From: Candidatus Cloacimonadota bacterium
GTDB lineage: Bacteria; Cloacimonadota; Cloacimonadia; Cloacimonadales; Cloacimonadaceae
Length of the DNA stretch: 64,000 nt
NCBI GenBank assembly: GCA_012522635.1
Contig: JAAYKA010000023.1
Coordinates: 1 to 64,000, forward strand
Reading direction: 5' to 3'
A program made the position numbers and the translations under genes. A model generated the notes under the pieces. That model searched no databases. It saw only the letters and a list, made by a program, of their open reading frames with translations, and was not told where the DNA came from. Each line of letters begins with the position of its first letter. Within the stretch, counting starts at the first letter, position 1. Below, one piece after another: positions 1-64,000 of the stretch.

Positions 1-623
1 CCTATTTCGCAAACACGCTCTACGTCTCCTTCTTCACGCTCATCGGGGTTTTAATCAGCTCCGTTTTGGCGGCTTACGCCTTCGCGCGGCTGGAATTCAA
101 AGGCAAAGACCTGCTTTTCTACCTCTTCTTGAGCATGATGATGGTGCCGGAACCCATCTATATCATTTCATCATATATTATGTTGGATAAATTCAACTGG
201 CTGGACACCTACAACGCGCTCATCATTCCCTGGTGCGTGAATATCTTCACCATCTTTTTGTTCAGGCAACACTTTAAAAGCTTGCCTCAAGAGCTTTTCG
301 ACGCGGCTTCAATCGATGGCTGCAGCACTTTCGGAATGCTCACCCGTGTGGTTTTGCCACTTTCGAAAGGGGTGATGGCCACCGCTGCTGTTTTTTCCGT
401 GATCGGTTCTTGGAACAGCTTCATGTGGCCATTGGTGATGACCGACCGCCCTGAATTACGCGTTTTACAAGTGGGTCTCAGCTATTTCAATCAGGAAGCT
501 TCCACACAGACCACTCTGTTGATGGCTGCCTCCACATTTAGCATTGTGCCCATACTCATCATCTTTTTCCTGGCCCAAAAACAGATTATCGCCAGCTATG
601 CCAAAGCTGGCTTGAAAGATTAA
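1..623 (+). CDS. Carbohydrate ABC transporter permease, MalG/UgpE type (5' end cut by window edge)
   Basis: Inner-membrane permease subunit of an ABC importer for sugars or sugar-like solutes. The reading frame is open from base 3, so the N-terminus lies outside the window. What is visible is almost entirely hydrophobic helices in the binding-protein-dependent permease fold. The EAA loop that docks the ATPase is recognisable as ELFDAASIDGCSTFGM followed by RVVLPLSK. The ending AKAGLKD resembles the usual MalG/UgpE ending. The partner permease, ATPase and binding protein should lie to the left of the window. The next gene begins 13 bases downstream, so the two are probably co-transcribed. The substrate cannot be told from the permease alone. 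Confidence 0.9.
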   Translation, partial: YFANTLYVSFFTLIGVLISSVLAAYAFARLEFKGKDLLFYLFLSMMMVPEPIYIISSYIMLDKFNWLDTYNALIIPWCVNIFTIFLFRQHFKSLPQELFDAASIDGCSTFGMLTRVVLPLSKGVMATAAVFSVIGSWNSFMWPLVMTDRPELRVLQVGLSYFNQEASTQTTLLMAASTFSIVPILIIFFLAQKQIIASYAKAGLKD

Positions 624-636
624 GAGGAATGTTTTA

Positions 637-3429
637 ATGAACAAGAAAAAAACTGACGCTCGTCACATCAAAAAACAAATCCAAAAGCAGGACACTGAAA
701 AGCAGAAGGAATACAAAGTCCCCGAAAGGGCAAAACCAATGGAAGACTTCAGGTTCCGTCCCCAGCCTTTGGAAAATCCGAAGCTGAACAACATTGTTGC
801 CTGGGCGGTATTTGCAGTGGTGATGTTGGTTTATTTGCTCACCCAGGCACGCAGTACATCCTTTTGGGATTCAGGGGAATATGCCACCTGTGTGAGCATC
901 CTTGGGGTGCCTCACCCTCCGGGAAACCCATTTTATGTGATTTTTGGACGTGCGCTGGTGACCCTCTTCGGAGGACTGTTTTCCCACGCCCAGATAGCCG
1001 CCTTCATGTCCGGTCTTTTTAGCGCTTTTGCCTCAATGTTCACCTATCTCATTACAGTTCAACTGGTCAGCATGCTGCGCGTTCGGGATTGGGAGGCAAT
1101 GTTTGCGGGAGTTGTGGCGTCTTTGCTCACAGCGTTTTCTTTCACCTTCTGGATGAACGCCGTGGAGGCGGAAGTTTATTCCGGACTGGTCTTTTTTGTG
1201 AACCTCATCATCTGGCTCACCCTGCGCTGGGTGCAAAATTCAAGGGATTTTGATCGCCAAAACGACCTTCTGCTCATAGTCTATCTCTTTTTCGTGGCTT
1301 TCAGCACTCACCAATCCGCATTGCAAATCGCCCCTGCCATATTGTTCATCGTGGTTTGGCCGCTGCTGTTCCAAGGCTCCAAACAAAATAGCTTCTGGAA
1401 AAAATTTGTGGGTTATGGCGCTGCATTGGTACTCAGCTATGTGTTTTTCGGCCTCATTGGGAACGCAGTCAATTTGGACGTTTTGGACAAACTTGGCTTT
1501 GCCTTGTGCATCATCGTTTTGATGATCATAGAATTACGTGAAGTATTCGACCCCAAACTTTGGGTTCTGAGCATAGCTTTGGTGATTATCGGAGTATCTG
1601 CCCACATCTACATTCCCATTCGCGCTGCCGATACACCTTTCATAAATCTTGGCAATCCCAGCAATGTGGAAAGCTTCAACAAATATCTGGCGCGCGATCA
1701 ATATGGCCAAACCTCCATGTTCGAACGCCGTGGAAGCGCAAAACACCAGTTGGGGCATCATTTGTTCCGCTATTTTGGCTGGCAATGGTTCAGAACCGAA
1801 GGTTTACCAAAAACCACAAAGCTGCCAACCTCCATGATATCTTTCTTTGGCATGTTGTTCGTGGCGGTCATCAGCTTGTTTGGCGCCTGGTTCCACTGGA
1901 AAAACAACAAACATAGCTTTGCCTACCTGCTCGCCATCGTGTTTTGCGTGACCCTGCTCTGGGCTTTTGTGCTCAACCTTTCAGATCAAGAGGTCCGCGA
2001 CCGAGACTATTTTTTTGTGATTGCCTACAACATGTGGGCTATATGGATAGGCATCGGTGCTTTGGCTGTTTCAAGATTGGTAAACAACAAAACCATAAAA
2101 ATGGCAATCGTGGCGGTGATGCTCTCCCTCCCTGTTTTAAATCTGGCACTCCAATATCGTGAACACGACCGCTCCAAAGAATTCATTGCTCTGGATTATG
2201 GGCTGAATTTCCTGAATTCGGTGGAGGAAAACGCCATCATTTTCACAAACGGGGACAACGACACCTATCCTCTCTGGTACGCGCAGGCGATGGCAGATCC
2301 TTACGCCAAGGAATATATCCACGAAGCTCGGGACATCTTCCCCACTTCGGAATCCGAAGCCGCCATCCAGCACGCCATGGAATATAAAAACAAGCACCTC
2401 AAAGGGATACGCAAAGACGTTACCGTGGCGAATCTTTCACTTCTAAACACAGCCTGGTACATCCGACAACTTCGTGACCGTGAAGGAGTTGTGATAAATT
2501 GGACCGAGGATGAGATTAATTCCCTGGATGAAGGTCCAAACGCCTTTCATCAATATTTGTGGCAGGATAGAGTCAATTATATTGCAGGTGACCCAGCCGG
2601 CGAGCAAAACTTTTCCATAAACTATCTGGAAAACGCGCAAAACAGCGAAACCACCGGCGCTTTCTACCCTCTCCGTGGTTCGGATTTTGCCGCCCTCAAG
2701 ATTGTTCAAGACAACTTTGGTAAACGTCCCATCTATTTTGCCGTCACCTGCGAAACCAATGTTGGTTTTGATGATTACCTGCGCAGCGAGGGCATGGTTT
2801 ACCGCGTCGTCAGCACCAAGGGCGAATATGAAGAACAGGTTGATATCAATCGTCTGCTCACAAACATCGACAAAGTATATCAATACCGCTCCATTCACGA
2901 TGACAGAGTCTATAAAGACGACAATATGCAGCGCTTGGTAATGAATTATGGTTCTGGTTTCAACCGTGCCGCGATCTGGTTTGCCAAGCAGAGGAATTTT
3001 GAGAAAGCCCTTGAATATGCCCAAACCGCGAAAAAATTCATCGATAGTGACCTGCGTCTCTCAGAATTCTGGGTGAACTATTATGCCGGATTGGGACAGC
3101 TTGACAAACTTGACGATTTTATCGACCAAAACATCATGCAACACCCTGACGCCATTCGCATCTATAACAGCTATGTGCTGAACACGATGGCCAAAGATTA
3201 TCCCCAGTATTTCCCGCGCTACATGAAAAAAATGCTCTTGGCTTGGCCCAATGAGATGGATTATGCGGATTTGGCAATCTACTATGGGAGCAACTACAAC
3301 CTCATGCCCCAGGTGGAGGCTCTTCTGGATACTCTTTGGATTCAAAATAAACTTGGTTACAGTCTTCAAGACCTCAATCTACGCATGAGAGAACTATACC
3401 ACGAAGAAGATATAAATCAAGGAATGTGA
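637..3429 (+). CDS. DUF2723 (GT117/TMEM260-like) polytopic membrane protein
   Basis: A 930-residue protein of the DUF2723 family, related to the TMEM260-type protein O-mannosyltransferases; a glycosyltransferase role is inferred from the family. A lysine-rich cytoplasmic head (residues 1-50) is followed by a first membrane segment at about 52-70 and then by the family signature WDSGE (77-81) and PHPPGNP, which resembles the acidic first loop of lipid-dependent glycosyltransferases. About ten more hydrophobic segments extend to about residue 510. The C-terminal 400 residues are soluble and probably periplasmic, with TPR-like helices near 770-900. SD AGAGGAATG lies 5-10 bases before the ATG. 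A clear terminator follows, so this gene ends the operon begun by the sugar permease. Confidence 0.88.
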   Translation: MNKKKTDARHIKKQIQKQDTEKQKEYKVPERAKPMEDFRFRPQPLENPKLNNIVAWAVFAVVMLVYLLTQARSTSFWDSGEYATCVSILGVPHPPGNPFYVIFGRALVTLFGGLFSHAQIAAFMSGLFSAFASMFTYLITVQLVSMLRVRDWEAMFAGVVASLLTAFSFTFWMNAVEAEVYSGLVFFVNLIIWLTLRWVQNSRDFDRQNDLLLIVYLFFVAFSTHQSALQIAPAILFIVVWPLLFQGSKQNSFWKKFVGYGAALVLSYVFFGLIGNAVNLDVLDKLGFALCIIVLMIIELREVFDPKLWVLSIALVIIGVSAHIYIPIRAADTPFINLGNPSNVESFNKYLARDQYGQTSMFERRGSAKHQLGHHLFRYFGWQWFRTEGLPKTTKLPTSMISFFGMLFVAVISLFGAWFHWKNNKHSFAYLLAIVFCVTLLWAFVLNLSDQEVRDRDYFFVIAYNMWAIWIGIGALAVSRLVNNKTIKMAIVAVMLSLPVLNLALQYREHDRSKEFIALDYGLNFLNSVEENAIIFTNGDNDTYPLWYAQAMADPYAKEYIHEARDIFPTSESEAAIQHAMEYKNKHLKGIRKDVTVANLSLLNTAWYIRQLRDREGVVINWTEDEINSLDEGPNAFHQYLWQDRVNYIAGDPAGEQNFSINYLENAQNSETTGAFYPLRGSDFAALKIVQDNFGKRPIYFAVTCETNVGFDDYLRSEGMVYRVVSTKGEYEEQVDINRLLTNIDKVYQYRSIHDDRVYKDDNMQRLVMNYGSGFNRAAIWFAKQRNFEKALEYAQTAKKFIDSDLRLSEFWVNYYAGLGQLDKLDDFIDQNIMQHPDAIRIYNSYVLNTMAKDYPQYFPRYMKKMLLAWPNEMDYADLAIYYGSNYNLMPQVEALLDTLWIQNKLGYSLQDLNLRMRELYHEEDINQGM

Positions 3430-3452
3430 TGCCCTGAACTGCTGTTTTCACC

Positions 3453-3489
3453 AAACACGGGAATGAGATACCTCGTTCCCGTGTTTTTT
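3453..3489 (+). terminator. Rho-independent terminator after the DUF2723 gene
   Basis: Perfect 11-bp stem AAACACGGGAA / TTCCCGTGTTT (3453-3463 with 3476-3486) with a 12-base loop. The stem runs into a T tract ending at 3489. It separates the DUF2723 gene from cutC. Confidence 0.9.
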
Positions 3490-3532
3490 CCTTACTTGCT
3501 CTACATCAAACACATTTTATAAAGGAGCTAAA

Positions 3533-4261
3533 ATGAAACTGGAAATATGCGTGGATTCTATGGAATCCGCCCTGATAGCCCAAGAAGCCGGTGCCGATAG
3601 AGTCGAACTTTGTTCTTGTTTGAATTGTGGTGGGCTCACGCCTTCCCTGGGTGCCATCACCTCAGCAAAAAGCTTATTGACCATCCCAGTCCATGTTCTC
3701 ATCCGGCCACGTGTGGGAGATTTTTGCTATTCGGATTTGGAGTTCCAGCAGATGCTACGAGATGTTCGGCTTGCCAAGGACACCAAAACTGAAGGCGTGG
3801 TTTTGGGCATTTTGACCCCGGAGGGAAACGTTGACATATTCAGAACCGGCTTGCTGATTGAGGCTGCCAGGCCACTGAGCGTGACCTTTCATCGTGCCTT
3901 CGATTTTTGCGCCGACCCTCTGCAAGCCATGGAAGAGCTAATTTCGCTGGGTGTGGATAGGATCCTCACCTCCGGCCAAAAAAATACGGCAAAGGAAGGC
4001 ACTGCCCTGTTGAAAGACTTAATCAAACAAGCTGATAACAGAATTATCATCATGCCCGGAGCAGGCATCAATTCGCAAAACCTGCTCGAATTGATTAAAG
4101 AAACCCAGGCCAAGGAAGTTCATCTCTCCGCGTCCAAATTTATTCCCAGCCCCATGCTCTTCAAACCGGGCTTGAACCCTCAGGGTTTTGGAAACCCCGA
4201 ACTTTCTCTGCGCCAGGCCGATGGAGACGAAATCCGTAAAATAAGGAGGCTGCTGTCATGA
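3533..4261 (+). CDS. cutC: CutC family protein
   Basis: A 242-residue TIM-barrel protein of the CutC family, historically tied to copper homeostasis; its biochemical activity is unsettled. Family landmarks are the start KLEICVDSMESA, then GADRVELCS, GGLTPSLG, the strand VHVLIRPRVGDFCYS, TFHRAFD and the late MPGAGI. Length is typical for the family. SD AAAGGAGC sits 6 bases before the ATG. The stop codon overlaps the start of the M81-peptidase-like gene (ATGA), so the two are translationally coupled. Their pairing suggests a shared small-molecule or amide-related role rather than simple copper handling, but this is inference. Confidence 0.93.
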   Translation: MKLEICVDSMESALIAQEAGADRVELCSCLNCGGLTPSLGAITSAKSLLTIPVHVLIRPRVGDFCYSDLEFQQMLRDVRLAKDTKTEGVVLGILTPEGNVDIFRTGLLIEAARPLSVTFHRAFDFCADPLQAMEELISLGVDRILTSGQKNTAKEGTALLKDLIKQADNRIIIMPGAGINSQNLLELIKETQAKEVHLSASKFIPSPMLFKPGLNPQGFGNPELSLRQADGDEIRKIRRLLS

Positions 4262-5679
4262 AAAACATCGCCATCGGCGGCTTCTTTCACGAATCCAACA
4301 GCTTCAATCCCATCATCACTCCCAAAGAGGATTTTCTGATTTTTGAAGACGATGAGATTCACACCCAGGGTCAAAACTATCTTCAAGCTCAGGGCATCGT
4401 GGATTTTTTTGAGGACAAAAAGGATTGCCGACTCATACCTTTGGTTTTCGCGCGCGCCGTTCCCAACGGTTTGGTGGAGGAAGCTCTCTATTTAAAACTG
4501 AAAAAGAGGTTTTTTGAACTGCTGGACAGTGCGCCTCGTCCGGATATTTTTGTGTTGGCGCTTCATGGCTCCATGCGAGTGCAAAACATCGGTTCGGCAG
4601 AATCTGACCTTTTGGAATCCATCAAAACCCGCTATCCCGATTTGCCCATAGTTTGCGGACTTGATATGCACGCCACTATCACTCAGAAAATGCTGAATTG
4701 TGCCAACGCCATGGTGGGCTATAAAACCGCGCCCCATCTGGACGCTTGGGAAACCGGACAACACGCAGCGCGGATAGCCTGGAAGATTCTTTTTGAAAAC
4801 ATGAAACCCCAGATGGCGGCTGTGAAACTTCCCTATCTGATCGCAGGAGAAAAATCCGAAACAGATTATCCGCCCATGAAGGATTTGATTTCTGAGCTGT
4901 GCGAGTTGGAAAAACAGGATGATGTCTGCGCGGCTTCCTACCTGCTTGGTTTTCCCTGGGCTGATGCGGATGAAAATGGCGTCACGGCACTGGTAGTCAC
5001 CAAAAACGATAAAAACAAAGCCACTGAATACGCAAACCTGCTGGCAAACAAATTTTCAGAACTAAAATCCCAGTTTTCATTTTCCGTTCCAGCGTATCCG
5101 CCCGAAGAAGCTCTGCGCCTGGCTTTGAGTGAAAACATCCGCCCCATTTTCGTGTCTGATTCTGGTGACAATCCCACCGCAGGTTCCACTGCAGATAACA
5201 CAAATATAATCGCCCTTCTATCCGGAATTCTAAAAGAAAAAACCCGGGGGAAAAAGATTGTGGTCGCCGGCATCTTTGACCCACATGCCGTCACATTTTG
5301 CAAGGCCAATTTAGGAAAAAAGATAACCCTGAATGTAGGTGGATATTTCGACACAATGTATTGCCAGCCCGTGGAATTAAGCGGCACGCCGGTTAAATTG
5401 CTGGAAGGTTTTGGCCCCTTCCGCAGCGATCTCATCCTGTTCAGAACCACAGAATTTGATCTCATCATCACCTCAAAACACATCGGCTTCACCAGTCTGG
5501 ATATGTTTAAAGCTCTAAAAATCGACTATATGCAGACAGATGTAATCGTGGTAAAACTGGGTTATCTCACCGAGGATTTCAAAGACATCGCGGCGAAATC
5601 CTTTCTGGCATTGACCCGCGGCTGTACCGACGAAGTTCTCAGCCGCCTTGATTACACAAATAAATATGAACTGCTCTGA
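4258..5679 (+). CDS. M81 family metallopeptidase (MlrC/microcystinase-like)
   Basis: A 473-residue protein of the M81/MlrC family. The founding member degrades linearised microcystin, but most homologues act on unknown substrates. The N-terminal domain starts with IAIGGFFHESNSFNP (H11, E12). Probable metal ligands follow in LALHGSM (H103) and GLDMHATIT (D136, H138). The C-terminal half holds the conserved DSGDNPTAGSTADNT segment of the MlrC C-terminal domain. There is no signal peptide, so it is cytoplasmic. It is coupled to cutC by a 4-base overlap. The next gene, arsR-like, has its own promoter in the 77-bp gap. Real substrate unknown. Confidence 0.88.
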   Translation: MKNIAIGGFFHESNSFNPIITPKEDFLIFEDDEIHTQGQNYLQAQGIVDFFEDKKDCRLIPLVFARAVPNGLVEEALYLKLKKRFFELLDSAPRPDIFVLALHGSMRVQNIGSAESDLLESIKTRYPDLPIVCGLDMHATITQKMLNCANAMVGYKTAPHLDAWETGQHAARIAWKILFENMKPQMAAVKLPYLIAGEKSETDYPPMKDLISELCELEKQDDVCAASYLLGFPWADADENGVTALVVTKNDKNKATEYANLLANKFSELKSQFSFSVPAYPPEEALRLALSENIRPIFVSDSGDNPTAGSTADNTNIIALLSGILKEKTRGKKIVVAGIFDPHAVTFCKANLGKKITLNVGGYFDTMYCQPVELSGTPVKLLEGFGPFRSDLILFRTTEFDLIITSKHIGFTSLDMFKALKIDYMQTDVIVVKLGYLTEDFKDIAAKSFLALTRGCTDEVLSRLDYTNKYELL

Positions 5680-5698
5680 GTTTTTGCGATGATTTAAC

Positions 5699-5728
5699 TT
5701 GACAAAAACGCCGTCCTTACGATATGTG
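5699..5728 (+). promoter_or_regulatory. Promoter of the metal-resistance operon
   Basis: A perfect -35 box TTGACA (5699-5704) is followed at an 18-base spacing by TATGTG (5723-5728), a weak -10 box. The -10 box lies inside the palindromic operator, as expected for SmtB/ArsR repression. The leader is short: SD GAGG at 5748-5751 and ATG at 5757. Confidence 0.6.
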
Positions 5729-5744
5729 AACATATATTCATATA
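5723..5744 (+). promoter_or_regulatory. SmtB/ArsR-type operator palindrome
   Basis: A 22-bp inverted repeat centred between 5733 and 5734 with core TGAACATATATTCA; 9 of 11 base pairs are symmetric. The TGAA-N6-TTCA pattern matches known operators of zinc/cobalt-sensing ArsR-SmtB repressors. It overlaps the -10 region and lies 13 bases before the repressor start codon, which implies autorepression relieved by metal. Confidence 0.75.
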
Positions 5745-5756
5745 GATGAGGTTCAC

Positions 5757-6116
5757 ATGGACGTAACATACATATATAAAGGACTTTCGCAAGACGAAGC
5801 CGACACATTACAAGCCGCTCTACCCGATGAACGGACAATTGGCATTTTGAGCGATTTTTTTGGCGTTTTTGCCGATAACACCCGCCTGCGCATTCTCTGG
5901 TTTCTTTCCCAGCGGGAACTGCGTGTGGCGGATCTTGCCGCCTTGGTCGGGATGCAGCAATCCGCTGTTTCGCACCAATTAAAAACCCTCAGGCTGCAGC
6001 GCTTGGTAAAATTCCGCCGTGAAGGCACCACCATCCATTATTCTTTGGATGATGAACACGTGCGTCATGTTTTTGATGTGGCACTGGAACACATCCGCGA
6101 GGGACAACTGCCATGA
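5757..6116 (+). CDS. ArsR/SmtB family metal-sensing repressor
   Basis: A 119-residue winged-helix repressor. The DNA-recognition helix lies in VADLAALVGMQQSAVSHQLK, followed by the wing RREGTTIHYSL. The C-terminal alpha-5 helix carries D99, H101, H112 and E115. This DxH-x10-H-x2-E pattern is exactly the zinc site of SmtB, so a Zn(II)-type (possibly Zn/Cd/Pb) response is likely. No CxCxxC arsenite or ELCVCD cadmium motif is present. It overlaps the P-type ATPase gene by 4 bases (ATGA) and sits behind its own operator. Together they form a self-regulated metal-efflux operon. Confidence 0.93.
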   Translation: MDVTYIYKGLSQDEADTLQAALPDERTIGILSDFFGVFADNTRLRILWFLSQRELRVADLAALVGMQQSAVSHQLKTLRLQRLVKFRREGTTIHYSLDDEHVRHVFDVALEHIREGQLP

Positions 6117-8185
6117 CCGTACGCGAATACGACATCCAAAACCTCGGTTGTGCCGGCTGCGCCAGCAAGATAGAAGAGCAAATCAAAGCGCTTCCGGAAG
6201 TGCATGACGTAAACCTCGATTTTGTGAACCGCAAATTGATTGTAAAATACCATTCCGCAGTGGATTCTCCTCTGCAAAAACTAAACAGCATCGCGGATTC
6301 AATCGAACCGGGTGTCAGTTTCACAACTGGAGGTGAAACCCAAGCAACAAGCAAGGATACTGCGTTTTGGCTCACTCTTGGCTTTGCCACCGCGTTCACA
6401 GTTGCCACTTTTTTCCTGCCCCAGCATTGGTTACCCTGGTTTGGCATCGCGGCATGGCTTTTGGCAGGCTACCGCGTTCTTATCAAAGCAGGGAAATCGC
6501 TGTTTTCCCGACAGGTTTTCTCTGAACACCTTTTGATGGCCATTGCCACCCTGGGCGCTGTGATTTTGGGTGAATATGCCGAAGCTGCCGCCGTGATGAT
6601 ACTTTATGAACTTGGTCAATGGCTTGAACACCGCGCTGTGGAACATTCCCGCAGCCTCATTCGCGGCATGCTTTCCCTGAAGCCGGATAAAGCGCATTTG
6701 CTCACAGAATCAGGCATTGAGGATGTTTCGCTGGACGACGTTTCCATCGGTTCCCTCATCCAGATCAGACCTGGTGAAAGAGTGCCCCTGGATGGCGAAG
6801 TTGTAAAAGGTGAAAGCTCTGTTGATAGTTCCACTCTTACCGGAGAGGCGGAACCGCTGTTTGTGGGACCCGGAGCAAAGATATTCGCGGGTTTTTTGAA
6901 CCACAGCGGCTTGTTGGAAATGAAAGTTGGCTCCAGCGAGGCGGAAAGCACTGTAAACCGCATTTTGGACCTGATCGACAACGCCGGTTCCCGCAAATCC
7001 CAACAGGAAAAATTCATCACCCGCTTCGCCAGAGTTTATACTCCCGCCGTGGTCGCCATCGCTTTTTTGGTCTTTCTCATCCCCACTCTGTTGGGCCAAT
7101 CCGCCGCTGAATGGTTCCACCGCTCGCTGGTTTTCCTCATCGTTTCCTGTCCCTGCGCTCTGGTGATTTCGATTCCACTTTCCTATTATATTGGCATCGG
7201 AGTTGGCGCCAAAAAGGGTATCATTTTCAAAGGAAGCGAATATCTGGATGTGCTTCGTCAGGTTAAAACGGTGGTTTTCGACAAAACCGGAACCCTCACC
7301 ACGGGCGAGCTGAAGGTTGAAAAAGTGCTGGTGGAAAACGATACTGAACCCGTGGAATTGCTTCATACCATCTGGCTCTGCGAACATAATTCCTCCCATC
7401 CTTTCGCCCGTGCCATCCAAGCTGTTTATGATGGTGATTACGACCCCCAAAAAGTGAACGCCTATTCCGAATATCCCGGCAAAGGTGTTTTGTTGCTATA
7501 TGGCAAAGACAGGCTGATAGCCGGTTCCGTGGATTTTCTTCGTGAACACGGCTTTGTGAGCCTCATCGATTCCGGCGCTCACAGCACCGTGCACGCCGCA
7601 AAAAACGACATTTATCTGGGCTGCCTCACTTTTTCCGATGCCATCAAACCCGGCATCCAGGACGCTCTCTCCCAATTGAAAAAATTGGGCGTGAACCGCA
7701 TGGTGATGCTTTCCGGAGACCGTCTCGCCAAAGCTGAATTGATTGGCACAGAAACCGGCATGGATGAAGTTCAGGCGGAATTGCTACCTTCGCAAAAGCT
7801 CGACAGCCTGGAAAAAATTATGGCTGCACACCCCGGAAAAACCGCTTTCGTGGGAGACGGTATGAATGACGCGCCTTCTCTGGCTCGCGCGGACGCGGGT
7901 ATTGCCATGGGTGGAATTGGAAACCAATCCTCTGTGGAAACCGCCGGCATTGTTCTATTGAACGACAAGCCTGAACAGCTTTCCGCGGCATTTCAGCTTT
8001 CCCGCCGAACCGGCGCCCTGGTCACACAAAATATCGTCTTCGCCCTGGGCGTGAAAGCCTTGGTGATGGTTTTGGGTGTCAGCGGCATTTCCGGTCTCTG
8101 GGAAGCCGTCATCGCTGATGTTGGCGTCACGCTGCTCGTCATTTTCAATTCCCTGCGCATGTTGCGTTCGGAACGCCGGACTTGA
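6113..8185 (+). CDS. zntA: Heavy-metal (Zn/Cd/Pb) translocating P1B-type ATPase
   Basis: A 690-residue inner-membrane ATPase that exports divalent soft metals at the cost of ATP. An N-terminal HMA domain carries the metal motif GCAGC (C13, C16). The actuator domain contains the TGE loop in SSTLTGEAEP. The transmembrane metal site is CPC (346-348). The phosphorylated aspartate is D390 in DKTGT. A HP motif in SSHPFA and the hinge GDGMNDAPS follow. CPC plus the SmtB-type repressor next door point to Zn/Cd/Pb rather than Cu. One HMA domain and about eight membrane helices are normal for ZntA/CadA. It is coupled to the repressor gene by overlap. Confidence 0.92.
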   Translation: MTVREYDIQNLGCAGCASKIEEQIKALPEVHDVNLDFVNRKLIVKYHSAVDSPLQKLNSIADSIEPGVSFTTGGETQATSKDTAFWLTLGFATAFTVATFFLPQHWLPWFGIAAWLLAGYRVLIKAGKSLFSRQVFSEHLLMAIATLGAVILGEYAEAAAVMILYELGQWLEHRAVEHSRSLIRGMLSLKPDKAHLLTESGIEDVSLDDVSIGSLIQIRPGERVPLDGEVVKGESSVDSSTLTGEAEPLFVGPGAKIFAGFLNHSGLLEMKVGSSEAESTVNRILDLIDNAGSRKSQQEKFITRFARVYTPAVVAIAFLVFLIPTLLGQSAAEWFHRSLVFLIVSCPCALVISIPLSYYIGIGVGAKKGIIFKGSEYLDVLRQVKTVVFDKTGTLTTGELKVEKVLVENDTEPVELLHTIWLCEHNSSHPFARAIQAVYDGDYDPQKVNAYSEYPGKGVLLLYGKDRLIAGSVDFLREHGFVSLIDSGAHSTVHAAKNDIYLGCLTFSDAIKPGIQDALSQLKKLGVNRMVMLSGDRLAKAELIGTETGMDEVQAELLPSQKLDSLEKIMAAHPGKTAFVGDGMNDAPSLARADAGIAMGGIGNQSSVETAGIVLLNDKPEQLSAAFQLSRRTGALVTQNIVFALGVKALVMVLGVSGISGLWEAVIADVGVTLLVIFNSLRMLRSERRT

Positions 8186-8243
8186 CAAAATCCCGCCTCT
8201 GAACTGCTTTGACAAATCATCTTAAATTTTATTTGGAGAAACC

Positions 8244-10145
8244 ATGTCCATAAAGATAACTTTGCCTGATGGCTCGATTAAAGAATACGCTCAACCTGTC
8301 AGCGCCGAAAAGGTTGCTGAGGATATAAGCCCCCGGCTTGCAGATGCTTCTGTAGCTGCGGAAATCGACGGAAAATTAGTTGACCTGAACCAAATCATCG
8401 ACCACGACGCCAACCTGATTTTACACACCTTCAAAACTGAAACCGGAAAAGATATTTACTGGCACAGCACCGCCCACTTGATGGCGCAAGCGGTGAAACA
8501 GCTTTTCCCGGAAGTGAAGGTCACCATCGGCCCCGCCATCGAACAGGGCTTTTATTACGATTTTGATCGCGACAAACCTTTCACCGAAGAGGAATTGCAA
8601 CAAATAGAAGGGCGCATGCAGCAGCTCAGCAAAGAATCTTTGCCCTACTCTCGCAAAGAACTTTCCAAAGCTGAAGCCATCGAGATTTTCAAAGCCCAAA
8701 ACGAAGATTATAAAATCGAAATCCTCAGCGAAATTCCTGATGAAGACACCATCAGCACCTACACCCAGGGCGACTTCATCGATCTTTGCCGCGGCCCGCA
8801 TATCCCCCACACCGGAAAAATTAAAGCGGTCAAACTGCTCAAATCTTCCGGCGCCTACTGGCGTGGCGATGAAAAAAACAAAATGCTGCAACGCATTTAC
8901 GGCATCAGCTTTCCCAGCAACAAGGAATTGGAACAATACCTGGAATTCCTGCGCCAGGCGGCTTTGCGCGACCATCGCAAACTGGGCAAAGACCTGGATC
9001 TCTTTTCCATCAATGAAGACATCGGCCCCGGCCTGGTTTTATGGCATCCCAATGGCGCGATGATTCGCCACTTGATTGAAAATTATTGGCGCGAAGAGCA
9101 TCTCCGCCGGGGATACAAATTGGTTTACACGCCCCACGTGGGACGCGCCCAGCTTTGGGAAACCAGCGGCCACCTTGGTTTTTACCAGGAAAATATGTAT
9201 GCCGCCATGGACGTGGAAGGCCAGGATTACTATATCAAGCCGATGAACTGCCCTTTCCACATAGCGATTTACAATTCCAACCTGCACAGCTATCGCGAAC
9301 TGCCCATCCGTTTGGCTGAACTGGGAACCGTTTACCGCTATGAACGTTCCGGAGTTTTGCACGGCCTGATGCGGGTGCGCGGCTTCACCCAGGACGACGC
9401 CCACATCGTCTGCACTCCCGAACAGCTCAATGACGAAGTGGAAAAGCTCATCGTGCTTTCCTTTGATATGCTTAAACACTTTGGTTTCAAAGAGTTCCTG
9501 GTTTATCTCAGCACCCGTCCCGATGAAGCTGTGGGCGACCCTGCAGATTGGGAAACCGCCACTCAAAGCCTGCGCGGTTCCCTGGAAAAAATTGGAGTTG
9601 ATTACGAAGTTGACGAAGGCGGCGGCGCTTTTTACGGTCCCAAGATTGATATTAAAATCAAGGACGCGCTTGGACGCGCCTGGCAATGCAGCACCATCCA
9701 ATTCGATTTCAACGAACCCACCCGCTTCAACATGAGCTACATCGGTGCCGACAACGCTCAACATCGTCCCTTCATGATTCACCGCGCCATTTTGGGTTCC
9801 GTGGAACGTTTTTTTGCCACGCTCTTGGAATATCACGGTGGAAACCTGCCTCTCTGGCTGGCACCAGTTCAGCTTATTCTGTTGCCCATCACAGAACAGC
9901 AGATGGACTATGCGCGCAAGATTGAGGAAGAATTCCGCCTGAAAGGCCTGCGCTGTGAAGTGGATACCCGCAACGAAAAAATCGGCTACAAAATCCGCGA
10001 TGCCGAAATGAAAAAGATTCCCTACATGGCCATCATCGGCAAAAAAGAAGAAGAAGCCAAAGCCCTGTCCCTGCGCCAGCACACAGTTGGTGACCTCGGC
10101 TCCATGAGTTTTGACGAAGCCCTTGAAAAGATGCAGGAATCTTGA
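8244..10145 (+). CDS. thrS: Threonyl-tRNA synthetase
   Basis: Charges tRNA-Thr. The 633-residue protein has the full bacterial architecture: TGS domain (1-60), editing domain with HSTAHLMAQA, class-II catalytic core, and anticodon-binding domain (about 535-633). The zinc ligand cysteine is C336 in MNCPFH. The histidine of FTQDDAHI falls at about 387, matching the E. coli spacing. Motif 3 is in MIHRAILGSVERF. SD TTGGAG lies 6 bases before ATG. A TTGACA hexamer occurs in the short gap from the ATPase gene, but no good -10 could be assigned. The usual infC-rpmI-rplT neighbours are absent here. Confidence 0.97.
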   Translation: MSIKITLPDGSIKEYAQPVSAEKVAEDISPRLADASVAAEIDGKLVDLNQIIDHDANLILHTFKTETGKDIYWHSTAHLMAQAVKQLFPEVKVTIGPAIEQGFYYDFDRDKPFTEEELQQIEGRMQQLSKESLPYSRKELSKAEAIEIFKAQNEDYKIEILSEIPDEDTISTYTQGDFIDLCRGPHIPHTGKIKAVKLLKSSGAYWRGDEKNKMLQRIYGISFPSNKELEQYLEFLRQAALRDHRKLGKDLDLFSINEDIGPGLVLWHPNGAMIRHLIENYWREEHLRRGYKLVYTPHVGRAQLWETSGHLGFYQENMYAAMDVEGQDYYIKPMNCPFHIAIYNSNLHSYRELPIRLAELGTVYRYERSGVLHGLMRVRGFTQDDAHIVCTPEQLNDEVEKLIVLSFDMLKHFGFKEFLVYLSTRPDEAVGDPADWETATQSLRGSLEKIGVDYEVDEGGGAFYGPKIDIKIKDALGRAWQCSTIQFDFNEPTRFNMSYIGADNAQHRPFMIHRAILGSVERFFATLLEYHGGNLPLWLAPVQLILLPITEQQMDYARKIEEEFRLKGLRCEVDTRNEKIGYKIRDAEMKKIPYMAIIGKKEEEAKALSLRQHTVGDLGSMSFDEALEKMQES

Positions 10146-10196
10146 GCCCGCGTGTGGATTCTCACACAAGCCTTTTAATTACACTATTTTACGGAT

Positions 10197-10236
10197 AAAA
10201 AAGAAGGCGCCAAAAGCAGACAAATTTGGCGCCTTC
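10197..10236 (-). terminator. Terminator downstream of the ABC exporter operon (minus strand)
   Basis: Perfect 12-bp stem GAAGGCGCCAAA / TTTGGCGCCTTC (10203-10214 with 10225-10236). On the minus strand the stem is followed by TTTTTT, so it terminates transcription coming from the exporter genes. The stem itself could also stop thrS read-through, but there is no T tract on the plus side. Confidence 0.75.
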
Positions 10237-10237
10237 C

Positions 10238-10342
10238 AAGTCACTGCCCTTAGTCTTCCTTATGTTTCAAAAGCAAAGTTATGGTAGATAAAGGTTTACG
10301 GCCATCATCAGCTTTTTTCAACAGGCTCGTTCTAATCTATGA
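10238..10342 (+). repeat. Dispersed intergenic element A, copy 1
   Basis: First of five copies of an intergenic repeat of about 105-110 bp. It has the left block CTGCCCTTAGTCTTCC then TTATGTTT, and the right block TTCAACAGGCTCGTTCTAA. The central hairpin here pairs ATGG with CCAT. It lies between the convergent thrS and ABC permease genes, immediately beside the terminator stem. It is the most divergent copy at its left edge. Confidence 0.8.
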
Positions 10343-10454
10343 GGGCGCGATAATTTCTCTTGCTTGATCCCGTGGGCAAAAACCATCTCACCAATGAACC
10401 AGGAGCCGCAAAGCCAGGAATAGCTTTGCCTTGAGGCTCAAATCTTGGGTTTTT
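10343..10454. other. Remainder of the intergenic region between thrS and the ABC permease
   Basis: Non-coding. The stretch ACCAATGAACCAGGAGC (10390-10406) resembles the right arm (ATGAGCCAGGG) of the palindromic repeat family seen at 29705 and 61525, and AAAGCCAGG/GCTTTGCC can fold locally. No promoter or RNA gene was recognised. Confidence 0.4.
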
Positions 10455-12515
10455 CTATCTGTTTTCCGCTTCCAGTCCCAACTCCAGGTTGTCAGGTTTT
10501 TCTGCCGTAACCCTGTGAAAAGCCCAAAGCGACAGCGCCAAAATCACCAATGCCGGTGCGATTACCCAATAGCGCAGGTTTTCAGCATCCACCACTATGA
10601 ATTTCATCCAGCTTTGCTCCGAAAAAAGCCCGATGAACAGCGCCAGAGCGTTGTTGATGGTGTGTGAAAGCATGGAATTATAGATACTTCCGGAGCGTGA
10701 GCTGAGATAGCCCAACAAGATTCCCAAAATCAAAACCGGGATAAAGCGAAATAGATCAAGATGGAAAACCGCGAACAGCAGAGCGCTGATAATCACCGAT
10801 TGCCAAAACTTTCCTTTTTCAAAAAAGCGGATTAAAAAGCCACGAAACATCAGCTCCTCACAGATTCCAGGCATCACCGCAATCACCAAAAACATCTGCC
10901 AGGTGGGCACATCCAGCTTGAAAAGCTTCCCCAGCCCTTCCAGATATTCCGGCGGGAAGGGAAAAACTTGGTTGATGAGCTGGGCGATAATGGAAACCGT
11001 CACAGCCGCGGAAATCGCGATGATGGGCACCAAGAGCAGCTCCTTGGGCTTGGGAGCGTTTAATCTCAGCAGCTTTCTGGCTTCCCCGCCGCGAATCTTC
11101 AAAAATCCCAATATCAAAAAGACCGGCAAAAAAATGATGAGCAATTGGGTTTTCACCAAACCGTTCACCAAGTTTCCCATCTGCCATTTCGTGCCCAAAT
11201 AATAAAGCGCCACCAAAGCCAGGGAAAAATAGACCGCGCCGTTGAAGGGATTGAAAAATCCACGCTTGCTTTTCCGCTGGGAGCGCAGACCGCCGCCATC
11301 CTCTTCAGTTCTGAAAAGCACCGCTTCGGAATGGAAAAGTTTCACCGTCAGCCAGATTGCCAAAACGTCCAAAACCAAAGTGCTGCCAACCGTGATCAGC
11401 AGATGCGAAAGCTCCCATTCGCCAATCAAGATTCCCTTGAAAAGCAGCGCGATATTCACCACCGGCAGCAGCGCCATCAGATTGCTAATCTGCATGGCAG
11501 GAATGAAGCTCACCATGCCTAAAAGCATGGAAACAATCATGATGGGCTGTTCGTAGGTGCGGGCTTCCTTCATGTTTCTGGAAAAAGTGGAAATGGAAAG
11601 CAGCAGCGCTGAAAACAAGGTAGCCAGAGGTATCATCGCCAAAAGCAGAATCATGAACGATTTTATGGGCAGTTGCAGACCTTGCTCCGCGAAACCCATC
11701 TGGGAAAGCAAAAACTTAACGGAAAAGCTTATGCTGATGAGGTTTATAATCACGTTTATCATCGCCATGCAAAACACGGTGAGATACTTTCCAAGAACGA
11801 TTTCACCGCGTGTTGCCGACGAAACCAGCAGCGTTTCCAAGGTGCGGCGTTCCTTTTCACCCGCCACGAGGTCTGCAGCCACCACCGAAGCGCCAGTTAT
11901 CAACATCAATATCATCATATAGGGCAACAACATACCCAACAAATTGCCCATCTTTTTCTCGGTGGACGAGCTGTCGAATTGCTTCACCGTGAGCGGATGG
12001 ATATATTCTTCTTCCAAACCTTTTTCGCTCAGGCGTTTGGCAAGTATTTTGGAATTTACCTGCGAAAGGCTTTTCTGCAGTTTTTCAAAAAGCAGGCGCC
12101 CCTGATCTCCGGACGCGTCAAAGCGGATGCCGGCTCTGTAACTTGGAACCCCGCTGGTTGAAACTGTATCCGAGATGCTCACCACAGCCAGAATTTCTCT
12201 TTCTTCATAAAGCATTTCCAGATGTGGCGGATTTTCCAGGGTGGTCACATACGGCGTTTCCTGCAGGGTTTGAAACACGGTTTCATAGATTTCCTTGGCG
12301 TCGGGTGTGTCGTATGAAAGGCTGTCCATCAGCGCGATAACGGCACCGCGCTTATCCAAAATATCGGCTTGGCGGCTCATAATGCTGCTGGAACCGATGA
12401 AAATCAGCGGATATAGGATAACGGGCAGAACTATGGTGGCGAAAAGCGTGCGCTTGTCACGCAGCATTTCCAGGATTTCTTTGCGGAAAACGATTAATGC
12501 TTTTTTAAAATTCAT
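10455..12515 (-). CDS. ABC-2 type permease (NatB-like) fused to a CPBP intramembrane protease
   Basis: A 686-residue two-part membrane protein. Residues 1-430 form a NatB-type ABC exporter permease: an N-terminal helix, a large extracytoplasmic loop (about 50-180), then a helix cluster containing VAGEKERRTLETLLVS, a hallmark of this family. Residues 430-686 form a CPBP (CAAX-protease-like) domain with all three motifs: EE at 553-554 with R558, FAVFH, and HTINN. The active-site glutamates are intact, so proteolytic activity is plausible. The ATG start at 12515 overlaps the ATPase gene by 11 bases. The substrate is unknown; Na+ or peptide export are the family precedents. Confidence 0.88.
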   Translation of the reverse strand: MNFKKALIVFRKEILEMLRDKRTLFATIVLPVILYPLIFIGSSSIMSRQADILDKRGAVIALMDSLSYDTPDAKEIYETVFQTLQETPYVTTLENPPHLEMLYEEREILAVVSISDTVSTSGVPSYRAGIRFDASGDQGRLLFEKLQKSLSQVNSKILAKRLSEKGLEEEYIHPLTVKQFDSSSTEKKMGNLLGMLLPYMMILMLITGASVVAADLVAGEKERRTLETLLVSSATRGEIVLGKYLTVFCMAMINVIINLISISFSVKFLLSQMGFAEQGLQLPIKSFMILLLAMIPLATLFSALLLSISTFSRNMKEARTYEQPIMIVSMLLGMVSFIPAMQISNLMALLPVVNIALLFKGILIGEWELSHLLITVGSTLVLDVLAIWLTVKLFHSEAVLFRTEEDGGGLRSQRKSKRGFFNPFNGAVYFSLALVALYYLGTKWQMGNLVNGLVKTQLLIIFLPVFLILGFLKIRGGEARKLLRLNAPKPKELLLVPIIAISAAVTVSIIAQLINQVFPFPPEYLEGLGKLFKLDVPTWQMFLVIAVMPGICEELMFRGFLIRFFEKGKFWQSVIISALLFAVFHLDLFRFIPVLILGILLGYLSSRSGSIYNSMLSHTINNALALFIGLFSEQSWMKFIVVDAENLRYWVIAPALVILALSLWAFHRVTAEKPDNLELGLEAENR

Positions 12516-13266
12516 GATTCTCAAGCTCCATGCCGGTTTGGTTCACATAGTGCACAAAAATGTCGTCAAGGTCTTCAAAGCCAGTTTCTTCGCGCATCTG
12601 CTGCAGGGTTCCCTGTGCCAAAACCTTGCCGCTGTGTATCATCACAATCCGATCCGCCAAGCGCTCTGCCTCACGCATAATGTGGGTGGAAAACAACACG
12701 CATTTGCCATTTTCCCTGCAGGTTCGGATGAAGGAAATGATGTTGCGCGCGGTCAGAATATCCAATCCGGATGTGGGTTCGTCAAATATCATCACAGGTG
12801 GATCGTGAATAATGGAACGCACGATGGAAGCTTTTTGCTTCATGCCGCTGGAGAGGAATTCCATCTTTTTATCCAAAAAATCGTGCATATCCAAAAGCGT
12901 TGCCATCTCATCAATCCGCTTTTTGATATCTTGTTCTTCCACGCCGTACAGCCTGCCAAAATAGGTGATGAACTCGCGCGGGCTGAGGCGCATGTAAAGC
13001 CCTGTGTCGCCTGAAAGGAAGCCCAGATTGCGGCGCACCATATCGCCCTGGGAAACGATGTCGTAACCCTCGATTTGCGCGCTGCCGCCATTGGGCTTGA
13101 AAATGGTGGAAAGCACCCGCATTGTGGTGGTCTTTCCAGCGCCATTCACGCCCAAGAGGCAAACAATTTCACCATGTGCCGCCTCAAAACTGACTCCATC
13201 CACTGCCCTGAAAGTGTTGCCGTTTTTTTGTGGAAACTCTTTTACCAACGATTGAACCTGGATCAT
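12505..13266 (-). CDS. ABC transporter ATP-binding protein, NatA-like
   Basis: A 253-residue ATPase that powers the adjacent permease. Walker A is GVNGAGKTT (39-47), the signature is LSSGMKQKASI, and Walker B is PVMIFDEPTSGLD. The switch histidine is in LFSTHIM. The start chosen is the ATG at 13266, preceded by AAGGTG at a good SD distance; an in-frame GTG nine bases upstream is less likely. Gene order ATPase then permease with an 11-base overlap is the normal NatAB-like arrangement. It is transcribed leftward from the 545-bp gap shared with the divergent methyltransferase gene. Confidence 0.92.
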   Translation of the reverse strand: MIQVQSLVKEFPQKNGNTFRAVDGVSFEAAHGEIVCLLGVNGAGKTTTMRVLSTIFKPNGGSAQIEGYDIVSQGDMVRRNLGFLSGDTGLYMRLSPREFITYFGRLYGVEEQDIKKRIDEMATLLDMHDFLDKKMEFLSSGMKQKASIVRSIIHDPPVMIFDEPTSGLDILTARNIISFIRTCRENGKCVLFSTHIMREAERLADRIVMIHSGKVLAQGTLQQMREETGFEDLDDIFVHYVNQTGMELENHEF

Positions 13267-13440
13267 TATTAACACCTTATTCCATGCTGTCTGAAAATTT
13301 TTGTGGATGTTTTCCGGTGCTTGTCATCATGTCAAGCATTATCGTTTGTGATACAGGAATCAATCTAAGGTTTAACATTAAGTCACATCATATAACATCA
13401 TGATTTTCAAGATGTTATCCTTGTATAATTAAAACCAGAC

Positions 13441-13560
13441 ATGCTAATCCTGCCTCCCAGCTTTACCCTTCCCTGCCTCCAGCTCATGTGTCTTTCGAAC
13501 ATGCCTCGTGATCATCCCGATTCTTTATCGGGAAGTGCGCGGGTGACTGCCGTGTAACAT
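13441..13560. repeat. REP-like palindromic element B, copy 1
   Basis: Contains the hairpin TCCCGATTCTTTATCGGGA (7-bp stem, 13515-13533), which is nearly identical to the inner hairpin at 61568-61588. The left part (CCTTCCCTGCCTCCAGCTCATG) is an inverted and degenerate version of the ATGAGCCAGGG-type arm in the other copies. Likely non-coding and a relic of a dispersed repeat. Confidence 0.55.
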
Positions 13561-13729
13561 TGCTGTCTGAACCCAGAGCGAATCAAGAAAGGGGAGGATA
13601 AAAAGCCAGGAAGGCCACAAAAAAAAGCCAACCGCAAAGATGGAATTACCGGCATTTTAACAGATTAAGGAAGCTTGAACACGAAAAACACTTGACTAAA
13701 AACCGCCGCTCAAAGTAAATGGACACGTA

Positions 13730-13735
13730 TATAAT
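13730..13735 (+). promoter_or_regulatory. Possible -10 box for the methyltransferase/rho operon
   Basis: Perfect TATAAT, 77 bases before the methyltransferase start codon. No good -35 box is found at the right distance; a TTGACT at 13692-13697 is too far away. It is therefore listed as a -10 candidate only. Confidence 0.4.
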
Positions 13736-13811
13736 GAAACAGCCCAAAGCGGCTTGAAACCAGCGAGGAGACTATCATCCCAATCACCATATCAAGAGAG
13801 GATTATCTTTT

Positions 13812-14540
13812 ATGAAAGAAGCGCTCAGCCTGCTCAATCAGATTGAAGCCAGCCGTGTTTTGGACGCTGCCACAGGAAAAGGTGATTTCATCCAAACCCT
13901 GAAACAACACCTGAAAAGCTATGGCCAAATCATCGGCGTGGACGCCTCTGAAAAAAGCGTTGACCATGCTCAAAAGCGCTTTCCAGAGAATGATGTGGAG
14001 ATTTATCGCATGGATCTTGGCGCGCTGGCTTTCGAAGACGCCAGTTTTGACCTGGTGACGCTTTTCAACTCCCTGCACCATATTGCCGAGCTTGATAAAG
14101 CTTTATCCGAGATGATGCGCGTTTTAAAGCCCGGCGGCAGGTTCTTGATTAGCGAAATGTATTGCGATGGCCAGCAAAGTGAACCCCAAAAAACCCATGT
14201 GATGATGCACCATTGGCTTGCCCACATCGACCGTGAAAGCGGAATCTATCATCGTGATACCTTTAAACGGGATGAGATAATCGCCATCTTTGATGGCTTG
14301 GGGCTGGCAAAGCTCAAAAGCGTGGATTATTATGTCCCTGTGGATGATCCCAAAGCCGTCCTCAACTGCGATAACCTGAAGCGAAACTGTTCCGTGGCGT
14401 TCAGCAAAGCCCATAATCTCGAAAAATATGAGGAAATCCTCAGTGAAGGAAAAATGGTTTTGGAGAGAATTAATGATGTGGGATGCGCCGGCGCCAGCAG
14501 ATTGATGCTTTTGGGCCAAAAACCAAATATAAATATGTAA
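13812..14540 (+). CDS. Class I SAM-dependent methyltransferase
   Basis: A 242-residue cytoplasmic methyltransferase of the UbiE/Methyltransf_11 type. The SAM-binding motif I is VLDAATGKGDF (with the variant ATGKG in place of GxGxG). Motif II acid is in IIGVDASEKSV. The post-motif segment FDLVTLFNSLHHI and VLKPGGRFLISE complete the fold. The substrate is not identifiable: the UbiE core is there, but no quinone-pathway neighbours are. SD GAGAGG is close to the ATG. Rho follows 20 bases after its stop, and the two are probably co-transcribed. Confidence 0.85.
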   Translation: MKEALSLLNQIEASRVLDAATGKGDFIQTLKQHLKSYGQIIGVDASEKSVDHAQKRFPENDVEIYRMDLGALAFEDASFDLVTLFNSLHHIAELDKALSEMMRVLKPGGRFLISEMYCDGQQSEPQKTHVMMHHWLAHIDRESGIYHRDTFKRDEIIAIFDGLGLAKLKSVDYYVPVDDPKAVLNCDNLKRNCSVAFSKAHNLEKYEEILSEGKMVLERINDVGCAGASRLMLLGQKPNINM

Positions 14541-14560
14541 AAATCCAAGGAGAATGGAAA

Positions 14561-15820
14561 ATGTCTATAGACGAAAATCTGTTTGAACTACCTCAAACCC
14601 AGCTTACCAAGCTGGCTAAAAAATATGAAATCCCAGGTTATACCCAGCTCAAAGGAACCGACATGGTTTTCAAGCTGTTGGAATATAAGGCAGCCCAGGA
14701 GGGTCTGGCTTTCGTGACCGGCTGTTTGGAAATCATGGACGATGGCTTTGGCTTTCTGCGTTTTCCCCAAAACAACTATCTGCCGGGTCGGGACGATGTT
14801 TATGTATCGCTCACCCAAGTGCGGCGTTTCGGACTGAAAACCGGACACATGATTTCCGGTCCTGTGCGTTCGCCCAAGGAAGGTGAGAAATATTACGCTC
14901 TTTTGCGGGTTGACGCGGTCAACTATATGGCCCCCACAGCGATGCAGGATCTGCGCACCTGGGACGAACTTACACCTTACTATCCCACCGAGCGCCTGAA
15001 CCTGGAATTTTCCCCAACGAACTATTCCACCCGCATCATCAACCTCTTCACCCCCATCGGAAAAGGTCAGCGCGGCCTGATTGTTGCTGCTCCCCGCACC
15101 GGAAAGACAACCCTGTTGCAAGACACCGCGAACGCGATTCTTTCCAACCATCCGGAAGTCTATCTGATTGTGTTGCTGGTGGATGAGCGACCCGAAGAGG
15201 TTACGGAAATGAAAAAAATCCTCAAACCGGGAAACCGGGAGGTAATCAGCTCCACATTTGACGAATCGCCAAAAAACCACACCGCCGTCAGCGAAATGGT
15301 GCTTGAAAAAGCCAAGCGCATGATTGAGCTAAACCAGGACGTGGTCATCGTTTTGGATAGTATCACCCGCCTGGCGAGAGCTTACAATAACATCACGCCT
15401 TCCAGCGGAAAGGTGCTTTCCGGAGGTATCGACGCCAACGGGCTCATCAAACCCAAAAAATTCTTTGGTGCCGCTCGTAATACTGAGGAAGCGGGCTCGC
15501 TTACCATCATCGCCACCGCGCTCATAGATACCGGTTCGAAGATGGACCAGGTGATTTTTGAGGAATTCAAAGGCACTGGAAACATGGAATTGGTGCTGGA
15601 TCGCAGCATTTCCGACATGCGCCTCTACCCTGCCATCGATCTTGTTAAAAGTGGAACCCGCCGCGAAGAGCTGTTGCTTACCCAAAACGAGATTAACCGC
15701 ATGTATGTGTTGCGCAAATATCTGAAAACCATCAGCCCCATCCAGGGCATCGAAACCCTGCGCAAACAAATGCAGGCCTCAAAAAGCAATGATGAACTGC
15801 TGAACTCCATGAGCAACTAA
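14561..15820 (+). CDS. rho: Transcription termination factor Rho
   Basis: A hexameric RNA-DNA helicase that ends transcription. The 419-residue length equals that of the E. coli protein. The N-terminal helical domain (1-50) and the OSB-fold RNA-binding domain (GFGFLRFPQNNYLPG, DDVYVS) are intact. Walker A is APRTGKTTL near 178-186. Walker B is VIVLDSITRLARAY. The conserved block GLIKPKKFFGAARNTEEAG and the R loop FKGTGNMEL follow. The start was set at the ATG preceded by AAGGAG; the open frame extends 26 codons further into the previous gene but has no SD there. It heads a group with the TPR-SPOR gene and mutS. Confidence 0.97.
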   Translation: MSIDENLFELPQTQLTKLAKKYEIPGYTQLKGTDMVFKLLEYKAAQEGLAFVTGCLEIMDDGFGFLRFPQNNYLPGRDDVYVSLTQVRRFGLKTGHMISGPVRSPKEGEKYYALLRVDAVNYMAPTAMQDLRTWDELTPYYPTERLNLEFSPTNYSTRIINLFTPIGKGQRGLIVAAPRTGKTTLLQDTANAILSNHPEVYLIVLLVDERPEEVTEMKKILKPGNREVISSTFDESPKNHTAVSEMVLEKAKRMIELNQDVVIVLDSITRLARAYNNITPSSGKVLSGGIDANGLIKPKKFFGAARNTEEAGSLTIIATALIDTGSKMDQVIFEEFKGTGNMELVLDRSISDMRLYPAIDLVKSGTRREELLLTQNEINRMYVLRKYLKTISPIQGIETLRKQMQASKSNDELLNSMSN

Positions 15821-15840
15821 ACCACGCTGGAGGATTTCAT

Positions 15841-17070
15841 ATGCCTCGTAAACAAATCTGGAACACCGTATTCACAGAGCCTGAATGCCGGATTTATCCG
15901 AATTATATAGAAAAAAAAGCTGTTGCCGTGCAGGTTGATTCTGCTGCAAGTAAACATTTTACCTTCCTTCCCATCTTGCTTTTTGCGGTTTTGACTCTGC
16001 TGGTTTTGCCCCTCTGGGGTGTGGAACTGGGCAAGGAAATGAAAGCCTTAGAAACGATGTTTTGGGAAGGAGATTTGGAAGAATTGCCTGCCAAACTCAT
16101 CAAGAGCAAACCCAAGGGGGATGAGGAGATGGCTCTGCAAAGCTATATCAACGCCATGCTGCAGACCAGCCAGAAAGACACTCAGCAACTCTTGCGGCAA
16201 ACCATGGACCGTTATCCCTCCACCCATTATGGCCAGATGAGCATGCTGGAAACCGCTAAATTGCTCATTTTTGAGCGCAAATACGCCGAGGCTGAAACCT
16301 TGCTGAACCGCATCAATAATCAGGACATCAGCGAGCGTTATTACTGGTTGGCATATTGCTCTCAAGCGCAGGATAAATATGAAGAAGCAGCGGTTCGTGG
16401 CAGAGAATATCTGAGGCGACAGCCCAGGGGCAAACACGCTGAAGACACCTATTATCTGATTGCTACGATGAAACAACAGCAGAGGAAATATGCGGAGGGG
16501 ATTCAGGCGCTGGAAGAGCTGCGCGCCATTCCGGGTTTTCCGCGCAGCAAACAGTATTTCCACCATCTGCTGGGGCGGCTGCACCATCAAAGCGGAAACT
16601 GGAGCAAAGCCTATGAAAATTACAAGGAAGGTTTTTTGCTGAACAAAGGCTCCCAACTGGCTTACGAGCTTGAAGACCTGCTTTTCGAGCTGAAGGAAGC
16701 CCGCGGTTCCAGCATTGATCTTTCTTTCATGTATCCCTATACAAAGCTTGATCTTCCAGAACTGCAGGAAATCCCCGCGCCGCCGGAGCTACCCGCAATT
16801 GATCTAGGTAAAGAAGCGCTCCGCGCTCAAAACAAGCCCAAAGGCAGCAATTATGTCCAGGCGGGGCGTTTCGGTTCCGAGGACAACGCCAAATCCCGTG
16901 CCAGCGCGATGCGCGCCCTGAATCTGAACGCCTACTATTATGAGGATAGCGCAAATCGGAGCATCCCCTGGGTTGTTTTCTGCGGACCATACTCAAGCGC
17001 CAGCGAGGCGGAAACGGTGCGTCAAATCCTGACCCGAAACTCGATAGATTGCTTTATCACCAACTATTGA
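15841..17070 (+). CDS. Membrane-anchored TPR protein with C-terminal SPOR domain
   Basis: A 409-residue protein with one membrane segment at about residues 41-60 after a charged 40-residue cytoplasmic head. It therefore has type-II topology, with the rest in the periplasm. Residues about 65-290 are TPR-like helical hairpins (for example YAEAETLLNRI, YEEAAVRGREYL, WSKAYENYKEGF). The C-terminal 75 residues (YVQAGRFGSEDNA ... WVVFCGPYSS) are a SPOR domain, which binds denuded septal peptidoglycan. A role in cell division or envelope maintenance is inferred. It lies 20 bases after rho and 7 bases before mutS, an uncommon place for such a gene. Confidence 0.8.
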   Translation: MPRKQIWNTVFTEPECRIYPNYIEKKAVAVQVDSAASKHFTFLPILLFAVLTLLVLPLWGVELGKEMKALETMFWEGDLEELPAKLIKSKPKGDEEMALQSYINAMLQTSQKDTQQLLRQTMDRYPSTHYGQMSMLETAKLLIFERKYAEAETLLNRINNQDISERYYWLAYCSQAQDKYEEAAVRGREYLRRQPRGKHAEDTYYLIATMKQQQRKYAEGIQALEELRAIPGFPRSKQYFHHLLGRLHHQSGNWSKAYENYKEGFLLNKGSQLAYELEDLLFELKEARGSSIDLSFMYPYTKLDLPELQEIPAPPELPAIDLGKEALRAQNKPKGSNYVQAGRFGSEDNAKSRASAMRALNLNAYYYEDSANRSIPWVVFCGPYSSASEAETVRQILTRNSIDCFITNY

Positions 17071-17077
17071 AACACGG

Positions 17078-19705
17078 ATGAAGTCTCCCGAACCAGCCAA
17101 ACTAACCCCCGTGCTCAGGCAGTTTCAAGAGCTGAAAGATGCTCATCCGGACAAACTGCTCCTCTTTCGCATGGGCGATTTCTATGAAACTTTTTTTGAC
17201 GATGCGCACACAGCGGCAAAAATCTTGAACATCACCCTCACCTCGAGGGATAAAACCAGCGAAAACCCTGTTCCCATGGCAGGTTTTCCACACCACGCGC
17301 TGGAAGCTTATCTGGATAAATTGATTAAAGCCGGGCTGAAAATCGCCATCTGCGAACAGACCGAGGACCCCAAAAAAGCGGTGGGTTTGGTGAAGCGGGA
17401 AGTGGTGGAAATCATTACCCCGGGCACGGTTTTGGATCATTCCCTGATCGGAGGCAGCGCGAATAATTTCCTCAGCGCAGTGTATTATGAAGATGAAAAA
17501 CAAAAAGCCGGCCTTGCCAGCCTCGAGCTTTCCACCGGAGAATTCATCTTCACCGAGCTGAAAACCGAGGAACTGGCAAACGAACTTTTGAGGCTGAGAC
17601 CGGCGGAAATAATCGTGAACAGCAGCGCGTCGGAAGCTTTTATCAAGAGTTTGAAGCTGGAATATAATCCCACCATCAGCATTTTCGACAGTTGGCAATT
17701 TCGCCCTTCGGAAGCGGCTTCCGTGCTCAAAAAACACTTTCAGGTTCACTCGCTGGAAGCTTTTGACGCCCACGCAAAACGCTTGGGTGCCACAGCCGCC
17801 GGAGCAGCCCTGGCCTACGTTCAAACCCTGTATCAGGTTCCTCTTACCCACATCAGCAGCCTCAGGTTTTATTCCCTGAGCAGCTATATGCAATTGGATG
17901 AAATCAGCCGCCGCAATTTGGAACTGATTCGCTCCATCCGCTATGGCGACAGGCATGGCAGCCTGCTGTCTGTTTTGGATCAAACCCAGACTCCGATGGG
18001 CTCGCGGCTCATCCAGAACTGGCTGCTGCATCCGCTTTTAGACCCAGACCAAATCGGCAAACGTCAGGATTTGATTCAGGCTTTTCTATCCAACACAGCC
18101 TATTTGAAGGATGTGCGCGCCAGCCTGAAGGAAATTGGCGATATTTCCCGGCTGGTTTCCCGCTTGGGTTCGCTGCGCATCAATCCCCGCGAAATGATGG
18201 CGCTGCGTTCATATCTGCTTATTTTGGATGAACTTCGCCAAAGATTGAAGGTGTTTAATGAGCCTTTGATTGATGCTCTGGAAAATGCTCTGGGCGGTTT
18301 TGAGGATTTGGCGCAATCCATTGGAGACGCCATTCAAGAGCATCCACCCGTTACCATCAGCGATGGAGGCATCTTCAAACCAGGCTATGACAGTGATCTC
18401 GATGAACTTTTGGGACTTATCCACGATGGAAAATCCTGGATCGCGCGCCTGGAAGATGATGAACGTAAAAAAACGGGGATAAACAACCTGAAGGTCGGCT
18501 ACAACAGAGTTTTTGGCTATTATCTGGAGGTGGGCAGCGCCCACACTTCCAAAGTGCCGGATTATTGGGTTCCCAAACAGACTTTGGTGAATTCCCAACG
18601 CTATATTTCACCGCGTCTGAAGGAATTTGAGGCCAAGGTGCTCAGTTCTGAGGAAAAGAACAAGAGCCTGGAATATGAGCTGTTCAAAAACTTTCGCGTC
18701 AGCGTGGCATCGCGTTTGGAAGAGCTGCAAAAACTTGGTGAAAATATAGCCCTAATCGACGTTCAGAGCAGTCTGGCTTGGCTGGCCTGGCAAAATAACT
18801 ACAGCCGTCCACAATTTACGCAGGAACGCAGTTTGACCATTGAAGACGGACGCCATCCTGTGATTGAAAAACTGATTGAAGACCAGGATTTTATCCCCAA
18901 CGATACCCAACTGGATTATCCTGAAACCACCATCGCCATTATCACAGGACCGAATATGGCGGGAAAATCCACCTATCTGCGTCAGGTGGGTCTGCTGGCC
19001 ATTATGGCTCAAATCGGAAGCTTCGTTCCGGCTAAAAAACTGCTGATGCCCGTTTTTGACCGTGTTTTCACCCGTGTGGGCGCTTCCGATAACCTTGCCC
19101 AGGGTCAAAGCACTTTTTTGGTGGAAATGATTGAAACCGCTAATATCCTTCACACTGCCACAGAGGATTCACTAATTCTTTTGGATGAGATTGGGCGCGG
19201 AACCTCCACTTTTGACGGGCTGAGCTTGGCTTGGTCCATCATCGAATACATCCAAAAATACAAGCGCACCCTCACTCTTTTTGCCACCCACTATCATGAA
19301 CTGACGGAACTGGAAAACATCTATCCTGATATCCGAAACTACAACGTTTTAGTCAAAGAATACAACGACGAGATGATTTTTCTGCGCAAGATTGAGCGCG
19401 GCGGAGCGGACCAAAGCTATGGCATTCAGGTTGCAAGGCTGGCGGGAATTCCGGACAGGGTGGTACGCCGCGCTCGTGAAATCCTGCGAAATCTGGAAGA
19501 TCACGAACTTTCACCCCAGGGACTGACCGCTTCGATCCGCCGCAAACTGAATAAAACCCAGCCCCAGATGGAGCTTTTTGAAGTTTTGGCGGACAAAGCC
19601 GATGTGCTCGATCCCATCATCGAAGAAATTAAAGACCTCGAGCTGGACGCCCTCACCCCCATCGAAGCCTGGAACAAGCTAAAAGACATTCAGGACAAAT
19701 TATGA
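17078..19705 (+). CDS. mutS: DNA mismatch repair protein MutS
   Basis: Recognises mismatches and starts mismatch repair. The 875-residue length is typical. The mismatch-reading motif F-Y-E is at 35-37 in MGDFYETF. Connector, core lever and clamp domains fill the middle. Walker A is GPNMAGKS (624-631), followed by LDEIGRGTSTFDG and FATHYHEL. No obvious beta-clamp motif was assigned at the C-terminus. A 4-base overlap (ATGA) couples it to the SurA-like lipoprotein gene. mutL is not in the window. Confidence 0.97.
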   Translation: MKSPEPAKLTPVLRQFQELKDAHPDKLLLFRMGDFYETFFDDAHTAAKILNITLTSRDKTSENPVPMAGFPHHALEAYLDKLIKAGLKIAICEQTEDPKKAVGLVKREVVEIITPGTVLDHSLIGGSANNFLSAVYYEDEKQKAGLASLELSTGEFIFTELKTEELANELLRLRPAEIIVNSSASEAFIKSLKLEYNPTISIFDSWQFRPSEAASVLKKHFQVHSLEAFDAHAKRLGATAAGAALAYVQTLYQVPLTHISSLRFYSLSSYMQLDEISRRNLELIRSIRYGDRHGSLLSVLDQTQTPMGSRLIQNWLLHPLLDPDQIGKRQDLIQAFLSNTAYLKDVRASLKEIGDISRLVSRLGSLRINPREMMALRSYLLILDELRQRLKVFNEPLIDALENALGGFEDLAQSIGDAIQEHPPVTISDGGIFKPGYDSDLDELLGLIHDGKSWIARLEDDERKKTGINNLKVGYNRVFGYYLEVGSAHTSKVPDYWVPKQTLVNSQRYISPRLKEFEAKVLSSEEKNKSLEYELFKNFRVSVASRLEELQKLGENIALIDVQSSLAWLAWQNNYSRPQFTQERSLTIEDGRHPVIEKLIEDQDFIPNDTQLDYPETTIAIITGPNMAGKSTYLRQVGLLAIMAQIGSFVPAKKLLMPVFDRVFTRVGASDNLAQGQSTFLVEMIETANILHTATEDSLILLDEIGRGTSTFDGLSLAWSIIEYIQKYKRTLTLFATHYHELTELENIYPDIRNYNVLVKEYNDEMIFLRKIERGGADQSYGIQVARLAGIPDRVVRRAREILRNLEDHELSPQGLTASIRRKLNKTQPQMELFEVLADKADVLDPIIEEIKDLELDALTPIEAWNKLKDIQDKL

Positions 19706-21402
19706 AACCACAGCATTTTTTACTTCTAATCACCGTCGTGGCGGCGCTTTTATTGGCAGCCTGCAGCGCAAACCAGACCGATCTGGCTGGTAAAATTAAC
19801 GGTCAACCCATCTCACGTAACGCCTTCAACGAATCTCACCGCAGACACTATGAAAACTTCCAAATAATCCAAAACCGCGCGCCCTCCCGGGAAGAACGTG
19901 AACAGATAAAATGGGAAACCTGGACGAATTTGGCGCGGGTCACCATCTTAAAGCAACACTTTAATAAATATAATATAACCGTAACTCCCGCAGAAGTTTT
20001 GGAATATCTGCAAAGCGACATTCCTGCCTTCATTCGCAGCTCTCCAAGATTTATGGTTGATGGAGTTTTTGACCCCCTGCTCTACAATCAATCCCTGCTG
20101 TATGATACACCGGAAAACCTCGGCTACCTGCGCCAGGAATATCTGGAAATGAGGCTTCCCATCTTGATATTGCAGGATAAGCTGATTGCAAACGAGCTAT
20201 TGACTTCAGCCGAAAAAAAACTGATCCGCAACATCATCCAGAGCAGAGCGGATGTGGATTTTACGGTTTTGGCTTTGGATGATATTCAGCCCCGGATCAC
20301 GGAAGAGGAAATAAGCACCCACTATCAGCGCCATTTGGGAGATTATCGCCTGGATCCTTCTATCAGCCTCTCTTACACGGGCATTGATGTGCTTCCTTCA
20401 CGCACTGATATTGCCGCGACCCGCGATTATGCGGATTCGCTTTATCTGGCTCTCATTTCGGGAAAGCCTGTGGAAGAGCTTTTGCGGAATGAACATCCCT
20501 TCGCGGCTTTTTTGGTTTTGGAAGATTTTGGTTTTGTTAAAAATGGTGAATTGGACCCCGAACTCTATGCCCTGCTGAGCGTTCTGGAAGAAGGCAGTTG
20601 GAGTAAACCCCGGGAGGAACGAGATGGATACAGCCTGATCCAACTGGAAAAACGCACCAAAAGCCTGAGCAGCTTCAGGCGCCTCCTGTTACCATATATT
20701 CCTTCGCAAAACGGTATTGACAGAGCTCGTCCTCAAGCGGAAATCGCGGTTCGTCTTGCCAGAGAACAGGGTATGGCTGTGGCTTGCGAAGAACTTTCCC
20801 TTCCACGCGTAAAAGCTCTAAAATACACGCCTGAACAATTTTGGCATCCCGATCCTCTGATTGTGCATGCCATTCGCTATGAGCTGCCTGGTAAAAAACC
20901 CGGACACATATTTGAGCCTCTTTATTCAACTGTAACCCGGCAGTGGATTGTGGTGGAATTAATCGAAGCGACCTTGAATGAATTTCGCACGCTGGAAGAA
21001 GTGGAAACCGAGATTATGGCACTGCTGACGGCAGAAAAGCGTGAAAAGATGGCGCTGCAAATCTCTGATGCGATTCTAAATGGAAATAGCCCCTCTCCAG
21101 ACAACGCAACCAAGATCAGCATTAAAAACCTTGGTCCCGATTCTCAGGATTTTGGCAAAAACAGCCCTCGCATCGCCTATTCAATCCTGAAGCCCCATCT
21201 GGAAAAGCAGGCCCAAAAAGCTTTTATCTGGAACGGCAAAGTCTGGATGCCCAGCGTCATCAGCGTAAACCAGGATAAATCCATTCCCGTTGACGAGGAA
21301 AAGATTCAAGCCATCTTCCGCCAAAACCTCGACCCAGATTGGTTTGATGAGTGGCTGAACCAGAAGCTTGAACAGGCGGTTATCAACAAATACGACTTTT
21401 AA
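19702..21402 (+). CDS. SurA/PpiD-like lipoprotein with degenerate parvulin region
   Basis: A 566-residue secreted lipoprotein. The signal peptide ends in the lipobox LLAAC. Residues 30-190 resemble the SurA N-terminal chaperone domain (GKINGQPISRNAFNES, then long helices). Residues about 225-330 match the layout of a parvulin prolyl-isomerase (SGKPVEELLRNEHPFA ... GFVKNGELDPEL ... GYSLIQLEKR), but the usual GGDLG core is missing, so isomerase activity is doubtful. A periplasmic outer-membrane-protein chaperone role is inferred. It overlaps mutS by 4 bases. The next gene is convergent, with repeat element A in the gap. Confidence 0.75.
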   Translation: MKPQHFLLLITVVAALLLAACSANQTDLAGKINGQPISRNAFNESHRRHYENFQIIQNRAPSREEREQIKWETWTNLARVTILKQHFNKYNITVTPAEVLEYLQSDIPAFIRSSPRFMVDGVFDPLLYNQSLLYDTPENLGYLRQEYLEMRLPILILQDKLIANELLTSAEKKLIRNIIQSRADVDFTVLALDDIQPRITEEEISTHYQRHLGDYRLDPSISLSYTGIDVLPSRTDIAATRDYADSLYLALISGKPVEELLRNEHPFAAFLVLEDFGFVKNGELDPELYALLSVLEEGSWSKPREERDGYSLIQLEKRTKSLSSFRRLLLPYIPSQNGIDRARPQAEIAVRLAREQGMAVACEELSLPRVKALKYTPEQFWHPDPLIVHAIRYELPGKKPGHIFEPLYSTVTRQWIVVELIEATLNEFRTLEEVETEIMALLTAEKREKMALQISDAILNGNSPSPDNATKISIKNLGPDSQDFGKNSPRIAYSILKPHLEKQAQKAFIWNGKVWMPSVISVNQDKSIPVDEEKIQAIFRQNLDPDWFDEWLNQKLEQAVINKYDF

Positions 21403-21410
21403 GGTCTGCT

Positions 21411-21519
21411 GTCTCTCTAGCCGCCCTTAGTATCCCTTATGTTTATAAAGCCAACTATAAGCCACACATAGTTTTATGGCTTTGAGCCTTTGTTTTCAAC
21501 AGACTCGTTCTTATATAAT
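21411..21519 (+). repeat. Dispersed intergenic element A, copy 2
   Basis: Starts GTCTCTCTAGCCGCCC and ends TCAACAGACTCGTTCTTATA. It carries the tandem CCCTTA motif (10-bp spacing) and the best central hairpin, AAGCCA / TGGCTT (21459-21464 with 21477-21482). It begins 9 bases after the SurA-like stop codon, between convergent genes. Confidence 0.88.
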
Positions 21520-21592
21520 GAAACCCCTCAGCTTGGTTCAGATATTTGTTGCCGACAAGTTTGGCGAATTAGGCTGAGAACACGCTCCAAAG

Positions 21593-21642
21593 AAAAACCC
21601 AATTGACCGCCAGGAAACACGTTTGGCAATCAAATGGGTTTT
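21593..21642 (-). terminator. Terminator of the C25-like surface protein gene
   Basis: On the minus strand AAAACCCA pairs with TGGGTTTT, an inner GCCA/TGGC extends the stem, and a TTTTTCTTT tract follows. It lies 22 bases beyond the stop codon. The 8-bp outer stem is clear; the inner part is imperfect. Confidence 0.65.
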
Positions 21643-21663
21643 AAGCTTCTGAGCTAAAAGGAC

Positions 21664-24600
21664 TTACTTCAACAACAAGGCCTTGCGGGTGGCGTTCAGA
21701 ATTGGCGAGCGCAGCTTGATGAAATAGATTCCAGAAGCCGCGGTTTTGCCTCCTTCATCGCGACCATCCCAAACCACACTGTGACTGCCGGCTGTAAGAT
21801 TGCTGTGTAAAATCTCGCGTACCAGTTGTCCCTTGACATTGTAAACGCAAATCTCCACGTTTGTGGCTTTTTCCAGGTCGAAAGCGATGGTGGTGCTGGG
21901 GTTGAACGGGTTGGGATAGTTTTGATGGAGCCGCGATTGCAGAGGCGGCGCTTGCGGATCATCTTGATTCACCCAGGGATATGAAAAACTGGCGGGTTCG
22001 CTGCCCACGCTTTCACCGCTTTCATAACAGGCGATGACCTGATAGCGGTAATCCCCTTCAATGATAAGCGTTTCAAGGTATTGCGCGTCCTGCACCTGAG
22101 CAATCTGTTCATACTTTCCAGAATTCAGCTTCCGGATGATTTTGTAAGAAACAACTCCATCCTGCGGAGGCTGCCAACTGAGGGTGAGCAAATCTTCCAC
22201 GATGGAAAATTCGAGCTCTTCCACAGGAGGAAACCAAGTGAGGAAATAGTCCAGTTCCGCGCTGGGATTTTGCAGGTTCAAGGCAATGGGCTGCACACTT
22301 TGTTCCAGATAACCAGGTCCTGCGGCTGTAATCTTATGTTCGCCCGAGGGCAGATACAGTTCATAAGAGCCGTCCGGGGCAACTTGGGTTACAATATCTT
22401 CATCGTTGAAAACCATAATTTGGCAAAAATCTTCATCAGGTTTTGAGGTTTCCACATTGCCGCTTACTTTTCCCGCAAAAGGAAGGAAGCCAGTGGTTTG
22501 AACATCATCAATGAACCAGCCTGCGCCATTTTGGGAATAGTCCGAAGCAAAAGTCCAGCGGAAGCGGACATTTTGATTGCTGTATGGCGCAAGGGAAAAC
22601 CGGGCTTGCAGCCAGCCATTCGAGTTTCCAGAATAACCAGGACCTCCCAGGGCGGAAACACTGCTGTGAGTGTAACCACCTTCCGGGGTCAAGGTTATCC
22701 AGGTGACGCCGTCGTTTGTGGAGATTAAAACATTTCCGCCATCGTAATTGTTTTCCGTTTGGAACCAGTGGTGGAACTCCAGAACAAAACTTTCCCCAAC
22801 ATAAACTGTCGGCGAAGTGAGAGTCCAATTCGCGCTGTTGGAATATTGCTGATTTATCAGGGTTCCCCAAGTTTTACTTCCGCTGTGAGCGCCCGCAGTG
22901 GAGTCGCTTCCCCACTGCCAGCCAGTGTTTGTCGGATGCGGAATAAATCCGCCATCCGTGCTTTCAAAATCCTCATACATCCCTGTGGTTCCCACATTCA
23001 GCAGGATGCTTTCGTTTTGGGCGTTCACCCCATCGCCCAGATAGGTGAGATAAAAAGTCAGGTTGTTTCCAACAATGACGTTCGGGGAAAGGCTAACCGT
23101 GTATGCTGCCTGGACTGTGGCTCCCGCCGGGATGAGAGGTAAAATTTGCTGGGGATTGACGATATCAACCTCCCCGCTGAGGCAGGTGATATTGCTGGTC
23201 AGGTTCAGCGCGTCCACATTGCCAAGATTTGTGTAGTTCACCACCATAATGAAGGTCTCGCCTGGATCCGCCATGCCGTTCACGTTGCCCTGAATGTCGT
23301 TGATGAATATCCCGCTCATTTGGATTATTGGTTTTTTCACGGTCAAATTGTAAGGATAAGCCCAGGTGTTGTTTGCCGCGCTAACGCTCAATTCCAGAGG
23401 GATATTCACGTCGCCGGGACAATCCTGCGAAACCACAACCCTGATGGGGTCAAAGTTTACGCCCGAGCCGCTGCCGGGGATGTTTGGATATGCGCTTTGA
23501 GGGTTTTCGATGCTCAGATGCGGGCTGGATGTGGTTACATTTATCTCGACCTGTGTGGCTTCGTCCAAGCCAATGTTGTTGAGTTTGATGCCCAAAAGTG
23601 CGCGCTCACCGGGTTCCAACCAGGAATTTCCATTTTCATCATCGATGATAATCTCATCCACCATCAGATGTGGATGTTGAAAAAGAACGGGAGTTGTGGT
23701 AATCAGCAGCGCTTTTTGATTTCCCAGTGGCTGAGCCGCCTGGGGGTATTGGTTGTTGTAGCTATATTCCAAGCCGCGGATGCCGCTGTGATCACGGATG
23801 CCCACGCTGGCGTATTTTCCGTGTCTGGGCCCGGAGCCGCTGCCGCCCACATCGACGTTGTTAAAAACCTTATATTGAATTTTAATCATGCCGTCGCCCA
23901 AGCCAGTGGGGTAAAACATTGGGTCATAAAAGATTACTTGGAAGGTCTCTTCCGAGCTGCGGTTATAGCCATTTTTCAGATTTTGCCATTGGATGATGAA
24001 AAGATGGTTTTCCACGTCATGATATTGGTAAATCCCGCTTCCAGAGGGGATGATGAGGTCATCCCAAAACGGCGCTATCATCGGTGAAGGTCCGCCAATT
24101 CCAGGCATGCGCGTATTGCGGAAGTCGCCGTCCTCGGTTATTCCCATTGCGATAAAACCGTTAGAACAGACTGTAATCTGGTCGTAATCTATGCCATAGA
24201 AACCAAAATTGAATGGCAATTCCACCGTTTTCAACACCGTGCTGCCGTTTGTATCACCCTCCGAACTTGAGGAACCGGGATCACTAAAACCTGATATTAT
24301 GGAACCAGAGCCGCCCAAACTGGGAACAATCTCAATCCAGTCATAAGTGGGACAATCCGGAAAGGCGGTATCTGAATCATCGTAAATCAGATAACCATAT
24401 TCATCCGGTCCCAGAGGTGTGTTTTGGCTCACCTTGCCGATGGTGATGGAAAAATGGCAATATTGCTCGAAACCCTGGTCATTATATAGCCTCAGCCTGA
24501 AAGGAATTACCATTCCGGGAATCAACAATGGTCGGGCAAAAATCTCAAATCCATCCACGGATGTGGCGTTCATGCCAGCTCCCACCCCGCCAAACCAGGA

Positions 24601-27057
24601 AATTGGCTGGTTCACCACAAGCAGGTCGTTCAAAGCGGTCAGTTCTCCATAAAGGTCAAAAGCTCCAAAAACTGAACTGTTGCTCAGGGTCAGATTCAGT
24701 GTTCCTGTCTCGCCTGGGTCGAGGGTATTGTCACCACCGGCGCTAATTGTGAAGTTAGCCACGTCCAGGTTGGCATTGTAGGCTCCCAAGTGGAAAATGA
24801 AGCTCCGCTCGTTGCCATCGGCATCGACCAGATCCAAGCTGAAGCGGCAATCGTGGAAGGAGTCGATATTGTTGTCGAAATGGATTAAAAACGGAGTCTC
24901 ATTTTGTCCCAAGATATTTGGATCAAGATCCGGATAGGCGCTTTGCGATTGGATGATGCTCAATTTCAGGTCGTCTGTGGCAAGCTGGGCGCTGATGCCT
25001 TGAATTGTTTCGGCGCTGCTGTTGCAAATCTCCACAAACAGGGCGATGGTCTCACCGGCATTGATAAAACCGTCGCCATTTCCGCTTGAACCATGATTGC
25101 CATTGTCGATTGTGGTTTTGGAATAATAAACCAGCGAACCGGCGGCGTCGATATCAATTGTCTGTTGAGCGGGTTTATAGTTTTGAGCAGAGGCTGTCAC
25201 CAGAAGGTCGGAACTCACGAAATTGGGCACACTGAGAGCCACCATACCGCTGTTATCTGTAAACCCGGTGGCAACAACATCTCCATATCCGGCGTTGTAG
25301 AGAGTGACACAGATATTTTCCAGTGGATTTTGGTCGACATCTGTCACAAAGATTTCCACCAATGGAGTTTGGCGCGGAATGCTGGCAGGTGCATCGATAA
25401 GAAGGCTGCCTGGAATGCCCACAAAAGCTTCCACTGTGGGGTCACCCATCAGATTGCACCAATGCGCGGAACTGTTTGCCTGGCTGCTATTGCTTTGCCC
25501 ATATAGGTTTGAAAGATGGATGCGTCCGTTCAGCAAAGCCTGGCCCATGTTTCTCATCCCGTGCTGAAAAATACCTTCAAATATCCCAGCCGCCAAAGCG
25601 TTGTTCAACATCGTGTGGGTGCCTGTGGTTGCCATTCCGATGGCGGTGATGGCACCCTTGGGTTCGGCCTCCGATCCCAGCCGGATAAAGTTTTCCGTCG
25701 TGCTGGTGGAGCCATAATCGCCGGTGCTGCAGGTCAACATGACTGAGTGAGGCATCCTGGGTCCATTAGAAAGCGAGTTGCTGGGACTCCAGCCGCTCAT
25801 GCCCAGCCAGCCACGATAGTTGAAATAAGCCACACCCTGGTTGATACCGGTGTTCATGGTGCTGGAAAAGCCGCTGCTGTAGTTTTCAATGTATTCATAA
25901 TCCGGATTTGCCCTTTGACTCATTTCACGGATGTATTTGCTATTATAAATGGTTGAAATCCCAGAACCACTGGAAGTATCTCCAATTAAAAGGATACGAT
26001 TCAGCCAGGCTGCGGCGCCAGCGTTGTTATTGACGTTTTTCTCGTAAACATAGATTTTTTGGAAGAGAGTGATGAGCTGGGAAAGATTTTCCGCCGATAT
26101 GCGACCAATGAAAACATCCCCCAGAAGGTCGTTTCCAGCCAGATGTGTGTAGGGATAATCGCCAATTCCGCTGTATCCGCTGTAGGATTCGTTCCACGCG
26201 GGAATGGCATAGCTGCCGCTGGTATCGCCCACGAGAATGATATAATCCGGCCTTGTGTCCTGGTTGTTAAACTGCGCTTGGATGTAGTTTTTGATGGCGG
26301 AACTTGAGCTTCCCGCCTGAGCGGTGCTGGCAACATTCACCAAAAACCCTTTTTGTCGTTTCCAAGCCACAAATTCGTTCAATCTCGCTAAAAAAACCTG
26401 GTCACTGCTGTTGCCATGAATCAATAAAATGCGAGCCTGGGTGTTGTCCAATCTCAGATGCCTGTAATCGTCGAAATTAGCGATTTGGGCTTCATAAAGT
26501 GCTTCAAAAGCAGGGCTGTAACCCTCAAACAGGGGAAGTTCATTTGGGCCTTCCTCAGGGCTGAAATCCAGGCTAATCCTGATATCGTGATAAACAGCGA
26601 TTTTCTCTGAAAGCGGATCGTATTGACAGGGATGAACGCTGAGCTGAACCACTCTGAAATCCCGCAGTATTGCTGGTTCTGAACCCAAAACCAGACTGGA
26701 TGCCTGAAGCAATCCACCCTCCTGCTCTCCCCCACTTTGTGTGAAAAGCTCTGGAGCATCGATATATTCAACGTTGCCATGGCTCCAGGAGAGCGTGTAA
26801 TTTCCCTGGGCAGGAATCGCCACCAAGGTGCTAAACACGGGTAATTCAGCATATCCCGGTTCGGCATTGAACGCTTTATCCATGCCGATGCTTTGCACCC
26901 TTCGTCCCTCAAATTCCACTTCCTCAATCTTCAACTGAGGGACCTCCAACTCCAACTGAACGCGCTGGGTGGATGAACTCCTCACGCTGAAAGGGCTGGT
27001 TTGCGCGCCCAACACACACAACCCCAAAAGCAGTGCCAAAATGCTTATCCGCTTCAT
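21664..27057 (-). CDS. Giant C25 (gingipain-like) surface protein with FCB C-terminal sorting domain
   Basis: A 1797-residue exported protein. Signal peptide MKRISILALLLGLCVLGAQ, then a propeptide-like region (30-200). A C25-peptidase-like domain covers about 205-545: RILLIHGNSS, DYIILVGDTSGSYAIP, and the catalytic-type cysteine C443 in MLTCSTGDYG. The expected catalytic histidine in NYTGH is replaced by tryptophan (W417 in NYRGW). Then follow carboxypeptidase-regulatory-like and Ig-like repeats (about 560-1370), a MAM/jelly-roll domain (about 1380-1540; EFHHWFQTENNYDGG), an FN3 domain, and the sorting module NYPNPFNPST...YNVKGQLV. The ATG at 27057 is preceded by SD AAGGAAGA. Surface adhesion or degradation role inferred. 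Confidence 0.85.
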   Translation of the reverse strand: MKRISILALLLGLCVLGAQTSPFSVRSSSTQRVQLELEVPQLKIEEVEFEGRRVQSIGMDKAFNAEPGYAELPVFSTLVAIPAQGNYTLSWSHGNVEYIDAPELFTQSGGEQEGGLLQASSLVLGSEPAILRDFRVVQLSVHPCQYDPLSEKIAVYHDIRISLDFSPEEGPNELPLFEGYSPAFEALYEAQIANFDDYRHLRLDNTQARILLIHGNSSDQVFLARLNEFVAWKRQKGFLVNVASTAQAGSSSSAIKNYIQAQFNNQDTRPDYIILVGDTSGSYAIPAWNESYSGYSGIGDYPYTHLAGNDLLGDVFIGRISAENLSQLITLFQKIYVYEKNVNNNAGAAAWLNRILLIGDTSSGSGISTIYNSKYIREMSQRANPDYEYIENYSSGFSSTMNTGINQGVAYFNYRGWLGMSGWSPSNSLSNGPRMPHSVMLTCSTGDYGSTSTTENFIRLGSEAEPKGAITAIGMATTGTHTMLNNALAAGIFEGIFQHGMRNMGQALLNGRIHLSNLYGQSNSSQANSSAHWCNLMGDPTVEAFVGIPGSLLIDAPASIPRQTPLVEIFVTDVDQNPLENICVTLYNAGYGDVVATGFTDNSGMVALSVPNFVSSDLLVTASAQNYKPAQQTIDIDAAGSLVYYSKTTIDNGNHGSSGNGDGFINAGETIALFVEICNSSAETIQGISAQLATDDLKLSIIQSQSAYPDLDPNILGQNETPFLIHFDNNIDSFHDCRFSLDLVDADGNERSFIFHLGAYNANLDVANFTISAGGDNTLDPGETGTLNLTLSNSSVFGAFDLYGELTALNDLLVVNQPISWFGGVGAGMNATSVDGFEIFARPLLIPGMVIPFRLRLYNDQGFEQYCHFSITIGKVSQNTPLGPDEYGYLIYDDSDTAFPDCPTYDWIEIVPSLGGSGSIISGFSDPGSSSSEGDTNGSTVLKTVELPFNFGFYGIDYDQITVCSNGFIAMGITEDGDFRNTRMPGIGGPSPMIAPFWDDLIIPSGSGIYQYHDVENHLFIIQWQNLKNGYNRSSEETFQVIFYDPMFYPTGLGDGMIKIQYKVFNNVDVGGSGSGPRHGKYASVGIRDHSGIRGLEYSYNNQYPQAAQPLGNQKALLITTTPVLFQHPHLMVDEIIIDDENGNSWLEPGERALLGIKLNNIGLDEATQVEINVTTSSPHLSIENPQSAYPNIPGSGSGVNFDPIRVVVSQDCPGDVNIPLELSVSAANNTWAYPYNLTVKKPIIQMSGIFINDIQGNVNGMADPGETFIMVVNYTNLGNVDALNLTSNITCLSGEVDIVNPQQILPLIPAGATVQAAYTVSLSPNVIVGNNLTFYLTYLGDGVNAQNESILLNVGTTGMYEDFESTDGGFIPHPTNTGWQWGSDSTAGAHSGSKTWGTLINQQYSNSANWTLTSPTVYVGESFVLEFHHWFQTENNYDGGNVLISTNDGVTWITLTPEGGYTHSSVSALGGPGYSGNSNGWLQARFSLAPYSNQNVRFRWTFASDYSQNGAGWFIDDVQTTGFLPFAGKVSGNVETSKPDEDFCQIMVFNDEDIVTQVAPDGSYELYLPSGEHKITAAGPGYLEQSVQPIALNLQNPSAELDYFLTWFPPVEELEFSIVEDLLTLSWQPPQDGVVSYKIIRKLNSGKYEQIAQVQDAQYLETLIIEGDYRYQVIACYESGESVGSEPASFSYPWVNQDDPQAPPLQSRLHQNYPNPFNPSTTIAFDLEKATNVEICVYNVKGQLVREILHSNLTAGSHSVVWDGRDEGGKTAASGIYFIKLRSPILNATRKALLLK

Positions 27058-27112
27058 CAAATCTTCCTTAATCCAAATTGGCGTTTTCCACGCCATTGCC
27101 TTTTATTGAGTG

Positions 27113-27135
27113 AAAAAACCGGGTTTCAAGCCCGG
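27113..27135 (-). terminator. Terminator after the LVIVD lipoprotein gene
   Basis: On the minus strand CCGGG-CTTGAAA-CCCGG is followed by TTTTTT (plus-strand A run 27113-27118). It lies between the LVIVD gene and the C25-like gene, which therefore probably has its own promoter. Confidence 0.8.
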
Positions 27136-27161
27136 ATTTTATGTTTGTGTAAATGTAATTA

Positions 27162-28190
27162 TCATTGAATCTTGTAGATTAAAACACCCTTGTCGCGTGC
27201 GGCCACAAGCAGTAGGTCATCACAGAACTTCGCGTTGTTCGTATAGCCCATGTTTGTGAGGTTTTGAAGCAGACGAGGGTTTGCAGGAGTGCTGGCGTCG
27301 AAAAGATAAACACCGCCACCGCCAGAGCTGACCACGGCATAATTGTCTTTCAAGTCAACCGTTGTGGCATAGCCGGTGGTATCGAAAGTACTCACCAAAA
27401 CCGGCCAGGTGGGGTCAGCAATATTCACCACGCAGAGTCCCGCCTGTCTGCAGGCCAGCCAGGCATAATTTCCCTTCACCTTCACAAAAAGCGCTTCGCC
27501 GGGAAGTGAAAGTTCGCCCAATTTCTGTTGGCTTTGGCGGTCGTAAATCATGAAACCACGCTGACCCATCGCCAGAAAAACATGAGTATCGTTGGCATCC
27601 ACGTGTTCCGGAACCCAGGGCGTGGTGATGATATTATAGTCCGAACCAACGTAGGAATAGCCGTTATAGCGTGTGTAACGCGCCCGCGGTTCGGATCCAC
27701 CCACACTGAAAAAACCTTCGATGATATTCTCGTCTGTCGGGTTTTCGATGGCTTTGAAATATATCGATTTCAAATTATCCGTGCCGCCGGTAATGGAATC
27801 CAGCAAGCGCAGAGAATCCGGATTGGAATAATCTATCACGCGTATTTTATCCGCAGCCCAATATTCGCTGGCAAACAACAATTTATGCTCTCCCACAGCC
27901 GAAACACCGCGAATCCGTGCCATGACGGCATCCGCGCTGCCTGGAGGGTTGACTTCAGGCCACCAGCGATGGCTGAAATTGGCACGATCAATCACAGAAA
28001 TGCCACCCTGATCCTGGGCCACAAAAATCAGGTTATCGTCAAACGACAGATCCACAGGGTTTCCCGCCATGCTGATCTGTTTGACTAGGGAAAGCAGGTC
28101 CTGATCTTGCCAGGCGGGGTTACGTTTGGCGCACCCGCTCACAAGCAGCAGCGCCACCGCGATCAAAACCACAAAATTTCTCAGCTTCAC
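27162..28190 (-). CDS. LVIVD-repeat beta-propeller lipoprotein
   Basis: A 342-residue lipoprotein with the lipobox LVSGC close to the N-terminus. The mature part is built of LVIVD-type repeats, each with a strand like NLIFVAQDQGGISVIDR, THVFLAMGQRGFMIYDR, YAWLACRQAGLCVVNI, YAVVSSGGGGVYLFDA and LLLVAARDKGVLIYKI, predicted to fold as a beta-propeller. Function of the family is unknown; an extracytoplasmic binding or scaffold role is likely. The start chosen is GTG at 28190, six bases after GGGAGG; a TTG four codons upstream is less likely. It is divergent from the CsgG-like lipoprotein gene, with a 205-bp gap between them. Confidence 0.82.
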   Translation of the reverse strand: MKLRNFVVLIAVALLLVSGCAKRNPAWQDQDLLSLVKQISMAGNPVDLSFDDNLIFVAQDQGGISVIDRANFSHRWWPEVNPPGSADAVMARIRGVSAVGEHKLLFASEYWAADKIRVIDYSNPDSLRLLDSITGGTDNLKSIYFKAIENPTDENIIEGFFSVGGSEPRARYTRYNGYSYVGSDYNIITTPWVPEHVDANDTHVFLAMGQRGFMIYDRQSQQKLGELSLPGEALFVKVKGNYAWLACRQAGLCVVNIADPTWPVLVSTFDTTGYATTVDLKDNYAVVSSGGGGVYLFDASTPANPRLLQNLTNMGYTNNAKFCDDLLLVAARDKGVLIYKIQ

Positions 28191-28395
28191 TCTACCTCCC
28201 AATTCATCGTTCTTGTGTGAGTGTTTTATCCATATTTATGCAAAAACCGTTCCGAACCCCAAGTCCTATTTCAGGAATTTGTCACAAGCCCCGTTTCTGT
28301 TTGAAAATTCAACATCCAACAAATTGTGCTTGACAAAGCCCCGGCACTTTCACTTTTGGAAATACAAAATAACAAATTTCAGTTTGGGAGGAATA

Positions 28396-29700
28396 TTGAC
28401 GCCATCCAGAAGGCTTCTTACAGCGGCTTTGGCCATGATGATGCTGTTGGGCATGGCTTGCAGCAAAACTCGAACGGAATATCGCCAGGCTGCCCGCGAT
28501 TTTCGCAAAGGCGAATTGGAGTCCTCCCTCAATCGTAGCGTGGAAATCCTGAGCCGCAAACCCAAACACAGCAAAAGCCAGGCCCTGCTGGCGAAAACTT
28601 GGCCACGCTTCCTTTTTGAAGCAGACGAGCGCATCCGCAAATTCAATGCCCTGCCCCGTGAACAGGCACTGGAATTCATTATCCCAGAATACGAACAACT
28701 CATAAAACAGCAAAAACTACTGGAAAGCGTCCATCCCTTTATAAACGCAAAAACCGGTGAACAAATCGAGCTTGAACTGAGGGATTTTGAGCAAACTCTG
28801 GCTGATGCCAAGCTCGAAGCCGCGGAAATTCACTATCAAAATGGGCTGCAAATCCTTTCACTGAACAACGATCCTGACGCCCACAGAAAGGCCTTCAACG
28901 AGTTTCAAACAGTGGTGGAACTCGTTCCTCAATATAAGGATACCCCCGCTCTATTGGCTCGTTCCAGACAATTTGCCATCAAACGCATCGCGGTGGGAAA
29001 CTTTGAAGATAAATCCGGCAGCACCTTAAAATATGGCAGCCTTATCGATCTCCTTCCCGACATGCTAATCTCCAAACTCATCCGCGACCCCGAAATACGC
29101 AAATATTGGGATATCGTGAGCCGCGAAGACATCGAAGCCATATTGAATGAACAACAATACGGCAATCCCCAAAGTCCGGACTTTGAAGACGAAAATATCC
29201 TGGCTAAATTCCTCACCGCCCACGAAATCATTACGGGCAAAATCATCCAGGTGAACTACGTCCCGGAGCGGGAAAGTGAAGTGGATTTGAGGGAAACAAA
29301 AAACATCATGTCTGGGAAGGAAGCATATTATACCAACAAGGGCAAGCTTAAAGAACGCGATGTGTACAAAGACGTCAGTTGCGTCTACACAAAATATCTT
29401 AAAACCGTTTCCGTCCGCGTGACCGCAACTTTCAGTCTGGTGGAAGTGAGCACCGGAATTTTGAAAGATAAAGACACCGTGACCGCAGAATACGTCTGGA
29501 CTGGAGAGTGGGCAAGGATTAAAGAAAACGGAGGGGATGAGCGCGCCCTTTCGGAAGAAACCATGGAGTTGATTCGCAAACTGGAACCCTTGCCACCCGA
29601 GGAATCCGATATGGTGAACCTTGCCATGAACGAACTCACCGACAAAATCATAGCCAGGTTCCGTCTTCATCTCCAAAACTCGGCCCTTGGCGCCAACTAA
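28396..29700 (+). CDS. CsgG/LpoB-like lipoprotein with helical repeat N-domain
   Basis: A 434-residue lipoprotein. The start is taken as TTG at 28396, five bases after GGGAGG; the frame is open much further upstream, but that would run into the divergent LVIVD gene and destroy the signal peptide. The lipobox is LLGMAC. Residues 25-195 are TPR-like helices. Residues about 200-430 resemble the CsgG/LpoB fold: RIAVGNFEDKSGS, LLPDMLISKLI, YWDIVSREDIEAILNEQ, and ITGKIIQVNY. Such proteins build secretion pores or activate peptidoglycan synthases; which applies here is not known. The next 430 bases hold only repeats. Confidence 0.72.
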   Translation: MTPSRRLLTAALAMMMLLGMACSKTRTEYRQAARDFRKGELESSLNRSVEILSRKPKHSKSQALLAKTWPRFLFEADERIRKFNALPREQALEFIIPEYEQLIKQQKLLESVHPFINAKTGEQIELELRDFEQTLADAKLEAAEIHYQNGLQILSLNNDPDAHRKAFNEFQTVVELVPQYKDTPALLARSRQFAIKRIAVGNFEDKSGSTLKYGSLIDLLPDMLISKLIRDPEIRKYWDIVSREDIEAILNEQQYGNPQSPDFEDENILAKFLTAHEIITGKIIQVNYVPERESEVDLRETKNIMSGKEAYYTNKGKLKERDVYKDVSCVYTKYLKTVSVRVTATFSLVEVSTGILKDKDTVTAEYVWTGEWARIKENGGDERALSEETMELIRKLEPLPPEESDMVNLAMNELTDKIIARFRLHLQNSALGAN

Positions 29701-29704
29701 TATC

Positions 29705-29790
29705 CTTCCTCGCATCAATCAACCATCATCCTCTGTCCCGTATGGGATGTTCCCGAGTCATGTGCGGGTTAATCATGAGCCAGGGGAAAG
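29705..29790. repeat. REP-like palindromic element B, copy 2 (degenerate)
   Basis: Contains nested inverted repeats TCCC-gtat-GGGA and CCCG-agtcatgtg-CGGG, and the right arm ATCATGAGCCAGGGG followed by AAAGGAAG. The right arm matches ATCAATGAGCCAGGG at 61611-61625. Non-coding. Confidence 0.5.
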
Positions 29791-29826
29791 GAAGCCTCAA
29801 TAAATAGCGGATAATACAAGCCATCC

Positions 29827-29937
29827 ATATACTGTAGAACGAGTCTGCTGGGAAACGATGAGCCAAGCCCTATCTCTATATCTGGCTTAAATTTAGCTTT
29901 TGAAACATAAGGGATACATAAGGCGGCAAGCAAGAGG
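29827..29937 (-). repeat. Dispersed intergenic element A, copy 3 (reverse orientation)
   Basis: Read on the minus strand it starts CTCTTGCTTGCCGCC and ends GCAGACTCGTTCTACAG. The hairpin stem is AAGCC / GGCTT. It is the only copy in reverse orientation, and it lies between two genes on the plus strand. The rest of the 29701-30133 gap holds copy 2 of element B and a weak candidate promoter for the nitrilase gene (TTGACC 30035-30040, ATAAAT 30058-30063). Confidence 0.85.
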
Positions 29938-30133
29938 ATGCTTTCTAATCCATGTTACTCGCGGATTTGGCGATTTAATAATTCCGGTTTTCTTGGCTAA
30001 AAACAGGATAAAGACCCGCTTCCCAGAAAATAGCTTGACCAAAATCTGTCTTTCTGAATAAATGCTATTTTGTGGCTTGATTGGCGTCTATTCCCTCCAA
30101 GCCTAATAAACACAAGGAGATATAAAAAAAGAA

Positions 30134-34241
<4,108 letters not shown>

Positions 34242-34245
34242 AGCT

Positions 34246-35334
34246 ATGCGTATCCTCGACCGTTATTTCACCAGAGAATTCCTGAAAACCTATTTGCTTG
34301 TCTTTCTCTCTTTTGGCACGGTTTTCATCGTCATTGATGTGATAGACAATCTTTCCCCGCTCATGCGAAGCGGCACCAGCCTGCAGGATGCCATCCTGTA
34401 TTACGCGCTGCGCCTGCCTTATCTCATCGTGCTCAGTTCACCGCTCACCATTCTGATAACCGGAATGTTCATGATGAACACGCTCTCCAAACACAACGAA
34501 AGCGTTGCCGTGCGCTCGGCTGGAATCAGCATCAAACGTGCTTTGTTGCCACTTTTCATTTTGGGAGTCATCATCAGCATAATGATTGCCGTTTTTGGCG
34601 AATATGTGATGCCTCTTGCGGAAAAAACCCGTGCCAATCTCTATGACACACAAATCCGGGGCGCTGAACCCGAAGCTCCGGCAGACAGAGCCCGCCTCTA
34701 TTTTCAAGGTGAAAATGGGGAGTTTTTCCACATTGCTTTTTATGATGGCAGCCAAAACATCATCCGCGGAATTGACATTGCCTGGGCAGATTCCAGTTTT
34801 ACGGGGATCAAGAGCCGTGCCATAGCTTCCACCGCCATTTGGAAAAAAGATGGCTGGGAATTGGGAGATTGCAGTCTGCGTGGATTCACAGGCAGGCAAA
34901 GCATCGAATATCAGGCTCCGCCGCCCAACGCCGGCAAGCTTTTGGACCTCACACCCCAGGATTTTACCAAAGCGGGAAAAAAGAGCCTGGATTTGGGCTT
35001 TTTTGATCTGAGAGACCACATTGCCAGCCTCAAAAAAACAGGCGAAAAAGCAAACCGGGAAACGCTGGATTTACATTTGAAACTGGCTTTTCCCCTCACA
35101 AATCTCATCGCCGTGTTTTTCTTTGTGCCCATCGCCACCAGCAATATCCGCTCCCGTGGGCGCGGACTGCTTTTTGCGCTCGCGCTGGCTTTGGGATTCA
35201 CCCAGCTCATTCTGATTAGAATGGCTCAAAGCTTTGGATACGCCGGCATCATCGACCCCGTTTTGGCGGCGTGGGTGCCAAATATCTGCTTTGCCGCTTT
35301 GGGATTATTCCTGCTTTGGCGAGCGGAGACTTAA
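34246..35334 (+). CDS. lptG: LPS export ABC permease LptG (YjgP/YjgQ family)
   Basis: Partner permease of LptF. The 362-residue protein opens with MRILDRYFTREFLKTYLLVF. It has six predicted membrane helices in two groups of three, flanking a periplasmic jellyroll domain (about 120-260). The segment LDLHLKLAFPLTNLIAVFFF is a family hallmark before the fourth helix. The ATPase LptB and the periplasmic components are not in this window. The tandem lptF-lptG order supports both assignments over generic YjgP/YjgQ annotation. Confidence 0.9.
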   Translation: MRILDRYFTREFLKTYLLVFLSFGTVFIVIDVIDNLSPLMRSGTSLQDAILYYALRLPYLIVLSSPLTILITGMFMMNTLSKHNESVAVRSAGISIKRALLPLFILGVIISIMIAVFGEYVMPLAEKTRANLYDTQIRGAEPEAPADRARLYFQGENGEFFHIAFYDGSQNIIRGIDIAWADSSFTGIKSRAIASTAIWKKDGWELGDCSLRGFTGRQSIEYQAPPPNAGKLLDLTPQDFTKAGKKSLDLGFFDLRDHIASLKKTGEKANRETLDLHLKLAFPLTNLIAVFFFVPIATSNIRSRGRGLLFALALALGFTQLILIRMAQSFGYAGIIDPVLAAWVPNICFAALGLFLLWRAET

Positions 35335-35356
35335 AAAAACCTTTGCCAAAAACAGC

Positions 35357-35376
35357 GCCAAAAAATATTGGCTTTT
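35357..35376 (+). terminator. Weak terminator after lptG
   Basis: A short stem GCCAA-aaaata-TTGGC is followed by TTTT. Only 5 bp, so it may be an attenuating rather than a complete terminator before ppiD. Confidence 0.4.
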
Positions 35377-35413
35377 AAAACCATAGAAATTTACCCAACA
35401 TGGGAGGAAATAA

Positions 35414-37219
35414 ATGCTCGATCAACTGAGAAAAAAACAAAAAGCTATCGTCTATATCGTTGCCGCGGCCTTCATTTTGAGCCTCGGCGCTGGTGGAATC
35501 TTTGGCGGTGAACGTCTTTTGCAAGGTTTCAAGGGAAACTATCTGGCAAAAATCAACGGAACCAAAATCAGCCACAACGAATATAACGCCAAGATCCAAG
35601 AAATTGTCCAACGCTATGAATCCCAGGGCCAGAGGGTGGACGAACAAATGATGAGCTACGTGCGCCACACTGCCTGGCAGGAACTGGTGGACGAAACGCT
35701 TCTGAAACAACAGCTTAAAAAATACCGGATCAAGGTAACTGAAGCGGAAATCAAGCACGCCATGCAAAACGATGCTCCTGCTGAACTTCAACAGAACCCC
35801 GAATTGCAGACCAATGGACGCTTCGACAAACAAAAATATCTGGCCGCCCTGAACGCGAACCCCCAGTTGCGCCAGATTCTTTATGATTATATGAAAGATT
35901 ACCTGCCCCGCAGAAAACTGCAGGAAAAGATAATACAGCAGTCCGGTATCACAGCCGACAGCCTCAAATTTGCGTTTAACAAGGAAAATGACAGCGTGAC
36001 CGGCAAAGCAATCTGGTTCGACTTTAACATGGCTGAAACTGTGGAAGCCACCGAAGCGGAAATCAAAAAATACTATGAAGACAACAAGAACAAAGAATTC
36101 AAAAAAGGCCCCGCTTCCCGCATCAAATATCTGACTTTCCCCATCAAGCCGTCGGACGAGGACTACAGTTTTGTGAAAAGCGAAATTGACGAGCTTTATG
36201 AACGGCTCACCAAAGAAAAGGAAGATTTCACTTATTTGGCGGTGGAATATTCCGAGGATCCCGGCTCCGGCGCCAATGGCGGCTATTTGGGTCGTTTTGG
36301 CAAAGGCAGGATGGTTCCAGAATTTGAAAAAGCTGCCTTCGCCCTGAAACCGGGACAGATTTCCAAGCCTGTCCGCTCTGATTTTGGATGGCATATCATT
36401 AAATGCGACAGCATTTTCTCCACAACCCCGGGTGAGGAAGAAATCGGCGCCAGCCATATCCTCCTGAAGGTGAATATCAGCTCTGAAACCCGCCGTGACC
36501 TGGAAGATCAAGCAAAAAAAGCTGGCAAACTGATTTCCAAAAAAGGGATGGACAAAGCTGCCAAAGAACTGAAAATGGAAGCGGTAACCTCGCGTTGGTT
36601 GCCACACGACACCCCTCAGATGGAAGGAATCGGAGAACACGGCGGCCTCTTCCAATTCATTACAGCCAAAAAAGCCGGCAAAGTTTCGGAAGTGTTTTTC
36701 ATGAATATGGGCGGTCAAGAGAGCTATCTCGTTGCCCAAATCACCGATAATGTGAAAACCTATTACGAAGATTTTGGCGAGAAAAAGCTGCAAATCAAGT
36801 ATGATCTTGAAAAACAGAAAAAGATTGCCAGTGTGAAAGCCAAAGCCGATAACTTCGTCAAACGTGTTTCCAAGGATAATTATCTGAGATCAGCGGTGGA
36901 AGAAGGCTGGAAGGTTTTCGACCTCAACGAACACAAGTCCGGCAGCCGCCTTCCCGCGCCCGTGAACGCGCAATTGGAAGATTTCGACAAAGCCGCGCTG
37001 GCGCTGAACAGCGGCCAATATTCCGCTTTGTTGAACACGAAAGAAGGCCCCTTCATCATCTTTGCTGAAACCCGCAACAAGCCCGATATGAAGAATTTCA
37101 CCAAGGAAAAACAGGAAGAAATCCGTGAACGCTTGGAAAACGAAGCATTCAGCCGCTGGTTTATGCAGCTTCGCAAAGACGCGAAAATAATTGATAACAG
37201 ATATAAATACGGTTATTAA
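35414..37219 (+). CDS. ppiD: PpiD/SurA-type periplasmic prolyl isomerase-chaperone, membrane anchored
   Basis: A 601-residue inner-membrane-anchored foldase. One N-terminal membrane segment (about 11-28) is followed by a SurA-N-like chaperone domain (LAKINGTKISHNEYNAKI onward). A parvulin domain lies at about 235-335 with the core NGGYLGRFGKGRMVPEFE and FGWHIIKCDSI. A second parvulin-like unit begins at ASHILLKVN. It likely helps outer-membrane proteins fold in the periplasm. SD GGGAGG is 7 bases before ATG. The glmM-like gene starts 7 bases after the stop, so the two are co-transcribed. Confidence 0.9.
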   Translation: MLDQLRKKQKAIVYIVAAAFILSLGAGGIFGGERLLQGFKGNYLAKINGTKISHNEYNAKIQEIVQRYESQGQRVDEQMMSYVRHTAWQELVDETLLKQQLKKYRIKVTEAEIKHAMQNDAPAELQQNPELQTNGRFDKQKYLAALNANPQLRQILYDYMKDYLPRRKLQEKIIQQSGITADSLKFAFNKENDSVTGKAIWFDFNMAETVEATEAEIKKYYEDNKNKEFKKGPASRIKYLTFPIKPSDEDYSFVKSEIDELYERLTKEKEDFTYLAVEYSEDPGSGANGGYLGRFGKGRMVPEFEKAAFALKPGQISKPVRSDFGWHIIKCDSIFSTTPGEEEIGASHILLKVNISSETRRDLEDQAKKAGKLISKKGMDKAAKELKMEAVTSRWLPHDTPQMEGIGEHGGLFQFITAKKAGKVSEVFFMNMGGQESYLVAQITDNVKTYYEDFGEKKLQIKYDLEKQKKIASVKAKADNFVKRVSKDNYLRSAVEEGWKVFDLNEHKSGSRLPAPVNAQLEDFDKAALALNSGQYSALLNTKEGPFIIFAETRNKPDMKNFTKEKQEEIRERLENEAFSRWFMQLRKDAKIIDNRYKYGY

Positions 37220-37226
37220 AAAGCCC

Positions 37227-38600
37227 ATGAGCAAACTTATGACCGGCGTGAGCGGGGTCCGCGGTGTCTTCGGTGACAGCTTGGATCCCGCCAATGCCAT
37301 GAGATTCGCGGCGCGGTTTGGCGAGTTTATGACCCAATATTCGCTGAATCCCGCCCGCGAAGGTAAGCCAAAGATCGTGGTTGGCAGAGATTCCCGCACC
37401 ACCGGCATAGCGATGTTAAACAGCGTATCAGCCGCCCTTTTGGGTGTGGGCTGTGATGTGATTGACCTCGGAATCGTTTCCACCCCCACCGTCCTTTTGA
37501 ATGTGAAAAAGCACTCCGCGCAAGGCGGAATCAGCATCACAGCTTCACACAATCCGCCTCAATGGAACGCGATGAAGTTTGTGGATGGAGATGGAATGTT
37601 CCTCGCCGCCCAGAAAGCCGCTGATTTCCTTGGCTCGATTGAAGAGGAAATTGCGTGGAAGGATTGGCAAAATGTGGGCGCTCTGTCCCAGGATGAAGAT
37701 GCCATCCGCCATCACATTGAAAAAGTTTTGGATATCCCCTGGCTGAATCTGCAAAAAATCCGGGAGAGAAAATTCAGGGTGGTGGTTGATTCGGTGAATG
37801 GCGCGGGTGGGTTGATTTCCCCGCTATTGCTGAAAGAACTGGGCTGTGAGGTGGTGAGCATTAACGGCTCCCCCACCGGTATTTTCGCCCATCCTGCCGA
37901 ACCGCAGGCCGTGAATTTGGAGCAGTTGGAAGTGGAAGTGAGACGCCAGCAGGCGGACCTTGGCTTTGCCACCGATCCGGATGTGGACAGGCTTGCCATC
38001 GTTGATGAACACGGCGTTTGCATCGGTGAGGAATATTCCGTGGCGTTGGCGGAGCTTTTTATTCTGCCAAAAGCCAAGGGCGATATCGTTGTGAACCTCT
38101 CCTCTTCCATGCTCAGCGATTATATCGCGAAACAGTTTGGGGTTAAAGTTCATCGCACCAAGGTTGGCGAGATTAATGTGGGCAAAAAGATGCTGGAACG
38201 CGGCTCCCCGGTTGGCGGCGAAGGAAACGGCGGTATCATCTGTCCTGCAGTGAATTACACCCGCGACGCTGTGGCAGGAATGGCGCTGATTCTGGGGCTT
38301 TTGGCCGAAACCGGAAAAACCCTTTCTGAGATTGTGGCTGAGCTGCCCCGCTATCATTTTGCCAAGGGAAAGCTGGAGTTGGAACCCTCGCAAATGGATA
38401 AGGCGATGCAACGCGCCCAGGAAGCCCTGCAAGATTATGAAATCGACCTGCAGGACGGCGTGAAAGCCACCGCCTCCGACCACTGGATTCACATCCGCAA
38501 GAGCGGAACCGAGCCCATCATCCGGGTGTATGTGGAAAGTCCCAGCCTGGAAAGTTCCGGAAAGCTTTGCCGGGATATTATCGACAAAATCAAAAATTAG
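37227..38600 (+). CDS. glmM: Phosphoglucosamine mutase/phosphomannomutase (alpha-D-phosphohexomutase)
   Basis: A 457-residue four-domain phosphohexomutase. The phosphoserine is S107 in ITASHNP. The Mg2+ loop is DPDVDR (D250, D252, D254). The sugar-specificity loop is GEGNGG, and the phosphate-binding loop is RKSGTEPIIRVY. The start TGVSGVRGVFG and the GEGNGG loop resemble the GlmM-like/archaeal phosphomannomutase group, so either glucosamine-phosphate (peptidoglycan/LPS precursor) or mannose-phosphate is possible. The ATG at 37227 was chosen as it follows the ppiD stop; the open frame reaches further left. SD is weak. A strong terminator follows. Confidence 0.88.
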   Translation: MSKLMTGVSGVRGVFGDSLDPANAMRFAARFGEFMTQYSLNPAREGKPKIVVGRDSRTTGIAMLNSVSAALLGVGCDVIDLGIVSTPTVLLNVKKHSAQGGISITASHNPPQWNAMKFVDGDGMFLAAQKAADFLGSIEEEIAWKDWQNVGALSQDEDAIRHHIEKVLDIPWLNLQKIRERKFRVVVDSVNGAGGLISPLLLKELGCEVVSINGSPTGIFAHPAEPQAVNLEQLEVEVRRQQADLGFATDPDVDRLAIVDEHGVCIGEEYSVALAELFILPKAKGDIVVNLSSSMLSDYIAKQFGVKVHRTKVGEINVGKKMLERGSPVGGEGNGGIICPAVNYTRDAVAGMALILGLLAETGKTLSEIVAELPRYHFAKGKLELEPSQMDKAMQRAQEALQDYEIDLQDGVKATASDHWIHIRKSGTEPIIRVYVESPSLESSGKLCRDIIDKIKN

Positions 38601-38615
38601 ATAATCGAAATAAAA

Positions 38616-38674
38616 GAAGAGCGGTTTTTCAAAATGTCAATGGACTATAGAAAATCCGCTCTTCAGTTTTTTTT
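38616..38674 (+). terminator. Strong terminator after the glmM-like gene
   Basis: The outer stem GAAGAGCGG / CCGCTCTTC (38616-38624 with 38656-38664) is extended by the facing TTTTTC and GAAAAT bases. It is followed by an 8-base T tract (38667-38674). It ends the long operon starting at 30134. Confidence 0.9.
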
Positions 38675-38700
38675 CAGCAGTTTATCAGGTAAAAATTGGC

Positions 38701-38812
38701 TGTCTCTGGGTCGCCGCCTTTAGTCTTCCTTATGTTTTAAAAGCTAATCATAAGTGATATATAGGTTTAGGCACAAATGAGGACGTTACAACCAACTCGT
38801 TCTTATGTATGG
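38701..38812 (+). repeat. Dispersed intergenic element A, copy 4
   Basis: Starts TGTCTCTGGGTCGCCGCC and carries CCTTATGTTTTAAAAGC, TTTAGGC and the right end ACCAACTCGTTCTTATG. The central stem is reduced to GTG / CAC. It lies 27 bases after a strong terminator, in the 468-bp gap before the thiolase gene. Confidence 0.85.
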
Positions 38813-39006
38813 TGCTTGATAATTCTCTTCGGACATTGGGATGTGGTATAAATGGTGAGAGAAAGCAAGGCAAGCTTGGATGGAATTGTAGGATTATTCG
38901 GGAATTCAGCATATTTGAAAACCATATTAACGATTCCCAACATACCAAAATATCCCCAATTCATCCGCTTTCCCAGCCAATTTCTCGCGCGAATCATAAA
39001 TAGCAG
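38813..39006. other. Non-coding spacer before the thiolase promoter
   Basis: No supported gene on either strand. Short open frames here lack ribosome-binding sites and family resemblance. Several imperfect AT-rich inverted repeats are visible (for example around GAATTCAGCATATTTG), but nothing assignable. Confidence 0.4.
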
Positions 39007-39035
39007 TTGACCGAATATGGCGGGAAAATTATGGT
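39007..39035 (+). promoter_or_regulatory. Promoter of the thiolase-aminotransferase operon
   Basis: TTGACC (39007-39012) and TATGGT (39030-39035) are separated by 17 bases. They lie 34 bases before the chosen start codon. Five of six and four of six bases match the sigma-70 consensus. Confidence 0.55.
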
Positions 39036-39068
39036 GCAAGAAAACAAAATAAAAAGATGGAGGAAGCC

Positions 39069-40265
39069 ATGAGAAAGACCGTTGTGGTGAGTGCAAAACG
39101 TACTCCCATCGGAAGTTTCGGAGGTGCTTTCAAAGATGTTTCGGCAGTGGAATTGGGCGTCGCAGTTCTCAAAGCCATTTTCACTGAAACCGGCTTGAAG
39201 CCTGAACAGATTGATGAAGTTATCCTTGGCAACGTATGCGGAGCCGGACACGGGCAAAACATCGCCCGCCAAGTGGCAATCAAGAGCGGAGTTCCAGACT
39301 ATATCCCCGCCTACACCGTGAACAAGGTTTGTGGTTCAGGGATGAAAAGTGTTGCCTTGGGCGCAATGATGATCGCCGCTGGAGAAGCCGATATTGTTGT
39401 GGCTGGAGGAACAGAAAACATGAGCCAAATCCCCTACGTCTCAATGGACATGCGTTGGGGCGGAAAAATGGGCGAGAAAACCATGACCGACCTGATGATC
39501 CGGGACGGACTCAGCGATATTTTCAACAACTACCACATGGGCGTCACCGCCGAAAATCTGGCGGAAAAATTCCAAATCAGCCGCGAGGAGCAAGACGCCT
39601 TCTCAACGGCCAGCCAGAATAAAACGGAAAAGGCGATTGCTGAAGGACGTTTTAAAGACGAAATCGTGCCCATCGTGATTCCTCAACGCAGAGGCGACGC
39701 GCTGGTTATCGACACCGACGAATTTCCCCGCAAAGGTGTGACCGTTGAAGCTTTGGGCAAATTGCGTCCAGCCTTCAAGGCCGACGGCAGTGTCACCGCT
39801 GGAAGCTCTTCCGGCATCAACGACGGTGCCGCGCTCTTGCTTTTAATGAGCGAGGAAAAAGCTCATGAACTGGGGCTGCCCATTCTGGGAACCCTGGCTG
39901 GAACCGCTTCAGGCGGTGTTGACCCTGCCATCATGGGTTACGGTCCCGTTCCCGCCATCAAAAAACTGTTGCAAAAAAGCGGCTGGAGTCTTGGCGATAT
40001 CGAACTTGCCGAACTCAACGAAGCTTTCGCCGCGCAATCCCTTGCCGTTTTCAAAGGACTGGAAGCCGAATCTGTTGGAAAGCTCAATCCCGACATTGTC
40101 AACGTCAACGGCGGCGCCGTCGCGCTGGGTCACCCCATTGGAGCCAGTGGCGCCCGCATCATCGTGACTCTGCTTCATGAAATGCGCAAACGCGGCGTTC
40201 ATAAAGGATTGGCGGCGCTTTGCATCGGAGGCGGAATGGGAATCGCTTCAATCTGGGAATTATAA
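39069..40265 (+). CDS. Acetyl-CoA C-acetyltransferase (thiolase)
   Basis: Condenses two acetyl-CoA, or cleaves acetoacetyl-CoA or another 3-ketoacyl-CoA. The 398-residue protein has all catalytic residues: C88 in NKVCGSGMKSV, H355 in ALGHPIGASGAR, and C385 in LCIGGGMGIA. N-terminal landmarks are SAKRTPIGSFGG. The start at 39069 is five bases after GGAGG; an upstream ATG at 39057 lies across the SD and is less likely. It is the first gene of a two-gene operon with a class-III aminotransferase, which suggests a catabolic pathway in which an amino group is removed and a ketoacyl-CoA is cleaved. Confidence 0.93.
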   Translation: MRKTVVVSAKRTPIGSFGGAFKDVSAVELGVAVLKAIFTETGLKPEQIDEVILGNVCGAGHGQNIARQVAIKSGVPDYIPAYTVNKVCGSGMKSVALGAMMIAAGEADIVVAGGTENMSQIPYVSMDMRWGGKMGEKTMTDLMIRDGLSDIFNNYHMGVTAENLAEKFQISREEQDAFSTASQNKTEKAIAEGRFKDEIVPIVIPQRRGDALVIDTDEFPRKGVTVEALGKLRPAFKADGSVTAGSSSGINDGAALLLLMSEEKAHELGLPILGTLAGTASGGVDPAIMGYGPVPAIKKLLQKSGWSLGDIELAELNEAFAAQSLAVFKGLEAESVGKLNPDIVNVNGGAVALGHPIGASGARIIVTLLHEMRKRGVHKGLAALCIGGGMGIASIWEL

Positions 40266-40280
40266 TAAGGAGAAAAATAA

Positions 40281-41525
40281 ATGGCTGAAAAACTGAAGCT
40301 CGACAAAAGTATGGCCCTCTTTGCCGAGGCCAAAACCCTGGTTCCCGGCGGTGTGGCCGGTATCCGCAGACCCTACAACTTCGTTGAAGGCGAATATCCA
40401 ATCTTCTTTGAAGAGGGAAAGGGCGGGCGCATCATTGACGTCGATGGCAACGAATACATCGATTACCTCTGCGCCTACGGACCTGTGATTATCGGTTATC
40501 GCGAAGAAGAAATCGACAACGCCGTGATGGAGCAGATTCGCAACAAAGGTTTTTGCTTTTCCCTCACTCAGAGCGTGCAAAATACCTTGGTGCGAAAACT
40601 GCAAGAATTGATCCCAAGCTGTGAGATGGCTGCAATTGTGAAAACCGGCAGTGATGCCACAACCATCGCCATCCGCGTCGCCAGAGCCTACACCGGCAAA
40701 CTTAAAATTGCCCGTCACGGCTATCATGGCTGGCACGATTGGTGTGTTGAAGTGAAAGGCGGTGTTCCGGAAAAACTCCACGAAGACACGATTGAATTTC
40801 ACTACAACGATCTCGACCAATTGGAAGACATCCTGAAAGCCAACGCCAACGATATGGCCGCCATCATCATCACGCCCGTGGGCCATCCTCTGGGCGCGGA
40901 AGTGGAAATGCCCAAGCCCGGATACCTGGAAGGCGTCCGCAAACTGGCAGACCAGTATGGCTGCGTGTTGATTTTTGATGAAATCCGCAGCGGTTTCCGT
41001 TGTGACATGGGTGGTGCCCAAAAGCTTTTTGGCGTCACTCCTGATCTCAGCACTTTTGGCAAAGCCATGGCCAATGGCTACGCTGTCGCCGCCTTGGTTG
41101 GCAAACGCGACATCATGAAAGTTCTGGAAAAAGAGGTTTTCCTCTCCTCCACCTATTTCCCGAATTCAGACGCTCAGGTTGCCGCCCTCAAAACCATTGA
41201 AATCCTTGAACGCGACAAAGTTTTGGAAGTGATTGCTCAAAAAGGCCAGCGTTTTGCCGAAGAGGTCTCCAAGGTTGTGGCAGACTCAGGAATTCCCGCC
41301 GTCTTTTCCGGCGCGCCCTGGATGCCATTCATCACCTTCCCCCGTGACGATGCAGGAATTTACAAAAAACTGCGCGTGGAATTCTATACCCAGCTCATTC
41401 GCAGGGGAGTGTTCCTGCAGCCCTATCACCACGGTTATATTTGCTATCGCCACACTGATGAAGATCTTGCCTACACAGTTGGTGCGATCAAAGAATCACT
41501 GGCAGAGCTTTCCAGCATCTGCTGA
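40281..41525 (+). CDS. Class III PLP-dependent aminotransferase (GSA-aminomutase-like)
   Basis: A 414-residue PLP enzyme close in form to glutamate-1-semialdehyde aminomutase and omega-amino-acid transaminases. Visible motifs are VPGGVAGIRRP near the N-terminus, AYGPVIIGY, KTGSDATTIAIRVARAYTG, the HGYHGWHDW loop, LIFDEIRSGFR with the PLP-ring aspartate, and the Schiff-base lysine K261 in STFGKAMANG. Neighbouring thiolase and lack of haem genes argue against a tetrapyrrole role. Transamination of an omega-amino acid or its CoA derivative in amino-acid fermentation is more plausible, but the substrate is unknown. SD AAGGAG precedes the ATG. Confidence 0.85.
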   Translation: MAEKLKLDKSMALFAEAKTLVPGGVAGIRRPYNFVEGEYPIFFEEGKGGRIIDVDGNEYIDYLCAYGPVIIGYREEEIDNAVMEQIRNKGFCFSLTQSVQNTLVRKLQELIPSCEMAAIVKTGSDATTIAIRVARAYTGKLKIARHGYHGWHDWCVEVKGGVPEKLHEDTIEFHYNDLDQLEDILKANANDMAAIIITPVGHPLGAEVEMPKPGYLEGVRKLADQYGCVLIFDEIRSGFRCDMGGAQKLFGVTPDLSTFGKAMANGYAVAALVGKRDIMKVLEKEVFLSSTYFPNSDAQVAALKTIEILERDKVLEVIAQKGQRFAEEVSKVVADSGIPAVFSGAPWMPFITFPRDDAGIYKKLRVEFYTQLIRRGVFLQPYHHGYICYRHTDEDLAYTVGAIKESLAELSSIC

Positions 41526-41583
41526 TGGGATTTTGATAATTCTTCCGCCGAGACAGGCGAAACACACAGTATTAACAAGCTGG

Positions 41584-41666
41584 ATTCCGGGAGAATCATC
41601 CTGGAATTACAGACAACCTCGGGGCCGGTTTCAAAGGCTGGCCCCAACATTTGATTTTTCTTTTTA
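41584..41666 (+). terminator. Double-hairpin terminator between the aminotransferase and CTP synthase genes
   Basis: The first hairpin is ATTCCGGGA-gaatca-TCCTGGAAT (41584-41607, nine pairs including one G-U). The second is GGGGCC ... GGCCCC (41621-41626 with 41640-41645). A T-rich run (TTTGATTTTTCTTTTT) leads to 41666. The run abuts the pyrG start, so it may also act as a regulatory leader for pyrG. Confidence 0.65.
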
Positions 41667-41671
41667 GATTT

Positions 41672-43255
41672 ATGGCAAAATATATTTTCGTTGTGGGCGG
41701 CGTTCTGTCCTCTCTGGGAAAAGGAATCGCCGCTGCGTCCATCGGTGTTTTGCTGAAAAGCATGGGCCACAAGGTTCAGATCCAGAAGCTGGATCCCTAC
41801 CTTAATCTTGATCCAGGACAGATGAGTCCTCTGCAACATGGTGAGGTTTTCGTGACCGACGATGGCGCTCAGGCGGATCTGGATCTTGGTCATTATGAGC
41901 GCTTTTTGGATCAGGCTTTGAGCCGCAACAGCAGTTGTAGCGCGGGCCAGATTTATGAAAGTGTTTTGCGCTGTGAAGCCGAAGGCCGTTACCAGGGAAG
42001 AACGGTGCAGGTTATCCCCCACGTTACAGACGAGATAAAACGTCGCATTCTGGAGCTTGGGCCACAGGCGGACATTGTAATCGTGGAAATTGGGGGCACT
42101 GTTGGCGACATCGAAATCCTCCCCTTTCTGGAGGCGGTTCGTCAATTGCGCCTGGATCTGGGAGTGCAAAACACCCTCTTCGTGATGCTGACATATATTC
42201 CATGGATTCGCTCGGCGGGAGAGCTGAAAACCAAGCCAGCACAGCATAGCGCCTACAAGCTGAGGGAGATTGGTATCCAGCCGGAAATCCTGCTTTGCCG
42301 CAGTGAAAAACCTTTTGGACCTGAAATCTATGACAAGATTGCGCTGTTCACAAACGTTCCACGAGCCAGCGTGATCAACGCCATCGATGTGGATAGTGTG
42401 TATGAATGCCCACTGATATATCGTGAAGCCGGCTTGCACAAGATTGTCTGCCGCCATTTTGGATTTGAGATAAAACCGCTCAGGCTTGCCGCGTGGAAAC
42501 GTTATCTGCGCTGCACGGAAGTGGAGGAACCAAAGCTAAGGATCGCGGTTTGCGGCAAATATGTGCAACACCGTGATGCCTATAAAAGTGTGGGGGAAGC
42601 ACTCACACACGCTGCCGCCTTCCACGGTGTAGCACTGGATTTAAACTGGATTGACAGCAGCCAGCCCCTGCAGCGATCAGCCTTGAAAAAAGCCTTGCAG
42701 AATATGGATGGCATCCTGGTGGAAGGCGGATTGGAAGCAGCGGGCTTGGAAGGTGAAGTGGCAATAGCCGAATTCGCCCGGAAGGCTGGAATCCCGTTTT
42801 TGGGTATCTGCTTGGGAATGCAGGCGATGGCAGCCGAGTTTGCCCGCAATGTCTGTGGTTTGAAAAAAGCCAGCAGCCAGCTTTTTGATCCCAATACGCC
42901 ACATCCACTTTTTATTCCATTAGAAGGGGGCACGCGTCTGGGCGCAAGGGATGTGGAACTTGAGGTGGGCAGTCAGGCGAGGAAGATTTTTAAAAGAGCC
43001 AGGATCAGCGAAAGACAACGTCACCGACAGGGCTTCAACCTGGCCTACCGGGAGGCGCTGGAAGCAAAAGGGCTGAGTTTCAGTGGGTTTTCACCGGATG
43101 AAAAAACAGTGGAGGTCATCGAACTTCCCTCCCAAAGTTTTCACATTGGGGTGCAGTTTCATCCGCAGTTTAAATCTCGTCCGAACAAGGCCCATCCGCT
43201 GTTTAAGGAGTTTTTACGAGCAGCACTGGAAATCTTCAACACCAAAAAAAGCTGA
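41672..43255 (+). CDS. pyrG: CTP synthase with a divergent glutaminase domain
   Basis: Makes CTP from UTP using ammonia, normally drawn from glutamine. The 527-residue protein keeps the amidoligase half: IFVVGGVLSSLGKG, KLDPYLNLDPGQM, and GGTVGDIEILPF. The class-I amidotransferase half keeps the nucleophile C380 in GICLGMQ and H497. However, the third catalytic residue is Gln (Q499; HPQFKSRP instead of HPEFKSRP). The oxyanion-loop consensus PGGFGxRG is replaced by EGGLEAAG (351-358), and ERHRHRYE reads ERQRHRQG. Glutaminase activity may be weak or lost. No SD is visible before the ATG at 41672, which directly follows a T-rich terminator-like leader. Confidence 0.9.
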   Translation: MAKYIFVVGGVLSSLGKGIAAASIGVLLKSMGHKVQIQKLDPYLNLDPGQMSPLQHGEVFVTDDGAQADLDLGHYERFLDQALSRNSSCSAGQIYESVLRCEAEGRYQGRTVQVIPHVTDEIKRRILELGPQADIVIVEIGGTVGDIEILPFLEAVRQLRLDLGVQNTLFVMLTYIPWIRSAGELKTKPAQHSAYKLREIGIQPEILLCRSEKPFGPEIYDKIALFTNVPRASVINAIDVDSVYECPLIYREAGLHKIVCRHFGFEIKPLRLAAWKRYLRCTEVEEPKLRIAVCGKYVQHRDAYKSVGEALTHAAAFHGVALDLNWIDSSQPLQRSALKKALQNMDGILVEGGLEAAGLEGEVAIAEFARKAGIPFLGICLGMQAMAAEFARNVCGLKKASSQLFDPNTPHPLFIPLEGGTRLGARDVELEVGSQARKIFKRARISERQRHRQGFNLAYREALEAKGLSFSGFSPDEKTVEVIELPSQSFHIGVQFHPQFKSRPNKAHPLFKEFLRAALEIFNTKKS

Positions 43256-43427
43256 AGCTTGGCTCGCGCTTAGTGTGCTTTGTGTAAAATTTTCCACAGT
43301 TTTGTGTTTTTTATTCCATTTACCGCTTGACTTTGTCAAAGCATTTTCTTTATTTGCCTAAGATGTGTCGGGGCGCTGCCCTTCAAAACCATAAAAAAGA
43401 TTCAGCGAAAAAAAGGATGCCAAAGCA

Positions 43428-44429
43428 ATGAGAAAGACCTTGAGCCTGTTGTGTGCCCTGCTACTACTTTTGGCTGCATGCCCCAGGCAAGAAAAACCTG
43501 CCTCAACCCCCAAAAACGCAGCTATGGACAGCACGGAATTGGAGAAGGAGGGTCTCTTTAAAATGCGCTATAGGCTGAAATGGCTGGATCAGGCACAGTT
43601 TGCCGGGGCTTACGTAGCCTTGGAGAAAGGTTTTTATCTCAAACGTGGCTTGGATGTGGAAATTTTGGAAGGCGGTCCGGATCATCTGCTTTACGGCTCG
43701 CTTTTGGATTCAAGCGCGGATGTGGTGAGCTTACACCTCCTTTTGGGGATGAACTATTTCAACAGCCCAAGACAGGTGGTGAACATCGGGCAGACCTTTC
43801 AAAAAAGCGCCACCCTGTTGGTGGGAAAAAAGAGCTCGGGGATTCGAGATCTGAAAGATTTGGCAGGGAAAAAAGTTGGTGTCTGGCGAGGACAAAGCTA
43901 TGTCCGCTATTTTTTGGACAGGCAAGATTTGGGCATCCGGGCCATTCCAATCGATTGGAGCGTTAACCTTCTTCTCAGCAACGCTGTGGACATGATGAAC
44001 GCCACCTCCTACAACGAATATCACCGCATCCTGATGGCAGGATTGGACGAAGAGGATCTGACTGTTTTCAGCCTGGCAGAACTGGGATTCAACGTGGTTG
44101 AGGATGGGCTGTATGTTTTGAAAGATTATTATCAAAAACACCCTCAACAATGCAGGGATTTTGCCGAGGCAACTCAGGAAGGCTGGCTTTACGCCTTTGA
44201 AAACCAGGAGGAAACTCTCCAAATCGTTACCGAAAGAATGCGCAGCAACCATCGCCCCACAAACATCGGACACCAACGATGGATGCTTCAACATTTGCAA
44301 GACCTTGTTTTGGGAGCCGGGGAGCCGGGAATACTGCAAAAAAGCGATTTGGATTTTGCAAACCAGATTCTAATGGAAAACGGAGAACTGGACAAACCCA
44401 TCCCCTATGAGGAGTTCTGCCCACGATGA
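43428..44429 (+). CDS. NMT1/THI5-like substrate-binding lipoprotein
   Basis: A 333-residue lipoprotein with the lipobox LLAAC (C18). The mature part is a type-II periplasmic binding fold of the NMT1/THI5 class: RLKWLDQAQFAGAYVALEKG, FYLKRGLDVEILEGG, LLVGKKSSGIRDLKDLAGKK and VGVWRGQ. Such proteins bind pyrimidines, thiamine precursors, sulfonates or similar small molecules. No permease or ATPase gene is nearby. Instead it overlaps the following membrane phosphatase gene by 4 bases, so it more likely acts as the sensing subunit of that phosphatase than as a transporter part. SD AAGGATG lies upstream. The 172-base gap before it has only weak promoter-like TTGACT (43327). Confidence 0.83.
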   Translation: MRKTLSLLCALLLLLAACPRQEKPASTPKNAAMDSTELEKEGLFKMRYRLKWLDQAQFAGAYVALEKGFYLKRGLDVEILEGGPDHLLYGSLLDSSADVVSLHLLLGMNYFNSPRQVVNIGQTFQKSATLLVGKKSSGIRDLKDLAGKKVGVWRGQSYVRYFLDRQDLGIRAIPIDWSVNLLLSNAVDMMNATSYNEYHRILMAGLDEEDLTVFSLAELGFNVVEDGLYVLKDYYQKHPQQCRDFAEATQEGWLYAFENQEETLQIVTERMRSNHRPTNIGHQRWMLQHLQDLVLGAGEPGILQKSDLDFANQILMENGELDKPIPYEEFCPR

Positions 44430-46336
44430 AAATGAAGAAAAAGACCCAGAGATTGAGCTCTCAATTAATCGGACAGCTTTTATTGTTCATGGCGGTTCTC
44501 TTCGTTTCTCTGCTTTTTGTGATTTTGAGAATGCTTTTCGATGTGGAAAGAACAAACCAGGAAGAGTCAATCTCAAACCTGGTGGAAAGCAATGTCCAGA
44601 TTATTGATCGCAATCTTTCGGGGATAATTTCGTTGGCAAAAAATCTGCAAAGTGTGGTGAATGATGGGGTTTACGATGATGCTCAAATCCAGCGCCACAT
44701 CCACCATCTTTTGCTGGATAACCCCGTCCTGACTTCGGCTTGCCTGGCTTATTTTGAACCAAATTCATCACATGCCACCACTTTCACCCTGAAAGAACAA
44801 AGAATTAATGCTAATCAAAGCGTGAGCGACGATTTTTTGTTCAAAGATTGGTACCAGATTCCATGGCTGACGGGACGACCATACTGGAGCGATCCATGGT
44901 ATGACGGCGAAGGAACAAAAACCATTGTTTGTTCCTACAGTATCCAACTGACCAAAAAGGGAAAAAACCTTGGTATTATCAGGTTGGATCTGCCCTTGGC
45001 AAACCTGCGCAGAATTGTTGTTAAAATGCGGGTCAAGGAAAGCGGGACGGCTTTTTTGGTGGGCTCAAACGGCATGATTATGGCCCATCCCCGCGACAGC
45101 CTGGCAATGAACTATACAGTCTTCGACCTGGTTAACCTCACCCCCACAAAAGAGATGAGGGAAGTGGCAAAACGAGTGGTGAGAGGAGAGCAAGGTTTTG
45201 AGCGTGGCCGAGACCTGGGAAACATTGACGACAGTTGGATTGCGTTTCATCCCCTGCCCTCAAATAGTTGGTCACTGGTGGCGATGGTTCCTCATCGCGA
45301 GGTTTTCGCGCATTTGCGCTATCTAAGCATCATTCTTTCTCTGGCAGTCCTGTTTGGGTTTTTGGTTTTGGCGTTCATGCTCTGGTTCAGGGTCCAAACG
45401 TTGAATGAGCCACTCATGGATTTGGTGGAGGGAATCAAACTGGCAGGCGCGGGAGACCTGAGCCCATCGCCACCGATTGAGTCAGAATCCTATGAAGTCC
45501 AAGTGATTGCTGAAAACTTTGAAGCGATGAAGAGTTCACTAAGCACGCATATTGAAAACCTGAAAGAACTGACCCAGGAAAAGAATCGCATCAGCGCAGA
45601 ACTGGCTTTTGCCTCCAACGTTCAAAGAAGCCTGATCCCAAACGGTAACACCAGCAAGCCCCCCAACCTTGATGTTTATGGACTTCTGGAGCCAGCCGGC
45701 ATGGTAGGAGGTGACCTTTTTGACTATTTCATGGTTGATAATCGACGCTTCCTTTTTGCAATCGCGGACGTTGTGGGCAAGGGTGTAGGCGCCGCGATGA
45801 CCATGACCATGGCCACCACACTTCTGCGCAACATCGCGCCCAACCATGAAAAACCGCAAACGATTTTGAGCGAATTGAACACCTTTTTCATGAGCCACAA
45901 GTTGGAAGCTGGCTATTTGACCATGGCGTTGGGAATTATCGATCTTGTTAGCGGAGTTTGCGTATTTTCAAACGCGGGACACCTGCCACTATATATTTTA
46001 GGTAATGATGGCCAAATCCACAAACACGAGCGCACACACTCCACGGCGCTTGGCTTTTTTGAGAATATCAAAATTAAAAGTGAGGAATTCACACTCACAG
46101 CCGGAGATAAAATTCTGCTGGTGACAGACGGTGTAACAGAAGCCACGAATCCAAACGAACACCTCTTTGGAACTCAAGGGCTGGAAAGAACCCTGGCACA
46201 GTTGAAGGGCGTCTCAGCCGAGAAAACAACCAATGCAATCCTGGAAGCAGTTTTAGATTTTGCCGACCCGGAGAAGGGACGCGACGACATCACCATCCTG
46301 GCAATAGAATATCTGGGCAACTTGCAAGAGTCTTAA
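44426..46336 (+). CDS. Membrane sensor phosphatase: extracytoplasmic sensor, HAMP, SpoIIE/PP2C domain
   Basis: A 636-residue RsbU/SpoIIE-type serine phosphatase. The first membrane helix is at about 13-35. A Cache-like extracytoplasmic sensor follows (about 40-285; WYQIPWLTGRPYWSDPWYDG, IIRLDLPLANLR, VGSNGMIMAHP). The second helix is at about 293-316, then a HAMP segment. A PP2C domain (about 395-633) has metal-binding motifs EPAGMVGGDLFDYF, FAIADVVGKGVGAAM, FSNAGHLPLYI and GRDDITILAI. It should dephosphorylate an anti-sigma-factor antagonist, but no such gene is in the window. Coupling to the upstream binding lipoprotein suggests ligand-controlled stress signalling. Confidence 0.88.
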   Translation: MKMKKKTQRLSSQLIGQLLLFMAVLFVSLLFVILRMLFDVERTNQEESISNLVESNVQIIDRNLSGIISLAKNLQSVVNDGVYDDAQIQRHIHHLLLDNPVLTSACLAYFEPNSSHATTFTLKEQRINANQSVSDDFLFKDWYQIPWLTGRPYWSDPWYDGEGTKTIVCSYSIQLTKKGKNLGIIRLDLPLANLRRIVVKMRVKESGTAFLVGSNGMIMAHPRDSLAMNYTVFDLVNLTPTKEMREVAKRVVRGEQGFERGRDLGNIDDSWIAFHPLPSNSWSLVAMVPHREVFAHLRYLSIILSLAVLFGFLVLAFMLWFRVQTLNEPLMDLVEGIKLAGAGDLSPSPPIESESYEVQVIAENFEAMKSSLSTHIENLKELTQEKNRISAELAFASNVQRSLIPNGNTSKPPNLDVYGLLEPAGMVGGDLFDYFMVDNRRFLFAIADVVGKGVGAAMTMTMATTLLRNIAPNHEKPQTILSELNTFFMSHKLEAGYLTMALGIIDLVSGVCVFSNAGHLPLYILGNDGQIHKHERTHSTALGFFENIKIKSEEFTLTAGDKILLVTDGVTEATNPNEHLFGTQGLERTLAQLKGVSAEKTTNAILEAVLDFADPEKGRDDITILAIEYLGNLQES

Positions 46337-46410
46337 AATTTTCGATTAACCTATTGTCGTTCATCTTGATGCGAAGATGAACTCATCCGTATTGCTAAAT
46401 AAAAACCTTC

Positions 46411-46519
46411 GCTCTTGGCTGCCGCCCTTAGTGTCCCTTATGTTTTTCAAGCAACCTTAAGCCAGATATAAGTTTAGGCTCAGAAATAATCTTTTACAAC
46501 AGACTCGTTCTTATATTAT
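46411..46519 (+). repeat. Dispersed intergenic element A, copy 5
   Basis: Starts GCTCTTGGCTGCCGCC and contains CCCTTAGTGTCCCTTATG, AAGCCAGATATAAG and TTTAGGC; the right end is ACAACAGACTCGTTCTTAT. The stem is AGCC / GGCT. It lies between the convergent phosphatase and acyltransferase genes and ends 12 bases from the plsC stop codon. Confidence 0.88.
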
Positions 46520-46530
46520 AACCCCATAAT

Positions 46531-47274
46531 TCAGAGTCTTGGCTTTTGAAGATGGGCTTGGATGGTGCTGCGGAGATGCTCTGCCAAAGCTTCTTTATCC
46601 TGATAAATCGGATCCTGCGGAGTGATGGGTGGAAAAACAGTGAGAATTACTTTATTGCGGTGAATGTTTCCATCAAATTCATACATCTTCCTGGTGCCGT
46701 CCAAGGCGAAGGGAACGATGGTTGCGTCAGCCATTTGGGCAAGCTTGAGACTGCCAAGTTGAAAATCCCCAACTTTGCCATCAGTGGCACGCCTGCCTTC
46801 GGGGAAAATCAGCATGGGCAGGCCTTCCTTCATCACTTGAGCGGCTTCCTTGAAGATTGTGAGAGCCTGACGGGCGTTTTCCCTATCCAGAAAAAAGCTT
46901 GGCAATTCCTTCATCCAAACATTCAATACAGGTACTTTTGCAAGTTCCTGCATGGCGATGAAACCCAGCGGCCGCCCCATAAAGCCCAACAGAACAGGGA
47001 TATCGAAATAACTTTGGTGGTTCCCCATAAAGCAAATGGAGCCATCGGCAGGAATGTTTTCCAGGCCAGTGACCTTCAGCTTGGAACCTGTGGAAAGGAA
47101 GGTTACCCTCCCCCAGGCGCGGGCGACCCTCCAAGCGTTATGACGCTGGCGGCGTTTGGAAACAAAGAGCCGGCTCAAATATTGAAAGGGTAAAAGAAGG
47201 GAAACAACCAGCATCACAAGAATAAAAAAGGCTTTCCAAAGGAGGCTGGTCACAAAGTTTAAGGCTTTTTTCAT
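46531..47274 (-). CDS. plsC: 1-acyl-sn-glycerol-3-phosphate acyltransferase
   Basis: Adds the second acyl chain in phosphatidic acid synthesis. The 247-residue protein has an N-terminal membrane segment (about 11-33). Acyltransferase motif I is NHQSYFD and motif III is FPEGRRA. Motif IV includes IVPFALDGT. Length is standard for PlsC. It starts 3 bases after the stop of the deacetylase-like gene and has no strong SD, so it depends on translational coupling. Confidence 0.9.
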   Translation of the reverse strand: MKKALNFVTSLLWKAFFILVMLVVSLLLPFQYLSRLFVSKRRQRHNAWRVARAWGRVTFLSTGSKLKVTGLENIPADGSICFMGNHQSYFDIPVLLGFMGRPLGFIAMQELAKVPVLNVWMKELPSFFLDRENARQALTIFKEAAQVMKEGLPMLIFPEGRRATDGKVGDFQLGSLKLAQMADATIVPFALDGTRKMYEFDGNIHRNKVILTVFPPITPQDPIYQDKEALAEHLRSTIQAHLQKPRL

Positions 47275-47277
47275 AAT

Positions 47278-48720
47278 CTATTCCATATTAATCCATTCTT
47301 TGGCAATCTCGTTGAGAGAGGTAATCCAGGCTTCCTTGCGGACAGCCCGGCGCAAAACATTCCAATAAACACTGCCCCAAAAAGGAAAATCAATTGGATC
47401 GAATGTGTTGTTGTGCCAAAGAAGCGAGAGATGAGACTGATATTTCTGCGCCATATCCAACATCCTGCCCAGCGTCACTTTCGCCCAAAAAGGGTTCATA
47501 TTCATGGCTTTTTGCGAATGCAGAGTGGTGTCCATCACGATAAGCGGTATTTCAAGCACCCGGAAGGGTCGATTTTCCTCGATGTTAAACGGGTAAAATG
47601 GAAAAGAGATGCCAGCACGGAAACCGATGTTTTCCCAATATCCAAGCGTGGAATCATATTTAATCCCCGCCCTTTCCAGGATGTTAAAACTCTTTTGATA
47701 ATCGAAATGGAGGTAGTGGGAACGATAGCCCTTGATTTTAAACCCAGCCTGTTTCAACCTGTCCAGTTCTGTCCACAACACACTTTCATCAAACGCGGAT
47801 TCGGGACTGCCATGAAGGCCAATCTCCTCTCCCTCAAGCAATTTCTTAAGTCGACCCAATACCTTGGGGTTTGAGATATAATTCTGGCGTTTATCCTTAA
47901 AATCGTTTTTGGCAAGGAGGAACCAAGTGGATTTGACACCCAATGCCCGCTCTTTTCGAACCATCCAGGCAATCTGGCGGCGCGGGTTATGTATCAGGTT
48001 TTTGTGGAAACTGTGTCCCAGAATCTTGTACGTGGCTGTGAGAGGTCGACGGAACCAGGTTCGCAGGTTATATTTAAATGTGTCGGTCTTTTGAGTCCCG
48101 CTCCAGTAGTTCCAATAATCAATATCGTGGGAAAGCGAGAGTGCGAAACGTCGGTCTTCATTCCAATTCACTTCCCGGATAAACTGGGGCAAAACAGTCT
48201 CAATGGTGTATAGCAACATCTGGCAATATACATCCACCACAGGGATTTGAGTGAAATCCCAACGATATTGCAGGGATTGACGAAAATCCACACGTCCACG
48301 CGGCTCGCCATGACGACCCAGAATATATTCGTGCCAGCAGGTGAGGAAATAGAAGGCGCTGGCGACAATATCTTTATGGAAAGAAATTGTATTTTGACCA
48401 AAGGCAAAAATGGGGCCCGGCTGTGAAAAAAGGAAGGGGATATATTCCCCTTGGTAGCGGTAAAAATCCACCTTATCAAGAGGATACAGCTCCAGGCTGT
48501 CGAAAAAGGATGGCGTGGCTGGATCGAAATAAATCTTCAATGGGTATTCATGATGCGTGGGTGGTCCGTAATACAGATGCACACCTTCAATCCTGTCGCC
48601 ATAGGTAAATTGAGGATGAAGGCGCAAAATCCGACAAAAAGTCCTCAACACAAATTCCGCTTTCGGAATGAAAGCGGATGGTAAATCCAGCAGGATGAGG
48701 ATATTCGGAAAACGGTCCAT
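47278..48720 (-). CDS. Polysaccharide-deacetylase-like protein (DUF7033-type N-terminus)
   Basis: A 480-residue protein without a signal peptide. The N-terminal ~190 residues resemble the uncharacterised domain found before NodB-like domains in FCB bacteria. The C-terminal part is a NodB/polysaccharide-deacetylase-like barrel: LSHDIDYW supplies the usual aspartate pair, EIGLHGSPESA the metal-binding histidine region, and LLWHNNTFD the closing motif. The fold is supported, but the full HxxxxH metal triad is not clear. Substrate and activity are unknown; a cell-wall or capsule sugar is likely. It is coupled to plsC downstream. SD before the ATG is poor. Confidence 0.72.
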   Translation of the reverse strand: MDRFPNILILLDLPSAFIPKAEFVLRTFCRILRLHPQFTYGDRIEGVHLYYGPPTHHEYPLKIYFDPATPSFFDSLELYPLDKVDFYRYQGEYIPFLFSQPGPIFAFGQNTISFHKDIVASAFYFLTCWHEYILGRHGEPRGRVDFRQSLQYRWDFTQIPVVDVYCQMLLYTIETVLPQFIREVNWNEDRRFALSLSHDIDYWNYWSGTQKTDTFKYNLRTWFRRPLTATYKILGHSFHKNLIHNPRRQIAWMVRKERALGVKSTWFLLAKNDFKDKRQNYISNPKVLGRLKKLLEGEEIGLHGSPESAFDESVLWTELDRLKQAGFKIKGYRSHYLHFDYQKSFNILERAGIKYDSTLGYWENIGFRAGISFPFYPFNIEENRPFRVLEIPLIVMDTTLHSQKAMNMNPFWAKVTLGRMLDMAQKYQSHLSLLWHNNTFDPIDFPFWGSVYWNVLRRAVRKEAWITSLNEIAKEWINME

Positions 48721-48739
48721 CAGGTCAGGATGCCAGGTT

Positions 48740-48841
48740 TTAGAAACTCAAACCGAAAATCTCTATGGATTGCGGTTTTTGCCGGATTTCAATCTCTAAA
48801 ACCCAGCCAGGCATGGCCGGAACAGAGGCTTTGAGTTCCAT
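48740..48841 (-). CDS. Possible 33-residue small protein after lon
   Basis: A short open frame whose ATG begins two bases after the lon stop codon (TGA-AG-ATG). It encodes a 33-residue peptide beginning MELKASVPAMPGWVLEIEI and ending GLSF. It has no family resemblance. It would be translated by re-initiation after lon. It could equally be chance, since the whole gap to the deacetylase gene is only 123 bases. Confidence 0.3.
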   Translation of the reverse strand: MELKASVPAMPGWVLEIEIRQKPQSIEIFGLSF

Positions 48842-48843
48842 CT

Positions 48844-51195
48844 TCAGCCAGCTTTTTTGTCTGTCCTGTCACTTGCGGAAGGCAGCAAAACCTTATCCAA
48901 CACTTCTTTCACCGTATCAACCCAGATAATCTGCATCCCTTCCAGAATATCGGGCGCAAAATCGCTGATGGATTCCTGATTTTCACGGGGCAGGATGAGT
49001 TGTTTGATTCCCGCTCTTTTCGCGGCGAGGATTTTCTCCTTCAATCCACCCACAGGTAAAACCTTACCGGTGAGGGTCACCTCGCCCGTCATCGCCAAAT
49101 CATGTTTCACTTTTCGGCCGGTGAAAAGCGAGGCGAGTGCCGTCGTAAGCGTGATTCCTGCTGAAGGGCCATCCTTGGGAACGGCTCCGGCAGGTATATG
49201 TATGTGGAGATCGTATTTCTCAAATTTATGAGGCTCAATGCCATAAAAATGTGCATTTGCCTTCAGGTGGCTGAGCGCTATGCGGGCAGATTCCTTCATC
49301 ACTTCACCCAACAATCCGGTCAGCGTGATGATGCCCTTACCAGGCATACCCGTGGTTTCACAAAAGAGAATCTCGCCACCATAACTGGTCCAAGCCAACC
49401 CCGTGGCAATTCCGACCTCAGGTTTACGATTGGCAAGCTCCAGGCTGAACTTGCGGGGGCCGAGGTATTTTTTCACCGTGGCGGCGTTGATGACGCTGGT
49501 TGCCTCATCTCCATCCGCAACTTCCTTGGCAATTTTGCGATAGATGCTTCCAATCCGCCTCTGCAGGTTTCGAACCCCTGCTTCCCGCACGTAATAGCGA
49601 ATGAGCTCCTGCAGGGCTGATTTATGAAAGCGAATCTGATGGTCTGCCAAACCATTGGCTTCCTTTTCCTTGGGGATGAGATAATGTTTGGCAATCTCGA
49701 CTTTGTCGTTCTCCAGATAGCTGGTGAATTCGATTATTTCCATTCTGTCCCGCAAGGCTGGAGGGATGGTGTCCAAAGAGTTTGCCGTGGTGATGAACAT
49801 CACTTCGGAAAGGTCGAAGGGAAGGTTCAGATAGTTGTCCACAAAGCTATGGTTCTGTTCTGGATCCAACACTTCCAAAAGCGCTGAGGCTGGGTCGCCC
49901 CGGAAATCCCGTCCCAGTTTGTCTATCTCGTCCAGCATGAAAACCGGGTTTGCCGTGCCTTGGCGCTTGATTTCCATCATAATCTTTCCAGGCATGGCAC
50001 CGATGTAGGTTCGGCGATGTCCGCGGATTTCAGCTTCATCGTGGATTCCGCCCAGGCTCATGCGGATGAATTTCCTTTTAAGCGCGCGGGCAACGGATTG
50101 ACCAATGGAGGTCTTGCCCGTTCCGGGAGGCCCCACAAAACAGAGGATGGGACCCTTCAGGTGTCCCTTCAGCTTTTTCACCGCGATGTATTCCAGAACC
50201 CGTTCCTTGGGTTTTTCCAGGCCATAGTGGTCTTTGGTGAGGATTCTGTCGATGCGCTTCAAATCCAGACTGTCTTTGCTGTGCGTGTTCCAGGGCATGT
50301 TCACAATCCAATCCAGATAGTTGCGCACGACGGCGTATTCACTGGCGGCTGGCTGCATTGATGCCAGGCGTTCCAATTCCTCATACGCCACTTCCTCCAC
50401 ATAATCCGGGAGTTTATTCTTTTGAATCAGTTCCCGCCATTTGAGGATTTCCTTGCTAACTTCATCGCTTTCACCCAGTTCCTTGCGAATGGCGTCCAGT
50501 TGTTCACGCAGGTAATATCTGCGCTGGTCTTCGCTCATCTCAAGCTGAATGTTGCTGCGAATGGTGTTTTCCATCCTCATCTGACGAATCATTTCCGCCA
50601 AACAGTTGTTCAGATATTTGAACCGCTGTTTGAGGTCAACCGTTTCCAGAATTGCCTGACGGTCTTCAATCTGAAGGTCCAGGTTTCCGGCGATGATATC
50701 TGCCACACGCCCGGATTGTTTGATACTGCTGAGCCCGGCAATCATCTCGTTGTTCAAAATCGTGCTTTCAGAGGCTATCTTCTCCATGAGCTCAATCGCG
50801 ATGGTGCGATAGGCATGAACCTCGGTATCCTCGGATGTTTGTTCCGGAATGCTTTGCACGTCCACCATGATAAATGGTTCCCGCTGGGCTGTTTTCTGCA
50901 GGCGAATCCTGGAGGTTCCCTGCAGCAGAAGGCTGATGGAACCATCCTGGTTTCTCAGCATTCTCAAAATGGTTACGGCAGTGCCATATTCATGCAGGCC
51001 AATATCGTTTGGACCGGTTTTGTCCCGATCCAGGAAAAATGCTATTGTTTTATCATGAGCCAGAGCATGGTCAATCACCTGTCTGGACTCTTCATCTGCC
51101 ACCACCAGAGGCATCAGAAGGTATGGGAACATCACAACGTTGTTGATGTGCAATACCGGCAATGTTCTGGGGATCCGGCTGTTTTTTTCTTCCAT
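48844..51195 (-). CDS. lon: ATP-dependent protease Lon
   Basis: Degrades misfolded and regulatory proteins. The 783-residue protein has an N-terminal substrate domain (LPVLHINNVVMFPYLLMPL), a coiled linker, an AAA+ domain with Walker A GPPGTGKTS, and a C-terminal serine-lysine protease domain. The nucleophile is S678 in KDGPSAG (E. coli S679) and the lysine lies in TLTGKVLPVGG. The ATG at 51195 is preceded by CAGGAG; an in-frame TTG 21 bases upstream is less likely. The 75-base gap upstream has a TATAAT on the minus strand (51262-51267) without a good -35. No CIRCE element was seen. Confidence 0.97.
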   Translation of the reverse strand: MEEKNSRIPRTLPVLHINNVVMFPYLLMPLVVADEESRQVIDHALAHDKTIAFFLDRDKTGPNDIGLHEYGTAVTILRMLRNQDGSISLLLQGTSRIRLQKTAQREPFIMVDVQSIPEQTSEDTEVHAYRTIAIELMEKIASESTILNNEMIAGLSSIKQSGRVADIIAGNLDLQIEDRQAILETVDLKQRFKYLNNCLAEMIRQMRMENTIRSNIQLEMSEDQRRYYLREQLDAIRKELGESDEVSKEILKWRELIQKNKLPDYVEEVAYEELERLASMQPAASEYAVVRNYLDWIVNMPWNTHSKDSLDLKRIDRILTKDHYGLEKPKERVLEYIAVKKLKGHLKGPILCFVGPPGTGKTSIGQSVARALKRKFIRMSLGGIHDEAEIRGHRRTYIGAMPGKIMMEIKRQGTANPVFMLDEIDKLGRDFRGDPASALLEVLDPEQNHSFVDNYLNLPFDLSEVMFITTANSLDTIPPALRDRMEIIEFTSYLENDKVEIAKHYLIPKEKEANGLADHQIRFHKSALQELIRYYVREAGVRNLQRRIGSIYRKIAKEVADGDEATSVINAATVKKYLGPRKFSLELANRKPEVGIATGLAWTSYGGEILFCETTGMPGKGIITLTGLLGEVMKESARIALSHLKANAHFYGIEPHKFEKYDLHIHIPAGAVPKDGPSAGITLTTALASLFTGRKVKHDLAMTGEVTLTGKVLPVGGLKEKILAAKRAGIKQLILPRENQESISDFAPDILEGMQIIWVDTVKEVLDKVLLPSASDRTDKKAG

Positions 51196-51291
51196 TTTGC
51201 GCTCCTGAATTGTCAATTGGAATTATTATCTGCGTCAAAGCAGATGCACTCATTATGAGCTATTATAATATGTATAATGCCTCTGACCCAC

Positions 51292-51870
51292 TTAAGCCAA
51301 TACTAAAAACATCACCATATTCAAAATACCAAGCACCAGATTGATGGCACCCACAACCTTCAGAACAGGTTTATGGAGATATTGGTTGTAATATTTTGTG
51401 AAAAACTCCAGGTCGAACTTCTCATCAAAATCATCGATGCGGTGTTCAATCCGCCATTGCTGAACCAAATGGGGCACGGTTTTACGAAGGAGTTTTGCGG
51501 CAAGACTGCGTGCTCCAGATGCAATCAAATCTCGGATTTTTGCTTTCAAACCTCTCGGTAAAAGGGGCCAGTTGTCCACAAAAGACATCTGTTCCCATGT
51601 CCATTCCCGCAAATCCTCTTCCAGTTTAAACAGATATCCGGAACTTCTTCTTGGGTCATCCGCCTGTTCCAGATAGTCCTGCAAAAGGTCCCTGGCTTTG
51701 TTGAACACCCAATCTCGCTTACGCACCAAAAAACCGGGAGTGAGCGGATTTGTGAAACCAAATATCTTTTTTTGGCGGGGGTTGAATAAGAACCATTTTA
51801 CCAGCCAAACCAACAACAGGCCGAAGCCGACATTCAGCACGATGAACAATAGTGATTTTAGAAAAAGCAT
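51292..51870 (-). CDS. Small membrane protein, tentatively DUF445-like
   Basis: A 192-residue protein with a hydrophobic helix at each end (about 5-28 and 168-191) and a charged helical middle. The segment after the first helix (FNPRQKKIFGFTNPLTPGFLVRKRDW) resembles the P-rich loop of DUF445 membrane proteins, which are usually about twice this length. No function can be given. It lies between lon and ribBA, all on the minus strand, with small gaps. The reading frame is well kept and begins after GGAGGATCG, supporting a real gene. Confidence 0.6.
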   Translation of the reverse strand: MLFLKSLLFIVLNVGFGLLLVWLVKWFLFNPRQKKIFGFTNPLTPGFLVRKRDWVFNKARDLLQDYLEQADDPRRSSGYLFKLEEDLREWTWEQMSFVDNWPLLPRGLKAKIRDLIASGARSLAAKLLRKTVPHLVQQWRIEHRIDDFDEKFDLEFFTKYYNQYLHKPVLKVVGAINLVLGILNMVMFLVLA

Positions 51871-51906
51871 CGATCCTCCTCAAGGATGGGATGATGGGTT
51901 TCTGGT

Positions 51907-53130
51907 TCACACCTGTTTAAGGATGTGGCCCATTTTATTTTTCTTGGTTTGCAGATATTCAAAGTTGGAATCGCGAGGCTCAATCTCGATTGGCACCCGC
52001 TCGGTAATCTGAATTCCATAACCCTGCAATCCGACAATCTTTTTGGGGTTATTCGTTAGCAAACGTATTTTTCTGAGGCCCAAATCCCGCAGAATCTGAG
52101 CGCCGATTCCGTAATCCCGCTTGTCGGCGGGAAAACCCAAATCCAAATTTGCCTGCACGGTGTCCAATCCTTCGTCCTGGAGGTGATAAGCGCGCAGCTT
52201 GTTGACGAGACCAATTCCTCTACCTTCCTGGCGCATATAGAGAATCACGCCCTTTCCTTCTTCGGAAATCAGCTCAAAAGAGCGTTTAAGCTGTTCGCCA
52301 CAATCGCAGCGCATGGAATGGAGTGCGTCTCCTGTGAGACATTCGGAATGAACCCGCACCAAAATTTCTTCATCGGGGTTAATCTCCCCCATCACCAATG
52401 CCAGGTGATATTCATCAGAAACGGTGCTTTTATAGGTACATATGTCAAAATTTCCATAAGGTGTGGGCAATTTTGCGCTTGTAACACATTCCACCAGTTT
52501 TTCCCGGTGACGGCGATAGTAGATTAGGTCTTCGATGGTGATAATTTTCAACTGATGTTTTTCGGCGAAGGGAATCAGGTCGTCCAAACGCGCCATTTGA
52601 CCATCTTCACGGATAATCTCACATATCGCTCCAGCTGGAACACGCCTTGCCAGTTTTGCCAAATCCACCGCCGCTTCCGTGTGTCCGGCGCGCTTCAACA
52701 CGCCGCCTTTTTCCGCCCTAAGAGGGAAAATGTGTCCGGGACGCATAAAATCCTGAGCCTTGCTTTTGGGGTCAGCCAAAGCGACAATAGTTTTCGCTCG
52801 TTCCTGCGCGGAAATTCCCGTGGTGGTTCCTTCCCGCAGGTCAACTGGAATAGTGAATTTTGTGCCATGCCGGTCTGTGCTTTCCTCGGTCATCAATGGC
52901 AAATCCAAACGTTCCATCGCCTCCGCTTCAAGAGGGACACAGAGCAGACCTTTCCCTTGGGAAATCATAAAGTTAACATCCTCAGGTGTCACAGCGTCTG
53001 CCGCCATCAGAAGGTCGCCTTCGTTTTCACGATTTTCGTCGTCCACCACAATCAACATTCCGCCATCCGCGATAACCGCAATGGCTTCCTCAATGCTGCT
53101 GAAAGGGCTTCTATCTTGTTTATCAGTCAT
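51907..53130 (-). CDS. ribBA: Bifunctional DHBP synthase / GTP cyclohydrolase II
   Basis: Catalyses both entry reactions of riboflavin synthesis. In this 407-residue protein the N-terminal half is 3,4-dihydroxy-2-butanone-4-phosphate synthase ([34 protein letters not shown]). The C-terminal half is GTP cyclohydrolase II with zinc cysteines in [20 protein letters not shown], and RQEGRGIGL and DYGIGAQIL. Other rib genes are not nearby. It overlaps the end of rluD by 8 bases. Confidence 0.96.
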
Positions 53131-54163
53131 TTGGTTTTTCCTTTTCCTTGTCCAGGATCGAATTTAAATCCCAGGCTTCTGTGTCAATGGCAAAATAATG
53201 ATCCAGCCATGCCAGGGTATAATTAAAATCCGCGGGAAGCTCCGCCCTCACATCCAGATGTCTGCCTGTGATGGGATGTTCCAGCTCCAGCCGCCAAGCG
53301 TGTAAAGCCTGCCTCAACAGATGTTTGGTCAGCAATTCTGTCACCTTGCGCTTCATGTTGTCTGGAACCAAGGCGTGAACCTGCCTGCGTGTATTATAAA
53401 GCAAATCACCCAAAAGCGGATAGTTACGGTCGGCAAAATGAACCCGGATTTGGTGCATCCGTCCGGTTTCAAGTCCAATCTTCACCAAAGAAAAATAGTG
53501 ATAGAATTTCACAACCTCGTAATGGGTCAAAGCCCAGCGTCCCTGCGGGGTCACACACATCTTGCGCGGATTGCTGGTACAGCGTCCGATGTGGCTTTCA
53601 ATGCTGTCCTCCGCGGGGTCTGGAACCCCGGTGGTGATTGCCAGATAGGTCTTTTTAATCTGCCTGCGGGCAAACATATCATTCAGAGCGCTTTGAGTGG
53701 GGTCGTTTTTGGCGATTATCATCAAACCCGATGTGCCTCTGTCAAGACGATGCACGATTCCAGGTCTGTTTGCTTCCCTCCCACTGGAAAGGTCTTCCCG
53801 CCAACGAAAAACAATGGCGTTCACGAGGGTTTGGTCAGACGCCCCAAAACCAGGATGGACAATCATTCCCGCGGGTTTATTGATGAAGGCAAGGTGCTCA
53901 TCTTCATAAACCACATCCAGCGGGATATTTTGTGGAACCACTTCCTCAGTGATAAGTTCGGGCAGGGAAATGTCCACTTCGTCGCCCTTGGAAAGCAGAA
54001 AACTCTTTTTCACCGGGATATTATTCACCAGGATGCGGTCTTCCTCAATCAATTTCTCGATGAAGCTACGACTGTAGAGCTCTTGTATCCTCAAGTCCAC
54101 CAGATGTTTATCCAGACGGCTGGCTTCGTCTTTGTCGTAAACTACCTTAATCCTGTTTCGCAT
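53123..54163 (-). CDS. rluD: 23S rRNA pseudouridine synthase, RluD family
   Basis: Converts uridines of 23S rRNA helix 69 to pseudouridine, by family. The 346-residue protein has an N-terminal S4 RNA-binding domain ([19 protein letters not shown]) and a catalytic domain with the active aspartate in [11 protein letters not shown]. Further landmarks are KTYLAIT, and [10 protein letters not shown] near the C-terminal third. RluC/RluA-like specificity cannot be excluded. It overlaps ribBA (8 bases) and the PAS-protein gene (17 bases). Confidence 0.92.
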
Positions 54164-54896
54164 GTTCTGAAAAACTTAGTGTATAAACTCCGCCGATGGA
54201 ATCACCAGCCGCGTTTCGGACGATTGCTCCATTCAATATGGTCAGTTTATGATAGTCCGAGGAAGGAATCCTCTGGTCGTAAAGGTTATCCCCGTGATTC
54301 AGCGATTCCATTAGCTTGCTAAAAACCCGTTGGTCAAATTCGTCTTTCAGCCTCAGGTCGCGAATGTTCAAACACTCCACCAAGGAGGGATAGCGCCGTC
54401 TCAGGGTGTCGTTGCAATAGCTAATATCACCGTTGTTCAGAGCGATAATCACCCCCTGGGGAAGCAGGTTGATGAGCTGTTTTATGCGCTGGTCATGCTC
54501 GTAAATTTTGTTTTCCTTGGCTTGGTCAAAACCGTGGATACTGCGCAACATCTGCTTCAAACCTTCTAGAAGGCCGATGATTTCCCGGTCTGAGCCCAGC
54601 TCCTTGATTTCTGCATCCAAATCCACATCATAATTCCCATGCGTGATTTCGCTGATCAATTTCTCCGTCCGGCGCAGGTTCTTTTTGAGCATCAAGGGGA
54701 CAATGTTATAAATCACAACGCTATAGATGAATATGACCAACACAGACAAAATCAGCGCCGTCTGCAAATCATTCACCAAGGAATCAAACTCCCTGCCGCG
54801 AAGCGTGATAGCGAATAGAACCGCGCTCTGCAACAGGATTAACCCCATCAACACTGCCCAAAAAAGATGGTAGCGACCCACAATCGATTTTTTCAT
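54147..54896 (-). CDS. Membrane HAMP-PAS-like sensor protein lacking an output domain
   Basis: A 249-residue protein with two membrane helices (about 12-31 and 45-67). They are separated by a very short loop and followed by a HAMP-like coiled linker (LRRTEKLISEITHGNYDVDLD) and a PAS-like domain (about 130-245; LINLLPQGVIIALNNGDISYCNDTL, then TILNGAIVRNAAGDSIGGV). It looks like the front half of a histidine kinase without kinase, GGDEF or phosphatase output. It overlaps trkA by 4 bases and rluD by 17. The link to trkA and trkH suggests a role in K+ or membrane-state sensing. Function unknown. Confidence 0.68.
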   Translation of the reverse strand: MKKSIVGRYHLFWAVLMGLILLQSAVLFAITLRGREFDSLVNDLQTALILSVLVIFIYSVVIYNIVPLMLKKNLRRTEKLISEITHGNYDVDLDAEIKELGSDREIIGLLEGLKQMLRSIHGFDQAKENKIYEHDQRIKQLINLLPQGVIIALNNGDISYCNDTLRRRYPSLVECLNIRDLRLKDEFDQRVFSKLMESLNHGDNLYDQRIPSSDYHKLTILNGAIVRNAAGDSIGGVYTLSFSEHAKQD

Positions 54897-55603
54897 TTCA
54901 ACTCCCTTCGGCGCGCCACATCGCCAATCAGTTTATCCATCGCGTTTTTGCGTCCCATCAACATCAAAACATCTCCTTCCTTAATCACGTCATTCGCTCC
55001 AGGCATATCGTTAAGCTTTTGTTCCACAATGTTTTTACCTTCGTCGGTCACTGCCAGATAGCTATATTTAATCGCGATGACATTTATCCCGCGGTTTGTA
55101 GGCAAAGCCAACTCTTGCAGCGATTTACCCACAAATTCCTGTGGCGCGACCAGTTCAATCACGACGTGTCCGCTGGTGAGGTTGTAATATTCCAAAATAT
55201 GTTTGGAGATGAGCGTGTTCGCCAATTGCGAGCCAACAGTTTCTTCCGGCAGAATGGTACGCTTGACACCGATAAGCTCCAAAATCCTGCCGTGCAGATG
55301 GTTCTCAATTTTGGCGTGAATGATGCCAACTCCAATCTTTTTCAAAATCGCGCAGCTCAACACAGATTCCTCAATGTTGCTGCCAATGCCGACAATAACG
55401 GCGTCCACTTCGTTCAAATTCATGTTCCGCAACGAGTTCTCATCCGTGGCGTCCATACAAACAGCCTGTGAAACCTGACTGCTTATCTCATCCACCAAAT
55501 CCTGGTCTTTATCGATGGCCAAAACTTCCATCCCGTTTTCAGCCAAAATATTGGCTACGGTCATGCCAAAACGCCCCAATCCAATCACTGCGTAACGTGC
55601 CAT
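54893..55603 (-). CDS. trkA: TrkA/KtrA-type K+ channel regulatory subunit (RCK)
   Basis: A 236-residue cytosolic gating subunit for a Trk/Ktr K+ uptake system. The N-terminal RCK Rossmann domain has the nucleotide motif GLGRFGMTVA and the acid in LAIDKDQDLV. The TrkA-C domain (about 140-225) holds PTNRGINVIAIKY and GDVLMLMGRK. One RCK unit is the KtrA layout; E. coli TrkA has two. The gene follows trkH by 12 bases and overlaps the PAS-protein gene by 4. Confidence 0.93.
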   Translation of the reverse strand: MARYAVIGLGRFGMTVANILAENGMEVLAIDKDQDLVDEISSQVSQAVCMDATDENSLRNMNLNEVDAVIVGIGSNIEESVLSCAILKKIGVGIIHAKIENHLHGRILELIGVKRTILPEETVGSQLANTLISKHILEYYNLTSGHVVIELVAPQEFVGKSLQELALPTNRGINVIAIKYSYLAVTDEGKNIVEQKLNDMPGANDVIKEGDVLMLMGRKNAMDKLIGDVARRRELK

Positions 55604-55615
55604 AATTTCATCCTC

Positions 55616-57304
55616 TTAGCCGATGGCTATGGTTTCCTCGGCAAATTTGATGTTCGTTTTCTTTGACCCCACCGCGAACGCGTAAATCAGGGTCAAAGGA
55701 CCAATCCTGCCCACATACATCAAAAACGTAATCAGGATTCTGCCCAGCGGGCTGAGATAGGGAGTAATGCCCATGCTCAAGCCAACCGTCCCAAAAGCTG
55801 ATACAGCCTCAAATAGCAGCTTGTCAAGCGAAAAAGGCTCCACCAACAGCAGCGCCAAAACAGCGAAAAACAAAATCGCGGCGGAAAGAAAAACCAAACC
55901 TGCCGCTTCCCTGAAATTATTGGAGGGGATGCGCCTTCCAAACACGCTGATATCCTTGCGCCCCTTCAGCAGGGAAACCATTGTCAGCCCCAAAACCGCG
56001 AACGTTGTGGTCTTAATCCCGCCTCCGGTGGAACCAGGCGACGCGCCGATAAACATCAAAATCATACTCACAAAGATGGACGCCTTGCTCATCGCTCCAA
56101 AATCCAAGCTGCTAAAACCCGCTGTACGCAGGGTGACAGACTGGAAAAATGAACTCAGAAAGCGCTGCGGTGCCGTGAACCCTTTCATCGTAACGTGATA
56201 TTCCATGGTCAAAAAAGACAACATCCCGCCCAAAATCAGCACGGAAGTGGTCACCAACACAATCTTCGTGTGCAAATTAAGCGAATTAACCCTGTCCTTT
56301 TTGAAAAAATAGCGAAGCAAATCAATGATGGTGGTAAAACCCAAACCGCCCAGAATGATAAGTGCCGGGATGACAAGGCTCACGATGGCGCTGCCTCCAA
56401 ATCTCGCCATATTATCCGGAAACACCGAAAATCCCGCGTTACAAAAAGCGGAAACTGAATGAAACACGGAAAGATAGATGGCGTGGCTCAAGGTGTTTCC
56501 CCTCAGGAACTTGGCCATCAAAATCAAGGCGCCAACCAGCTCCAGACTCACGGTCAAAATCACGATATTCTTCAAAAGATGCAAAACGTTGACCTTGTTC
56601 GTCCCACCCACCACCTGGCTCATCACATTTTTCAGCTTTAAATCGATATTCCTGCCCAAAAGAAGCGCGAAAGCCGTGGAAACCGTCATAATCCCCAGCC
56701 CGCCAATCTGAATCAGAATCAGGATTACAATCTGCCCAAACTTGCTGAAATACGAGCCGACATCATAAACCGTGAGCCCTGTGACGCAGGTTGCCGAAGT
56801 GGCGGTGAAAAGCGCGTCCACAACCGGCGTAACTTCCTTGCGCGTGTTCGCCACCGGTAACATCAACAACACCGATCCAATCAGGATTACAAGCAGGAAA
56901 CTCAACATCAGGCTCACCGGCGGGTTTTTCGACAGCCATTTATAGACCTTTCCCTGATACAGCCTGAAAATGAAAAAATCCAGGATGAAAAAAGTCTGTC
57001 GGATCAACAGGAAAAAGATGACAATCCTGGCATAAAATACCATCAATACCGTGCCCAGAACCAACATAACGAGGTCGAACCACACTGTTTTGCCAATTCC
57101 TCTCCCAGTTTTCAAAACCAAGCGGCTGAGAATTGCCAAACCCAAAAACACCAGATTTGCCCCCGCTGTCCAGTTTTGAACCACGTTATAATCCGCGTAA
57201 TGGCTGATTACCGGCTCCAAAAACAGAACCAAAAGGCTCCAAATCGCCAACAGGTAGGCAGCCCATTCCACTTGGGAAAGAACCGCCCGGATAAATTTAC
57301 GCAT
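55616..57304 (-). CDS. trkH: TrkH/KtrB-type K+ transporter
   Basis: A 562-residue membrane pore for K+ (possibly Na+-coupled) uptake. The selectivity-filter-like loops are visible as TSATCVTGLTVYDVG, NAGFSVFPDN, TAGFSSLDFG and FGTVGLSMGITP, as in the four MPM repeats of the TrkH/KtrB family. An additional ~100-residue hydrophobic N-terminal segment precedes the core. The ATG shares its A with the adk stop codon (TAATG), so translation is coupled. With trkA it forms a complete two-component transporter. Confidence 0.93.
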   Translation of the reverse strand: MRKFIRAVLSQVEWAAYLLAIWSLLVLFLEPVISHYADYNVVQNWTAGANLVFLGLAILSRLVLKTGRGIGKTVWFDLVMLVLGTVLMVFYARIVIFFLLIRQTFFILDFFIFRLYQGKVYKWLSKNPPVSLMLSFLLVILIGSVLLMLPVANTRKEVTPVVDALFTATSATCVTGLTVYDVGSYFSKFGQIVILILIQIGGLGIMTVSTAFALLLGRNIDLKLKNVMSQVVGGTNKVNVLHLLKNIVILTVSLELVGALILMAKFLRGNTLSHAIYLSVFHSVSAFCNAGFSVFPDNMARFGGSAIVSLVIPALIILGGLGFTTIIDLLRYFFKKDRVNSLNLHTKIVLVTTSVLILGGMLSFLTMEYHVTMKGFTAPQRFLSSFFQSVTLRTAGFSSLDFGAMSKASIFVSMILMFIGASPGSTGGGIKTTTFAVLGLTMVSLLKGRKDISVFGRRIPSNNFREAAGLVFLSAAILFFAVLALLLVEPFSLDKLLFEAVSAFGTVGLSMGITPYLSPLGRILITFLMYVGRIGPLTLIYAFAVGSKKTNIKFAEETIAIG

Positions 57305-57945
57305 TATCTGTTGCCGGTTTCGGTATCCACAATCGAATTGATGGCTGCCGAAACTTCATCTATCTCCAGGCTGGCGTCCACTTCCGAGAGCAAGCCTCTT
57401 ATTTGGAAAAACTCACGCAAAGCCAGGGTGCGCTTGTAGAATTTTTTAAACCGCCGGGCGATGGCGGCTGGTTTGTCGTCGTCGCGAACCACCAGTTTTC
57501 CCCCACAATCATCACAAATTCCCTTCCGGCTGGGCGCTCCGCTCACCAGGTTGTAATTCAAGCCACAGGAAGCGCAAACCCTTCGGGATGAGATTCTTTC
57601 GATGGCTTTCTCTTGGTCCAAACGCAGGAAAAACACGTGTTTCACCTCAAAATGCTTCACCAGATACTCTGCCTGAGCCATATTGCGCGGAAATCCATCA
57701 AACACAATACCCTTGCAACCCTCACAAAACGAATCCCCCACAAGCTTATAGACAATCTCGTCCATAACCAAATCACCCAGGCCTATGGTTCCGCTCACCT
57801 GTTTTCCCAGTTCGGTTCCCAGGGCCACTTGTTCCCTCAGCAGGTCACCAATATTCACATGCTGAAAGCCTGTCCTCTCGCTGAGGAGCTTTGCCTGCGT
57901 GCCTTTTCCGCTTCCCTGAATACCGAAGAAAACATAACATTCCAT
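57304..57945 (-). CDS. adk: Adenylate kinase with zinc-binding lid
   Basis: Equilibrates AMP, ADP and ATP. The 213-residue protein has the P-loop GIQGSGKGTQ, the AMP-binding VFDGFPRN, and a lid with a four-cysteine zinc site (CASC ... CDDC), as in Gram-positive and thermophile adenylate kinases. The arginine motif near the end is partly altered (AIARRFKKF retained). The ATG at 57945 was chosen; an upstream TTG lies five codons earlier. The usual secY/map context is absent; it sits at the head of the K+ transporter genes. Confidence 0.9.
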   Translation of the reverse strand: MECYVFFGIQGSGKGTQAKLLSERTGFQHVNIGDLLREQVALGTELGKQVSGTIGLGDLVMDEIVYKLVGDSFCEGCKGIVFDGFPRNMAQAEYLVKHFEVKHVFFLRLDQEKAIERISSRRVCASCGLNYNLVSGAPSRKGICDDCGGKLVVRDDDKPAAIARRFKKFYKRTLALREFFQIRGLLSEVDASLEIDEVSAAINSIVDTETGNR

Positions 57946-57993
57946 TTCAAAATACCTCAATTTCAGCCAATATATTCATATCACATCCATTTG

Positions 57994-58374
57994 TCAAGCT
58001 TTGCCAGTCAACACAACGAAAGCCACTGCGAATTCTTTTTCGTGGCTCAACGAAAGCAGGGCGTTCTCAGCGCCCAAAGCTTTCATACGCTCCAGCGCCA
58101 AGCCGTGCAATTTCAATTTTGGAACCCCCTCCCCGGTGTTCAAAACCTCGATGTCACGCCAATTCACCTGACCGTCCCAACCCGTGCCCAGAGCCTTCAT
58201 CACAGCTTCTTTGGCGGCGAATCTGGCGGCGTAGGATTGAGCCGGAAACGAGCGCGAATTACAATATTCGATTTCGGAAGCGGTGAAAACCTTGTGAATA
58301 AACTCGGGATGGCGTTCCAACAATCTGGCTATGCGCGCCACCTTCACGATGTCTGTCCCAATTCCCAGGGTCAT
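57994..58374 (-). CDS. acpS: Holo-[acyl-carrier-protein] synthase
   Basis: Attaches 4'-phosphopantetheine to acyl carrier protein. The 126-residue protein shows the AcpS motifs GIGTDIV (Mg2+-binding D8) and RFAAKEAVMKALG (E56), and LSLSHEKEFAVAFVV at the C-terminus. Length is exactly that of the AcpS class. It overlaps the ogt stop by 4 bases. Confidence 0.95.
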   Translation of the reverse strand: MTLGIGTDIVKVARIARLLERHPEFIHKVFTASEIEYCNSRSFPAQSYAARFAAKEAVMKALGTGWDGQVNWRDIEVLNTGEGVPKLKLHGLALERMKALGAENALLSLSHEKEFAVAFVVLTGKA

Positions 58375-58835
58375 TTCTTTTCAGCCTTTTTTTCCAAATC
58401 CAAAAGTCTGATCTTGATGGGCATGCCGCCGCCATATCCGGTCAGCGAACCATTTGAGCCCACCACCCGGTGACAGGGTATGATGATGGCAATCGGATTC
58501 CGGTTTGAAGCCTGTCCCACGGCCCGATACGCCAGAGGTCTGCCGATTCTTTGCGCAATTTCTTTATAGCTGCGTGTTTCGCCGTAGGGAATCTCGAGCA
58601 TGGCGTTCCACACATCTTTCTGAAACTGGGTTCCCTGAGGCTCAAGCTTCAAATCAAACTCTTTTCTTTTCCCGCTCAGATATTCCCGCAACTGTCTGCG
58701 AACTTCCTCAACTTCCTCTCCCCCACCTTTGTCAGGATATTTTCCAAACTCCACTTCCCGAACCTTGCCATCCTTAACCACAATCCCCAGTTCCATACCC
58801 TCGAAGCTGAATCCATATATATTCTGCGATGCCAT
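58371..58835 (-). CDS. ogt: Methylated-DNA-[protein]-cysteine S-methyltransferase
   Basis: Repairs O6-alkylguanine in DNA by taking the alkyl group onto a cysteine. The 154-residue protein has the acceptor C121 in IPCHRVVGSNG and the helix-turn-helix arginine region YKEIAQRIGRPLAYRAVGQA. The short N-terminal domain is typical of Ogt rather than Ada. SD GGGAGG is 6 bases before ATG. It is the first gene after the rplS terminator and is coupled to acpS. Confidence 0.94.
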   Translation of the reverse strand: MASQNIYGFSFEGMELGIVVKDGKVREVEFGKYPDKGGGEEVEEVRRQLREYLSGKRKEFDLKLEPQGTQFQKDVWNAMLEIPYGETRSYKEIAQRIGRPLAYRAVGQASNRNPIAIIIPCHRVVGSNGSLTGYGGGMPIKIRLLDLEKKAEKK

Positions 58836-58853
58836 TTTAGGCCTCCCGCCTTG

Positions 58854-58897
58854 AAAAAACCAGAGCCCCGTTCTCGCGCTGGAGTCTGGGGCTCTGA
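58854..58897 (-). terminator. Terminator of the rpsP-rplS operon
   Basis: On the minus strand CAGAGCCCC ... GGGGCTCTG forms a strong stem, followed directly by GTTTTTT. It lies 19 bases beyond the rplS stop codon. Confidence 0.9.
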
Positions 58898-58915
58898 GTG
58901 ACAGTTTTTCTTAAG

Positions 58916-59269
58916 CTATGCTGTGAAACGTCTGCGCTCTTTGATGCGTCCAGCTTTTCCTTTGGCGTGGCGCAGATAGAAAAGCTTGGCTCTGCGAACC
59001 TGACCATAGCGGACGATTTCGAGCTTGTCGATGTTTGGCGAGCTTTGAGGAAAAACACGCTCAACACCAACGCCGTTTGATATCTTACGGACAGTGAAGG
59101 ATTTGGAGATACCGGATCCACGTTTTTGAATCACGATACCCTGGAACACCTGAATGCGTTCCTTTCCGCCTTCTTTGATTTTATAGTGGACTTTCACCGT
59201 GTCGCCGGGGCGAAAATCGGGAAAGTCGGTTCTGATTTGGTCTCTGCCAACTGTGTGCAGAATATCCAT
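58916..59269 (-). CDS. rplS: 50S ribosomal protein L19
   Basis: Large-subunit protein at the interface with the 30S subunit. The 117-residue protein has [52 protein letters not shown] and the basic ending RIKERRRF. The ATG at 59269 is preceded by GGGAGGAACC; an open frame of 15 more codons upstream crosses this SD and is not used. Last gene of the rpsP operon, after an unusually long (308-base) spacer from trmD that contains a structured element. Confidence 0.97.
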
Positions 59270-59327
59270 GGGTTCCTCCCTATATCTACTCGGAATAAAA
59301 GACTTCCTGCGCAAAGGAAACGGTACC

Positions 59328-59382
59328 GCGGACGAATCATTTCCGCCACCTCAAGGCCTTGAAACCCGAGGTGGGAATCCGC
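59328..59382 (-). promoter_or_regulatory. Candidate structured leader upstream of rplS
   Basis: In the 308-base trmD-rplS spacer an outer stem (GCGGA / TCCGC) and an inner 7-bp stem (CCACCTC / GAGGTGG) fold around a loop with the palindrome AAGGCCTT. It ends 59 bases before the rplS start. Ribosomal-protein autoregulatory leaders for L19 are known in other bacteria; this one is inferred only from position and pairing. The remainder of the spacer (59383-59577) shows small palindromes (GCGATCGC) and no supported gene. Confidence 0.4.
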
Positions 59383-59577
59383 CGCATCTTGAACTTCAGT
59401 CCATTGCTGTTGCCGGTTTTTGGGCTCCAGCTTTTTCGTTAAGGTCAGAATCGCCAAACCGTTCAAACGCGGCTGGCGTCGCAGAATCCGTTTTTCCACG
59501 CCTAACAGATGTGGAAACTTTTATTCCTGCTTGGTATTATTAAAAAAATGTTCGCGATCGCCGGAGAGAAAGGAGCG

Positions 59578-60261
59578 CTATTTTTCGCGCTTCAAATCCG
59601 GACGCCGGGTCTTGGTGAGGCTCTGGGACTGCGTTTGAGCCCAGGCTTGAATCTTGGCGTGGTTCCCTTCCCTCAAAACGGGTGGAACCTTTTGTGACAT
59701 CCATTCCTCAGGACGGGTGTAACAGGGAAAGCCAAGCTCAGCCTTGCCTTGGGCAAAGGAATCCATTTCAGCGGAACCAATATCGCCCAAAACTCCGGGT
59801 AGGAGCCTTGCCACACCGTCGATGAAAGCCAAAGCCGGGATTTCACCTCCGGAAAGGACATAATCTCCCAGGGAAATTTCATCACAAACGGCGAGGTCCC
59901 GCAAGCGCTGGTCAATCTCCTTGTAGTGTCCACAAATCAGAATCACCCTCGGCAGGCTGGAATAATGTTCCAAAATCTTTTGATTCAAAACCCTGCCTTG
60001 AGGGGTGAAATACACCACGGGGGCGTAGCCATCGGTCAAAAGCTCTTCGATGGCCTTGTAAATCGGTTCTGCCCGGATAACCATGCCGGGGAAGCCACCA
60101 AAGGCATAGTCGTCAACCTGGTTATGCTTGTTGCCGCTAAAAGCTCTAAAATCGCTTATCCCCACCTCCAAAGCCTTGGAGGCGATGGCTCTTGCCACGA
60201 TGCTGCTTTCCAACACGCTGGTGAAAGCCTGGGGAAACAGACTCAGGATATCAATTTTCAT
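59578..60261 (-). CDS. trmD: tRNA (guanine37-N1)-methyltransferase
   Basis: Methylates G37 next to the anticodon. The 227-residue SPOUT enzyme has the trefoil-knot motifs VDDYAFGGFPGMVI, CGHYKEIDQR and DEISLGDYVLSGGEIPAL. The Proteobacterial form of the second motif is GRYEGxDER; the GHYKxxDQR form is typical of FCB bacteria and supports the phylum guess. It overlaps rimM by 4 bases, as is normal in this operon. Confidence 0.95.
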   Translation of the reverse strand: MKIDILSLFPQAFTSVLESSIVARAIASKALEVGISDFRAFSGNKHNQVDDYAFGGFPGMVIRAEPIYKAIEELLTDGYAPVVYFTPQGRVLNQKILEHYSSLPRVILICGHYKEIDQRLRDLAVCDEISLGDYVLSGGEIPALAFIDGVARLLPGVLGDIGSAEMDSFAQGKAELGFPCYTRPEEWMSQKVPPVLREGNHAKIQAWAQTQSQSLTKTRRPDLKREK

Positions 60262-60767
60262 TCGCCGGCTTCCGAGAGCAAACTCTCGGCGTTAATCAAA
60301 ATTATCACACCGGGATTTTCCATCACTTCGCCGATAAAGAAATCGACCATCGGAATCAGGATTTCAGCGCCATCAGGGGCGGTCACTTCCAACACATATT
60401 GCGCGTTGTTGTGAAAATAATCCGTCACCTTGCCAATTTCGCGTTCTTCGAACACAACGCTATATCCCAAAAGCTCTTCCGGCTCCTCTTCCTCTTCATT
60501 TTCCAGAGGAAGCGCCAAAATCACTTCGCGGTGTTTAACTCGCTCTTCAGCTATTCCATCCTCGGCAAATTTCAACCTCGGTTTTCGATCGCTGTCGTCT
60601 CGTTCACATATACTTACGAAAAACACTCTATCACTGTTAAAGATCAAATATACGTCTTTGGCTTCTGCCAAGACATCGCGAAAACGTGGTTTTACCACCA
60701 CAGGGTAAAACCCGTCCGCGTCCTTTCCGCCCAACCGGCCGATGCCAATCAGGTCTGATAGTTTCAT
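60258..60767 (-). CDS. rimM: 16S rRNA processing protein RimM
   Basis: A 30S maturation factor acting on the 16S rRNA 3' domain with S19. The 169-residue protein has the RimM N-domain (DLIGIGRLGGKDADGFYPVVVKP) with a lowered GxHGxxG-type motif and a C-terminal PRC-barrel (LLGYSVVFEEREIGKVTDY and EILIPMVDFFI). An acidic insertion EEEEEPEE separates the two. Position between khpA and trmD confirms the call. Confidence 0.9.
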   Translation of the reverse strand: MKLSDLIGIGRLGGKDADGFYPVVVKPRFRDVLAEAKDVYLIFNSDRVFFVSICERDDSDRKPRLKFAEDGIAEERVKHREVILALPLENEEEEEPEELLGYSVVFEEREIGKVTDYFHNNAQYVLEVTAPDGAEILIPMVDFFIGEVMENPGVIILINAESLLSEAGE

Positions 60768-60998
60768 TTACTCGATTATCTCGAGCTGGGCGCGCTTTCC
60801 TTGCTTTGTGCTGACTGCGTTGATAATGGTGCGGATTGCGCCGGCTGTGCGGCCTTTTTTGCCTATCACTTTGCCGATGTCTTCCTTGGAAACGCGAAGT
60901 TCGTAAAGGGTGATTTTATCGCCCTGAACCTCGGTGATATTGACGCCGCTGGGATCATCAACCAAAGCCTTGACCAAAAATTCAATCAGTTCCTTCAT
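60768..60998 (-). CDS. khpA: KH-domain RNA-binding protein KhpA
   Basis: A 76-residue single KH-domain protein (formerly YlqC). The RNA-binding loop is [16 protein letters not shown], a textbook GxxG motif. Family members bind RNA with KhpB and affect cell envelope growth in Gram-positives. It overlaps the end of rpsP by 17 bases and directly abuts rimM, the conserved order in many phyla. Confidence 0.95.
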
Positions 60999-61302
60999 TT
61001 GTCACCTCTTGCTGTTCGTTTTTAGCTGCTTTTCTGTCTTCTATTTTCTGTTCGTGCCAAATCTGCAGGATGCCAGCTTTGCGCAGTAGGGAGCGAACCG
61101 TGTCGCTGGGCTGCGCGCCGACTCCGAGCCAATACAGGGCGCGATCTTTATCGACTTGGATTTTGAAAGGATTGGGCTTGGGATCATACCAACCGATGCT
61201 TTCTATATATTTTCCGTCACGTTTGGCGCGGGCGTCCACTGCCACAATACGGTAAAAGGGCTGGTCGTTAGCCCCCATCCTTTTCAGTCTCAGTCTGACC
61301 AT
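60982..61302 (-). CDS. rpsP: 30S ribosomal protein S16
   Basis: Small-subunit assembly protein. The 106-residue protein starts [19 protein letters not shown] and continues with [27 protein letters not shown]. The 20-residue charged tail is specific to this lineage. SD AAGGAG sits 6 bases before ATG. First gene of the operon, 45 bases from the -10 box of its promoter. Confidence 0.97.
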
Positions 61303-61346
61303 TATTTCTCCTTGCTATTTTCAATAAGATTAAGCTATTTTGGGTC

Positions 61347-61375
61347 AGTATTTTTCTAAGACCTCTTTTCGTCAA
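61347..61375 (-). promoter_or_regulatory. Promoter of the rpsP operon
   Basis: On the minus strand TTGACG (61370-61375) and AATACT (61347-61352) are 17 bases apart. The -10 box lies 45 bases before the rpsP start codon. Confidence 0.6.
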
Positions 61376-61524
61376 GCGTTTTCTGATTATTTTTGAACTT
61401 TTTTGGGCGCTTTGTGGAAAATAAGGTTCACGAAAACCTTTTCCCTCCCCAAACTGAGCGCTGAAACCCACCTGATTCAAACCCTGACTTTTTCTCTAAA
61501 CCCCTGACTCCAATCACTTTCCTT

Positions 61525-61631
61525 CCTTGGCTCTGGCTCGAATGTAACCGCGTATCAACCCGGGAACATCCCGATTCTTTGTCGGGATGATGATGGGAAA
61601 ATCCCAAGTTATCAATGAGCCAGGGTCAAGG
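61525..61631. repeat. REP-like palindromic element B, copy 3 (large cruciform)
   Basis: Outer arms CCTTGGCTCTGGCTC (61525-61539) and GAGCCAGGGTCAAGG (61617-61631) form a 15-bp stem with two wobble positions. An inner hairpin CATCCCGA-ttcttt-g-TCGGGATG (61567-61589) and a small TGGGA/TCCCA hairpin (61594-61606) are nested inside. It lies between the rpsP promoter and the divergently unrelated outer-membrane gene end, so it is non-coding. The flanking 61376-61524 holds no other recognisable feature. Confidence 0.7.
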
Positions 61632-61654
61632 GCGATTCAAGTGTAAATCTATTC

Positions 61655-64000
61655 TTAAAATCTTTGGCCGAGAGTGAGGCTCCAATTCAGGGATTTTGTG
61701 TTTTGTTCCGGGTTGTTCGAAAAGCTTGTATTTTCAAAGCCCAAAGCCGTTCCAAGCGTGAGTTTTGACCATGGATAAGCGTCCAAACCAATAGACAATT
61801 GGGAACGCTGTTCACTCTGGCAGGCGCCGGTGGTGGTGGCGTGGCGATATTGGAGCCAGGGTAAGAGTTTTTCCCGGAAAAGGGAATAACTGAAGCGGGT
61901 TTGCCAGCCCTTGCTTTTGGTTTCCACGGTGACACATGAATCATATTCGCTTGAGAAAGCGTGTGAAACCGCGGCTTGGAACCTGAGCGGGATTTTTCCA
62001 AACTTACTCGCCAGATTGAAGTTAACGCTTTCGTTTCTGTTTTCAGGATTATCAGGCGCGAGGCTGCGACATGTGTAGCTTCTCCCCCGGCGGGTGTTCA
62101 GCTCAATCATCCAAGGGAGCCAATTCAGTTTGGGATTGTTGAAACCAACGCCAAAATTGGAGGAAGCGGATTTCCTGATGAAGGGGTCAAAGCTCATATC
62201 CGAAAAAGCCGGATTGGCTCGGTTGGATACATTGCTGGAAAACATTCCGCCTCGGAGGGTGAAGTATTTCAAGAGGCGTAGGGAGGCCTGGAAATTCCAA
62301 TTCTTTTGGAGATTGGTTTCGGAGCGGGTGGAAAGGAGATTGTCCTTTTGCCAGTTGTAGCTTCCGGAGAGAAGAAAACCGCGTCCCAGATGGTAAAGGT
62401 CGGACACCGCAAAGGTTTGCGTGTCTTGTTGTTGTCCCCAGGTTCCCAGGGCGCGATATGCCGGCCCGGTGAAATTGGCGTTCATATCGAGGCTGTGGTT
62501 TCCAATGGTGCTGCGCAGCCAGGCTCGTCCCGCGCTGTTGTGTAAACCGGGAATCAGTGGCTCCATATTGCGGTTCACGATAAAGAGATTTTCGATGTCG
62601 GCGGGGTCGATGAGGTCAAAACCGCCAATGTAGTCGGAAATCTCATCAGAGGTCATGGGACCCTGCCAGATATTGCTGTTATAGAGGCTGGAGGCGATTT
62701 CCGCGCCAAAGCTGGTTTTGAGCTGGGGGATATTCACCTGGGTGTCGAAAGCCGCCACCAGATTGTCTTTGGGCGTAACCACGAACAGAGTGTCTCCGGA
62801 AACAGAATCGACCCTCATGAAATCCAGGGAATCCAGCGAGGCTATCTCGTCACGGTTTTGCGCCAGAGTGAAAGACATGGAAAGTCCGCGTAAGGGGCCC
62901 AGACGGAGTTTTCCGCCCTGCGCTTTTTGTTGGAAAGCGGTGGAATATTCGTGATTTCCGCCGGAAACCGTTTTGCGGGTCATGGTTCCGCTGGTGAGTT
63001 CCAGTGAAATATGTTCCCCGTAAAGGCTTCCATACCAGCCTCTGATGTTTTTCCCGCCAAAGGCGAGGGGGCTGAAATAGGGCGTCACATCACCCGCTCT
63101 CAAATCCAGGGAAGGCAGGCTGAAAGCCAGGGAATAGCGGTCAACTGGCTGGCGGTTATTGTCTTCCCGGCTGTGATGATAGCCGTGGAGACTGAGATTC
63201 AGCTTTTTGTAACTGGCGTGGACATCCGCCCAGCCGGCGTAGCTATTGGATTCGGAGTCTGGATTATGGAAATCTGCGGCGTAATTCAGGCTTCCCCTCA
63301 GATGGGGCAAGGATTTTTTCACCTTGTTTTCCACGTCCGTGACAAAGATTTTGGAAGTTAATTCATTGCCAAACTTGTCTTTGGCGGTGATTCTCGCGCT
63401 GTAAACCTCTTTAATCGGCCAGGCGTCCCTGTAGCTGAGAAGGTTTTCCGTGACAAGGGCTTTGGAGGTAACGTCTTTTCCGTTCACCCAAACCACGATG
63501 GAGCCAGGCATAATACGGTCTGCGATGTCGTGATATGCCACAGCGAGAACGTATTCTCCTTCCTGGGGGCCATAATCGTTGGTGGTTAATAACACAAAGC
63601 CCGCCAAACCGGGGTTTAGTTCCTCATAATCACTTGCCGGCCAGTCGGTTTCATGTTCAGAGAAGTCCACCCAATCATCCGAGCCAGCCGACCCCTCAGC
63701 TTCAGGGCTCGCCACTGCTTTGAGAAAAAATGGCTCCTGGTTCAAGCCCATGTCCGGATAAAAAACCGTTTCACCGCTGTGCAGTTCGAATTGAAACCAG
63801 TAGCGCAGGTCCTTATTTTGAAGCTCCACACTGGTAAGCTCAACTCTGTAAAAAGCTGTCCCCTCAAGGATTGATTCCATCTTTTTACTCATGAAAGTGG
63901 AACTGCCCAGAGGACCGAAACAAAGTTCGATATTCTTGATGGATTCTATGCCATCAATGATTTCCAGGGTGATGTCGACGTTGGTTTTGGGCTCATAGCT
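61655..64000 (-). CDS. Large outer-membrane-type protein, C-terminal part (5' end cut by window edge)
   Basis: The frame is open to the window edge, giving 781 visible residues. The visible N-terminal ~190 residues look like Ig/carbohydrate-module folds (SYEPKTNVDITLEI, WFQFELHSGETVFYPDMG, EGEYVLAVAYHDIADRI). From about residue 230 on, alternating polar/hydrophobic strands rich in Y, N, S and aromatic residues run to a final strand ending in phenylalanine (SLNWSLTLGQRF), typical of an outer-membrane beta-barrel. No TonB box or plug is seen. It resembles uncharacterised large OMPs of FCB bacteria. Function unknown. Confidence 0.7.
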   Translation of the reverse strand, partial: SYEPKTNVDITLEIIDGIESIKNIELCFGPLGSSTFMSKKMESILEGTAFYRVELTSVELQNKDLRYWFQFELHSGETVFYPDMGLNQEPFFLKAVASPEAEGSAGSDDWVDFSEHETDWPASDYEELNPGLAGFVLLTTNDYGPQEGEYVLAVAYHDIADRIMPGSIVVWVNGKDVTSKALVTENLLSYRDAWPIKEVYSARITAKDKFGNELTSKIFVTDVENKVKKSLPHLRGSLNYAADFHNPDSESNSYAGWADVHASYKKLNLSLHGYHHSREDNNRQPVDRYSLAFSLPSLDLRAGDVTPYFSPLAFGGKNIRGWYGSLYGEHISLELTSGTMTRKTVSGGNHEYSTAFQQKAQGGKLRLGPLRGLSMSFTLAQNRDEIASLDSLDFMRVDSVSGDTLFVVTPKDNLVAAFDTQVNIPQLKTSFGAEIASSLYNSNIWQGPMTSDEISDYIGGFDLIDPADIENLFIVNRNMEPLIPGLHNSAGRAWLRSTIGNHSLDMNANFTGPAYRALGTWGQQQDTQTFAVSDLYHLGRGFLLSGSYNWQKDNLLSTRSETNLQKNWNFQASLRLLKYFTLRGGMFSSNVSNRANPAFSDMSFDPFIRKSASSNFGVGFNNPKLNWLPWMIELNTRRGRSYTCRSLAPDNPENRNESVNFNLASKFGKIPLRFQAAVSHAFSSEYDSCVTVETKSKGWQTRFSYSLFREKLLPWLQYRHATTTGACQSEQRSQLSIGLDAYPWSKLTLGTALGFENTSFSNNPEQNTKSLNWSLTLGQRF

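Follow-up and report, generated by a model that had tools for sequence, protein, structure and literature searches.

The element reported here can be set against two groups of short bacterial repeats. With the REP, BIME and REPIN sequences (GTAG and CGTC superfamilies, RAYT-linked) it has in common that it is short, palindromic and extragenic, is present in tens to hundreds of copies per genome, forms species-specific families and favours convergent and tandem gaps (PMC3733652). In E. coli, REPs are targeted by gyrase, and their proposed role is the relief of supercoiling at the 3′ ends of genes (PMC3733652). With ERIC/IRU, Correia/NEMIS, RUP and BOX it shares a length of about 100 bp, an intergenic and non-coding nature, internal inverted symmetry and lineage-specific amplification (PMC2229807, PMC10969869). 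Exclusion between sites on the same DNA is known from phage Mu, whose cis-immunity in vivo peaks near 5 kb and has fallen to background by ~7 kb (PMC7350765). Our search for papers on repeats of Cloacimonas or Cloacimonadota returned nothing relevant.

The window, that is, the whole 64,000-nucleotide stretch analysed, comes from the genome of a Cloacimonadota species (G000), a draft of 1.84 Mb in 152 contigs that is 96% complete; the data for all genomes compared are draft metagenome assemblies. The original prediction placed five copies of a dispersed, non-coding intergenic element, distinct from an IS and possibly of MITE or REP type, in this window. All five lie at the claimed positions, on the claimed strands, and can be aligned from end to end. 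We built a search profile from 38 genome copies of the element (hereafter family 1), so that the scored copies include its own sources. Within the window the profile picks out exactly five copies, scoring 72.6-84.7 bits (with E values from 1e-20 to 1e-24 when the genome is searched), and in the whole genome it finds ~78, some truncated, which is well beyond the five and supports a dispersed repeat of MITE or REP type. A strict two-block pattern gave 28 exact matches in the genome and 0 for the reversed control pattern. The element is ~110-140 bases long and non-coding, with at most 2 of 74 copies overlapping a predicted ORF, and the genes around the copies are housekeeping genes. Below, left-module positions are anchored on CTTATGTTT.

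Copy 1: 10232..10342, plus strand; profile match 10244-10339; left module 10232-10303 with CTTATGTTT at 10259, spacer ~10304-10318, right box 10319-10332, AT tail to 10342; convergent gap between thrS (+) and an ABC-transporter gene (-).
Copy 2: 21409..21519, plus strand; profile match 21419-21517; left module 21409-21480 with CTTATGTTT at 21436, right box 21497-21510; convergent gap between a SurA-like gene (+) and a C25 protease gene (-).
Copy 3: 29827..29938, minus strand; profile match 29832-29929; left module 29867-29938, right box 29837-29850; gap after a CsgG-like gene.
Copy 4: 38702..38812, plus strand; profile match 38712-38809; left module 38702-38773 with CTTATGTTT at 38729, right box 38789-38802; after a phosphomannomutase gene.
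Copy 5: 46410..46519, plus strand; profile match 46420-46516; left module 46410-46481 with CTTATGTTT at 46437, right box 46497-46510; convergent gap between a SpoIIE-phosphatase gene (+) and an acyltransferase gene (-).

The protease gene beside copy 2 (21664-27096, minus strand) encodes a large, gingipain-like C25 protease whose C-terminal domain is of the Por secretion type.

The element consists of two modules, a left 11-bp-phased quasi-palindrome (CCTTATGTnTCCCTTATGTTT-loop-AAACATAAG..ACATAGG) and a right CAACAGACTCGTTC with an AT tail. Taking L as the first C of CTTATGTTT and R as the first C of CTCGTTC, the left module starts at ~L-27 with CTTCTTGCTTGCCGCC, which is followed by the outer box CCTTATGT. 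The inner box CCTTATGTTT lies exactly 11 bp after the outer box and is followed by an 8-bp loop, and the mirrored boxes AAACATAAG and ACATAGG are likewise 11 bp apart. TTTAGGG leads from these into the spacer, after which the right box CAACAGACTCGTTC and the AT-rich tail complete the element. Conservation reaches further left than the edge first proposed, with CTTCTTGCTTGCC from ~-27 relative to CTTATGTTT. Every one of the 62 complete copies has an L-to-R distance of 66-69 bp. When copies are compared with each other, the inner box is on average 97.5% identical, the right box 86% and the spacer 30%, which is near background. Some 10 bases of the spacer vary at random from copy to copy, also when the left modules are 98% identical. 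Among the genome copies the right box never occurs without the left module, and left-only copies do exist. One variant (locus L120, 1539-1600, contig C40 of the host genome) is a palindromised left module only, possibly the ancestral symmetric form. One helical turn of DNA is 11 bp, and the phasing of the boxes, together with the fixed distance between modules around a random spacer, fits protein-DNA contacts.

Several further features of the copies were considered and set aside. A closing stem between the flanks looks convincing in single copies (the 10232 copy, L015 and L099) and does not go beyond permutation; pairing of the spacer with the upstream flank, or as a hairpin with the adjacent TTAGGGC, is not significant. 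A guide or coupling role of the spacer, as a copy or complement of DNA close by, was not convincing after ~30 tests, one window 100-150 bp upstream giving a z of 3-4 driven by few copies.

Gap classes in the host genome were assigned with a simple home-made gene finder based on coding score. For 62 copies both flanking genes are known, and the gap is convergent in 22 cases, tandem in 26 and divergent in 14. Since convergent gaps make up only ~13% of intergenic DNA (according to the gap classes of the relative G001), they are over-represented among the copies. The predicted bias to gene 3′ ends is therefore real, but it is only moderate and comes without orientation bias; a position just downstream of a gene, also proposed, holds in part and fails genome-wide. 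The GC skew of the flanks reveals no orientation to the replication strand.

We then compared the element loci with those of related genomes. The closest genome (G001, MutS 92% identical) holds one orthologous family-1 copy, beyond the terminator that follows the HU gene (Pfam Bac_DNA_binding), together with three decayed ones, and the orthologous copy points to descent at a locus. Other relatives have no clear family-1 copy, and a strict query in GTDB genomes, IMG/VR viral contigs and plasmid collections, with the own genome excluded, found no match. At four element loci of the host genome, the intergenic DNA of G001 measures only 20-54 bp, too short for a copy. Two sister families were found in the genus. 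Family 2 is a near-perfect intergenic palindrome of 11-bp CTTAATCAAG boxes, with ~39 copies in G001 and ~7 in G000; of 14 loci that could be compared, 3 have family 2 in the slot of the G000 element, and the slot of copy 2 holds a family-2 palindrome instead in G001 (locus L133). Family 4, found in five other species of the genus, is built of ATCAATACGG boxes with perfect 35-bp arms forming a 73-bp perfect hairpin, and has at least 60 copies in G003. In the family-4 palindrome, 38 cells are changed on both sides, a number that 0 of 500 shuffles reached, and G-U intermediates are almost absent, which suggests symmetry at the DNA level.

Family 2, example: L133, 9480-9575 (G001), palindrome of CTTAATCAAG boxes.
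Family 4: loci L222 and L229-L258 (G003, G006, G008, G010 and G012), palindrome of ATCAATACGG boxes.
Further G001 repeat: C27:29162-29270, C6:145372-145555, C25:77708-77835 and C27:193004-193122, palindromic.

This further repeat has the ends CCTTGAGCC / GGAGCCAAGG and the core GCCTCCC..GGGAGGC. Many family-4 contigs end 130-240 bp from a copy, and contig C58 and the end of contig C25 of G003 carry, at contig ends, a tandem 33-bp satellite of family-4 boxes. In several species of the genus, the slot after the HU terminator (L218-L223, L227 and L228) is taken by a palindromic element whose sequence differs from species to species.

The copies keep a minimum distance from one another. In G000, the nearest family-1 neighbours on the same contig are 7,708 bp apart, and no pair is closer than 7.5 kb, compared with 18.7 expected from a calculation of contig-end exposure; in a simulation that keeps the number of copies per contig, 9.0 such pairs are expected and the probability of none is below 1 in 20,000. 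The spacing was noticed in family 1 before testing, and families 2 and 4 are partial replications for which some positions had been seen beforehand. Family 2 in G001 has a minimum of 7,718 bp (0 close pairs seen, 4.6 expected, P 0.003). For family 4 in G003 the minimum is 8,483 bp between full copies (0 seen, 7.9 expected, P 0.0007), with one 40-bp partial match lying 2.3 kb away from such a copy. Nor do families 1 and 2 form close pairs with each other in G000 (0 seen, 3.4 expected), the nearest being 8.6 kb apart. Scanning the raw sequence, for the window and for 785 kb of G001, gave results consistent with this spacing. Assembly breaks are a caveat, since copies are enriched at contig ends (18 of 78 within 800 bp compared with 8 expected); contig ends are, however, taken into account in the exposure calculation, and breaks as the cause would need the removal of every close pair. 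The absence of neighbours below 7.5 kb in three family-genome pairs is the pattern, though not an assay, of Mu/Tn7-like exclusion, and a spacing rule of ~7.7 kb hints at self-avoiding transposition or chromosome organisation. Internal symmetry, this rule and the families of sister species are additions to the first reading of the sequence.

Two explanations account poorly for these data. A structured RNA or RNA control element, whether a 3′-UTR element, a terminator or an sRNA whose variable seed lies in the spacer, seems very improbable: the left dyad does fold better than shuffles (mean z -2.4 and -2.3 on the two strands) and the free spacer resembles an sRNA seed, but the whole element folds only slightly better (mean z -1.1 for the core, ~-0.5 with flanks). 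Covarying pairs in the dyad are at shuffle level, the left arm being invariant and the right arm degenerate, and RNAalifold returns no consensus fold on either strand, so that the structured RNA envisaged in the original prediction finds no support. The terminator it also envisaged fares no better, the hairpin being AT-rich and, on inspection of the sequence, followed by no T-run; the HU-gene copy sits downstream of a separate, ordinary terminator. In agreement with the earlier failure to name a family, Rfam gives 0 matches in the window and tRNAs only in seven copy-bearing loci. The orientation to genes is inconsistent, the spacer pairs with neither flanks nor neighbours beyond permutation, and a spacing of at least 7.7 kb is not predicted by an RNA. 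Nearly as improbable is an ordinary MITE, produced in a single burst from one master and decaying neutrally since. Family 1 is short, non-coding, multi-copy, dispersed and lineage-specific, as this would have it, but from copy to copy its boxes agree at 97% and its spacer at 30%, which is about random. Spacer identity stays flat, at 0.32-0.39, across all bins of left-module identity; loci L018 and L082 combine nearly identical left modules with unrelated spacers, and spacers are shared only by the duplicated loci L017/L051 and L098/L107. This flat curve largely refutes the ordinary-MITE reading, and a spacer that is random at fixed length even between left modules agreeing at 98% excludes a plain, neutrally decaying one. 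Nor were inverted ends or target-site duplications detected: the flanks show no inverted similarity beyond permutation, the inverted symmetry being internal to the left module, and no direct-repeat signal, with ends so inexact that duplications of 2-5 bp would escape. No related autonomous element was found in the host genome, where left and right ends never occur separated and no right box stands alone. Three pairs of duplicated loci show 6/114 changes in the best-conserved columns compared with 12-15% divergence in the flanks, which, together with the free spacer, indicates that the modules are constrained after insertion, or re-copied independently of the spacer.

Based on the spacing, we tentatively favour, at somewhat short of an even chance, a model in which the element is one of several species-specific, non-autonomous intergenic palindromic families of this Cloacimonadota genus, moved in trans by machinery with Mu/Tn7-like target immunity. 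The modules would serve as the ends, or as recognition sites, for transposition machinery whose genes lie elsewhere, putatively of Mu/Tn7/IS21 type with an AAA+ target selector, which would copy the elements in trans into intergenic DNA. An existing copy would turn the next 5-8 kb into a poor target by cis target immunity, as the spacing suggests, and mutation and selection against gene disruption would leave copies in intergenic gaps, preferentially convergent ones. Copy number, patchy distribution and presence or absence between sister species speak for mobilisation in trans, and machinery with target immunity is favoured because the spacing matches the distance of Mu cis-immunity. No autonomous copy came to light in G000, and the search for a transposase there, which covered Y1/RAYT genes (PF01797), gave 0 matches. 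Against mobilisation, spacer identity does not follow left-module identity, as it would if whole elements were copied, and conserved columns change less than flanks in duplicated loci, suggesting their upkeep after insertion; moreover, the mutual avoidance of families 1 and 2 in G000 is not predicted by family-specific immunity. The copies may instead be retained chromosomal sites that need spacing, like E. coli BIMEs or gyrase/nucleoid-protein anchors, a possible but more doubtful alternative in which binding protein and box would co-evolve and sister species would use different palindromes for the same job. We place it second because unrelated families share a distance (a minimum of ~8 kb in three sequence-unrelated families of three species), avoid each other and exchange slots; the different palindromes after the HU gene, the constraint on conserved columns and the enrichment of convergent gaps also agree with it. 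However, many loci are empty in the closest relative, most other relatives lack family 1, no binding protein is known, the flank skew has no orientation to replication, and the cross-family evidence is weak, at ~p 0.03-0.05 each. The widest reading, which we consider unlikely, is a chromosome-wide system of 11-bp-phased intergenic palindromes at least ~7.7 kb apart, whose slots and spacing would persist while the box sequence is replaced in each species (CTTATGT, CTTAATCAAG, ATCAATACGG); if true, it would amount to a spacing-governed system of chromosome organisation or topology with rapidly evolving specificity.

If target immunity is at work, the elements are a natural record of its range and point to trans-acting machinery in an uncultured phylum; if they have a function, a bacterial chromosome is marked at regular intervals by fast-evolving recognition sites. 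Both readings are testable from sequence in closed genomes. To our knowledge, no short intergenic repeat family with a sharp minimum copy distance has been described, and we know of no such minimum distance common to sequence-unrelated families in sister species. The element differs from REPs in length (~110-140 bp compared with 20-40), in its profile (a core of ~103 columns without GTAG or CGTC tag, hairpin foot GCCGCC / box 2), in the absence of a RAYT gene (PF01797) from an assembly that is 96% complete, and in being bipartite, with a fixed free spacer and copies at least 7.7 kb apart. From bacterial MITE-like repeats it is distinguished by the lack of detected inverted ends or duplications, the random spacer between modules and the mutual exclusion of copies; it is by such features, and not by sequence comparison, that we set it apart from ERIC, RUP and BOX. 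Set beside Mu, Tn7 and IS21, the element has yielded no counterpart of their transposase, AAA+ protein or autonomous form, in an analysis whose genome-wide transposase search covered Y1/RAYT genes, and its putative immunity is deduced from spacing only; what the element shares with the ends of these transposons is multiple phased recognition boxes and an exclusion over ~5-7 kb, as in Mu cis-immunity (PMC7350765).

Follow-up and report, generated by a model that had tools for sequence, protein, structure and literature searches.

An NMT1/THI5-type substrate-binding lipoprotein and a membrane-bound Cache/SpoIIE (PP2C) sensor phosphatase, encoded by overlapping genes in a Candidatus Cloacimonadota bacterium, probably form a two-part receptor, in which the binding protein would act on the double Cache (dCache) domain of the phosphatase, and the PP2C domain on a STAS protein encoded on another contig (C119) of the same genome. 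The genes lie in a stretch of 64,000 nucleotides (the window), and all features described below are on its + strand. In the ORF list, the binding protein (333 aa) occupies positions 43428-44429 and the phosphatase (636 aa) positions 44426-46336. The stop codon of the former and the start codon of the latter are merged in an ATGA (44426-44429), which is the 4-base overlap described in an initial annotation made from the DNA letters. As that annotation also stated, there is no ABC permease or ATPase gene beside the pair among the ORFs and profile matches of the window. The pair is preceded by pyrG and followed by acyltransferase, polysaccharide-deacetylase-like, and lon genes (the last two named from sequence), and scans for promoters and terminators returned numbers at chance level only. 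A close relative (locus L038, genome G020) displays 77-79% identity over the gene pair. At the start of the window (3-623), a MalG-like sugar ABC permease gene is cut by the contig end; BPD permease matches in the genome number only four, this one included.

The binding protein (43428-44429) belongs to the NMT1/THI5-like family PF09084, as assessed by profile search (E 1.9e-28, 100.3 bits versus a curated cut-off of 20.5), and its AlphaFold2 model is two-lobed (pLDDT 92.5). The best match by both fold and sequence is a thiamin-bound binding protein (4nmy, fold E 3e-21), and the model is nearest to thiamin-/pyrimidine-binding proteins (4nmy, 3ix1, and THI5). A linked ATPase and permease, by which the binding protein of an ABC transporter would be recognized, were found neither in the window nor in an ORF survey around the relatives. 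The hydrophobic leader ends in LAAC; reading of the sequence and comparison with orthologs predict a signal peptide and lipobox (43428-43481) with a lipidated Cys18. The lipid anchor posited initially stands in family f1, in which nearly all orthologs have an N-terminal Cys of the lipid-anchor type, but falls in family f10. Because five of the six f10 orthologs have no lipobox, lipid anchoring is, judging by these sequences, not part of the conserved design.

The phosphatase (44426-46336) has a TM-dCache-TM-HAMP-SpoIIE/PP2C architecture. Two hydrophobic stretches, each forming a helix in the AlphaFold2 model (pLDDT 84.4), correspond to the transmembrane helices (approximately 44468-44533 and 45314-45385), which flank the extracytoplasmic double Cache domain (∼aa 40-292, 44543-45301). 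That this domain is Cache-like, as first proposed, is supported by the model, whose fold matches are dCache sensors and the PP2C domain of SiaA, and by profile comparison with solved structures (dCache match 3li8, 5e-34). Although the dCache_1 score is just below the Pfam cut-off (44.3 versus 45 bits), that of MCP-like_PDC_1 is above it (38.9 versus 27). Amino acid-binding dCache_1 sensors have a conserved motif of the Arg-x-Trp-Tyr type; here, most orthologs have K, Q, L, or A at the residue two positions before Trp142. The second transmembrane helix leads into a HAMP and coiled-coil linker (∼aa 325-403, 45398-45634), seen as long helices in the model and as matches of the family profile to solved HAMP domains (1e-8 to 1e-9). 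The catalytic SpoIIE/PP2C domain (45668-46312) matches PF07228 (E 4.2e-46, 157.8 bits versus a cut-off of 25) and has its catalytic metal-binding Asp residues: Asp430, Asp448, Asp568, Asp620, and Asp621 are invariant across 46 family members.

The search for binding-protein orthologs covered 107 genomes of the order and 125 of the phylum. In all 43 pairs from the order, the stop of the binding-protein gene lies inside or against the start of the phosphatase gene, often by 4 or 11-14 bases, and the same overlap is seen in 7/7 loci of family f13 (50/50 in total). As judged by genome comparison, these counts confirm that the gene arrangement is real, rather than the product of chance. The genes around the pair change: pyrG is found in most of genus g1 and in g2, g4, and g5 (flank identities were partly judged from sequence), methylmalonyl-CoA mutase-type genes in g8, and unrelated genes in g3, g6, g10, f10, and f13. 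Because the overlap is kept while the flanks differ between lineages, the two genes move, on this sequence evidence, as a unit. No ABC transporter gene was found beside the orthologs in the ORF survey, and nowhere in the phylum was the binding protein of a relative associated with an ABC transporter in place of the phosphatase, the pattern that would speak against the coupling. There is one clear exception, in G026, where the phosphatase gene directly follows pyrG at the same site and the binding-protein gene is gone, which implies a loss, given the position of this phosphatase in the phosphatase tree. Because G026 kept its phosphatase, the binding protein may be a sensitizer that is not essential. 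Several other relatives have Cache-PP2C genes without an adjoining binding-protein gene (L098 and L118), and in G059 an NMT1 gene adjoins a hybrid histidine kinase gene instead. In G021 (L093, 783-1842), the NMT1 gene reads as two overlapping frames beside the phosphatase start, a break that may be a sequencing error.

In a tree including transport and kinase-linked NMT1 relatives, all phosphatase-linked proteins, including that of a gammaproteobacterial plasmid (pTs417 of Candidatus Thiodictyon syntrophicum), form one clade (99/97; 200/200 bootstrap trees), which adjoins ABC transport proteins. The latter (from Klebsiella, Azospirillum, Deinococcus, and Thalassospira plasmids) are 30-36% identical to the window binding protein. 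They are mostly encoded beside dihydropyrimidinase genes (in the loci of 6 of 8 examples), with an ATPase and two permeases, whereas the window binding protein is without these. The invariant or nearly invariant residues of the phosphatase-linked clade include W52, Q55, Q57, F58, Q122, W153, N196, E197, W253, and Q283, nearly all of which are common to the neighboring transport proteins. Because the clade adjoins mostly dihydropyrimidinase-linked proteins and shares invariant residues with them, the ligand is probably pyrimidine-like, and we infer from the tree and alignments that the sensor arose by recruitment of a pyrimidine-type importer component that kept its predicted binding site. Positions specific to the phosphatase-linked proteins (L104, F162, N279, L287, and F330) were considered as interface residues and were too few for a claim.

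Comparison between genomes connects the pair to partner switching. The pair in f10 and f13 is continued by genes encoding HATPase_c_2 (RsbW-like) and STAS (RsbV-like) proteins, which makes the set of switch components complete, and several of these operons add a second phosphatase with a 5TM-LYT sensor and a family-3 binding protein. On pTs417, genes for STAS, NMT1, Cache-HAMP-SpoIIE, and HATPase proteins occur in a row. Phosphatase, STAS, and HATPase genes are thus together in these loci, and the source genome has its STAS/HATPase genes on another contig. In this metagenome-assembled genome (1.84 Mb in 152 contigs, ∼96% complete, and further SpoIIE/STAS genes may be absent from the assembly), the window phosphatase is the only SpoIIE protein found. 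STAS searches yielded a single match, a protein of 102 aa whose gene accompanies that of a REC-HATPase_c_2 protein on C119, a locus of the kind that the initial annotation proposed to look for elsewhere in the genome. The two C119 genes overlap (L041, 8434-9659). In relatives from several families of the order, the STAS/REC-HATPase pair lies between a fusA-like gene and prmC-murA (names from sequence), an unexpected place for a signaling switch. Each of 12 f1 genomes with the binding-protein/phosphatase pair has a single SpoIIE match and a single standalone STAS, a count that leaves out further STAS matches in frames of 360-390 aa, which were set aside as partners because their length suggests STAS-transporter fusions. 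Ser55, the predicted phospho-acceptor, is invariant in C119-type STAS proteins, and the operon STAS proteins of the relatives also have a conserved phospho-acceptor Ser; a Bacillus SpoIIAA sequence served only as a guide in the alignment. N and G boxes are present in the C119 REC-HATPase and in the f10/f13 HATPase_c_2 proteins.

By elimination, the C119 STAS protein is the most likely substrate of the phosphatase in the source genome. Among other candidates, a HATPase protein on contig C20 was rejected as kinase partner, its gene sitting, by eye, between genes for a DRTGG-like and an iron-sulfur/hydrogenase-like protein. Many f1 genomes have an extra small STAS gene in sugar nucleotidyltransferase-/glycosyltransferase-like clusters (L101-L108); these proteins were not retained as partners, the clusters being without PP2C genes. 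The STAS/REC-HATPase genes persist in genomes without the NMT1-phosphatase pair (G028, G032, G033, and G040), where other SpoIIE proteins occur, and for this reason they probably take input from more than one phosphatase. The source genome encodes three sigma-70 family proteins (a large RpoD-like, a 291-aa RpoS/RpoD-like, and an ECF protein) and one GGDEF protein, and none of these genes is linked to the pair. Of the two-part receptor acting on an anti-sigma partner switch that was proposed initially, the gene coupling and the link to the switch are strongly supported by comparison, but the output may end on something other than a sigma factor, as no sigma gene is linked.

The preferred scheme would run as follows. 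The NMT1-type protein would catch a small molecule, probably pyrimidine-like, outside the inner membrane, and the ligand-loaded form would dock on the dCache domain of the phosphatase encoded with it. Transmission through the HAMP/coiled-coil linker would then alter the activity of a cytoplasmic PP2C dimer, a step that agrees with the linker signaling mechanism shown for RsbU (PMC12143880). The C119 STAS protein would be kept phosphorylated by the REC-HATPase_c_2 protein of the neighboring gene until the PP2C domain removes the phosphate from Ser55 of what is the only STAS protein detected in the genome. Freed STAS would then displace whatever the REC-HATPase, or another partner, holds. We infer here the contact between the two proteins, the class of ligand, the sign of the response, the identification of STAS as the substrate, and the ultimate target; the gene coupling, the domain architecture, the intact catalytic and phospho-acceptor residues, and the co-occurrence of the genes can be read from the sequences themselves. 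That the STAS/REC-HATPase genes do not adjoin the pair in f1 counts against this explanation, as do their persistence where the pair is absent, the loss in G026, and the Cache-PP2C genes of other relatives that adjoin no binding-protein gene.

Three other readings were weighed. The phosphatase might sense a ligand of its own through its dCache domain, the binding protein being a non-essential neighbor or a competitor for the same molecule that makes no contact. Binding of ligands by dCache domains is usually direct, and the G026 phosphatase is intact after loss of its partner. Moreover, a binding-protein gene next to a sensor gene does not always have a functional link to it: AgtS and AruS of P. 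aeruginosa showed no contact with the neighboring binding proteins (PMC11113362). We nevertheless regard this reading as unlikely, considering that the overlap was kept through relocations in 50/50 pairs from several families and that unrelated families of binding proteins also adjoin Cache-PP2C genes (L060 and L133, described below). In addition, CuaDSR offers a precedent for a sensor that works without its binding protein and works better with it (PMC10384115).

It is very unlikely that the binding protein is an ordinary transport protein for an unlinked NMT1-type ABC permease, having only transcription in common with the phosphatase. The source genome does encode a TauC/SsuC/SaoP-like permease, alone on contig C72, and an ATPase on C47, and the nearest relatives examined outside Cloacimonadota are ABC transport proteins. 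However, the C47 ATPase is already provided with an NMT1 binding protein, the two genes overlapping by 4 bp. The ORF survey shows no ABC gene next to any ortholog of the window binding protein, but the phosphatase gene next to it in each of the 50 loci, and in the tree the phosphatase-linked clade is separate from the transport proteins. The idea that the pair is a receptor whose substrate is another protein than the C119 STAS draws on the persistence of STAS/REC-HATPase genes alongside other SpoIIE proteins where the pair is absent, and on the STAS and HATPase proteins of the f10/f13 operons, which are of a different subfamily from those of C119. It strikes us as highly improbable, as no other standalone STAS or SpoIIE protein was found in the source genome or in 11 relatives with the same composition.

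The receptor favored here resembles several characterized systems in part. As in CuaDSR, XylFII-LytS, LuxP-LuxQ, and TorT-TorS, a dedicated, non-transport binding protein is encoded beside a membrane sensor and, by analogy, would present its ligand to the extracytoplasmic domain of that sensor. In those three-component systems the output is a histidine kinase, whereas here the output domain is the SpoIIE/PP2C phosphatase of a partner switch. SiaA of P. aeruginosa and Chlamydia RsbU have the same two TM helices, extracytoplasmic sensor, and PP2C domain, with a HAMP domain in SiaA, whose structure (6k4e) is among the closest solved PP2C folds. The window phosphatase scores far below the cut-off of the SiaA model NF038263 (70.7 versus 700 bits), and a binding-protein partner of SiaA/RsbU phosphatases is not described in the literature searched, whereas here there is an adjoining gene for a putative one. 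Within the phylum, NMT1-histidine kinase fusions (G005, G010, and G015) also use an NMT1 domain as sensor, but it is joined to a kinase and comes from a different NMT1 branch. In G015, such a fusion, which includes a PAS domain, adjoins a REC-PP2C-HATPase_c_2 protein (L053, 7056-11442), which represents, as read from the sequence, another route by which an NMT1 sensor is connected to partner switching.

Other kinds of binding proteins are found in similar company. G003 has consecutive genes for SBP_bac_8, Cache-HAMP-PP2C, HATPase_c_2, STAS, and GPP34 proteins (L060, 3806-8444). A lipid-binding protein of the Golgi belongs to the GPP34 family, and GPP34-like genes are found again close to operons of this type in G078, G070, G004, and G037. 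On the Aureimonas plasmid pAU20a (L133, 4101-7330), a Cache-HAMP-SpoIIE gene has a 4-base overlap with a PF04392 binding-protein gene, and there is no permease gene nearby. In G106, a Cache-HAMP-PP2C gene adjoins genes for an SBP_bac_3-permease fusion, an ATPase-like protein, and STAS. Two family-3 binding proteins encoded beside Cache-PP2C genes have a C-terminal cytidine/dCMP deaminase match (L048, 8285-9490; L113, 2568-3701). Because several families of binding proteins adjoin Cache-PP2C genes and NMT1-kinase fusions also occur, binding proteins are, on the evidence of these loci, recurrent input parts for PP2C partner switches. A plausible, if tentative, extension is a general modular class in Cloacimonadota and Pseudomonadota, in which a Cache-HAMP-PP2C chassis would be combined with varied binding proteins (NMT1, SBP_bac_8, SBP_bac_3, and PF04392), each of them informing a STAS/HATPase switch about a different molecule, and the NMT1 member would derive from a pyrimidine-type importer.

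Receptors known to be activated by binding proteins are chemoreceptors, histidine kinases, protein kinases, and (diguanylate) cyclases/phosphodiesterases, and phosphatases are not among them (PMC11113362). We found no description of a PP2C phosphatase controlled by a binding protein in the open-licence literature, the range searched, in line with the earlier remark that pairing with an RsbU-like phosphatase is little described. Both halves are of known kinds, and it is their combination that appears new; a two-part sensor of this sort has apparently not been reported earlier. Signals are known for only a minority of bacterial receptors, and membrane PP2C sensors are no exception; a dedicated binding protein, being soluble and screenable, would offer a direct route to the signal of such a phosphatase. 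The pair supports the view that sensor parts are exchangeable among kinases, cyclases, and phosphatases via a shared coiled-coil linker (PMC12143880).
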